From IMG/VR virus record IMGVR_UViG_3300025168_000175, positions 1 through 43,086 of that record: DNA of 43,086 nucleotides; one strand, 5' to 3'. The DNA is from a virus. Below are positions 1 through 43,086 of this stretch, piece by piece. Numbering within the stretch: position 1 is the stretch's first letter; each line of letters starts with the position of its first letter. The notes beneath the pieces are model-generated. The model did not search any database. It was given only the letters and a program-made list of their open reading frames with translations, and had not been told where the DNA came from. The position numbers and the translations under genes were made by a program.

Positions 1-205
1 TCCAATCAGTTGCAGCTAAAAGTGCATTACGTTTGGCTCTAATGTTAGCCATAAGTTTAGCTGGCTTTGCATCTTCAAATGCTTTTTCTTCAACATCCCG
101 TGCTGCCTCTTCTTGCTCTGACCATTTCGTGTCAATTCCGTTTACTGGTGTGTATCGGCAATCGACAGTATCGCCACTGCTATTAGTTCTTGTGTCTCTT
201 GCCAT
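1..205 (-). CDS. Tail fibre assembly chaperone-like protein (partial, cut by left edge)
   Basis: The reverse strand reads from an ATG at 205 to the window edge without a stop, giving the first 68 residues. The start is preceded by a good ribosome site (AAGGAG). The last visible residues, KRNALLAATDW, match the hallmark of the phage tail assembly chaperone family (Phage_tail_APC type), whose members end near an (K/R)RNxLLxxTDWT signature. Proteins of this family sit next to tail fibre genes and are thought to help fibre folding or assembly. Here it follows two fibre-like genes on the same strand. The C-terminus lies outside the window. Confidence 0.72.
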   Translation of the reverse strand, partial: MARDTRTNSSGDTVDCRYTPVNGIDTKWSEQEEAARDVEEKAFEDAKPAKLMANIRAKRNALLAATDW

Positions 206-216
206 TAACTATCTCC

Positions 217-930
217 TTAGGTGTGGCTTATGCCGTAAAGTGTTGCTCGACCTGACGCTATCGCTCCGCTAGATAGTATAAGCTGTAACGCATCGACGGC
301 TGTGACTGTTTTCCAGACAGCGTGTGCATCAGCGGCTGCAACATGAGTTCCTGCTGACTGAAAGATTGAGCCAGAACTAGCTAAATATGTGTATGCAACA
401 CCACTTGATGGATTAGAAATATATATTACTGAGGTAAGCCCACCAAATGCACCGTTATCTATGTCAGCCGCAATACCTAAACCAGAAGTTACACCGTTAT
501 CCCCATCAAAACTTGCTGCTGAAGAGTTTGATTTGTCGATAAAACTAAGATAACCAGAGGAAGCATATGATGACCCAGTATTTGTTGATACTCTTATCAT
601 AGCATCTACAGCATCTGTAGCGGGTAGTATGTTTGAAAGTACAAGAGCGTAAGTAGAGTAGGTACTGTTAATATTGCTAGTAAAAGTTAATGATGCACTA
701 CTACTAGCGACCTGACTTTGAATTAATATCCAAGCTCCTACAGCGGGTAACGTAGCAAATGCTAAGTTCTTTGATCCGTCAGTCTTTATATATTGGTTAG
801 CACTACCATCAGCGTCAGGCCAAATTAACTCACCATCACCCAGAACTACTTTCCCAGTTCCTAGCCCTTTGATCGTAACTGCCGTATTAGCGGTTGCAGC
901 AGTTATGCCATCTACTTTTAAATCACTCAT
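217..930 (-). CDS. Tail fibre-like protein, 237 aa
   Basis: The protein is rich in Ser, Thr, Ala, Gly and Asn with almost no charge clusters, typical of beta-rich fibre or receptor-binding proteins. The N-terminus (LKVDGITAATANTAVTIKG) resembles the start of tail-associated proteins common in marine podoviruses. The rest looks like a single jelly-roll-like beta domain, judged from composition only. Its ATG touches the last base of the upstream fibre gene at 930, so the two are translationally coupled. A role as a distal fibre tip or accessory fibre is inferred from position. No enzymatic motif is visible. Confidence 0.6.
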   Translation of the reverse strand: MSDLKVDGITAATANTAVTIKGLGTGKVVLGDGELIWPDADGSANQYIKTDGSKNLAFATLPAVGAWILIQSQVASSSASLTFTSNINSTYSTYALVLSNILPATDAVDAMIRVSTNTGSSYASSGYLSFIDKSNSSAASFDGDNGVTSGLGIAADIDNGAFGGLTSVIYISNPSSGVAYTYLASSGSIFQSAGTHVAAADAHAVWKTVTAVDALQLILSSGAIASGRATLYGISHT

Positions 931-2465
931 TATAGCACCTTAAATGTTGCACCAGAGGATATCGTGATCGTCTTTCCACTAGCTATCGTTAGGGGGCCAG
1001 TAGCAGAACCGTTATCAGTGGCTACCATTGTTACTGAATTATTTAGTACTTGTTGGTTGATGCGAATAATGTCACCTGAGTTACCCTCTGGAGCAGTAGT
1101 GCCTTCTCCAAGCCAACCGCCCCCGCCCCCGCCTACACCAAACTGCGTCCAAACAATTGAAGTGCTTCCAAGGCTGTCATCCTTGTCATTTGTGCAGATA
1201 AAGCTAGTGTCGGCAAAAGTACCGCCTTCTTCTACAAAAACAGCCGCTGAAGCTAATTCACCAATAGTGTTTGCATCAGCTGATCTTGCCCACGTTCCAG
1301 ATGCAACAACATAAATACCGTTTTGACTAGCTGTGCTTTGGTCTTTAACTAAAACTCTTTTGCCTACCGTTGCAGAAACGCCATCAACTGTTTGCACGCC
1401 AGAAAGGGTGGTGTTCGCACCTACGGCAGAAGCTAAGAAAACACTCGCTTTCCAATTCCCGCCGTTAGTGCTAACCAAAGTGTCCACATAAGCCTTGATA
1501 CTTTGTTGCGTAGCTCCAGCGGTTGCACTATTTGCCGACATTGAATCGTCATCTAAAAATGCTGTAATCGTAGCACCAGAGGCTAAAGCTATTGAGCCGC
1601 CAGAAACTAATCCGTCAGCCGACAATGTTGTTGTTGCTTGAACATCGTCAACCCAGAGCTTTCTCCATCTGACTGATGTTGTGCCTAGATCGTCGGTGCT
1701 GTCTGTGTCTGAAACAATGTTGCCGCCATGAGTAGAAAGCCCTGAAACAGTCGGAGTAACTAGAGTAACTGCGTCAGGAAGAGTGAGCGTTGGGTTTCCG
1801 CTGACACCATTTCCATTAGTAACAGTAACTTTATTAGCAGTACCTGTGAGAGTTCGGCCTGCGAAAGTGCTAGTAGAAGTTTGAGTTACTAATCCAGCGG
1901 TGTCATAAGCGGCTAAAGCTGTTAATGTAGCCGAAAGAGGTTGTAGAGTAGATGATGCAGAATTTTCAAGAGCAGTCCCGGCAGCATTCCACGCTAAAGG
2001 TGTACCCGCTGTTGGAACCGGAATCTCAGTTGAAGCTCCACCTGAATAAGAAATAGGGAATGCAAACGAACGATCAATATCTTCCTGTTGCTGCAGGGTC
2101 ATCATAGTTTGTTTGTCGAACTGTTTCTCTTGCGTATCCGCGAAGTAGCCGCCTTGGTTACTAAGGTCGGTCTGTTGCTCGAGCGTTAATACACGTTTGA
2201 TTGTGATTTTAATTGTGTCAGCAATAGGTGTACCTTGGTCTTGTGGGTACGTAATTGAGCCAGTGGCAGGGTAAGTTGTGATGCCTACGCTATATTTAGT
2301 AGCACCTGTACCTTCTACTAGTGTTGTCTCTACGCCTGTCGCGATGACCGTAGATGTTACAACGATGTCGGTAGAAGCAAAGATAACCATAGGACTGAAC
2401 GAGAAAACGAACGAGCTTCCGTTACCTGTAGTAGTTACTTTAGTAGTTTGGCTTGTAACAGTCAT
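930..2465 (-). CDS. T7 gp17-like tail fibre protein
   Basis: Residues 1 to about 145 match the T7-type tail fibre N-terminal domain that attaches the fibre to the tail. It has a beta-rich start followed by the conserved stretch ending in QEKQFDKQTMMTLQQQEDID. The middle (about 330-420) carries the common fibre module with GVQTVDG, VLVKDQS and NGIYVV. A run of six glycines precedes the C-terminal domain, which ends with a repeated TITISSGAT-type strand. The length (511 aa) is close to T7 gp17. It lies between the gp16-like ejection protein and a second fibre gene. Host range function is inferred. Confidence 0.8.
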   Translation of the reverse strand: MTVTSQTTKVTTTGNGSSFVFSFSPMVIFASTDIVVTSTVIATGVETTLVEGTGATKYSVGITTYPATGSITYPQDQGTPIADTIKITIKRVLTLEQQTDLSNQGGYFADTQEKQFDKQTMMTLQQQEDIDRSFAFPISYSGGASTEIPVPTAGTPLAWNAAGTALENSASSTLQPLSATLTALAAYDTAGLVTQTSTSTFAGRTLTGTANKVTVTNGNGVSGNPTLTLPDAVTLVTPTVSGLSTHGGNIVSDTDSTDDLGTTSVRWRKLWVDDVQATTTLSADGLVSGGSIALASGATITAFLDDDSMSANSATAGATQQSIKAYVDTLVSTNGGNWKASVFLASAVGANTTLSGVQTVDGVSATVGKRVLVKDQSTASQNGIYVVASGTWARSADANTIGELASAAVFVEEGGTFADTSFICTNDKDDSLGSTSIVWTQFGVGGGGGGWLGEGTTAPEGNSGDIIRINQQVLNNSVTMVATDNGSATGPLTIASGKTITISSGATFKVL

Positions 2466-2491
2466 CTTGGTATCCTTATAGTTGAGCGCAT

Positions 2492-2507
2492 GGTATCACG
2501 TGACACC
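2492..2507. promoter_or_regulatory. Dispersed palindrome copy 1
   Basis: GGTATCACGTGACACC, one mismatched pair from the perfect palindrome. It lies in the 61-base gap between the fibre gene start (2465) and the end of the gp16-like gene (2527). A role as operator or stop site is inferred from repetition, not shown. Confidence 0.6.
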
Positions 2508-2526
2508 GGCTTAGTCACTACTTTCT

Positions 2527-5500
2527 TCACTCGAGATCTCTATCTTTCATATATGGAGAATTCTTATTTTTTTCTTTTACTGCCCCAGTCGACCACCCTA
2601 ACGACAAAGGCACTCCTCCGGTCTTTGCGTCTAGAGTTTTATCTACGCCTCGTAGCATATTATATATAGATTTTGATGGAACTCCGAGAAGGTTTTGTAC
2701 AGCTTCAAAAGTTTTTTCTAATACTTTAATTTCGTCGGTTACATCCCCAAAAGTGTAACCTGCCATCTCTTCGATAGCTTCAGTCACGTCGGCAAACATT
2801 TGCAAAGGATGCCTAATGTCTAGAGAGTACGGATCGCCATCTCCAATTATTTGTTGCGAAATATAGTCAAGTAGATCGCCAATTATGAATAGACCGTTTG
2901 CTGCTCCCCAAATCGAAGCTCGTATTTGTTTTTCTTCATCCCAACCGTAGTTACTAGCGAATTGAAGTAGATTCGGAATAACAAGGTGAAATATAACGAT
3001 AGCTTTAGCAACCTCTGCATTTGTTGTGCGGCCTCGCGCTCTCTCTACAATCGCTGAATATTCAGCCCGAGCCAGTGCATTAGCGGAAGATTTAAATAAA
3101 GCTAATACTCTACCGTACCCAGAACTGCGCTGTTGCTCTGAAACTTGATCAGGATCGTAGGATTGTTGTGTGCGAACTGCTATTTTTTCCATAGATCGCA
3201 AGGCTCGTTTTTTAGCTTCTTGAGGACTCACTCCGCTCTTTATTAACGCTCTACGTTTAGCCCAGAAATGAGCGTATCCTCCAAGCAAAATAGCACCTTT
3301 ATCTCCGATTCTTATATTTAACGTCAAAGCTGAAGTAAGTCTTGGATTACGCCCTAAAACATTTAAAACTCTATTACCGAAAGCATCAGCGGATAAATCA
3401 GCAAAATCTTGATCTCGGCGGTTTCCCCGTAGATTAAAGAACTGTGAGTCATTCATATCTTTCCACGCTTGTTTTGGATGCGAGATTAAATGGCCAATGC
3501 CCAAAGCAAAATCTAAAGAACTGATACCTTCAGCAAACGCAGGAAAGGATAATAGCTGCTTTATTGTAATTAGAGGCCGCACAGCAAGAGTGCCAACCGC
3601 AAAATTTCGCAGATTGGTAACTAAAAATTGTTCTACTATAGAGCCAGCCTGAACTCCTTTTCGACTAAAATACTCGATGTCTTTAGCAATCATTTGTCGA
3701 TAGTGCTCATTATACGTTCGCTCAATATTGCTCAGAGTGTTGCCATCAAAAACTGACATAAGAATTCTTACTTTGTCATGGTACGCAATATAATATTCCA
3801 TCTCTGCGATGTGGCTTGTAGCTACTGCATAGAAATTACGACGGCGTAAGGGTTTAACACTCTGTGTACGAGAAGTTAAAGCCCCAGATCCGGGAGCTCC
3901 TCTGTATAATATGGCTTTCAAAAACTCATCTGTTTGCGAATCCCCAAGTCTGCTGATGGGGATGTATAATTCTTCTTGCGGTAAATTTACTCCTTCAGCT
4001 TTCCTGTAGACTTTGTTAATTCTTGTGTAGTACTCGTTGTAAAATTTAGTTAACGCTGAAATCATCCTATATTCTTGGGTCGTAACTTCATTGCGTAAAG
4101 CGTCGATCATATCTTGCGAGAAGGCATCACCTTTTTTATTTCGAGCTTTTGATTCAATACTTGGTTGTTGCAACTCAGCCACCAGTTGGAGAAGTTCCCC
4201 TCGATTCATTATTAAAGGTTGAAGATTATTAGCAGTATCGGGGAATTTTCCAAGGTTTACTTGCGTTGTCGAAAGGTCTTGCATAAATTTTAGTAGATTT
4301 GTTGAGGAGATACCCGTGGCTTCTTGCATAAGCTCTTGAAGGCGATTAGATGTTGTGTAGCGCCCTAACTCAGCCGTCCGAGCTTCATCAAATAAACTAA
4401 TACTGTCGAGAAAAGCGTTAACTCTCACTCTATCACTAGACCGCAAAATACGTGCTATCTTATTCCACCACGCTCCAGACGCACCGAGCATAGCCACTTC
4501 CATCTTTAAAAGAGTTTTCTTTATTCTCCCGCCTTCGCGATTACCCCCTCGTTCTTCAATCATAACAGGATCGCCGTTTTCGTCTAGCACTGCATTACCG
4601 TCTTCGTCTAATTTCTCTGTCGTGTTAATTACTGGATCTAACAAATTACGAAACTCTATGCGTAAATCAGCTATTCTTTTGGCCTCAGCAAACGCATTGT
4701 TTTTATTTATCGTTTTACCTTCACTAATTACGTCTTGCAGATCAGTTAATAATTTCTCTAGCTCGACTATATCTGTAAGCTTTGGGTCTTGCACCGCAAC
4801 GCCTAGAGCCATTCTTTCTATCTTCTCTAAAGCCGAAGGAACTTGAGAAGGGTCAGCCTGCCGATTAGCAAGCTCGAGCTCTGCGTTTTCGGGGGCCATA
4901 TTTAATAAGCCGCTAAGGTTATCTATCGTACCAGAGATCTCAGGAGTTAATTTTCCCTTTGGTTTCCCAGTCATCTTAGTCTTGTGCTGCTTTAATAATT
5001 TTTCTATAGCCGCCTTGATCTGCTTGCGTCGAGCTTGATCCATAAGTTTTAATGCTCGTGCTTCTTCTTTCGCAGTAACTTTTTTTAACGCTTCTAGAGT
5101 AGGGGCATTAGAAACCCGATCCCCCATACGCTTGCGTTGCTCGGCTGTTACTGCTGTGCCTTTCAACGTCGCGTCAAGAGCTTTTCGTATTTCTTTCTTA
5201 GCTTCTGTTAGCACCTTGCCAGCACGTAAGGCCGCTCTAAAAGCTTGCTTCGCTGCTCTAACGCTTTCTTTGTTGATTGCTACGCCTAGTTTCTGTAGCG
5301 TCTGCGCTTTAGTAATAATCTTTTTCTTTGCACGAGCTTCAGCTTTTGTTTTAGGAGTAGTAGCTACTACTTCTTGAGTGGCGCTTAGATCTTCTATAGT
5401 CGCTTGTACAAAAGGAACCGCTGCTAATCGATCAACCGCTCCTTCTTGAGGTCGTAGCATCGTAGGTCTTCGCGGATCTTCTCCCCAACGTATAGCAAGA

Positions 5501-7956
5501 GCGGGGCCACCCTCACCGCTAACTAGTCTCACAGGAATAAGCCTAACTCCTTCTCGAGCGAATTGTCTTACTCGGTGTCTTCCCTCATGCGATACTATTT
5601 TTGCTGATCCGTCTTCTTGCATCAGCATACTCATATAAGGGATATCAGAAAATTGGCCACCTTCAGCGGAGATCTTAGCTACTCGTGCAGCTTTTGTCGG
5701 ATCAAATCCTTCTTCGGCTATAGATATAAATTCTTCCGGCGACATCAAAACGATAGTTTCTCTAGAAGCAGTCTCACGTAGAGTGCGAAGGGCAAATTTA
5801 ATAGCTTTGTCTTCGAATCGCCCTAATACTTTAGAAAGATCAGGAGTACGCCCTTCTCCCGGCACTATGTCTTGCTCGAACTCTTCGATTAGCCCTGCTT
5901 TCTGAGCACTAACATTTATCTCTAACTGTTCGTCAAGAAGCACATTTCGAATGTCGGAAAGTTTTTCTAGCTGCTTCTCAAGTTTCGTAGTGCTCTCTCC
6001 TTGAAGTTCTGCGTTTTCAATTTTAACTTCAACTTCGCTCATACGAGTTTCTTGCTGAGAGATCTCTTGATCAAGAAACGCTAACCGCCCTTCGACTTCG
6101 GCAACAGATGTATCGATCTTCTTCTGCGCTGAGATAGCGATCAACGAATCTATTACGTTTGTCACTTGTTGGCCAGCGTCTTCAAGTATATCTGCTGATT
6201 TACGAGGTTCTGCCGTAGCTTTACGAATAGTCTCTTCAACTTTAGTTCTTAAATCTTCTGCGATTGCTAGATCTGCTAATTCGTCAAGATACACAGTTTC
6301 AGATATTGGATCGGCAAACACTTCTGCTGTAGCTTCGGATACCGTCTGTGTGTCTTTAGAGATAGCAAGGTTGTTATTGAACGCTTCGGCACCTTCTTTC
6401 CCCGAGATCTGCGATACAAAAGTTTCTAGCGAGATCTCAGCCGTAGTACCGTCGACAGTCATTCCTAACTGTTCTAAAGCTTGTTGCGGGTTTTCAAAGC
6501 GCGATGCCCACGTTACGAGAGTCTCTACTGGAACAAAAACGCTTTCGATTCCTGCAGCTTGCATCTGCGCTACACGGACTTCAGTGCTTTTATCGGCTGC
6601 TAATTGTTCTAATTCTGATTGTCTTTGCAAATTGCTAAATTCTTGTACAGCTTTGTTTTGTCGGCGTGATTGGACTAAACTAGCAGGAAGGTTAACTGAT
6701 CCTCCGAGCCACCCAGCAGCCATCGCATTGACAATATTTCGAGTTACTTCGCGAGTGTCCATATCTTGACCTGTGGCCTGAGATACAGATAGTTCTTCAA
6801 CAAACGTCTGGACTCCTTCTGTAAAACTCTCGACAACCATTCCCGTACCAGTAGCTTTCGATGCTCTCTTGGCTACTTCTTTAAGAGCTAATTTTCGTAA
6901 CCCTGCTTCGACGGATTCTACTCCAAACTTTTTTGACAACATAGACATGACGGAGATGGGAAGAATACTATCGAGTGCCCCGACGATAGCTCCTCCACCG
7001 AACACAATACCGGGAGCTTCTATATCTTTGTCAATTTTTTTAATTGCTGATTGTATAAATCCTGCTCCTAATACAAGAGAAGAAAGAAACGCACCGGACA
7101 CAGAGCCTATAGTAGCGCCTATCGCAGTTCCGGCCCCCGGAGCAATAAATGTACCAATCGTGCCTCCGGTATACGCTCCAGTTTTTGCTCCAGCTAATAC
7201 TAAAGCCATATTTGGTATTAACATCCCGGAAGTCTGGCTTACCCAATTGCTTAAAGATTCCCAGCTATTAATGTCGCCTTCGAAAACATCTATCGTTTTA
7301 CCTTTATACTCTGAAGCCTGCCCTTGCTGTACTTCAGCTTTAAATTGCGCTTTAGCTTCGAGGCTCTCAAATCCAAAAGCTTCGGAAAATGCTTCAATAG
7401 TTCTAAAAAAAGCTTCTTGCGAAGTATCTACGGTGCGTCCGAAGCTATCTGAAAAAGTCATCTGTCTAGCAATTTTTTCAGAAGCAATAAGATTTGGCTT
7501 ACTATTTTGTCCTATAGTGATTAGATCCATATCTCTATCAAATAGACTTTCAGTAACAGGAGCGTTAGAATCTCGTTCTCTTACTTGTTGAAGTTTAAGT
7601 TTGTTCTTTAACTCATCACGAGTAGTGTCCGAGATTGCAGCATTAGGAACTCCAGCTTCTAAAGCAAGTTTTCGGTCTTCTGCAGCTTGAGTAGAAGTTT
7701 TTTGCTGCGCGATTAGTCCGTTGCGAGTACGACTAAGATCATTATTTTCGCCACTATCCTCACCAATATCAGATGCTTCAGAGAATATTGACGAAGCTCC
7801 TGCAGGTTCATCTATTGATGTTAGATTTGTGTCGTCCTCTTCTCCACCGAAAAGATTGAAGTCACTGTCGCCCCCGCTTACAAGTGGCTCGTTAAGGATA
7901 TCTGTGTCGTTACTGCTCGTCGGTACTGTTGCTCCGGTAAGCCCTAGTTCAGCCAT
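2527..7956 (-). CDS. Giant internal virion (DNA ejection) protein, gp16-like position, 1809 aa
   Basis: This is the largest gene and the third and last of a gp14/gp15/gp16-like set, so a role in the ejected core that carries DNA across the envelope is likely. Residues about 250-305 form a Gly/Ala-rich hydrophobic stretch that could insert in a membrane. The central third is Lys/Glu-rich and predicted coiled coil. Near residues 785-800 is a HEGRHRVRQF motif followed by a PVRL strand. This resembles the GRHR-type phosphate-binding motif of ParB/sulfiredoxin-like folds found in large phage polyvalent proteins. The C-terminal 500 residues are mixed helical with hydrophobic segments. No lytic transglycosylase motif like that of T7 gp16 is visible; a lysozyme domain lies in the preceding gene. 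It overlaps that gene by one base. Confidence 0.72.
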   Translation of the reverse strand: MAELGLTGATVPTSSNDTDILNEPLVSGGDSDFNLFGGEEDDTNLTSIDEPAGASSIFSEASDIGEDSGENNDLSRTRNGLIAQQKTSTQAAEDRKLALEAGVPNAAISDTTRDELKNKLKLQQVRERDSNAPVTESLFDRDMDLITIGQNSKPNLIASEKIARQMTFSDSFGRTVDTSQEAFFRTIEAFSEAFGFESLEAKAQFKAEVQQGQASEYKGKTIDVFEGDINSWESLSNWVSQTSGMLIPNMALVLAGAKTGAYTGGTIGTFIAPGAGTAIGATIGSVSGAFLSSLVLGAGFIQSAIKKIDKDIEAPGIVFGGGAIVGALDSILPISVMSMLSKKFGVESVEAGLRKLALKEVAKRASKATGTGMVVESFTEGVQTFVEELSVSQATGQDMDTREVTRNIVNAMAAGWLGGSVNLPASLVQSRRQNKAVQEFSNLQRQSELEQLAADKSTEVRVAQMQAAGIESVFVPVETLVTWASRFENPQQALEQLGMTVDGTTAEISLETFVSQISGKEGAEAFNNNLAISKDTQTVSEATAEVFADPISETVYLDELADLAIAEDLRTKVEETIRKATAEPRKSADILEDAGQQVTNVIDSLIAISAQKKIDTSVAEVEGRLAFLDQEISQQETRMSEVEVKIENAELQGESTTKLEKQLEKLSDIRNVLLDEQLEINVSAQKAGLIEEFEQDIVPGEGRTPDLSKVLGRFEDKAIKFALRTLRETASRETIVLMSPEEFISIAEEGFDPTKAARVAKISAEGGQFSDIPYMSMLMQEDGSAKIVSHEGRHRVRQFAREGVRLIPVRLVSGEGGPALAIRWGEDPRRPTMLRPQEGAVDRLAAVPFVQATIEDLSATQEVVATTPKTKAEARAKKKIITKAQTLQKLGVAINKESVRAAKQAFRAALRAGKVLTEAKKEIRKALDATLKGTAVTAEQRKRMGDRVSNAPTLEALKKVTAKEEARALKLMDQARRKQIKAAIEKLLKQHKTKMTGKPKGKLTPEISGTIDNLSGLLNMAPENAELELANRQADPSQVPSALEKIERMALGVAVQDPKLTDIVELEKLLTDLQDVISEGKTINKNNAFAEAKRIADLRIEFRNLLDPVINTTEKLDEDGNAVLDENGDPVMIEERGGNREGGRIKKTLLKMEVAMLGASGAWWNKIARILRSSDRVRVNAFLDSISLFDEARTAELGRYTTSNRLQELMQEATGISSTNLLKFMQDLSTTQVNLGKFPDTANNLQPLIMNRGELLQLVAELQQPSIESKARNKKGDAFSQDMIDALRNEVTTQEYRMISALTKFYNEYYTRINKVYRKAEGVNLPQEELYIPISRLGDSQTDEFLKAILYRGAPGSGALTSRTQSVKPLRRRNFYAVATSHIAEMEYYIAYHDKVRILMSVFDGNTLSNIERTYNEHYRQMIAKDIEYFSRKGVQAGSIVEQFLVTNLRNFAVGTLAVRPLITIKQLLSFPAFAEGISSLDFALGIGHLISHPKQAWKDMNDSQFFNLRGNRRDQDFADLSADAFGNRVLNVLGRNPRLTSALTLNIRIGDKGAILLGGYAHFWAKRRALIKSGVSPQEAKKRALRSMEKIAVRTQQSYDPDQVSEQQRSSGYGRVLALFKSSANALARAEYSAIVERARGRTTNAEVAKAIVIFHLVIPNLLQFASNYGWDEEKQIRASIWGAANGLFIIGDLLDYISQQIIGDGDPYSLDIRHPLQMFADVTEAIEEMAGYTFGDVTDEIKVLEKTFEAVQNLLGVPSKSIYNMLRGVDKTLDAKTGGVPLSLGWSTGAVKEKNKNSPYMKDRDLE

Positions 7957-10832
7957 TACTTAATTTTCCTCATTCGCTTAACTAGCGCCTTAGCTCTGCC
8001 CTTCGTCTGCAGATACCATGCGGTGTTTCCTTCGCTGTGGTTGTCTGGATCTGTCCATATCATCTCTTCAGCAGCTCGCTGGTAGTCCTTAGCTCTTAAA
8101 GCTTTTCTAAAGTTTGTAAATTGAGCCAGAGAACCTGCACCCATCATCGACATATTTGTTACAATTAAACGAACTTCGTCAGGAGCGGTCTTAGGAATAA
8201 ATCTCAATGCAATTTGAGAAGCGTTTTCGTAGTCATTTGCCCACCACATAGCTCGGACTTCAGCAGGAATTTCTGCACCTTCTGGATATTTTCTCCGCTC
8301 TGCAACTGTTAATCTATGGCCTATTCCCCCGGTTAAGAGGGTCTTGATTGAGCCGTCTGGTTGTTTAACTCTCTCTTGGTATGTTCGTGAAACGTCGCCG
8401 CCCTCGTCATTGATAATCTGTTTCTGTTCAGACGGAACTGCAGCTAAGAATTTAGACAGCCGCTTTTCGCCAGCGGGTCGTCCTTCAATCACGGCATTGT
8501 TTTCATTTCCACCAGCCGTCGGAGTTACTTCGGCTACTGCCGTCAGTGGATCTCCTTCTGGGTCGCTGTCTTCCATCCCTTGCCCTACTGCCGTCAGTGG
8601 ATCTCCTTCTGGATCGTTGTTTCCCATCTCTTGCCCTACTGCTGCAGCTTCTCCAACTACTATCGGCTCTGGTAACGGCGTTAGCGTTTTTTCTGCTACT
8701 GCCGTCAGTGGATCTCCTTCTGGGTCGCTGTCTTCCATCCCTTGCCCTACTTCTACTATTGGCTCGGGTTGTGCTGTAGGTACAATTGTTCTTCTTGCTT
8801 GTAAAGCTAGCCGCTTTTCGAGTTCATTCGCAATAGCAGCCTCTGTCGGTGGCTTTGCTTTCTGCGCGAAAAGTGTAATTATGTGTGCTACTTCGTTCTT
8901 ACCTGCGGTTGGATATTTCGAGATAACATCTTGAATCCTAGAAGATTTAAATAATTTTGAGATTAGTATGTTGTTTGTTTTATTAAACTCTATTTGCTCG
9001 GTGGTCGTTATATCTTTAGCCATACCCCCTTTAGCAGGTGCGGTTTCTAAAGCTTGAGCGCGAAGCAATGTTGAACCGGTAATCTGCCCGGGCGAACCCC
9101 CGCTAAGAATTAAATTTCCAAGTTGTTGCACTCTCTCGGGAAGCAACCCAGTTTCTTCGGCAAGAGCTACTACTTTATCCGATTCGATGTCGGCAGTAAA
9201 TTTAACCCCGCTTACGTCGTCTCCGCTAAATTCAAAAAGAGTTCCGCTCCGCTCGAATAAAAATAAGTCTTTACGCCACCACGGCTCTTCAAGATTTCCA
9301 GTTATCATTAGACCTTCAGCAATCTCTATATATTGGCTATCTTTTGTAAAGATAACACCACTGTCTGTTAATCTTTCGACTTCCTGTTGCACAAGACTTT
9401 CGAGTTCTCCTCGAGCTCCTTTGCTGAGATCGAAGCTGTCAACCTTTGATTTAATCGCCGTTCGGACTGCCGTGCCTTGAGCTGCTTTTCGTTGAATTTT
9501 TTCGTTTTTTAAATCTTCTGCGATATCGGCGTTAGTTATCTTGGCGATAGCGAATTGAAAGATTTGATAGTCCGCTGAAGATAACCCTAGTACGTACTTG
9601 GGAGAATCTAAATCTAGATCTTGAGCTAGGTGTGATTTTTTTATAATGATGTTCCATAGTTCTGCTTTTATATCTCTATTGCTAATTTGTGGCCTTCCAA
9701 CGGCCTTTCGTTCGCTGATTTTCTGCAAACTAAGTAACATCCCCGGAGTCTCTGATACGGCCACTAGCTCGGCTACGGTCAACGTATTAACTTCACCCCG
9801 TTGTGCTTTGCCAACCGCCGAGGTTCGAAGACTTTTCTTTTCACTAGTTTCTATTCCTCTAAGGTCACTTACGTGCGACCGAACTAAAGACATAGTAGCA
9901 ATTCTAACTTGTGGATTTTGGCCTGCAGGATAGTTAGTAGGATCTGCAGCCGCTTTTATCATTTGCTCGTGCGAACGGCCCGGAACTCTAGTAATATTGT
10001 CGAACGCTGTTAAAGTGTCGGCTTTAACGCCTCCGGTTTCGACAAGCTCAGAAAGTTCTAGTTTTAACGGGCCTGATAGTAAGCCTTCTGTGCGGTCATA
10101 TAAATCTTTAGCTGCCCGTAATTCATCAGTGCTTTGCAAGAATTTAATGCGGCTTCCGATAGCTGCAGATTGGTAACTTTTAATGTACTCATCGATATTA
10201 TTTTTATCTGTTAACCCGTCTTGACGAGCCATGTCAAGAGCAACAACCCCGATCTCATCGATAAGTCTATCTTCACCTTCTATATCCCCCGCTACAATAT
10301 TATCGAGATCTCTACTAGTCTGTCTTAACGTAGTTTTGTTAGTTGTTAATCGCGCTGCTTTTCTCTGCGTTATATTATGTAGATCTTGTCCAACCTCGTT
10401 CTCTAGAAGATAGCTCTCGGCATCTACGCTCAATTCATCTTTTACCCATTGAGCACTTTTTAAGTCGGCAAGCTGTTGCGTAACAACTTTTCTTAACTCA
10501 GCTTTCGACTGTGCAGCGGTATCGAGGCTATTCTGCCCAATTCGGCTCTTCCATCCTTCAATTCCTCGCTCTTTATTACCGTCAGTATGGTCTGATATTG
10601 TTCTTTTAAGTACGTTTGTTTGATTCTTCTTATCTAATTTCTCGTCGCTAAATTGAATACTTGCCCCAATTTTAGTCCAATCATCGGCTGACGCACTAAG
10701 CTTTTCACCAAACTGTGTTTGCGCTTTTGCTACTGCACCCGCACCTCTATACTCGGTAACTCCGGGCAGAACAGTTCTTTGAGGCGCGATTGCGTCTGCT
10801 GTAACTCTTTTTGCTGTGGGAACAGTAGCCAT
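7956..10832 (-). CDS. Internal virion protein with C-terminal lysozyme-like domain (gp15-like position)
   Basis: Residues 1 to about 650 are long, helical and charged, as in T7 gp15-type ejection proteins. Residues about 690-780 form a low-complexity linker with three copies of a 17-residue unit containing DPEGDPLTAV. From about 790 to the end is a GH24-like lysozyme domain: DEGG, then a Tyr-Gln-Glu, LTGGIGHR, a helix NMSMMGAGSL and a terminal W..Q..GRA pattern typical of phage muramidases. It would cut peptidoglycan locally during DNA entry. In T7 the wall-cutting domain is at the N-terminus of gp16, so this arrangement differs. The catalytic acid pair is not certain because the loop between DEGG and GGIGH is longer than in T4 lysozyme. 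Confidence 0.75.
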   Translation of the reverse strand: MATVPTAKRVTADAIAPQRTVLPGVTEYRGAGAVAKAQTQFGEKLSASADDWTKIGASIQFSDEKLDKKNQTNVLKRTISDHTDGNKERGIEGWKSRIGQNSLDTAAQSKAELRKVVTQQLADLKSAQWVKDELSVDAESYLLENEVGQDLHNITQRKAARLTTNKTTLRQTSRDLDNIVAGDIEGEDRLIDEIGVVALDMARQDGLTDKNNIDEYIKSYQSAAIGSRIKFLQSTDELRAAKDLYDRTEGLLSGPLKLELSELVETGGVKADTLTAFDNITRVPGRSHEQMIKAAADPTNYPAGQNPQVRIATMSLVRSHVSDLRGIETSEKKSLRTSAVGKAQRGEVNTLTVAELVAVSETPGMLLSLQKISERKAVGRPQISNRDIKAELWNIIIKKSHLAQDLDLDSPKYVLGLSSADYQIFQFAIAKITNADIAEDLKNEKIQRKAAQGTAVRTAIKSKVDSFDLSKGARGELESLVQQEVERLTDSGVIFTKDSQYIEIAEGLMITGNLEEPWWRKDLFLFERSGTLFEFSGDDVSGVKFTADIESDKVVALAEETGLLPERVQQLGNLILSGGSPGQITGSTLLRAQALETAPAKGGMAKDITTTEQIEFNKTNNILISKLFKSSRIQDVISKYPTAGKNEVAHIITLFAQKAKPPTEAAIANELEKRLALQARRTIVPTAQPEPIVEVGQGMEDSDPEGDPLTAVAEKTLTPLPEPIVVGEAAAVGQEMGNNDPEGDPLTAVGQGMEDSDPEGDPLTAVAEVTPTAGGNENNAVIEGRPAGEKRLSKFLAAVPSEQKQIINDEGGDVSRTYQERVKQPDGSIKTLLTGGIGHRLTVAERRKYPEGAEIPAEVRAMWWANDYENASQIALRFIPKTAPDEVRLIVTNMSMMGAGSLAQFTNFRKALRAKDYQRAAEEMIWTDPDNHSEGNTAWYLQTKGRAKALVKRMRKIK
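8534..8746 (-). repeat. 51-bp coding repeats in ejection protein linker
   Basis: Three 51-base units start at 8534, 8585 and 8696. The first and third appear identical base for base; the second differs at several bases. Each encodes 17 residues of an acidic, proline-containing linker before the lysozyme domain. The first two are tandem and the third is separated by 60 bases, suggesting recent duplication. Copy number could vary between relatives. Confidence 0.85.
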
Positions 10833-10834
10833 TT

Positions 10835-11380
10835 TTAAACAGTCCTAAATTTAAAGTCGCCTGCGTCATCGAAGGTAAACTTTGACGAAAGACTAGAAAC
10901 GCCCGATAACGCTGTACTAGCCATCTGAATGTTTGCAGCAGAGCGAGCTTCTTCAGCTTCAAATCGAGTTGCTCCAATATTTCCTTCGATAGTATTCGCT
11001 TCGATTGCAAGATTACGTTTTCGCATATCGCTACGTTGAGCAGACAAAAGCATCTTAAATCTCGTTTCATCCCTACTATCTTGAAAGATGTCGAATGCTG
11101 TGTCTCCGGGTTCTAACAGTACGCCGTTGCTCGCGAGGGCAACCTTTATCCCTCCCCCTTCTTGAGCACCTTCTCTTGCAATTAGTTGCCGACGAAGATC
11201 TTCTGCTTGTGATTCTTGTACAATGTCTTCTTCTACAGCTACTTTTTGCTGTGCTAACTGCTCGGCACGACGATTGGCCAATTGAGCAGCAACATTACCT
11301 TGCCTCTTTGCCCCTGCCATGGCTATCCCAGTGCCTAGCACTGCTGCACCTGCCGCAATAAATGGGAGTGCTTGGGCCAT
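10835..11380 (-). CDS. Internal virion protein, gp14-like
   Basis: This is a 181-residue protein with a hydrophobic N-terminus (about residues 5-24, Ala/Gly-rich, membrane-like). A long charged helix with a coiled-coil look follows, and then the GVLLEPGDTAFDIFQDS segment seen in many podovirus gp14-like core proteins. In T7, gp14 is the first ejected protein and forms a pore in the outer membrane. Size, hydrophobic start and position directly before a gp15-like gene on the same strand support the call. It ends two bases before the next gene. Confidence 0.72.
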   Translation of the reverse strand: MAQALPFIAAGAAVLGTGIAMAGAKRQGNVAAQLANRRAEQLAQQKVAVEEDIVQESQAEDLRRQLIAREGAQEGGGIKVALASNGVLLEPGDTAFDIFQDSRDETRFKMLLSAQRSDMRKRNLAIEANTIEGNIGATRFEAEEARSAANIQMASTALSGVSSLSSKFTFDDAGDFKFRTV

Positions 11381-11382
11381 CT

Positions 11383-11847
11383 TTAATTCCTTCTCATCTC
11401 GTAACGGTGATATAGATGCCCGGTTTTTCCTACAGGCTCAGGCGAAAACGCTGAAAATCCTAACCATTTCATCCACCGCACGGAAGTTTTATTCGACGCA
11501 TCCCCGTAATTTAAAAACATATCGTAATCTTTCAACATCTCTTGTAAAAAAGCTCGAACATAGCGGATAAATATACGGCCATGTTTAGGAAGTTCTGGAG
11601 TAGCCAACAGCCATGGGCACCCTACATTACTCAACGGACTCTTTCTCACGCACCCGAATATAAATACTAATTTTCCATCTGCCGTTACAGAAGTGGTGTC
11701 ACGTGATCCTGCTTTCAAAACCTTTAGTGCTTGAGCGGGTGTAGCTCCTGCATAGTCCATTAATTCAAATACGTCTTCGGCTCGCATAACTTCAGTCATT
11801 TCAGCAACATGCTCAGGCGTTGTTGGAATGAATTGATAGTCGATCAT
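11383..11847 (-). CDS. T7 gp13-like internal protein with GNAT-like fold
   Basis: This 154-aa protein resembles the small T7 gp13 / DUF2833 family found between nozzle and core protein genes. The pattern LVFIFGCVRKSP, GCPWLLATPELPKHG and NYGDASNKTSVRWMKWLGF matches the acetyltransferase-like (GNAT) fold of this family, including the NxxSxRWLKWLGF end typical of N-acetyltransferases. In T7 gp13 is needed for particle morphogenesis; enzyme activity is not established. Its ATG overlaps the nozzle gene stop by four bases. A copy of the dispersed palindrome lies inside the gene and encodes SRDT. Confidence 0.75.
   Translation of the reverse strand: MIDYQFIPTTPEHVAEMTEVMRAEDVFELMDYAGATPAQALKVLKAGSRDTTSVTADGKLVFIFGCVRKSPLSNVGCPWLLATPELPKHGRIFIRYVRAFLQEMLKDYDMFLNYGDASNKTSVRWMKWLGFSAFSPEPVGKTGHLYHRYEMRRN
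11695..11710. promoter_or_regulatory. Dispersed palindrome copy 2
   Basis: GGTGTCACGTGATCCT. The core TCACGTGA and left arm are intact; the right arm is altered in its last three bases. It lies inside the gp13-like gene, about 140 bases from its start. Confidence 0.5.
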
Positions 11848-14800
11848 CCATCCGATCCTACATCGATATCCGGTATAATTGCAAGCACTGTCAAGGGTAA
11901 AGGATAGGGTTGCCTTAAAAACAATCTACCATTCGAGTTCCAATCTGGCTTCAGTGTAATGCGTTTATCACCAGTTAGAAGAGCTGTCGGAGCTCCCATA
12001 ACTTCGTTCTGCCGTTGTTTCATCTCAACGAGTCTTGAAGTATCAGGCCCAATTAGTAACCCTCTCGAGTTTTCTAGACGCACCGTAACGTGAGCCATTT
12101 TAGATGGGCGACCTTGTATAGTTCCGTTCGGGCTTTCAACATTCAATGTCTCTATATCGGATACTACTGGAATACCTATATGAACACGGCTGGCTTTACG
12201 ATCTAGAGTAACAGCACCCCCTGATATAGATTTACCTGTAACTACATTACCGTCAGCTAATATAATAACGTCTTCACCCTCAAGATGATTAAGACCTGAA
12301 ACGGTAGTAATAGCTTTACGAACATTCCCACCGCGAACATAAGCGGCAAAAGCTGAACCATCGGTAGCATGATATACACTCCCACTATTCGTATACGCTG
12401 TGAAGCCAGAAGTATTAACATTTGCATCTGCAGCAGTTTTTAACGCAAAGGTGTTTGCCGAGACACTAGCAACTTTATATATGTTGTCATTTGCCTCAAC
12501 CATTCCAGCAATACCGTGCATCGCAATCATATCACCATTCGATAGGCCATGGGCTGTAGCCGTTACGACGCCCGGATTGGCTGCTGTGATACCCGTAATC
12601 GCTATTCCATTTTCATTGCTAAATAGAGTCAGATTTGTAGACGTTGAATCTGCTACGTAGAATCTGCCACCATTTAATTGAGATACTTCTATTTCATTTT
12701 CATCACTATCATACGTAGAAACCCAGTCGATTCCTTCAATATCGATTTCATCTCCATCGGAGAACCCGTGAGCTGCAGTAGTTAGAACGACAGGATCTGC
12801 TGAAGTAGCCGCACTAATTGCAAACGGAACATCTAAAGATAATCCGCTGTCAACGAAGAAAGCGTCTTGTACATCAGTAAATCTTCGACTAGCAATGCGT
12901 TCAATAAATAGTACTGTATTACCGTTAACAACTCGTTGAACAACAAAATACGCTGCATCATTTACTTCAGCAGAAGATGGCCGCATAGCTCCAGCCCATT
13001 TAAATAACCCGTTACGAGTCTCCCATCGGCACCAAGCTAAAACTTCTTGTTCTTCGTTAAAAGTCATCACTCCAACCATGCCGTCCGACCGAACGATGTG
13101 AGCAACAGGTTCGGGGGATAATGCAAACCCCCAAGAAACAATAGTAGATTCTTCGAATATATGAGGAGCAAGTAGAGTAAGATCTGTGCCTGTGTATCCG
13201 TCGATGTTTAACTGATAGCCAATACTTCTAACAGCAATATTGTTTTCTTGGCAAAATATAACTGTTTTACCTACTTCTGCAGGTTTTAGATGATTAGATC
13301 CCCACGTTGTTTGCGGTTCTTGCTTCAATGTAGTAGCTGCAAACCCAGAATTATCTCCTGAGTGTATACGCCATTCTGCTCCATCTGTCAGAATAAGTAG
13401 ATCAGTGCCGGGAACATAGTGGCGTATCTGATTAACTTTTCGAGAGTTTAAAGTAGCACGAATTGCGTCGTCGGGTTGAGACGGACTAGATTTTGTAAAG
13501 TTACTTTGGTTTCCTGTTTGAGAATAGTCTGAAGTATCTGGCTTGTTGGTAGACCCGCCCATAACTCGACGTTGTTGAAAATATCCTGCAGCCGAAGGAA
13601 ACTCACCCGCTACTCGAAACGGATTACGAGCGGTAGGTGGAGTTGTAGTAAGATCAGTCTGTAAAAGCCCAGACGTGTTGTCTGAATACGTTAACTCTTG
13701 TGTCTCAGCTAAAAATCCATAAGCACCGCTGCCCCCTTTAGCTCGATACACCGTATATTTAACAGCGTCAGCAACTGCAGCCCACGTAATAGTACTATCA
13801 GGTATCGTTGTGCCTGTAGGAGCCGCAGACGTGCCTGTGCCTGCGAAAGTAGCAAAACAAGTATTTGACCCCCCAGTTGTTTCTGCAGCGTATCCTGAGC
13901 CATCCTCACCGTCTAGAGAGAATGTGCTAGAGTTAATAACTGTAATTATAAAACGACGATTATTAACTTCTGTCATTTGAGTAAAACCTGTAAGTTCTAC
14001 TTCATCTCCTGTCGACAAAACGTGACCCGTTATCGTTACAACAACAGGATTAGCTGCGGTAGCGGAAGCGACTGTTAATCCAGTACCGTTAATAGCAGCA
14101 AGGCTTTCTTCAAACGTCTCTTCTTTAATCGCCGTAACTTTATACTTCCAAAACACATCATTGTCTGCACCATTAGCCGCGACTGCTAACCCGGTAGGAT
14201 CTGCTATGTTAGGTGCGAATGTAGGGGCTGCAAGCGACCACGCATTATGGTCTGTTCGGGATAATTCGAAAGGTGGGTATTGATCATGCGTAATTGTTAT
14301 CGTATCGGCTGATTGAGCCCATTTTAATTGAGGTAAATTAGCTTGAGCGTAAGTTGTAGTAATCTCATACACTTTACCTGCCGAACCTGCAGATCCATAA
14401 GTTGTATACGCAGAACTATTGATATTGGATGAGCCCCCGTCATACACACTTTTTAACGCGAAAGTATGCGTAGTAACACTAGCAACTTGAAACCATCGAC
14501 CGTTGAGCTGGGTCATGCCAACTACACCGCTAATATATACGTGATCTCCGTTGCTGTATCCATGAGAGGTTGCAGTAACTACGCAAGGATTGGCTTTTGT
14601 GGCTCCTGAAATTGTCTTGGCAGTTTCTAATACTTGTGCGTCATTACGAATAAATCGCATATAGAGATTGCCAACTTCGATCAGATACGTATCTGTAGCT
14701 TTAAAAGCAAACTCAATAAATATTGGGCATTTTGTATGATCTTTGCAAGGAGCGAGAAATTTTAATCCTGTTCGATTACTAATACCGCCATGTGTATGTA

Positions 14801-14915
14801 CAACCGTATTTAAAGCGGTTCGAAGCCCTACTTGGTACGCAGCAGTATCGACACGCCCGTACAACGCAGGGCCTAACTCGCCCTTCGCAAATGATGGTTG
14901 GATAAAATCAGCCAT
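11844..14915 (-). CDS. Tail nozzle protein (tail tubular protein B / gp12-like)
   Basis: The N-terminus (SFAKGELGPALYGRVD, then GGISNRTGLKFL) is a common start of podovirus tail stabilisation or nozzle proteins, and the protein directly follows the gp11-like adaptor. Four insertions of a repeated beta domain are visible at about residues 102-175, 275-345, 695-765 and 770-835. Each has the pattern ANPxVVTxTxHGxSxGDxxxxxGxxGM...FxVxxxxxxxFxL. Such units are often matched to the E1 FCCH domain family in phage proteins and may decorate the tail. The length (1023 aa) exceeds T7 gp12 (about 800) because of these insertions. The C-terminus resembles the sheet-rich end of this family. Confidence 0.78.
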   Translation of the reverse strand: MADFIQPSFAKGELGPALYGRVDTAAYQVGLRTALNTVVHTHGGISNRTGLKFLAPCKDHTKCPIFIEFAFKATDTYLIEVGNLYMRFIRNDAQVLETAKTISGATKANPCVVTATSHGYSNGDHVYISGVVGMTQLNGRWFQVASVTTHTFALKSVYDGGSSNINSSAYTTYGSAGSAGKVYEITTTYAQANLPQLKWAQSADTITITHDQYPPFELSRTDHNAWSLAAPTFAPNIADPTGLAVAANGADNDVFWKYKVTAIKEETFEESLAAINGTGLTVASATAANPVVVTITGHVLSTGDEVELTGFTQMTEVNNRRFIITVINSSTFSLDGEDGSGYAAETTGGSNTCFATFAGTGTSAAPTGTTIPDSTITWAAVADAVKYTVYRAKGGSGAYGFLAETQELTYSDNTSGLLQTDLTTTPPTARNPFRVAGEFPSAAGYFQQRRVMGGSTNKPDTSDYSQTGNQSNFTKSSPSQPDDAIRATLNSRKVNQIRHYVPGTDLLILTDGAEWRIHSGDNSGFAATTLKQEPQTTWGSNHLKPAEVGKTVIFCQENNIAVRSIGYQLNIDGYTGTDLTLLAPHIFEESTIVSWGFALSPEPVAHIVRSDGMVGVMTFNEEQEVLAWCRWETRNGLFKWAGAMRPSSAEVNDAAYFVVQRVVNGNTVLFIERIASRRFTDVQDAFFVDSGLSLDVPFAISAATSADPVVLTTAAHGFSDGDEIDIEGIDWVSTYDSDENEIEVSQLNGGRFYVADSTSTNLTLFSNENGIAITGITAANPGVVTATAHGLSNGDMIAMHGIAGMVEANDNIYKVASVSANTFALKTAADANVNTSGFTAYTNSGSVYHATDGSAFAAYVRGGNVRKAITTVSGLNHLEGEDVIILADGNVVTGKSISGGAVTLDRKASRVHIGIPVVSDIETLNVESPNGTIQGRPSKMAHVTVRLENSRGLLIGPDTSRLVEMKQRQNEVMGAPTALLTGDKRITLKPDWNSNGRLFLRQPYPLPLTVLAIIPDIDVGSDG

Positions 14916-15560
14916 CTAGAAACGTCCTCTAATCCACTCTGCATCTCTGGGCGGTCTTCCGACTTGCTCATTAGCGTTGGAAGCAGGCGCTGTTTGCAGC
15001 AGTTGAGCGTATCTAAACGCCATCTTTTCTTCCATATCTTGTTTACCTGTTACGGAAAAAGCGATGTAAGCCGCAATGTTTGTAGCTAATAACGAAATAA
15101 AGAACTCGGAAAATAATGTTACTTCTGTCAAATCGAAAGTGTATACTCCAACTGCGTCATCTAAATCACAGAGAATCGATTTAGTCTCTTGATTACTATC
15201 GAGTTCGATTTCAAACGGAATAGCATCTGGATCAAGTAGACTATCTTCGGTTCTAACAATGTTAGCAGCTCCGGATGGATTCTGAATCTTACGCATAATC
15301 TCACAATCCGATGGATATTGATATCGGTACGCCCACACTCCATCAGGAGGAGGATCAGAATGCGTCGCTAGTGTTAGGCGTTTACGAGCAAAACTCCAGT
15401 CAAAACCAGCTAACGATTGTTTGCGAGCATAATTATACCACAAATTGCAAGCCTGTGCTTCGGCGCTATTCTCGTTGAGGTCTTCAATAGTTCCAGAAGC
15501 TCCTAAACGAGATAATGCCATGTTGCATATACGGACTTCGCTGATTGAGGTATTAGCCAT
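14916..15560 (-). CDS. Tail adaptor protein (tail tubular protein A / gp11-like)
   Basis: The 214-residue protein starts ISEVRICNMALSRLG, the classic start of gp11/gp4-type head-to-tail adaptors. The pattern of an early helix, NLWYNYARKQSLAGFDWSFA and the YRYQYPSDC segment is conserved across podovirus adaptors. Twelve copies would dock on the portal and receive the nozzle. It ends exactly one base before the nozzle gene starts, so the two are co-transcribed and co-translated. A start at 15560 follows a short AT-rich spacer with a weak ribosome site. Confidence 0.87.
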   Translation of the reverse strand: MANTSISEVRICNMALSRLGASGTIEDLNENSAEAQACNLWYNYARKQSLAGFDWSFARKRLTLATHSDPPPDGVWAYRYQYPSDCEIMRKIQNPSGAANIVRTEDSLLDPDAIPFEIELDSNQETKSILCDLDDAVGVYTFDLTEVTLFSEFFISLLATNIAAYIAFSVTGKQDMEEKMAFRYAQLLQTAPASNANEQVGRPPRDAEWIRGRF

Positions 15561-15568
15561 AGTGTAAT

Positions 15569-15943
15569 TTATCCGTTAAGGTTTTTGTGGCGAGTCATAG
15601 CCGCTTTCATAGCTGCTTCTGTTTTGTACGCTCTACCCTCGAACTCCCAAATTTCAGGGTCTACAAATTCAAATAGATCACCTTCAGAAGCATAACCTGC
15701 AAATCCAGCTTCTTCTAGAACCTCTTGAGATACATTCGCTTGAGCACGTTCTAGATCGGCAACTACAGTATCTTCATAATCTTCTATTTCAGAAAGATCT
15801 TCTTCAGGCACCTCATCAAGGATCTCTGCGGTAGAAGGTAATAAGTTCCGTAACTTCTCTGGTACGTCTGTAACTATTCCTTCTGGAAATCTTTTTCGGC
15901 CAAAACCATTTATAATAAACCGATTTTGAAATTTAACAATCAT
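15569..15943 (-). CDS. Small acidic protein between cement and adaptor genes, unknown
   Basis: The function is not recognised. It has 124 residues: a basic beta-like first 30 residues, an acidic middle (VPEEDLSEIEDYEDT) and a mixed C-terminus. It lies between the cement gene and the tail adaptor, a place where podoviruses often carry a head-completion or scaffold-linked protein. It is the first gene downstream of a strong minus-strand terminator at 15968-16004, so its expression depends on read-through or a local promoter. Confidence 0.65.
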   Translation of the reverse strand: MIVKFQNRFIINGFGRKRFPEGIVTDVPEKLRNLLPSTAEILDEVPEEDLSEIEDYEDTVVADLERAQANVSQEVLEEAGFAGYASEGDLFEFVDPEIWEFEGRAYKTEAAMKAAMTRHKNLNG

Positions 15944-15967
15944 CTTAAACTTTCCCTATTTTATATT

Positions 15968-16004
15968 AAAAAACTGTGGGGATGAGCTTTTTACACCCAT
16001 CCCC
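15968..16004 (-). terminator. Rho-independent terminator after capsid and cement genes
   Basis: On the minus strand GGGGATG (16004-15998) pairs with CATCCCC (15984-15978), with a 13-base loop. A short spacer and a run of T (seen as AAAAAA at 15968-15973 on the plus strand) follow. It lies nine bases after the cement stop and about 25 bases before the next start, in the middle of the late operon. Confidence 0.78.
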
Positions 16005-16012
16005 GATTAGTC

Positions 16013-16489
16013 TTAGTTAGCGCCGTCTGCGTACGACTTCCAACCATTTGGATCGATAGTCAAGAACGCATTAATTGTGCCTGCAGTGACCGTCGTAGTA
16101 GCGACCGTGCACGTAATGCCGAGGAACTGCTCATACGCGAAGCTTTCAAGAGGAATAGCTCCAAAGTAGATAGTACCACCAGCATTCATCTGGGATGCGT
16201 TTGCAGCCGAATCATCAGTCACAAACGTATCTGTGATGATATGCTCGGTAGCAGTTCCGTCTACCGCGATAGCTGCTTGAGCATCACTACAGAACTTAAA
16301 CTGGATAGTACCGGCAGAACCGCCTGTAATAATCTCAGTGCTACCAGTGCGAATGCACAAGTAAACAGGTTGGCCGTTGCCGAGATCTCGAGCAACTTCC
16401 ATGTCAATGACATTACCGATGAGCGCCGTAGAAGCTCCTGCTGCTACGGACGCGTTATCGGCAAATTCAGTTCGTTCATCTAACCACAT
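16013..16489 (-). CDS. Bbp16-like capsid cement (decoration) protein
   Basis: The 158-residue, beta-rich protein follows the major capsid gene directly. The pattern DERTEFADNASV at the start, GNGQPVYLCIRTG in the middle and the C-terminal ALTIDPNGWKSYADG-type end (seen here as FLTIDPNGWKSYADGAN) fits the BPP-1 Bbp16 cement family. These trimers bind outside the shell at threefold positions and stabilise it. The gene ends just before the terminator described above, so capsid and cement are the last two products of a highly transcribed stretch. High similarity to Bbp16 is judged by eye. Confidence 0.72.
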   Translation of the reverse strand: MWLDERTEFADNASVAAGASTALIGNVIDMEVARDLGNGQPVYLCIRTGSTEIITGGSAGTIQFKFCSDAQAAIAVDGTATEHIITDTFVTDDSAANASQMNAGGTIYFGAIPLESFAYEQFLGITCTVATTTVTAGTINAFLTIDPNGWKSYADGAN

Positions 16490-16519
16490 AATGTTAACCT
16501 TCCATTTGCCTAAATGTTA

Positions 16520-17548
16520 TTAAGTAAGTGCTGCTTCATCAGGGGATAAAGCATCAACGCGACGCATCGGGATACCATGGAACCGTTCCGTCATCTTGTT
16601 ATCAGCAGCAACTGTGTCAAGCGTGACAGCAGCAGCGTTGCCCATAGCAGAACTTTGACGTGCAACCCAAGAAGCAATATCCCGGCTCATATAGAAAGCA
16701 GGGCGACCAGCACTTAGGTTTGGAACCTTACGCATTGCTTGATACATCAAATCAGGCAAGATCGCGCCCGTGGCAAAGGTGCCAGCGTTGTATGTACGCA
16801 TTAAAGCTGATTTATCAATGTTAGCAATACGCACGACGTAACGCCAGTCGCGAACCGTGAGGCCAGCGTCCCAGCGATAGTGGGTACGATAAGCTTCCAT
16901 ACGACCTGAATTAGATCCATCGGAAGCGTCTTCTATAGTTACTTGGCCTTTATCAGTAACTTGCAAGCCAGCAGTCGAACCTTTAGGAATGATGCCGTGG
17001 CAAGAATTTGGCCCCCAAACAACTAACCACATCGAGGCGTTGTCTGTGCCAGATCCACCGCCGTTTATGACGTTTTGGGAATTTTCGTCAGCAGTCAAGT
17101 TAGCGAACCGAGCGCCAAAGCCAGTAAAGGCTTCAGGTTCTGTGCTCTCATCTCCGTAGAAAAGAGTATCAGTAATCTCTTGGTTCATTCCCTCAATATG
17201 AGGACGATCTTCCTGCAAACGGAACGCAGCAGTATTACCGTTAAGATCAGCTAAAGCTTTATCAACTTCAGCATAATTTTCTAACATACCTGTGTTATCG
17301 GTGACTTGTACGGTGCTAGACTTGTTTGGTTGTACCCCGCCATATAGCTTACGCCATGTAGGAGTAGGAATTCCAGACCGGATTGTAGTACGGTGGCCAG
17401 TTGGCAAGTTGCCTTCTACCCACGACATATCAGCGAGGACTTCGTTAGTCTCGTTGAGGATTTCAACCACGGCTGCAATTTTGCCGTCTGGATCAGTGAC
17501 TTTCGCCAAGTCCAATAAGGTTGGATTTTGAACGCTTAATGTAGCCAT
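16520..17548 (-). CDS. Major capsid protein (BPP-1-like)
   Basis: The protein is 342 residues, usual for BPP-1-type major capsid proteins. The start PTLLDLAKVTDPDGKIA and the GNLPTGHRTTIRSGIPTPTWRKLYGG stretch are characteristic of this family. The segments IEGMNQEITDTLFYGD and MWLVVWGPNSCHGIIPKGS also belong to it. The family has the HK97 fold and forms the icosahedral shell. The gene sits between scaffold and cement genes in the expected order. It has a moderate ribosome site (AAAGG) before the ATG at 17548. Confidence 0.9.
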   Translation of the reverse strand: MATLSVQNPTLLDLAKVTDPDGKIAAVVEILNETNEVLADMSWVEGNLPTGHRTTIRSGIPTPTWRKLYGGVQPNKSSTVQVTDNTGMLENYAEVDKALADLNGNTAAFRLQEDRPHIEGMNQEITDTLFYGDESTEPEAFTGFGARFANLTADENSQNVINGGGSGTDNASMWLVVWGPNSCHGIIPKGSTAGLQVTDKGQVTIEDASDGSNSGRMEAYRTHYRWDAGLTVRDWRYVVRIANIDKSALMRTYNAGTFATGAILPDLMYQAMRKVPNLSAGRPAFYMSRDIASWVARQSSAMGNAAAVTLDTVAADNKMTERFHGIPMRRVDALSPDEAALT

Positions 17549-17576
17549 CTTTCAATGCCTTTCTTTGAGTTAGGGA

Positions 17577-18236
17577 TTAAGCGGCCTTACCTTGGTTTGG
17601 AAACAGTTTCTCAGCGAGTGATTGCCCACCTTCTGTGTTGCTGCTACCAAAGTTAAAACCGTCTTCTCCAATAGCTTTTCCGACCCGATAAAACGCTCGG
17701 ATCAATTCAGGATGGTTGCCCATTCCAGTTTCTTCTAGGGCGGCAAAAAGTGCAGGTTCGCCAAACTCACGCATACCTTTACGAGCTATAGCAATACTTT
17801 CGTCGTATTTGCCTTTGCCGAATTCTGCGTCCGTTTCACGAGCATTTTTCCATTCACCTAGTTGGTCTGTCCACGCCTTGGACTGAGCATCCATCAATCC
17901 CGTCATCGTCTGGACTTGTAGATCTACTAGCTTTTGCGCTTGCTCTTGAGTAGCTCCCATCTCTTTTAAGAGAGGAATCGCCTCTGCAACCGCAGCAGCA
18001 TCGAGATTTACGCCTTCCGGTAACGTAAAGTCAGAATACTCTTCTGGGGCACCGTCCTTACCTTTGTCAGCTACGCTGTCCTCGGGTTTCTCGTCGGCAT
18101 TGTGGTCAGTCGTTCCGTCATTCGCTGCTTCCGCAGTGAGTTCAGTCTTGTCTTCTGCACTGAGCTCAGGCTCTGTAAGTGCAGTAGGATTAGTTTCAGC
18201 AGGTTCTTCACCCGCAGTAGAATTTTCTTCAGCCAT
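17577..18236 (-). CDS. Capsid scaffolding protein
   Basis: The 219-residue protein is strongly acidic, with an extended Glu/Asp/Ala-rich N-terminal third and a helical C-terminal half (about residues 80-175, LKEMGATQEQAQKLVDLQ onward). A short region that could bind the shell closes it. Position just before the capsid gene, size and composition fit the internal scaffold that guides procapsid assembly and then leaves. There is no protease motif, so exit rather than cleavage is likely. The call rests on composition and synteny. Confidence 0.83.
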   Translation of the reverse strand: MAEENSTAGEEPAETNPTALTEPELSAEDKTELTAEAANDGTTDHNADEKPEDSVADKGKDGAPEEYSDFTLPEGVNLDAAAVAEAIPLLKEMGATQEQAQKLVDLQVQTMTGLMDAQSKAWTDQLGEWKNARETDAEFGKGKYDESIAIARKGMREFGEPALFAALEETGMGNHPELIRAFYRVGKAIGEDGFNFGSSNTEGGQSLAEKLFPNQGKAA

Positions 18237-18250
18237 CTTCGTCCCTTTAT

Positions 18251-18562
18251 TTATCTATTAGAAGTGGTATCACGTGACACCGCTTCGTTCTTCATTAAAT
18301 TATACGCATTAACGTCAGAAGTAAAGACTTCTGTTAATATCCACCCACCTATCGATCTCTGGCCTTCTTTATGATTGAGAAGATTATTATCTCCACAAAA
18401 GCCAAAATTATGTATTTCACACTTCTCAAGCACTCTCCAGATGAATGCTCGGCCCCCATACGTTTGCAACAAAGCGTGTAACTCTGCAACTTCTTTTTCT
18501 CTTGCTAAGACATGAACTGCCTTTTTTATCTTAACTTCTTTTTCGTCGCTCGTATCAGCCAT
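18251..18562 (-). CDS. Bbp19-like small head-region protein
   Basis: This 103-residue protein has the pattern of the Bbp19 family found between portal and scaffold genes in BPP-1-like phages: a helical start, GRAFIWRVLEKC, then CGDNN, a KEGQRSIGGWILTEV helix and NAYNLMKNEA near the end. Its function is unknown. It overlaps the portal gene by eight bases (18555-18562). Its last codons carry a copy of the dispersed palindrome, read as VSRDT, and the protein ends a few residues later, just before the scaffold gene. Confidence 0.7.
   Translation of the reverse strand: MADTSDEKEVKIKKAVHVLAREKEVAELHALLQTYGGRAFIWRVLEKCEIHNFGFCGDNNLLNHKEGQRSIGGWILTEVFTSDVNAYNLMKNEAVSRDTTSNR
18266..18281. promoter_or_regulatory. 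Dispersed palindrome copy 3
   Basis: GGTATCACGTGACACC, the same variant as copy 1. It spans the last codons of the Bbp19-like gene, about 30 bases upstream of the scaffold start. Confidence 0.6.
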
Positions 18563-20228
18563 TCAAAACTGCCGATACTGGATTATTGCCATCAAGATCT
18601 ATCTGGCCTGCGGCTGCTGCTGCTTGAGCACCCTGTTGAGCCATTTCCATCTGTTGAGCTTGTTCAGCTTGCTGTTGAGCTGCAGCCCGTTCTTCTGCAA
18701 CTTGGTCAGACGGCACCAATAACTTGGGCGGCGTACCGATAAGGTTAGCGTATTCTTGTATCGCTTCATCACCGTTAAACTTCTTGCCATCAGATAGTCC
18801 AGCTTGCATAAGTCCAGCTTGATACGTAGTAAGCCGCTCGATACCTCGTGTGTCAACTGCTCTTTGAGCTTGCGCTAGAGACGAGATGTATTCAACTTTA
18901 ATAGCTTGACCTTGTATTTCTTCAGGAGCTTCAGGAACTAATCCCGCTCTAATCATCTGGTTGAAAGTACGTGAGATCAATGGATCAAGAAACTCTCCTT
19001 GCATACGCTCAAGTACTGGCCCTAGTTGTAACAGACGCTCAGCATTTCTTTCGCTAAGTTCTAGCTCGTTGCGTGGCTGAATACCTTCCATATTGCTTAT
19101 CGCAAGGAACAGATCAACATAGAATGCGTCATTAATACGACGTTCTACTCGATCCATATCTTCTTTTAGATCACGTAAATCTAAATTAACTGAATATAGA
19201 CTCTCAATCTTTTGGCCAGTTCCACCCGCATCATAGACGTTTAAGCCGCCGGGAAGACTCGTAATCGGTGTATTGCGTACTGAAGGCGGTGCAGATAACG
19301 GGGGATTAACTTGTTTATCAATAGCTTGCGCTTTACGCTTCTCTTCAATCTGCAAACTTTTTATATCACCAAGAGCTTGCATACCGGGACAATCAGTGCC
19401 GTAAATATCTTCTCCTGTTAATCCCCATCTGGGAACATACGCAGGAAATTCATCAAAACCTTTAACACTCAGAAACGCATCTTTATCCACGTTGCCGGGT
19501 TCGTATTTAACAGACGCAAAAGGTTTGTCCTTAGATAATGGACTGCTCGGACGCATATCATCGTTTGGCTCAATAAAGTGAACGACCGGAAACCATGCTC
19601 CCATATTGCCACGAGTAAGCGCAGTTTGCACCGATGTGCTTAGATTGCTTAGATCTTTCCCGTCCGTAAACTCAAGGGCGATTTGTTCAGCCGTCATATC
19701 ATACTCACGCACAAGAGTATTTACTTCTAGTTTATCACTCTGGCAAATTAGATAGCTACCGACAGTATGCGTATAAAATCGAGATAAGTTTTCGTCATCG
19801 TCGACGTGCGTCATACACCCAGTACCAAAGTTTAACAACTCGTGAATCATTCCGGGGGCCATTGTATAGAGATTACCAGCGTTAAAGATAGCTCTCATAC
19901 GCAACTCGACTTGGCGTAACCAAATCTTTACAGGTTGAAACTGTGTTAGATCAGGATCAGGAGTTGCTAATGAGAACCAAGGTCGAGACGGAGACATAAC
20001 ACCCGCAAACATTCCTGCAGACGCAGTTGATAACGCTCGCATTCCTCGATTGTTAACGATTGATTTATGTTTCTTATCACCCTTGTTACGATCTGTCTTT
20101 TCAAATCTTCCTTTACGTGGGCTGTTGTATTCAGATAATTCTTTGTAATGGCTAATAAAACTAGACCGTTCTTTATCCATGTCGCCTTTGCGGCGTTCGT
20201 AATAGTCTCGCTTATTAGAATCGGCCAT
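18555..20228 (-). CDS. Portal (head-to-tail connector) protein
   Basis: This 557-residue protein matches the podovirus head-to-tail connector family. Typical blocks are YYERRKGDMDKERSSFISHY at the start, RGMRALSTASAGMFAGVMSPSRPWF, a LNFGTGCMTHVDDDE segment, PRWGLTGEDIYGTDCPG and the long helix AQAIDKQVNPPLSAPPS. Twelve copies would form the ring through which DNA enters and leaves. The C-terminal 40 residues are Gln/Ala-rich, which would form a barrel-like or coiled end inside the head. Length is usual for the family (500-580). Confidence 0.92.
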   Translation of the reverse strand: MADSNKRDYYERRKGDMDKERSSFISHYKELSEYNSPRKGRFEKTDRNKGDKKHKSIVNNRGMRALSTASAGMFAGVMSPSRPWFSLATPDPDLTQFQPVKIWLRQVELRMRAIFNAGNLYTMAPGMIHELLNFGTGCMTHVDDDENLSRFYTHTVGSYLICQSDKLEVNTLVREYDMTAEQIALEFTDGKDLSNLSTSVQTALTRGNMGAWFPVVHFIEPNDDMRPSSPLSKDKPFASVKYEPGNVDKDAFLSVKGFDEFPAYVPRWGLTGEDIYGTDCPGMQALGDIKSLQIEEKRKAQAIDKQVNPPLSAPPSVRNTPITSLPGGLNVYDAGGTGQKIESLYSVNLDLRDLKEDMDRVERRINDAFYVDLFLAISNMEGIQPRNELELSERNAERLLQLGPVLERMQGEFLDPLISRTFNQMIRAGLVPEAPEEIQGQAIKVEYISSLAQAQRAVDTRGIERLTTYQAGLMQAGLSDGKKFNGDEAIQEYANLIGTPPKLLVPSDQVAEERAAAQQQAEQAQQMEMAQQGAQAAAAAGQIDLDGNNPVSAVLNG

Positions 20229-20232
20229 GTGG

Positions 20233-20466
20233 TTAAGCTCCTAAAGCTGTCTTACGTTTGGAGCTTTGAGAATCCCCTGTGAGTCCTAAGCCCCCTGTGA
20301 GTACGGTGCTACTACGCCCACCTGTAGCTAAAGCTGCAACTTGTCTATCTCTCTTACGCCCTTTCGTAACCATTGGATCTTGAGGAGTTGGTACAGGAAT
20401 AGGTGGAGGTGGTGGAGGTGGCAACGGTGGTAAAGGCGGGGGTTTCGTAGAAAATAGAGAAGTCAT
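20233..20466 (-). CDS. Proline-rich small protein with conserved C-terminal motif
   Basis: This 77-residue protein has a striking proline run (about residues 9-31), a basic middle and a C-terminus ending GLTGD...KTALGA. A short Thr/Gly-rich tail of this kind (TVLTGGLGL...KTxLG) is widespread in small proteins next to phage portal genes, but I know no function for it. It is tightly packed between the portal gene (4-base gap) and the next gene (1-base gap). The next protein shares the terminal KTALG. Confidence 0.62.
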   Translation of the reverse strand: MTSLFSTKPPPLPPLPPPPPPPIPVPTPQDPMVTKGRKRDRQVAALATGGRSSTVLTGGLGLTGDSQSSKRKTALGA

Positions 20467-20467
20467 A

Positions 20468-21043
20468 TTAAGATCCTAAAGCCGTTTTAAAAGCACCCGT
20501 TGAAAAACTTAAAGGAGCTCGCGTTGTAATTTTTCGATTAGGTGTCGCCGTGCCTAACTTTGCATTTGACACACTAGCAGGTGGAGAAGTAGATTTCGTT
20601 GATACTACAGACGCTATAGGTTTCTTAGCTGCTACTGCTACAGGTGCTGCTGCTAATTTCCCTTGTTGTTGTTGGGAACTTCCACCATCACCACCGTAAG
20701 CATCAGGGCCGGGAGCGTTTTCACGATTGTACTTTGTGCCCATCATGCCGAGCATTCTTCCTAGTCCGGCAAATAATATGCCCCCCGGAATTCCAATTTG
20801 AGCTGCTGCAAGTGCTTTTTCTGTAGAAGTAGATTTTTTAGATCGAGGATTCAACGCTATGTCGGCGGCAGTGCTCCCCGGAAGATCTGTTCTATTAGGC
20901 GTAGCCTGAGTTGGGCCTACTCGTTGACCATAGGTTGGAGAATCAGGATTATTATCATAGGCACCAGTCAGAGCTCCCCCCGGCCTATCTTCTCTTATGC
21001 CACCAGCGCTACCGTCTGAATTGGAACCTTCTCCTGAACTCAT
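20468..21043 (-). CDS. Low-complexity head-region protein, 191 aa, unknown
   Basis: The function is not recognised. The first 60 residues are Gly/Asp/Pro-rich. Residues about 78-100 hold a hydrophobic helix (IGIPGGILFAGLGRMLGMMG) that could cross or touch a membrane. A poly-Gln stretch follows, then an Ala/Ser/Thr/Lys tail ending FKTALGS. The same last motif closes the neighbouring 77-residue protein. It lies between terL and portal genes. A minor virion or head-associated role is inferred only from place. Confidence 0.6.
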   Translation of the reverse strand: MSSGEGSNSDGSAGGIREDRPGGALTGAYDNNPDSPTYGQRVGPTQATPNRTDLPGSTAADIALNPRSKKSTSTEKALAAAQIGIPGGILFAGLGRMLGMMGTKYNRENAPGPDAYGGDGGSSQQQQGKLAAAPVAVAAKKPIASVVSTKSTSPPASVSNAKLGTATPNRKITTRAPLSFSTGAFKTALGS

Positions 21044-21054
21044 ACTACTTCACC

Positions 21055-22644
21055 CTAAAATGATGGATTGAGTGGATCGTAATCTGATACCACTGTCTGA
21101 GTTGCTGATACGCCTTCAGGGCGAGCCCTAATAGCGACTTGCTGCGCGAAGGTTAAAGCCAATGCATCTGCAAGGTCGGGGCTTTTAATACCTCGTTTTA
21201 CCATATCTTTTTTCGTCTCTAAATTAATCTTATTTCCCATAAGGGTATACCCATACTCTCTCTGCGTCAAGTCTGCTTTTAAGTCAACCCCCCCCGGTTG
21301 ATTATTTGCAGGTAGGCACAATTTTGGTAGTGCATCTTTCAACGTGCCCCACATCTCGTCAGATTTATATCTATAAGTTTGCCCGTTAGTAGCCTTGCCA
21401 CCAAAATGTATCTCGATAGGATTGTAGTTTAAAGCACGTAATTGGTCGATTACTCCACCACCTACGCCACCCCCGTCGACGAATAATCCACTACAGTCCA
21501 TTCCGAGCGATTTAAACTCTCGCAAGCATTCGATTACTTTACCGACTAACTGTACTGTGTCTAGTCCTTGAAACCTACGAGGTGGCCACGTGCGGCAGTC
21601 GTTACCAATACGAGGCCATATAACACTCTCGTTATCACCAAAGCGAGCAACGTCGACTCCAATTACTAACGGGGCGTACCTATCTTCGGTAACTTCACGG
21701 TGCTGAGCTTCTTCAACGAGCGACGTAGGAATAAATTGCAATGACCCAGCCGCTGGAAACATACCTCGTACACGGACTTTAACGAAGTCACTGTCTTCTC
21801 CATAATCTGCGACCCAATCTTTAATACGTTCTTTATTGGTAATACCAACATTTCGGCTATCAATGCTTCTAACTTTATAGCGATGTCGGAAACGCCCAGC
21901 ACAATGCTCAAAAAAGCGACCTGAGTTACGAGTGCCGTTGCCGAAATCAAAAACCATAGGCTCTCCGTCCGTAGTTCCCCCCTCGCGAACTTCGAATATT
22001 TTGTCTGGAACAGCAGATGCCTCATCGAAGATATAGAAAGACGTAGCCGACGCAGCGTGTTGGCCTGCAAATGCTTCCGAATTCTCTTCCCTACAGGTTT
22101 GTGCGTCACAGCGCCATGTCTCCTTATGTTTTTTATGGCAGAGGTTCATAGCCCCTCTACCTGTGTTAAAAGTATACCAAGCTTCAGTAATCGACATATT
22201 ATGCCACTTACCAAGTTCAGCCCAAGTCTTTGTCTTCAACTGCTCTGCCGTGTTTGCGGTGACTGTGCCTTTGCTGTACGGCCTTGTATCCATAATAAAT
22301 TTAATAAGCCAAGCTACAAGAACTGATTTACCGATACCGTGGCCGCTAACTGTTGCATACTGCAACGGTTGTACTGCATTATGCCCATCAAAGTTATTAG
22401 CTGCAATATCTTTCCCTAAATCGTCAAGGAACTCACACGCCCACTTATCAGGGCCATACTTACTATTGAACCTGTCACGGTACTGAGGCTCGAGTTCTAC
22501 TAATTGAATCGGTGTATACGTATCCCAAGGAAACGCAAACATGACGTAGCCTAATGGATCTGCATAAAAATGCCCCATACTCTCTGCTAGTTTATCATCT
22601 GCGCTTCGTTTGCTAGATCGGCCAGCGGTATCACGTGAAGCCAT
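21055..22644 (-). CDS. terL: Terminase large subunit
   Basis: This is the packaging motor. The Walker A-like GHGIGKS is at residues 101-107 and the Walker B with catalytic Glu (YIFDEAS) at 204-210. The nuclease domain has GVDVARFGDNES (Asp331), LFVDGGGVGGG (Asp390) and a C-terminal SPDLADAL (Asp490, Asp493). A Cys/His group (LCHKKHK...CDAQTC, about 169-184) lies just before the Walker B region. Length 529 is usual. The ATG at 22644 follows GGGAAAC, and codons 3-7 lie within a palindrome copy, so the N-terminus reads ASRDT. terS lies 80 bases upstream, separated by a long hairpin. Confidence 0.95.
   Translation of the reverse strand: MASRDTAGRSSKRSADDKLAESMGHFYADPLGYVMFAFPWDTYTPIQLVELEPQYRDRFNSKYGPDKWACEFLDDLGKDIAANNFDGHNAVQPLQYATVSGHGIGKSVLVAWLIKFIMDTRPYSKGTVTANTAEQLKTKTWAELGKWHNMSITEAWYTFNTGRGAMNLCHKKHKETWRCDAQTCREENSEAFAGQHAASATSFYIFDEASAVPDKIFEVREGGTTDGEPMVFDFGNGTRNSGRFFEHCAGRFRHRYKVRSIDSRNVGITNKERIKDWVADYGEDSDFVKVRVRGMFPAAGSLQFIPTSLVEEAQHREVTEDRYAPLVIGVDVARFGDNESVIWPRIGNDCRTWPPRRFQGLDTVQLVGKVIECLREFKSLGMDCSGLFVDGGGVGGGVIDQLRALNYNPIEIHFGGKATNGQTYRYKSDEMWGTLKDALPKLCLPANNQPGGVDLKADLTQREYGYTLMGNKINLETKKDMVKRGIKSPDLADALALTFAQQVAIRARPEGVSATQTVVSDYDPLNPSF
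22627..22642. promoter_or_regulatory. Dispersed palindrome copy 4, at the terL start
   Basis: GGTATCACGTGAAGCC. The core TCACGTGA and left arm are intact. It begins within three bases of the terL ATG, so a bound protein or RNA fold would affect terL expression directly. Confidence 0.58.
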
Positions 22645-22662
22645 TTGTTTCCCTTTTTTTCA

Positions 22663-22719
22663 CTCACTGTGTCGTTTGCCTAAGTAATATATATATACTT
22701 AGGCGTTTGACACAGTGAG
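22663..22719 (-). promoter_or_regulatory. Long stem-loop between terS and terL
   Basis: Outer arms 22663-22673 and 22709-22719 pair over 11 bases, and inner arms 22678-22686 and 22696-22704 pair over 9. The four bases between them (GTTT on each side) form a symmetric internal loop, and the tip is a 9-base AT repeat. No T-run follows on the minus strand (it is A-rich), so it is not an ordinary terminator. An RNase III processing site or translational control element is plausible. Confidence 0.8.
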
Positions 22720-22724
22720 AGCAT

Positions 22725-23303
22725 TTAATGTATTATATCTTCTTCTCTCTTTGCGTTTTCCATATTCAAACGACGACGGCCAGCTAGTATCTTATCTTCA
22801 AGACTACCTTCGGTCACTGTGATCTTATCATCGAACAATCCTAGATGTCTACTCAACGCCATCAATGCTGCATGAGCGTCTACGTCTTTCATCTTAAATT
22901 TAGTTACATCGATTGCGCTGTCGCCACGCCCAACTTTAGTAAACTCAACACCAAGATCCTGCACCATACCGAGCTCGGCTTGCGTAGCTCCAGTAAAGTC
23001 CCAGTATAGCTGGCCTTCGGTGTCAATCTTCTTGAACTTAGCTAAATGTATAGGAGCATCTGCTCTGGCCATCAATCGTTTGATCACCCAGTCTTGATTT
23101 AACTCATGCTTCTTAGCAGCTTTAGCTTGCCTACGTTGGATCTCTGCTTTGACATCCTCGCGACCAAACAAGATACATTGACGTTTTATTGCTGTTTGCT
23201 CAGCGTATCCTGCTGCTCGCATAGCGTTCGTCTTCTGGTATCCATTCTCAAACCACGCATCAATAGCAAGCATTCGCTGTTGAGTAAGTTCTTTTTTAGC
23301 CAT
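22725..23303 (-). CDS. terS: Terminase small subunit
   Basis: This 192-residue protein has the terminase small subunit (Terminase_2-like) layout. An N-terminal helix-turn-helix that would recognise packaging DNA spans about residues 5-50 (LTQQRMLAIDAWFENGYQKTNAMRAAGYAE in parts). A helical oligomerisation core (KKHELNQDWVIKRLMARAD) and a C-terminal tail contacting TerL follow. It is the first gene of the late arm, preceded by GGAG before the ATG and by the large non-coding hub. Synteny with terL immediately downstream supports the call. Confidence 0.9.
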   Translation of the reverse strand: MAKKELTQQRMLAIDAWFENGYQKTNAMRAAGYAEQTAIKRQCILFGREDVKAEIQRRQAKAAKKHELNQDWVIKRLMARADAPIHLAKFKKIDTEGQLYWDFTGATQAELGMVQDLGVEFTKVGRGDSAIDVTKFKMKDVDAHAALMALSRHLGLFDDKITVTEGSLEDKILAGRRRLNMENAKREEDIIH

Positions 23304-23378
23304 TAGTCGTCTCCTATATTACCGCTCCATCTGTTATCAGAGGAGAGGGGGTTTTTTTATACCGCTCCTCCTGCGCGG

Positions 23379-23396
23379 ATTGTACCAGCAAGCTGG
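23379..23396 (-). promoter_or_regulatory. Candidate late promoter with overlapping palindrome
   Basis: On the minus strand TGGTACAAT (extended -10 pattern TGn-TACAAT) lies at 23387-23379, about 70 bases before terS. The palindrome CCAGCAAGCTGG (23385-23396) overlaps its upstream edge. No good -35 is visible. The call is tentative. Confidence 0.35.
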
Positions 23397-23537
23397 CCAA
23401 TGTGCGATCAAAAGGCAGGGAAGACCTCGATCAGCACTCAAGTTTATATGCTAGGGGTTTTCCCGGATTTTGCCAAGGTTTTTTTTTGAATATAGCCGGA
23501 AGGTCGGGTTTTTCTGAGGATTTTTCTGTAGAGATCT

Positions 23538-23567
23538 GGGGGGTGGAGGGGGAATCTTTGGGCCGGG
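23538..23567 (+). other. G-quadruplex motif
   Basis: Four G-tracts of 6, 5, 3 and 3 bases are separated by loops of 4, 7 and 2 bases, satisfying the G3+N1-7 rule. It lies between the late and early promoters, 54 bases before the iterons. Confidence 0.6.
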
Positions 23568-23620
23568 TGCCCCCGAAGTCGCCGCTCGCAGAGGCCCCCC
23601 CGTAGCAAAAATAAATCCTC

Positions 23621-23733
23621 GGCTGGCACTGGCTGGCACCGGCTGGCACCGGCTGGCATTGGCGGCCATTGCACCGGCTGGCACTGGTAGCATGGGCTGG
23701 CACTGGTAGCATGGGCTGGCACTGGCTGGCACT
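23621..23733. repeat. Iteron array GGCTGGCAYY
   Basis: Exact GGCTGGCA units start at 23621, 23631, 23641, 23651, 23676, 23695, 23714 and 23724, with a degenerate copy at 23661. Spacing is 10 bases for most, i.e. one DNA turn, and 19 bases for two units that share GGCTGGCACTGGTAGCATG. Such phased repeats are typical of initiator or terminase binding sites. Open reading frames over this block in three frames are by-products of the repeat. Confidence 0.85.
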
Positions 23734-23832
23734 GGTGGTCGGTGGTTCCCATATCTCAGGATTTGCGTTGATTGTGTGTGAGGTCGCATTTGCACCTATT
23801 TGCCCTACTAAATCCAAATCAATGATATTTAG

Positions 23833-23860
23833 TTGACTATGACACATATGGCGTTATTAT
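23833..23860 (+). promoter_or_regulatory. Early promoter, sigma70-like
   Basis: TTGACT (23833-23838), 16-base spacer, TATTAT (23855-23860). It lies about 50 bases before the first early gene, in AT-rich DNA just past the iterons. A start near 23867 is expected. Confidence 0.65.
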
Positions 23861-23911
23861 AGCTTTACACTCAAACAGTGGGTGCCACGCCTATGATAAG
23901 GATTTTATTAC

Positions 23912-24157
23912 ATGAGACGAATTACACGAAAACGCCTGCAAACATTACTTGACCAATTAAATGAACTTGTCGGTGATCTATACCGCCTAGATTATGCCGC
24001 TTGTTATGGTGGGTATACTCTCACCTATAATAATGACAGCTCGCACCTAATCGGTCGGATACCACCGAAAGAGATGCAAGCCTATTTGTTAGGCGCTCTC
24101 GATTTTGTTTCGCAGCCAAGGATCGCCCACCTAATCAACCTTTCGCAGCCAAGATAA
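23912..24157 (+). CDS. First early protein, 81 aa, unknown
   Basis: The function is not recognised. The protein begins with a basic helix (MRRITRKRLQTLLDQLNEL). A short Tyr-rich stretch follows (AACYGGYTLTYNND) and then a helix with PPKEMQAYLLGAL. The ATG has AAGGA 11 bases upstream, part of a GATAAGGAT leader reused before several small genes here. As the first gene behind the early promoter it may act in host takeover; this is inferred from position only. Confidence 0.65.
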   Translation: MRRITRKRLQTLLDQLNELVGDLYRLDYAACYGGYTLTYNNDSSHLIGRIPPKEMQAYLLGALDFVSQPRIAHLINLSQPR

Positions 24158-24168
24158 GGATATAGACC

Positions 24169-24417
24169 ATGGAAAAATTACAAGCTTATTATTACTCACT
24201 ATCCGGTGAATTCAGAGAGCCTGAATTGAACTCCGGTGGTTTCGGATCTCGAGAAATAATATTTGAGAGTTTCAGCAAATCAGCCGTTACATTCGAGAAG
24301 GAGTGCGAAAAAGACGGCTATGAATATAAAAAGTTAAAAATTACCAAAGCCAAAAAAGTGATAGAATTCCAATTCCAATTGGATGAAGCAATGGAAGGAG
24401 CACGAGACAATGAATGA
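24169..24417 (+). CDS. Small early protein, 82 aa, unknown
   Basis: The function is not recognised. The protein is soluble, with mixed charge and a likely alpha/beta fold (tyrosine-rich start YYYSLSGEF, Lys/Glu-rich end). The ATG at 24169 follows GATAAGGATA at the usual distance. It overlaps the next gene start by eight bases if the ATG at 24410 is used, so translational coupling is likely. No motif is visible. Confidence 0.65.
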   Translation: MEKLQAYYYSLSGEFREPELNSGGFGSREIIFESFSKSAVTFEKECEKDGYEYKKLKITKAKKVIEFQFQLDEAMEGARDNE

Positions 24418-24661
24418 ACAAGTAAAGAAGATATGGATCGAGTTTGATTTTTCAGATGATGACGGGAAAGCACAAATGCAAATGGTTATAGACTTTTTTA
24501 AAAAGAACTACCCGAATTTTAAATTAGAACCAGCAGATAATATTTTGTCAGTTGATGGTAATGGCAAGTTATTAAAAAGAATAAGTCGAAATATCTACAA
24601 CAATTTTTATGTGAAACAAGTAATGCATGAAGCTTTAGAAGGGGCAAAAAACGATGACTAA
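24410..24661 (+). CDS. Small early protein, 83 aa, unknown
   Basis: The function is not recognised. An in-frame ATG nine codons earlier (24383) is possible, but the 24410 start is preferred because GGAAGGAG lies 11 bases before it. The protein has an acidic beta-like start (WIEFDFSDDDGKAQM), a central helix and a Lys/Arg-containing end. It ends eight bases inside the next gene. Several neighbours have similar size and close overlaps, typical of early phage gene clusters. Confidence 0.6.
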   Translation: MNEQVKKIWIEFDFSDDDGKAQMQMVIDFFKKNYPNFKLEPADNILSVDGNGKLLKRISRNIYNNFYVKQVMHEALEGAKNDD

Positions 24662-24953
24662 ATATACAATTGAACAGCTCGAAATAATGTTTGCGCAAAA
24701 CCGCGCCAATTTGGCCAGAACTCGGATCGAGCAAAACCGAGGCTTATTCCTAAATAGATTGTTTACATTGGCGTCGATCGCGTTTGGTGCTGGTTTACTG
24801 TTCATGGGTATATGGGCGTTAGACTTTGTCCCTACCACCACCATAGCGGATATGAACCCACATGACTGGTTGCATTCAACTTTAACTGTATTCGTGCCAG
24901 TGGCGTGTGGAATGTTTTTTATATGCTTTGGTGCGATCATTAGCAGGGATTAG
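24654..24953 (+). CDS. Two-helix membrane protein, 99 aa, unknown
   Basis: The first 33 residues are a charged helix rich in Asn, Arg and Gln. Two hydrophobic segments follow (about residues 36-56 and 78-95) with a short loop of PTTTIADMNPHDW. Both ends are predicted cytoplasmic by charge. This could be an early membrane-acting protein such as a superinfection exclusion factor, but there is no family match by eye. It overlaps the previous gene by eight bases. Confidence 0.62.
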   Translation: MTKYTIEQLEIMFAQNRANLARTRIEQNRGLFLNRLFTLASIAFGAGLLFMGIWALDFVPTTTIADMNPHDWLHSTLTVFVPVACGMFFICFGAIISRD

Positions 24954-24958
24954 TCGCA

Positions 24959-24988
24959 AATATAGCCGGTGGTATCACTGGCTATATT
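24959..24988 (+). promoter_or_regulatory. Intergenic hairpin with palindrome half-site in the loop
   Basis: AATATAGCC (24959-24967) pairs with GGCTATATT (24980-24988). With a G-T pair and GTG/CAC the stem reaches 13 bases and the loop is GTAT. The loop region contains GGTATCAC, exactly half of the dispersed palindrome. No T-run follows, so it is not a standard terminator. Confidence 0.65.
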
Positions 24989-25025
24989 AGTGAACAATTC
25001 CGTTCTATATAGGGAGAATAATATT

Positions 25026-25145
25026 ATGACAGATCAAGAAATTATTGATTTATTTGACAGTAATTTGAATATTACGTTACGTGAACTATCGAATTTATCG
25101 GGGCGAACGATTGCCAATCTTAAAAAACTATTAATGGGAGAATAG
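25026..25145 (+). CDS. Micro-protein of 39 aa with HTH-like segment
   Basis: The ATG at 25026 is preceded by AGGGAGA and gives 39 residues. The second half, LRELSNLSGRTIANLKKLLM, has the helix-turn-helix-like spacing seen in a small protein recurrent in phage early regions (LRELSxxTGxSxxxLKxxLM). DNA binding is possible but not shown, and the protein is shorter than usual regulators. The next gene starts three bases after its stop with a shared ribosome site. Confidence 0.6.
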   Translation: MTDQEIIDLFDSNLNITLRELSNLSGRTIANLKKLLMGE

Positions 25146-25148
25146 ATC

Positions 25149-25940
25149 ATGTTAAACAAATCAGGCGTAATATACCGAGGGCCTTCAATGATCGACGGCC
25201 AGCCAATCGTCGTTATCGCAATTGCGACCAGTGGCAATACTAAAACGGGTGCGATGTTACAAACTTTTATTTTAGTTGAAAACACACATCCCGTCGAAGC
25301 TTTGAGACTAGGACTTGATGCGTCGGTCTGCGGCGATTGCCTAGCACGACCGGCAAATGAGGGCTGGTGTTATGTTCGCGTCGAACAATCAGTTGCTGGT
25401 GTTTGGAAGTGTTACCATAAACTAGAATTCAGAATAACCACCGGCAAAAATAAGGGCAATATGTCAAATTATGCTGGCTATCCAATGGCCACGAAAACTG
25501 ATCAAATCATCGCCATGGGTGCCGGTCGTGAAGTTCGTCTCGGCACGTATGGCGATCCGGCAGCGGTGCCGATCGAAGTATGGGAAAGCTTAACGACCGA
25601 AGCCCTTGGGTGGAATGGGTATACGCACCAATGGAAAAAGTGTTCACCTGATTATGCGCGTTTTTGTATGGCATCAATCGACCAACCATGTGATACCATT
25701 TTAGCTGAGATTTTAGGCTATAGGTGCTTTATTGCCAAACTTTCCAATGAACCGGTGCCAGTCACTTCTATTAAATCTGTAGGTTGCCCTGCGGCTCGAG
25801 AAAATGGTGCTAAGGCCACGTGTTCGCAATGTATGGGTTGTGGGGGCAATGATGGGATCGGAACGACGAACCGAGTGATCGAAGTCCATGGCGTCGATTT
25901 TAAGACCAAACGATATCAACAGTGGAGACTAAGCGCATGA
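25149..25940 (+). CDS. Conserved phage/plasmid protein, 263 aa (DUF7227-like)
   Basis: The protein has the order GNTKTGAMLQTFIL, CGDC...GWCYVRVEQ, RLGTYGDPAAVP, GYTHQWK, a MASID/STDT-type block and C-terminal CPA...ATCSQCMGCGG cysteines. This is a widespread family of unknown function carried by phages and plasmids. Two CxxC pairs near the C-terminus suggest zinc or iron-sulfur binding. The start ATG at 25149 follows GGGAGA. The family number is recalled rather than searched and should be treated as tentative. Confidence 0.7.
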   Translation: MLNKSGVIYRGPSMIDGQPIVVIAIATSGNTKTGAMLQTFILVENTHPVEALRLGLDASVCGDCLARPANEGWCYVRVEQSVAGVWKCYHKLEFRITTGKNKGNMSNYAGYPMATKTDQIIAMGAGREVRLGTYGDPAAVPIEVWESLTTEALGWNGYTHQWKKCSPDYARFCMASIDQPCDTILAEILGYRCFIAKLSNEPVPVTSIKSVGCPAARENGAKATCSQCMGCGGNDGIGTTNRVIEVHGVDFKTKRYQQWRLSA

Positions 25941-26179
25941 ATAAATTAAACGAACTAGATCTTGCCGAACTATTGATCATTCGATCATTGGTTATAAGTG
26001 ATAGTTGCGCAATGATTATACATTGCCGAGGTAGTAATTACCCCGAAAATGAGGATGATAATCGAGCGGTATACGACGCAATCACTCAAATAAATGATGA
26101 TATCGTGCTGAAACTATCACGAAAAATCCGCGCAATGAAAGCAACTAAAAACAAGGATAAAAACCATGACAAGTTATAA
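25937..26179 (+). CDS. Small protein, 80 aa, unknown
   Basis: The ATG at 25937 overlaps the previous stop (ATGA) and has GGAG at 25924-25927, so this start is preferred over a GTG at 25922. It is a mostly helical, acidic start (LNELDLAELLIIRSL) with a Lys-rich C-terminus. It overlaps the next gene by 14 bases. No motif is recognised. Confidence 0.58.
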   Translation: MNKLNELDLAELLIIRSLVISDSCAMIIHCRGSNYPENEDDNRAVYDAITQINDDIVLKLSRKIRAMKATKNKDKNHDKL

Positions 26180-26369
26180 GCCAGTCTTTCTATTTAAAAA
26201 TGGCGACGAACGCCAAGAAAACAATCAACGCTTTGCCACGTACGACGAGGCCAAGGGTTCGGCTGTGGCGCGATTTATGCGCTGGACTATGCCGTGTGGG
26301 TGGGACGTTGAAACATCGACTGACGAACCAAACTATACCCATATGAACGGGGTCGACGAACATCTTTAA
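26166..26369 (+). CDS. Small protein, 67 aa, unknown
   Basis: The ATG at 26166 follows ACAAGGATAAAAACC, the same leader pattern seen before other small genes here. It has a likely beta-alpha-beta start (YKPVFLFKNG...YDEAKGSAVARF) and a Trp/Asp-rich end. It resembles small phage proteins that read a DEAKxxAxxRF helix. Function unknown. Confidence 0.58.
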   Translation: MTSYKPVFLFKNGDERQENNQRFATYDEAKGSAVARFMRWTMPCGWDVETSTDEPNYTHMNGVDEHL

Positions 26370-26393
26370 ATTCTATAGATAAGGATAAAAACT

Positions 26394-26606
26394 ATGTGTG
26401 ATAATAAAATCGAATTATATGCTCCTCGAGGCTATGACTACGTAGCCTACGATATTAAATGCGGCAACACCGACCATAATGGACAACGGGCAATCTGCGG
26501 AGTATGTGCCGATGATCCGAATGCGATGGCAGAAATAAAAAGACATGAAGATAATGTTAATGCTGATAATGCGTGGGCAAGGTCGGCAGGTCGGGGAGAG
26601 TACTAA
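26394..26606 (+). CDS. Small protein with cysteine pair, 70 aa, unknown
   Basis: The ATG at 26394 follows GATAAGGATAAAAAC at the standard distance. The sequence has CGNTDHNGQRAICGVC, which could form a small zinc knuckle (two Cys before and two after the His/Asn segment). The tail is Asp/Asn/Arg-rich. It is the last gene before the terminator at 26646 and closes this transcript. Confidence 0.6.
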   Translation: MCDNKIELYAPRGYDYVAYDIKCGNTDHNGQRAICGVCADDPNAMAEIKRHEDNVNADNAWARSAGRGEY

Positions 26607-26645
26607 ACCAGCCACCCGATAAGTGAAAGCCAATTAATCAATAAG

Positions 26646-26680
26646 CCTCAGAATGTCGAAAGATGTTCTGGGGTTTTTTT
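26646..26680 (+). terminator. Rho-independent terminator
   Basis: CCTCAGAA (26646-26653) pairs with TTCTGGGG (26666-26673) with one G-T pair, followed by seven T (26674-26680). It closes the first early transcript 40 bases after the 26394-26606 gene. Confidence 0.85.
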
Positions 26681-26683
26681 ATT

Positions 26684-26699
26684 GGTATCACGTGTTCTC
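26684..26699. promoter_or_regulatory. Dispersed palindrome copy 5 (half conserved)
   Basis: GGTATCACGTGTTCTC. The left arm and CACGTG core are intact and the right arm is lost. It lies immediately after the terminator T-run and 10 bases before a TTGACT. Confidence 0.5.
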
Positions 26700-26776
26700 A
26701 ATAATTGACTGTAGAACTATATCCCTTAAGAGGATATATAGTACTACGTAAAGTCTTATTACAGCGCAAAATGAAA

Positions 26777-26906
26777 GACTACCTAAACCCCCATAAAAAC
26801 AATGCTAAGTATTTGATGTTAAAAGGTAAAGTACATTACGTGAGTATACCTAAACCCCCACTACGTGACTACCCAAACTCCCCTATTTTAGACTACCCAA
26901 ACCCCC
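26777..26906. repeat. Iteron set GACTACCYAAACCCCC
   Basis: Four units start at 26777, 26844, 26867 and 26891 (the second reads GTATACC at its start; the third has one T in the C-run). The last three are spaced 23 and 24 bases apart, about two DNA turns. An inverted GGTAGTC lies at 26969. They may bind a replication initiator or regulator. Confidence 0.78.
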
Positions 26907-27025
26907 TTAAAAATGGCCTGTTTTTTCAGCTCAAACTGCTACAACATTGAAACCTAACACTTTTTTCAGGTAGTCGGAGTGCGTAGTCCAATAATTATGT
27001 TTAAAAACAAGGACTTACAGAAAGC

Positions 27026-27054
27026 TTGACTATGCGACAATTATGTCATAAGCT
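27026..27054 (+). promoter_or_regulatory. Candidate promoter for second early transcript
   Basis: TTGACT (27026-27031), 17-base spacer, TAAGCT (27049-27054). The same -10-like hexamer at the same spacing follows TTGACA at 31323, which strengthens both. Confidence 0.45.
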
Positions 27055-27097
27055 TACGCTACGATACCATGAAAATAAAATATGAAAGTATGATAAA

Positions 27098-27430
27098 ATG
27101 ACTGAAATTATGACTCGCGAAAGATTAATAATCTGGCTAGAAGAAGCGGCTTTTCAAGAGGTGAACTATAACCAAACTTTCCAAATCCTTGAAGATGATG
27201 AGGACGGTGACTTAACAGTATGTTTCAAAGTAAAACCCAAGGAAACTTATTGTGAAATGGCTTTCCGAGAAATGATTGAAAGCTTTGGTGTGACCTTATG
27301 GCAAGCTGAAGTGGCAATGGATACTGCTTGCAATTCAGAATATGGTGCCGCCATTAAAGGCGAGGACTTTGATTATCTTCGCACGATGATTAATCAAATT
27401 TACAGAGCTGGGAAGGAGAGTGTAAAATGA
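27098..27430 (+). CDS. Early protein, 110 aa, unknown
   Basis: The function is not recognised. The protein is acidic and mostly helical, with an EDDEDGDLTVCFKV beta segment and a C-terminal helix. The ATG at 27098 lacks a strong ribosome site. A short reading frame from 27070 overlaps it (ATGA) and might couple translation. The gene ends by overlapping the next ATG (ATGA). Confidence 0.6.
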   Translation: MTEIMTRERLIIWLEEAAFQEVNYNQTFQILEDDEDGDLTVCFKVKPKETYCEMAFREMIESFGVTLWQAEVAMDTACNSEYGAAIKGEDFDYLRTMINQIYRAGKESVK

Positions 27431-27642
27431 AGATATATAGAGTAAGCCCTCAGTTAGACATCAGCAAAGATGTCAAAGCGAACAGTCAAGAAGAAGCTGA
27501 AAGGATTGTTCATAACGAGGCTCAAAAGATCTTGTTAGCCAGAGGTGGAGCAATGGATAAATTTTTCGATGCTGGATACCTTGAGCTAGGTGGAGACAGC
27601 ACTTTTGTAGAGGACAGTTGGGAAGAGGAGAGTGTAGAATGA
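27427..27642 (+). CDS. Small protein, 71 aa, unknown
   Basis: The ATG overlaps the previous stop by four bases and has GGAGAG upstream. The sequence starts with a beta strand (MKIYRVSPQLDI) followed by a helix with ANSQEEAERIVHNEA, a layout common in small phage proteins of unknown role. The C-terminus is strongly acidic (EDSWEEESVE). It overlaps the next gene start by four bases. Confidence 0.6.
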   Translation: MKIYRVSPQLDISKDVKANSQEEAERIVHNEAQKILLARGGAMDKFFDAGYLELGGDSTFVEDSWEEESVE

Positions 27643-28163
27643 ACATCTTTTACCTTCACCCCAACGCTCAAGTCTGTGCTGAGATGCATTGCGACAAGCA
27701 CGTCGTAAAGATGATACTCGAGTATGCACAGTTGCTGTCTACTGCACATCGTGAGCTAGATGGCGATGAGTATGCTGATGATGCCGGACTATACAAGTCC
27801 ACTCACAAGAATCACCCGAGTGCTGTCTGGGTGAGAAAATCCCGCTCAAATTACCGTTGGGTGCATTCGCTTTTACTTAGCGTATGCGAGCAATACACCC
27901 AAAGATACGGCAAAGTGCACAAGACGCAGAGCTCAGGCGTTGTGAAGGCTCTCAGCCGTTGTCCTACCCATCTTAGTATTGGCTACTTCACTGCACCCCC
28001 ACTTTGTATGCCTGACGAATATAAGGCGGTTGACGTTGTCGACGCATATCGGGATTATTACATCGGTGAAAAGCTGTATAAGAAAGATGGAAAACCTATG
28101 GCCAAATGGTCATATTCTGAACGCCCGAAATGGGCAAACTCTAACCATGAAAGTGCAATATAA
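27639..28163 (+). CDS. Conserved phage protein (CDKHVVKM family), 174 aa
   Basis: The ATG at 27639 is chosen over an upstream TTG because it overlaps the previous stop and follows GAGGAG. The block CDKHVVKMILEYAQLLSTAHR, THKNHPSAVWVRKS and MPDEYK...YRDYYIGEK is highly conserved in many myo- and podoviruses of aquatic bacteria. Conserved His, Asp and Lys residues look catalytic. Some relatives are listed near DNA glycosylases, but I cannot support an activity from sequence alone. Confidence 0.7.
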   Translation: MNIFYLHPNAQVCAEMHCDKHVVKMILEYAQLLSTAHRELDGDEYADDAGLYKSTHKNHPSAVWVRKSRSNYRWVHSLLLSVCEQYTQRYGKVHKTQSSGVVKALSRCPTHLSIGYFTAPPLCMPDEYKAVDVVDAYRDYYIGEKLYKKDGKPMAKWSYSERPKWANSNHESAI

Positions 28164-28303
28164 TGGCTAAAATTAAAAAAGATGTTAAAAGTTGGTTCGA
28201 CAGTCACGTTATCGTGAGTATGCCTGATTCAATCGGGAAAGCTGGCGAAGAGAAGATCAAAGAAAAGATCAAAGAAAAACTAGCAAAGGAAATAACAAAA
28301 TGA
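28163..28303 (+). CDS. Micro-protein, 46 aa, lysine-rich
   Basis: The ATG at 28163 overlaps the previous stop (TAATG). Forty-six residues: a Lys-rich start, a short beta segment and a Lys/Glu helix with two EKIK repeats, probably coiled. It overlaps the next ATG by four bases. Function unknown. Confidence 0.55.
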   Translation: MAKIKKDVKSWFDSHVIVSMPDSIGKAGEEKIKEKIKEKLAKEITK

Positions 28304-28455
28304 TAGTTACGTCTAAAGAGCTGTGGATGGAACAAGCGCCTTGTTTCAATTTCGAATTGGACGAAACACAAATGCTGGCGAAAGCTTTGGAGAAAGGTTT
28401 TGTCACTGAAGTCGGTGAAAATCAATACGAGATCAACGAGGAGTATTACGAATGA
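28300..28455 (+). CDS. Micro-protein, 51 aa, acidic
   Basis: The ATG at 28300 overlaps the previous stop (ATGA) and its own stop overlaps the next ATG. Fifty-one residues, acidic, with a helix (FELDETQMLAKALEKGFV) followed by a possible beta hairpin. The chain of four-base overlaps from 27427 to 28455 supports real translation. Function unknown. Confidence 0.55.
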   Translation: MIVTSKELWMEQAPCFNFELDETQMLAKALEKGFVTEVGENQYEINEEYYE

Positions 28456-28691
28456 AGTATTTATGTTTAGCTTTGTTGGCTGTGAGTGGGTGCGTTGATC
28501 CTACTTACGAGCGTGGGACATACCAGTTTGTTGGCTGTCACACAGTCACTCAAAATCCAGCGTCGGACGGTGAGAGAGCGTTCTTTGCTTTCATTGATCT
28601 CAAAGCTGGTGATGAGCTGTTCTTTAAGCAGATCAACAACGACACAGGGAAAGCTACGCCTGTATCGACCGGAGTAAAATGCGATGACTAG
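28452..28691 (+). CDS. Small lipoprotein, 79 aa
   Basis: A short signal sequence is followed by a lipobox VSGC (Cys14), so the mature protein would be lipid-anchored. Two more Cys (about 29 and 77) could form a disulfide in the periplasm. An early-expressed lipoprotein could block superinfection at the cell surface, as some phage lipoproteins do; this is inference. The ATG overlaps the preceding stop. It overlaps the next gene by eight bases. Confidence 0.68.
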   Translation: MKYLCLALLAVSGCVDPTYERGTYQFVGCHTVTQNPASDGERAFFAFIDLKAGDELFFKQINNDTGKATPVSTGVKCDD

Positions 28692-28884
28692 AGTAGGTGA
28701 AGATCTATTCCCTGAGAAAGAAGACACTCAGTGTTATGATTGTGCTGGTATGGGAGTTTTCGTATCGAAGCATGGCGTTAAAGAATGCAACGCTTGCGAA
28801 GGCACTGGCTTCGGAGCCAAACACAAGCTGACACTCACTGAGAGAGTTGAAAGGATTGAAGAACACTTACGCGAATACGGCTAG
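28684..28884 (+). CDS. Small DnaJ-type zinc finger protein, 66 aa
   Basis: Two CxxCxGxG motifs (CYDCAGMG at 17-24 and CNACEGTG at 35-42) form one DnaJ central-domain-like zinc site. A C-terminal helix (LTLTERVERIEEHLREYG) follows. Such tiny proteins are common in phages. They bind zinc but their role is unclear. The gene overlaps the end of the primase-helicase on the other strand by four bases, so the two are convergent. Confidence 0.78.
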   Translation: MTRVGEDLFPEKEDTQCYDCAGMGVFVSKHGVKECNACEGTGFGAKHKLTLTERVERIEEHLREYG

Positions 28885-30878
28885 TACTCCGGATAGTCGA
28901 TAAGAAAAGCTTCCAGATCTTTGGGGGCTTTTTTTATGTTATTCCACCGCCATTCTGCTCTTTTATTTGCGTGAACGTTGTAGCATTTAGACAACAAGCT
29001 CTTCGAATTGTCTCTCAACGTACTAATATATAACTTCGCAATTTGTTGAGCTTTTGGAAACCCTTCGAGGTTTAGACGAAAGACTATTTTTGACAGCTCA
29101 GCCATACTGAAAGCTCGAACTTTATTGACGAATAAATGCCTCAGAACAATGGCTTCGACAATGTCCATTTTCTTTTTAGTGACTTGGTGTTCTTTACTCA
29201 ATTCCTGTTCAAGCTTCTCCCCTTTGACAGCCACCAACGACACATCCTCGATGCCGACAGACACCTCGTTAAGCTGAATGTATTGCTTATCTTCCCACTC
29301 CGGTGCATCCTTTTGTTTTGTCATAGCTAGACTAACTGTGTAAGATTTATTCTGGCGTTCGAGCTTCAACATAACGTCAGCGTCAGCACCAAAGACAGAC
29401 GAGCCTCGAGCAGAATTGGTATCACCTTTGCCTGTGTGATGCAGAGCTAGGACAGCCGCTCCTAATTCCTTTTGAAGATGCTCTATTTTCTGTGTGAAAG
29501 CAGAAGCGTGTTCCTGGGAATTCTCGTTCATTCCTTGCATAGATCGACCAACGGTATCGATCACAATTAACTTATAACCATTCGGAGACAATTGCTTTGC
29601 ACCCTCGATAAATACTCCGATGTCTTCAGAAACTAAAGGCACTGGATCGACCAAATTAAAGTCTTCGACACGGTTGCCATAGAAATTTGTATTCTCCCAT
29701 GCTTTAACCCGTTTTGTGATTGAACTTCGGCCTTCACCAGCGCAGTATAGAACAGGGCCAGCCTCTTCAATATCTGGCCAGTTAGCTGTATCACTCATGC
29801 CCATGCCAGCGGCAACTGATAGAGCTATATCGAGAGCGAGAAACGTCTTAAATGTTCCGGGAGCACCGTATAAGATTGCGTAAGACTGTGAGGGTAAGAG
29901 TCCATTGATAAGCCAAGCTGGCGGTCGTATATTTTGCATACGTTCACGGCTGACAAATCGGAAGCGGCCTGCGTTGTAACCTTTCCCCGGATCGTCGGGA
30001 TCGGCAACGACAGGTTTAAACATGGCGAGCGTGTTGGCGGTGCTATAGGCTTGCGTATAACTGCCCGGGGGTGACGTATTATATGAATATCCATTTTTCA
30101 GTTTTTCCCTTAAATGATCTGCGTTTTCAGAGTCCCATGGTGGTGAACATCGTGGATTCCAGTGCTCCCACATCACGTCGAAGGCCATCTCTTCAGATAG
30201 ACCAAATGATTTGCAGGCGGTAGCGGTGGCATAAGCCATACCGTCACCGCCTTGCCCTTCGATAGCAATCTTTGCTTTGTTCTTTAACCAGTCGATCGCG
30301 TCTCGTATATTCTCTGGTAGATCAGGTTCGATGATCCAATTATCACGGTCGACTGATCTCTCACGCCCCGTGTTACACATCCGCAACATTTCATCTGTGC
30401 GGTAAGCTGGCTTGCCTTCACTAACCCATTCATAGTACCCTTCAGTTGAGCGGGGGCTTTCAATCGTATGAGAAGGCGGCAACAATACATAAGAACCAAA
30501 GGATCTTACATCAACCTTCGGAGACAGTTTGGATTGACTTGGTGCGGCCACCTCACCTTCACTCATTGCAAACATCTCATGGAAGCCGCCACTGGGTGTA
30601 CGGGATATCAGTAGTGTTTTGGGTATCTTACCAACGACGCTTTCGAGATGATCTCGGTTATGGCCTACATCAAAATCGAACGTCAACATATTAGCTTCAC
30701 CAACGTGCAGACCGATGTTAGCTTGAGGCCATTTCGTCCACATTTTCTCGATTTCGAATTTGTCTGTTGTCGCCGCATAAACCCCGGTCAAAGTTAGAGG
30801 CTCTTTGATTTCATTGCATGGAAACACGGGCCAGCCTTTATCTGCATAGGCCAGAGCGGCCTGCTTCATCTTACTCAT
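28881..30878 (-). CDS. Primase-helicase (prim-pol plus RepA-like ATPase)
   Basis: Residues about 5-170 form an archaeo-eukaryotic type prim-pol domain: KGWPVFPC, FDFDVGH (metal-binding Asp68 and Asp70), SGGFHEMF and VDVRSFGSYVLLPPS. A C-terminal RecA-like helicase follows, with Walker A GAPGTFKT (about 333), Walker B LIVIDTVGRS and the ALHHTGKGD...RGSSVFG sensor typical of RepA-like AAA ATPases. It would prime and unwind DNA for the polymerase at 36964. The first codon is taken as the ATG at 30878 (a TTG four codons earlier is possible). It is the only minus-strand gene inside the early arm and is about 665 residues. Confidence 0.88.
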   Translation of the reverse strand: MSKMKQAALAYADKGWPVFPCNEIKEPLTLTGVYAATTDKFEIEKMWTKWPQANIGLHVGEANMLTFDFDVGHNRDHLESVVGKIPKTLLISRTPSGGFHEMFAMSEGEVAAPSQSKLSPKVDVRSFGSYVLLPPSHTIESPRSTEGYYEWVSEGKPAYRTDEMLRMCNTGRERSVDRDNWIIEPDLPENIRDAIDWLKNKAKIAIEGQGGDGMAYATATACKSFGLSEEMAFDVMWEHWNPRCSPPWDSENADHLREKLKNGYSYNTSPPGSYTQAYSTANTLAMFKPVVADPDDPGKGYNAGRFRFVSRERMQNIRPPAWLINGLLPSQSYAILYGAPGTFKTFLALDIALSVAAGMGMSDTANWPDIEEAGPVLYCAGEGRSSITKRVKAWENTNFYGNRVEDFNLVDPVPLVSEDIGVFIEGAKQLSPNGYKLIVIDTVGRSMQGMNENSQEHASAFTQKIEHLQKELGAAVLALHHTGKGDTNSARGSSVFGADADVMLKLERQNKSYTVSLAMTKQKDAPEWEDKQYIQLNEVSVGIEDVSLVAVKGEKLEQELSKEHQVTKKKMDIVEAIVLRHLFVNKVRAFSMAELSKIVFRLNLEGFPKAQQIAKLYISTLRDNSKSLLSKCYNVHANKRAEWRWNNIKKAPKDLEAFLIDYPEY

Positions 30879-30920
30879 GTTTTTTCCCAATTCTTTTCAA
30901 GTGTCGTCGAAGACCACCAC

Positions 30921-30947
30921 CGTATATGATTTGCTTGCATCAGTCAA
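30921..30947 (-). promoter_or_regulatory. Candidate promoter for primase-helicase
   Basis: On the minus strand TTGACT (30947-30942) is followed by TATACG (30926-30921) with a 15-base spacer, shorter than ideal. It lies 43 bases before the primase start in the divergent 119-base gap. Confidence 0.35.
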
Positions 30948-30997
30948 CCGACTTATGGTACACATTACTAGGATACTACAAATTTAGGAAAAATGAT

Positions 30998-31336
30998 ATG
31001 AATGCGAGAATGACGACAGGCATAATTGTTTACGTCACTGCTATACTAGCTGGGCTATATCTTGTCGGGTACGCTAACGCTCAAGAATCAGTCAAGAGCG
31101 TCTGTGCTCCTAGAAACGTTATAATATCTAAGCTAGAAATTAAACATGGCGAGCAACCACAACACCGAGGGTTCTCCGCTTCCGGTAACGTACTCGAGAT
31201 CACCGTCAGTCAAGGTAAAGACAAAGCGTGGACGGCAATGCTGACTAATCCAAAAGGTATTACGTGTCTGGTATCTTCGGGTCTATATTGGGAAACAGTG
31301 GAGCCTAAGGATACCGCCACATTTGACACTCATTGA
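30998..31336 (+). CDS. Exported small protein, 112 aa
   Basis: The ATG at 30998 is preferred; an upstream in-frame start at 30818 lies inside the primase gene. AGGAAAA lies before it. The first 28 residues form a signal peptide (hydrophobic IIVYVTAILAGLYLVGYANA, cleavage after ANA likely). The mature part is basic with two Cys, consistent with a periplasmic protein. Function unknown. The last codons overlap a candidate promoter at 31323. Confidence 0.6.
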   Translation: MNARMTTGIIVYVTAILAGLYLVGYANAQESVKSVCAPRNVIISKLEIKHGEQPQHRGFSASGNVLEITVSQGKDKAWTAMLTNPKGITCLVSSGLYWETVEPKDTATFDTH

Positions 31337-31351
31337 AATATGTGGTAAGCT
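31323..31351 (+). promoter_or_regulatory. Promoter for third early transcript
   Basis: TTGACA (31323-31328), 17-base spacer, TAAGCT (31346-31351). The -35 is a perfect match, and the -10-like box and spacing equal those at 27026. It starts 45 to 70 bases upstream of the 31396 gene. Confidence 0.55.
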
Positions 31352-31395
31352 GTATATGTTAAATTAAATCTTAATCTATAGGGAATATGAAAATT

Positions 31396-39597: not shown

Positions 39598-39933
39598 ATG
39601 AGAGAGTTCGAGACTGGAGCGACCCGAGATCAAGACGACACCAAGCATGATTTCGAAGGGTATCTAAGCCCTCTAGTGCTAGGAAGGTATGCTGAGTACA
39701 TGACTAGAAATAGACATCAAGACGATGGCACAGTTAGAGACGGAGATAATTGGAAGAAAGGGATTCCGATGGATTCGTATATGAAATCAGGATGGCGGCA
39801 TTTCTTCGAATGGTGGAGTGCTTATCGTGACGGTGATGTGTGTTTGAACAACGTACTAGAAGATGCTTTGTGTGGCTTGATGTTCAACGTCATGGGTTTC
39901 TTGCATGAGCACCTAAAGAAACGAGGATACTAG
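39598..39933 (+). CDS. dATP/dGTP diphosphohydrolase N-terminal-like protein, 111 aa
   Basis: The ATG at 39598 follows AAGGAAGAG; an in-frame ATG at 39544 is inside the previous gene. It has the block REFETGATRDQDDTKHDFEGYLSP in parts, NWKKGIPMDSYMKSGWRHFFEWW and MFNVMGFLHEHL. This is the phage family recorded as dATP/dGTP diphosphohydrolase N-terminal domain. The full enzyme domain is absent, so activity is uncertain. It is the last gene of the early arm, with one base before the convergent endolysin gene stop. Confidence 0.75.
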   Translation: MREFETGATRDQDDTKHDFEGYLSPLVLGRYAEYMTRNRHQDDGTVRDGDNWKKGIPMDSYMKSGWRHFFEWWSAYRDGDVCLNNVLEDALCGLMFNVMGFLHEHLKKRGY

Positions 39934-39934
39934 T

Positions 39935-40384
39935 CTAAGCTAGGAACAATTCTCGTTCAGATCTACGGCGTATCACTAGACCTTTAACGACCCTGCCCCC
40001 AGCTTTACGCCACTTCGGAAACTCATCGGCAGCATCTTCGAACTGGCCACGGTTTAGTTTCATACGCATCGTAGATTTCTGAAAATTTCCTGACCCGATA
40101 TTGTAGATAAATGAGCACAGGCTTGAAAACATATTCTCCGTTAGTTCCGATTTGACAAGTCTTCTAATTGCTTTCTCAGAATGACGCACTTCTCTGAGAA
40201 GCAAATACTCGCCCTGCTTCTGCGTAATATCAGGATGCTCAAGGGTAACAGCATCGCCATCAGCATCCCATGTAGACCCGTAGCCAATTGTAGCTCGGCT
40301 TGCGCTGCATAGATACACTGAGGATCGCCATCCTTCATAGTGCTTGATGAGATCCAAACCGGCTTCATTGATGTGCAAGACCAT
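39935..40384 (-). CDS. Endolysin, GH24 lysozyme-like (R21 type), 149 aa
   Basis: The ATG at 40384 is preferred because AGGTATCTGAG precedes it and the domain begins right after. Glu17 (HYEGWR), Cys26 (VYLCSA) and Thr32 (ATIGYGS) occupy the positions of T4 lysozyme Glu11, Asp20 and Thr26. Cys at the second position is usual in the P1/R21-type lysozymes. The rest (LTENMFSSLCSFIYNIGSG, WRKAGGRVVKGLVIRRRSE) is a full domain. No signal sequence is visible, so release needs a holin. It lies after a holin-like gene. Confidence 0.9.
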   Translation of the reverse strand: MVLHINEAGLDLIKHYEGWRSSVYLCSASRATIGYGSTWDADGDAVTLEHPDITQKQGEYLLLREVRHSEKAIRRLVKSELTENMFSSLCSFIYNIGSGNFQKSTMRMKLNRGQFEDAADEFPKWRKAGGRVVKGLVIRRRSERELFLA

Positions 40385-40401
40385 CTCAGATACCTCGCTT
40401 T

Positions 40402-40839
40402 TTATTTTCTCTGAAAGCTTCTTGCCCCAAACCAAAATGACACGGTTGCGGCCCATACAGCCTGAAATTCGCTGTTCCATATAGTTGCGTATTGAATCAA
40501 GTCCATCCAACCCATATTTACAGATAGAGTGAGGACTGCAAATTCTAAAAATAAACAATAAGTTATTACTGGCCTAACTGAAGCACTAAGATTAACACAC
40601 CATTGACTAGACTTTTTAGTTATTGCAGAGTGCTCTTTATGTAGAGCTTTAGTTTCTTCGATGTCCGCTGTGATGTCCATCATCTGCATCTTCTGAGCAC
40701 CAATTTGTATCTGCTGCTCAAGCTGCTTGTCCATCAATAACAATTCATGTTTCTTATCCTGCTTATCTTGGAAGAAATCCATGACCTTTGGCAAAAAAGA
40801 AGTACCAAATCCTAAGACTGACCCTAGCAAACTTAACAT
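40402..40839 (-). CDS. 3-TM holin-like protein (gene transfer agent holin type)
   Basis: 145 residues: a hydrophobic start, a long charged coiled coil (about residues 22-75, rich in Lys, Glu and Gln), then two membrane segments (about 90-108 and 126-140) with SASVRPVITYCLFLEF and FQAVWAATVSFWFGARSF. This is the pattern of the GTA_holin_3TM-type family. It would open the inner membrane so that the downstream lysozyme reaches the wall. It ends 17 bases before the endolysin start. Confidence 0.75.
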   Translation of the reverse strand: MLSLLGSVLGFGTSFLPKVMDFFQDKQDKKHELLLMDKQLEQQIQIGAQKMQMMDITADIEETKALHKEHSAITKKSSQWCVNLSASVRPVITYCLFLEFAVLTLSVNMGWMDLIQYATIWNSEFQAVWAATVSFWFGARSFQRK

Positions 40840-40850
40840 AGCGAATCCTT

Positions 40851-41009
40851 TTATGCTTTCTTTGTAGTGTTTAGTTTCTTGGTTTTTTTCTTAGGAAATC
40901 CAGCTTTCATATTAGAATAAGCTTTAGAACTTACTGTGCTTTTAGATTTAGAACGTGAAGTTCCTGCTTTCTTCCGAGCATTCATATTGGCGTACAATCC
41001 TCTCGGCAT
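40851..41009 (-). CDS. Basic micro-protein MPRGLYANM type, 52 aa
   Basis: 52 residues, very basic, starting MPRGLYANMNARKKAGTSRS. Similar tiny Lys/Ser-rich proteins recur in the late regions of marine phages, but no role is established. AAGGAT precedes the ATG. It lies directly before the holin gene. Confidence 0.55.
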   Translation of the reverse strand: MPRGLYANMNARKKAGTSRSKSKSTVSSKAYSNMKAGFPKKKTKKLNTTKKA

Positions 41010-41012
41010 TCA

Positions 41013-41162
41013 CTAGTATCCTTTTAAAAAACTGCTATCTATTTCGCGTTCTTGATTTATTAAATCTTGGTGCGAATGGAAATAAAACGGATTAGGAAAG
41101 TCAGGTATTGCTTTGCAGCCTGATAGACTAATCAAAGTTAAAATAACAAAAACTTTAATCAT
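41013..41162 (-). CDS. Small lipoprotein, 49 aa
   Basis: Signal sequence followed by lipobox LSGC (Cys16), then 33 residues ending in FLKGY. Its place in the lysis cassette suggests an outer-membrane spanin-like subunit, but it lacks the usual proline-rich tail and no clear inner-membrane partner is seen. The stop lies four bases before the next ATG. Confidence 0.55.
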   Translation of the reverse strand: MIKVFVILTLISLSGCKAIPDFPNPFYFHSHQDLINQEREIDSSFLKGY

Positions 41163-41170
41163 CTAACTTT

Positions 41171-41293
41171 TTAATAGCCAGACTTTTTCTTCATCTTCCC
41201 CGTCTTCGCAGACGCTTTACTAGCTGCTGCTTTACCTTTTGCAGTGTAGGGAAATTTCTTAACTTTACCGGACGCTGTTTTAACTTTTGGCAT
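41171..41293 (-). CDS. Basic micro-protein KKFPYTAKGKAAA type, 40 aa
   Basis: 40 residues with the motif VKKFPYTAKGKAAASKA, a frequent signature of tiny basic late proteins in podoviruses and siphoviruses. Clear ribosome site AAGGAG. Composition (about one third Lys) suggests DNA or capsid contact. Role unknown. Confidence 0.58.
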   Translation of the reverse strand: MPKVKTASGKVKKFPYTAKGKAAASKASAKTGKMKKKSGY

Positions 41294-41351
41294 ATCATCT
41301 CCTTGATTTTTATGCATTGTCATTGTTGTAATTGATCGCATAGCCAATACT

Positions 41352-41468
41352 TTACTCTTCGAAGTCTTGAACTATTTCTTTGTCTGGAGTGCATTCGCAA
41401 GTCTCAGGGTCACACAAGCACCCTTCCTTACCACATTTCGAGCATATATCTTTGTCTGTGTCTAGCAT
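41352..41468 (-). CDS. Cysteine-rich micro-protein, 38 aa
   Basis: 38 residues with six Cys (C9, C12, C17, C19, C24, C26 approx.) in an acidic background. The spacing CxxC....CxC....CxC suggests metal binding. GGAG precedes the ATG. Function unknown. Confidence 0.5.
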   Translation of the reverse strand: MLDTDKDICSKCGKEGCLCDPETCECTPDKEIVQDFEE

Positions 41469-41470
41469 TA

Positions 41471-41806
41471 TTATACATCTCCATTAATTTTGTGATCTAA
41501 CATTCTGTCATCACCTACTACTCGCCTTAGTTCATGGTTAGATATCTTGGACGAAGGAATATACTGCCAAGTTCTACCCCATTTACCATTGCGTTCAAAG
41601 ATTGTTTCTCTAAGCCCAATATGTATGATTGTAACCTTATCTCCATCTAAAATGCAAGTCTCCATTGGCTCAAATCCCGGAGTTGCTTTCCATTTTATTG
41701 CCGCAATTAAATCTGCTGCCCAATCTCGAATGGCCAAACCGATAGTCACCGTGAGTATAAACCCTACCCACGCCATCCATCCTTGCGGTAATTCAATCTC
41801 TGGCAT
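41471..41806 (-). CDS. Membrane-anchored protein, 111 aa, unknown
   Basis: One N-terminal membrane segment (about residues 10-28, MAWVGFILTVTIGLAIRDW), then a beta-rich domain with GDKVTIIHIGLRETIF and GRTWQYIPSSKI. The pattern resembles an OB-like domain found in a recurrent phage late protein. Its place next to an XhlA-like protein suggests a role in lysis or the envelope; this is inference. Confidence 0.58.
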   Translation of the reverse strand: MPEIELPQGWMAWVGFILTVTIGLAIRDWAADLIAAIKWKATPGFEPMETCILDGDKVTIIHIGLRETIFERNGKWGRTWQYIPSSKISNHELRRVVGDDRMLDHKINGDV

Positions 41807-41809
41807 ACT

Positions 41810-42001
41810 TTACCCACCTTTAACAACGAGTCCAATCAACAATAGAATAATAGCACCAGTACTAGACATCAATATAACTTCGAGCCTCTTTAATCTAGCG
41901 TTTACGCCAGAGAATTGCAGCTCAATATTCTTGCTGCGTTCTCCACAGATATGTTCATGGGCTTCCAGACTAGCGCCGAGCTCTGTAACCGTTTTAGTCA
42001 T
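41810..42001 (-). CDS. XhlA-like holin accessory protein, 63 aa
   Basis: A coiled-coil N-terminal part (LGASLEAHEHICGERSKNIE, NARLKRLEVILM) is followed by a C-terminal membrane segment (GAIILLLIGLVVKGG). This is the layout of the haemolysin XhlA family, small cell-lysis membrane proteins that act with a holin. It overlaps the next upstream gene by eight bases. Confidence 0.72.
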   Translation of the reverse strand: MTKTVTELGASLEAHEHICGERSKNIELQFSGVNARLKRLEVILMSSTGAIILLLIGLVVKGG

Positions 42002-42209
42002 TAGTCTGCTCCAAACTTTCTATTACAAATCCTGTGACTGGGCTATGTTTTGCTTCGGCTTTCTTTTGAGCCATTTCTTTAGAAGACGCATACACTGTAA
42101 AGTAATAGACGTTTTCCCATTCTGGGGATAAGAAAGGCGGCGTTCCATCACCCTGACGTATAGCATCCCTAACATATTTATTATACACTCCGTATTCGTA
42201 TGTGTTCAT
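41994..42209 (-). CDS. Small protein, 71 aa, unknown
   Basis: The function is not recognised. Residues 1-35 are Tyr/Asn-rich with GDGTPPFLSPEWENVYYF, and the rest is a helix with KEMAQKKAEAKH. It lies between the 179-aa membrane protein and the XhlA-like gene, overlapping the latter. No motif is visible. Confidence 0.55.
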   Translation of the reverse strand: MNTYEYGVYNKYVRDAIRQGDGTPPFLSPEWENVYYFTVYASSKEMAQKKAEAKHSPVTGFVIESLEQTND

Positions 42210-42749
42210 CTAGCAGACTTTTTCAGTGCATCTATTTAAAAAGATAAGCCAGCCAACAAAAACACAAACAACAGAAACTAGTATTAAGATTCCAATGTTT
42301 TTTAATATTGAGATCACGTGATCCCAATACTTATCATCTTCTTCTTGTTTTATTTTAGCTTTCTCTTTGTTCTTTGCAGTCTGTACTTTTTTAGCTTCTA
42401 TACGTTTAACACGTTCAGCTTTAATAGCATCAAACGTACCCTTACCAAACTTGTTATCTATCTCAATGCCTAAGTTACTTAATGCTCTTTCATTTCTCTT
42501 CTGTTCTAATATGTCATTGGCTACACTACTAATACTTGTATCATCGTCGTAGTCTGCATCGCCAGCTTTCATGCGTAGTAGTTGTTGTGTCCTAGTCTTA
42601 GGTAGTTTCTTCTTTACCTTCTTAGGCTTGTTCTCTGTAGCGTGGAATAATTTATCTAACCCACCAGCTATATCTTTTAAATCGTTAGCATGGCTTAATC
42701 CCGCTTTCACTAATGCAATAGCAGCGAGTGTAGTTGTGACGGGTTCCAC
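42210..42749 (-). CDS. Late membrane protein, 179 aa, unknown
   Basis: A GTG start at 42749 is chosen because it overlaps the previous gene's stop. The start (EPVTTTLAAIALVKAGLSHA) is like small virion-linked proteins of marine podoviruses, followed by a basic central helix (KKVKKKLPKTRTQ) and a long Lys-rich coiled coil. One C-terminal membrane segment is at about residues 152-174. Topology suggests a tail-to-membrane or lysis protein. A palindrome copy lies inside, read as WDHVIS. Confidence 0.58.
   Translation of the reverse strand: MEPVTTTLAAIALVKAGLSHANDLKDIAGGLDKLFHATENKPKKVKKKLPKTRTQQLLRMKAGDADYDDDTSISSVANDILEQKRNERALSNLGIEIDNKFGKGTFDAIKAERVKRIEAKKVQTAKNKEKAKIKQEEDDKYWDHVISILKNIGILILVSVVCVFVGWLIFLNRCTEKVC
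42310..42325. promoter_or_regulatory. Dispersed palindrome copy 8
   Basis: GAGATCACGTGATCCC. The core TCACGTGA is intact, with divergent arms. It lies inside the coding part of the 179-aa late gene. Confidence 0.45.
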
Positions 42750-42750
42750 C

Positions 42751-43086
42751 TTACTTCGCCCGACCTTGGTTAACACCACCGTCTGTTAGTGGTCTGCCGC
42801 CCCATGACGCGTAGATGAAGGTAGCGGCTGAGTTGGATTGAGAGTTACTACCCCTGTTTTTAAACCCATTACTAACCATATCCATGTTAGCTGACGATGT
42901 AGATGTATCAGCAACAGCAGTTTGATCATAGTAGATACGAGATGTATTCTCATTAGTGTTATCAAGGACTTGATATTTGACCACCCAATTTTCTGTTGCG
43001 TCTATATTTCTAACGAACATGATTTGTTGTGCAAATCCAGTGTTTACAAACGCCCCATCAGTACTTCCGTTGCCCTCATATTTGCC
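42751..43086 (-). CDS. Tail fibre-like protein, C-terminal part (cut by right edge)
   Basis: The reading frame is open to the window edge, so the N-terminus lies outside. The visible 111 residues (GAFVNTGFAQQIMFVRNID, NGFKNRG, AATFIYASWGG, GGVNQGRAK) have the pattern of a beta domain common in tail proteins of marine phages (xFVxTGFxPxWVLIKR...DFLSNGFKxR...YIYAAFA). Its continuation would begin at the left edge if the genome is circular. The stop overlaps the next gene start region at 42749-42753. Confidence 0.65.
   Translation of the reverse strand, partial: GKYEGNGSTDGAFVNTGFAQQIMFVRNIDATENWVVKYQVLDNTNENTSRIYYDQTAVADTSTSSANMDMVSNGFKNRGSNSQSNSAATFIYASWGGRPLTDGGVNQGRAK

Follow-up and report, generated by a model that had tools for sequence, protein, structure and literature searches.

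The window, a podovirus record from IMG/VR of 43,086 nt analyzed at its full length (IMGVR_UViG_3300025168_000175, positions 1 to 43,086), carries eight dispersed copies of a 16-bp palindromic sequence, often near gene ends or starts. The sites, and the genes that bear on their interpretation, are the following.

2492..2507: site 1, GGTATCACGTGACACC, between the start of the tail-fibre gene and the end of the 1809-aa gene
11695..11710: site 2, GGTGTCACGTGATCCT, inside the 154-aa internal virion protein gene
18266..18281: site 3, GGTATCACGTGACACC, at the 3′ end of the 103-aa gene, just before the protease/scaffold gene
22627..22642: site 4, GGTATCACGTGAAGCC, in the first codons of the terminase large subunit
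26684..26699: site 5, GGTATCACGTGTTCTC, with three mismatches, intergenic in the early region
32243..32258: site 6, GGTATCACGTGATACC, a perfect palindrome that begins 23 bp after the stop of the 277-aa gene
38990..39005: site 7, GGTGTCACGTGATCCC, at the start of the RuvC-like gene, just after the DNA polymerase gene
42310..42325: site 8, GAGATCACGTGATCCC, within an ORF without family match (42210-42779)
28881..30890, minus strand: Prim-Pol/AAA helicase
31387..32220, plus strand: 277-aa protein (p277), with a predicted helical core that has a helix-turn-helix (helices 81-88 and 93-104), and a basic C-terminal tail; the proposed binder of the sites
32290..32544, plus strand: small XRE-type HTH protein (84 aa)
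32671..32943, plus strand: second small XRE-type HTH protein (90 aa)
35033..36193, plus strand: exonuclease

The sites were first noticed in a sequence-only reading, and that observation is confirmed: all eight copies are present where it placed them. TCACGTGA occurs 7 times against 0.38 expected, and none of 100 dinucleotide shuffles reached 7. When GGTRTCACGTGAYACC was searched with up to three mismatches, 9 copies were found against 0.24 expected, and again none of 100 shuffles reached that number. The ninth copy (33561-33576) has ACATGA in place of ACGTGA and lies in a conserved helicase stretch (WDHxILDE), and is probably a coding coincidence. There are 11 CACGTG in the window, the eight sites and three without the arms (near 21582, 25812 and 35710), as the sequence-only reading had stated. 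Only the copy at 32243 is a perfect palindrome. The gaps between sites are 3.3-9.2 kb and are more regular than random placement (CV 0.33, p 0.006 for the eight sites; CV 0.44, p 0.019 when the ninth match is included).

Absence of the sites from close relatives had been named in advance as a result that would refute the observation. Of 16 relatives, 11 were checked. A window site falls inside aligned DNA nine times (three in relative L005, two each in L006 and L007, and one each in L008 and L014), and a site stands at the matching base, within one, all nine times. Seven of the nine are firm: those in L005 and L006, and the 18266 site in L007 and L008, where it lies within a 317-column block at 65.6% identity. 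In L007 at 11695, and in L014, where the 18266 site is kept in a short block, the site lies at or near the edge of a short block and may itself anchor the alignment. The 11695 site is also kept in L005, and the 18266 site in L005 and L006. The other six relatives had no window site inside an aligned block.

The sites are a family trait. Homologous phage records of 43-65% GC carry up to 29 copies. In 22 of 22 records, each scored with the consensus seen in that record, 4-30 sites were found against shuffle means of 0-0.25. It should be noted that the motif profile and most site-rich records were found with the 16-mer pattern, so that each of these has at least one consensus copy by construction; of 39 records scanned, 12 have a single TCACGTGA. 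Inside genes the sites exceed synonymous-codon shuffles, 65 in 13 records against 3.4 (both sums), although our gene calls are simple open-frame picks, one of which (the antisense call over p277 in the record G003) was wrong and was found by profile search, so that intragenic counts and distances to starts are approximate. Spacing is more even than random at p<0.05 in 9 of 22 records. It is not significant in the other 13, several of which are short fragments, and shared descent makes the records non-independent.

The sites also stand at homologous codons of diverged genes. Counting sites within three mismatches, 12 of 17 records have a site near codon 240 of the exonuclease (the window does not), 12 of 15 have one at the codons of site 2 in the 154-aa gene, and 9 of 15 have one at the terminase column of site 4. 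The encoded exonuclease peptide follows the DNA type (VSRDT with GGTATC, VSRET with GGTCTC, and VGRHT in the TGACGTCA lineage), and three outgroup exonucleases lack it. For these comparisons, and for the distances to gene stops given below, four of the 22 records (G350, G352, G354 and G356) were left out as near-duplicates or fragments, as was G029, which was not among the 22. G018 and G020, which resemble each other, were both kept, and G024 was not among the 22.

What reads the sites? The sequence-only reading saw a resemblance to dispersed operator or stoperator systems, but with a palindromic site, and put forward the protein at 32290-32544 as the candidate binder to be tested. This interpretation is only partly supported: a dispersed operator-like system fits, but the binder it named does not travel with the sites. 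Its ATG lies 32 bp after the perfect copy and it has an HTH_3 match (PF01381, 29 bits). However, at E<=1, PF01381 was matched in only 3 of 18 site-bearing records, some of them fragments: two proteins in the window, one below the cut-off in G004, and a short weak one in G002. The same profile detected 14 of 14 controls. No relatives of the XRE protein were found in viral contigs. We therefore regard it as a most doubtful candidate.

The conserved candidate is the neighboring gene, just before the perfect site. p277 is present in 14 of 14 long site-bearing records, nine of them found by site, and in none of five isolate relatives, which have no 16-mer within three mismatches. It is found in 11 of 14 records chosen by site and in 13 of 13 further records, most of which were brought in by p277 itself. 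In a six-frame search of the first 18 records p277 was found in 9, the other 9 being 12-26 kb fragments. A site lies within -20 to +120 bp of the p277 stop in 13 of 20 genes against 1.14 expected, one short p277 fragment in G353 being left out; the best other gene has 6 of 16. A second profile scan brought no further p277 record. Searches by tblastn found no p277 among isolates in INPHARED (two queries) or among PLSDB plasmids (one query). MZH0603 has three TCACGTGA, but all lack the arms.

The palindrome changes between lineages together with p277. Records found through p277 have palindromes of their own: GGTCTCACGTGAGACC (24 copies), GGTGTGACGTCACACC (7 copies) and GGGATCACGTGATCCC. Five records have two p277 genes. 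Two of these, G005 and G350, have two site classes mostly in separate blocks, one around each p277; in G350 the class A sites are dense (11 in 6.7 kb) around its first p277 gene. The other three do not show two clear site territories: G347 and G357 show one palindrome, and G002 a main type and three variants. G352 and G353 show both site classes with only one full p277 gene each, though both contigs end beside class A sites. G024, G030 and G349 gave no strong palindrome in the open search. Other repeats were seen, GCCAGCGCTGGC in G350 and G351 and GGTCCAGCGCTGGACC in G030.

p277 has no clear known relative by sequence. The window protein matched no PHROG at 0.01, and the best Pfam value was 0.0053, each of six families being matched in one of ten members only. 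In an AF2 model the core has a mean pLDDT of 91, with the predicted HTH at core residues 53-60 and 65-76. Fold searches with whole p277 and with its core gave nothing convincing, which does not show a new fold. The best Foldseek E was 2.3. The best VIA match (Z 6.0, rmsd 4.1, 76 aligned) was an unrelated helical protein, and EthR2, of TetR type, gave Z 5.5 and rmsd 3.6 over 100 aligned residues, in chain residues 60-201, outside its DNA-binding domain.

Of 17 window gene families tested, the Prim-Pol/AAA helicase is the only one besides p277 found in 14 of 14 long site-bearing records and in none of the five isolates. It also has sites near its stop in 6 of 16 genes, and the mean spacing of the sites is about 1.6-6.7 kb on both arms. 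The sites could thus be loading or priming points for replication read by this helicase. We consider this unlikely, since the half-sites show no compensating change in 12 of 13 records, so that a folded single-strand hairpin is not conserved. The same finding bears on an RNA hairpin, terminator or processing signal. The perfect copy does lie in the first-listed terminator-like hit of 23300-43086 (at 32236-32265), but such hits in that stretch are close to the shuffles (18 against 15.4, sd 3.3), there is little base preference, hence no T run, beyond the bases next to the 16-mer, and many sites lie inside genes. This reading is very improbable. A promoter scan was uninformative.

The sequence-only reading had also suggested partitioning, packaging or DNA modification. 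Partitioning in the ParB sense, by a host or a phage ParB that loads at the sites and segregates or condenses the phage DNA, is unlikely. In its favor, 12 of 16 bases equal TGTTTCACGTGAAACA, including the CACGTG core that matters for ParB binding in P. aeruginosa (PMC4368675). However, no ParB_N (PF02195) was found over the cut-off in 39 records, many of them fragments; there was one weak hit, in the one-copy record G017, and the profile detected 11 of 14 controls. Moreover, sister lineages use TGACGTCA or GGTATTACGTAATACC-type cores. Bacterial genomes, mostly alphaproteobacterial, that were chosen for holding the 16-mer carry ordinary parS (11 of 12 checked) and 1-2 copies of the phage-type site (21 checked), although none is a known host of these phages.

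Sites on bacterial chromosomes were also considered. The exact 16-mer gave 60 single-copy stretches in the GTDB collection, about what chance predicts from a 4^16 estimate. Thalassospira and other alphaproteobacteria are over-represented by title, and in 297 genomes of one order 21 GTATCACGTGATAC sites were found in 19 genomes against 1 control. However, that sample contains genomes already known to match, the ten flanking proteins scanned show no common regulator, and none of the 297 matched p277 (in a search without positive control). We therefore do not link them to the phage system.

We prefer, with moderate confidence, the view that the eight copies are binding sites for a phage-encoded protein, most likely p277. 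The sequences themselves show that the sites are real, kept at the DNA level, spread over both arms inside and between genes, kept at homologous positions, and changed in concert between lineages; they show also that p277 goes with the sites, sits beside them, and is absent from the site-less relatives tested. Binding itself is inferred from sequence alone, as are its mode and its consequence. In this view p277 would bind one half-site per subunit as a homodimer through its helix-turn-helix, while its lysine-rich tails would touch DNA without sequence preference. The lack of excess of symmetric half-site variants in 12 of 13 records is as expected of a dimer reading duplex DNA. Filling 8-30 fairly evenly spaced sites, p277 would divide the phage genome into loops or nucleoprotein units in the infected cell, and control its own gene through the sites that flank it. 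It would thus work like a sequence-directed nucleoid protein, in the manner of MatP-matS or ParB-parS, that also acts as a regulator.

DNA organization may instead not be the point. In the alternative, a dispersed operator or stoperator system, p277 or another phage repressor would bind the sites to block initiation and elongation of transcription across the genome. Sites flank the p277 gene on one or both sides, many lie at gene borders, and several lie 20-40 bp before start codons of our gene calls. L5-type repressors likewise bind more than twenty dispersed sites (PMC9283540). But the present sites are symmetric and so give no direction, their halves vary independently in 12 of 13 records, many lie deep inside genes at fixed codons, and with integrase in only 1 of 18 records a lysogeny repressor is not obvious. 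This reading remains possible but is the less likely of the two.

Our literature searches found no description of this system. The change of the signal between lineages together with p277, probably its binder, points to an undescribed way for a virus to organize or control its own DNA. More tentatively, it could be a new class of phage genome-organizing system, in which a protein family without known relatives reads strict palindromes set at fairly regular steps over the entire genome of uncultured podoviruses, and in which the protein and all its 8-30 sites switch specificity together, so that duplicate proteins can create separate DNA territories in one phage genome. A group of environmental phages maintains a genome-wide code of putative binding sites, partly written inside protein genes, under selection strong enough to alter the proteins. 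The concerted change of up to 24 sites with one protein family provides a natural experiment on how DNA-binding specificity evolves when many sites must move together, and p277 is a named, testable candidate for a phage DNA-organizing protein without a known relative.

Among known phages, Bordetella phage BPP-1 and related podoviruses have a similar gene order, with late genes on one strand, then exonuclease, gp2.5-like protein and polymerase on the other, but they have no 16-mer within three mismatches, no p277, and no homologue of the Prim-Pol helicase at E 1e-3. ParB-parS (PMC4368675) shares the 16-bp palindrome with a CACGTG core; here the arms differ, no ParB gene was found, the core changes in sister lineages, and the sites are spread over the whole genome. 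MatP-matS, Noc-NBS and SlmA (PMC3116907) are bacterial chromosome systems in which sequence-specific sites spread over a large DNA region are read by a protein that organizes DNA or division; p277 showed no sequence or fold match to solved structures by which a relation could be shown. Lambda NinH (PMC7166090) is a phage-encoded homodimer with sequence preference and is nucleoid-protein-like, but it is a Fis homologue, described without an array of strict palindromes. The sites of the mycobacteriophage L5-type immunity repressor (PMC9283540) are asymmetric, orientation-dependent 13-mers predicted to be bound by a monomer, whereas here they are 16-bp palindromes, many inside genes at fixed codons, and the protein has no family match; in common are many short sites spread over a phage genome, read in L5, and putatively here, by a phage-encoded protein with an HTH.

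All eight dispersed copies of the 16-bp palindrome that had been noticed in the sequence-only reading are present where that reading placed them, and the observation itself holds. TCACGTGA occurs seven times in 43,086 bases against 0.38 expected, and 0 of 100 shuffles reached seven. Three further CACGTG lack the arms. Allowing three mismatches gives a ninth hit, at 33561, but it lies in a conserved helicase stretch and is probably a coding coincidence.

The window is a whole IMG/VR virus record. PHROGs hits show a podovirus, with a portal (head-tail adaptor), major head protein, tail proteins, internal virion proteins, terminase, exonuclease, gp2.5-like protein and polymerase, to which Pfam adds a Prim-Pol/AAA helicase. 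The portal is at best 42% identical to isolates such as Bordetella phage BPP-1, whose gene order is similar, and a megablast search with 20000-43000 found no phage record. Two smaller features were also seen:
27618-28163, pyrimidine dimer DNA glycosylase (PF03013, 27.1 bits), in the early region
32236-32265, a 13-pair terminator-like hairpin that contains the perfect copy of the palindrome and is followed by CCTTTTTTT

The sites are a family trait. A scan of the viral contigs for GGTRTCACGTGAYACC gave 86 stretches. In 39 whole records holding such stretches or portal relatives, the counts of TCACGTGA reached 29, 24, 14, 13 and 12 in records of 44-49 kb, whereas the reversed control gave 0 in 37 of the 39 and 1 in two. 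It should be noted that 12 of the 39 had a single copy, which may be chance. The site-rich records examined are homologous to the window (the major head protein is 62-87% identical in the 14 of 17 where it was found) and range from 43% to 65% GC. The symmetrised profile of 157 sites is GGTATCACGTGATACC, with a preference for T/A just outside and little beyond, although each record found by pattern has at least one such copy by construction. Contigs binned with alphaproteobacterial MAGs encode relatives of proteins of this phage group, structural in a Robiginitomaculum MAG contig (L189) and the Prim-Pol helicase in another (L178), which is a hint at hosts. Single copies of the site are also over-represented in Thalassospira and other alphaproteobacterial genomes, as seen in the bacterial stretches L142-L201 and in 297 genomes of one order (21 sites against 1 control). 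These are often intergenic and come with no p277 match (p277 is the 277-aa protein introduced below), and they are possibly an unrelated host operator.

Several lines of evidence indicate selection at the level of DNA. Inside open frames of 150 aa or more, 13 records have 65 sites, whereas synonymous-codon shuffles give 3.4 in sum. Spacing is more even than random at p<0.05 in 9 of 22 records, most strongly in the site-bearing records G003, G349, G004, G348 and G002; since the records share ancestry, these p values must not be multiplied. Sites within three mismatches lie at homologous codons in the exonuclease (12 of 17 records), the 154-aa virion gene (12 of 15) and the terminase start (9 of 15). 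The reading frame used most gives VSRDT. In record G347, whose palindrome is GGTCTCACGTGAGACC, four genes read VSRET at the same places, and in record G357 the virion gene reads VGRHT. The exonucleases of BPP-1, Jess A and MZH0603 do not have this peptide. So the DNA signal appears to write itself into proteins. The absence of the sites from these places in close relatives had been named beforehand as a finding that would refute the observation, but among 11 relatives checked, nine of nine window sites that fall inside aligned DNA are matched by a site, seven of them firmly.

Which protein reads the sites is inferred from sequence alone. The sequence-only reading proposed a binding test of the protein encoded after the perfect copy, a small XRE protein, but PF01381 matches were found in only 3 of 18 records; its interpretation is thus supported in part, the dispersed operator-like arrangement being in accord with the data and the proposed binder not. 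The 277-aa protein encoded before the perfect copy, p277, was found in 11 of 14 records chosen by site, the other three (G006, G014 and G036) being fragments of 12-24 kb, and in all 13 further records examined, most of which had been brought in by p277 itself. We built profiles for 17 window gene families and asked which occur in all 14 long site-bearing records and in none of five isolates (BPP-1, DC33, Carin1, Jess A and MZH0603). Only p277 and the Prim-Pol helicase do so; five of the 14 records had been found through p277 and nine through the site. A 127-aa family is in 12 of 14 and in no isolate. None of the five isolates has a 16-mer within three mismatches, and MZH0603 has three TCACGTGA without the arms. 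Short in-frame repeats score highly in an open palindrome search in some isolates, but no long palindrome does. Of 20 p277 genes, 13 have a site between 20 bp before and 120 bp after the stop, against 1.14 expected. The next best gene family is again the Prim-Pol helicase, with 6 of 16. Four of ten p277 genes have a site within 120 bp on both sides.

The sites also change together with p277. Searching by the p277 protein brought in contigs that had not been chosen by site, and an open search for enriched palindromes put the following among the top in them: GGTCTCACGTGAGACC x24 in G347, GGTGTGACGTCACACC x7 in G357, and GGGATCACGTGATCCC in the G350-G355 group. Records G018 and G020 have looser GGTATTACGTAATACC-type sites (12 each within three mismatches). 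G024, G030 and G349 gave no strong palindrome in the open search, though G030 has five and G349 nine sites within three mismatches (a count that left out G024). A further repeated palindrome, CCAGCGCTGG, lies close to the other sites at 1433-2057 in G350, 1887-2511 in G351, and 10709 and 11556 in G030.

Five records have two p277 genes. In two of them, G350 and G005, the sites fall into two classes, A (in G350 with GGGAT arms and cores such as AACGTG, CACGTT and TACGTG) and B (in G350 with the CACGTG core), arranged as follows:
G350, 1131-7831: eleven class A sites, around one p277 gene
G350, 2804-3679: that p277 gene
G350, 10046-15809: the four class B sites, around the other p277 gene
G350, 10234-11007: the other p277 gene
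G350, 11569: one degenerate hit, put down to the helicase codons
G005, 302-2060 and 40324-44228: class A sites at the two ends of the record, beside one p277 gene
G005, 43274-44146: that p277 gene
G005, middle of the record: class B sites, around the other p277 gene
G005, 6870-7613: the other p277 gene
G005, 714 and 8880: exceptions (a class B site and the helicase codons, respectively)

G002 has, besides 20 sites of the main type, three GCTATCACGTGATAGC sites at 17.8-19.6 kb (17782, 19393 and 19619), beside the Prim-Pol helicase gene, which are perhaps a class of their own. G347 and G357 have two p277 genes but one palindrome type. G352 and G353 have both site classes but one full p277 gene; both contigs end within the class A block (G352 ends 151 bases after its last site), so the second gene may lie outside. 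In G353, a record of 70.7 kb, sites (55567-70687) and p277 are confined to the last 15 kb and most virion gene families were not found; the record may be chimeric or a boundary between phage and other DNA.

An AF2 model of the p277 core, made from 20 sequences, predicts five helices with mean pLDDT 91 and a helix-turn-helix at core residues 53-60 and 65-76. We found no convincing match in PDB sequences, Pfam, PDB folds or viral predicted folds. Lysine plus arginine make up 17-25% of ten p277 proteins, against 12-19% acidic residues.

As to mechanism, the sequences themselves establish that the sites are real, that they are selected at the DNA level and conserved in position, and that they are linked to p277 and change with it. 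That p277 binds them is inferred, and that it does so as a dimer is an inference from the palindrome and from the lack of compensating half-sites in 12 of 13 records (G002 being the exception). That p277 regulates itself and that the sites organize the genome are likewise inferred. Even spacing and intragenic sites favor organization, whereas border positions and the flanking of p277 favor transcription control; both may be true. An integrase was found in 1 of 18 records, so a classical lysogeny repressor is not indicated.

The two 16-mers searched occur in none of 5.39 million open papers, and 12- and 14-base parts of them occur in one, on melanoma MITF. Searches on dispersed operators, phage nucleoid proteins (for which see NinH; PMC7166090) and palindromes in marine podoviruses listed no description of this system, in literature that mostly excludes subscription journals and preprints. 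In sum, we regard this as a real, family-wide system of dispersed palindromic sites, with a strong candidate binder for which no convincing relative was found. Although it lacks the membership features that were tested of stoperators (PMC9283540) and of ParABS (PMC4368675), it would work like dispersed phage operators or sequence-directed nucleoid proteins.
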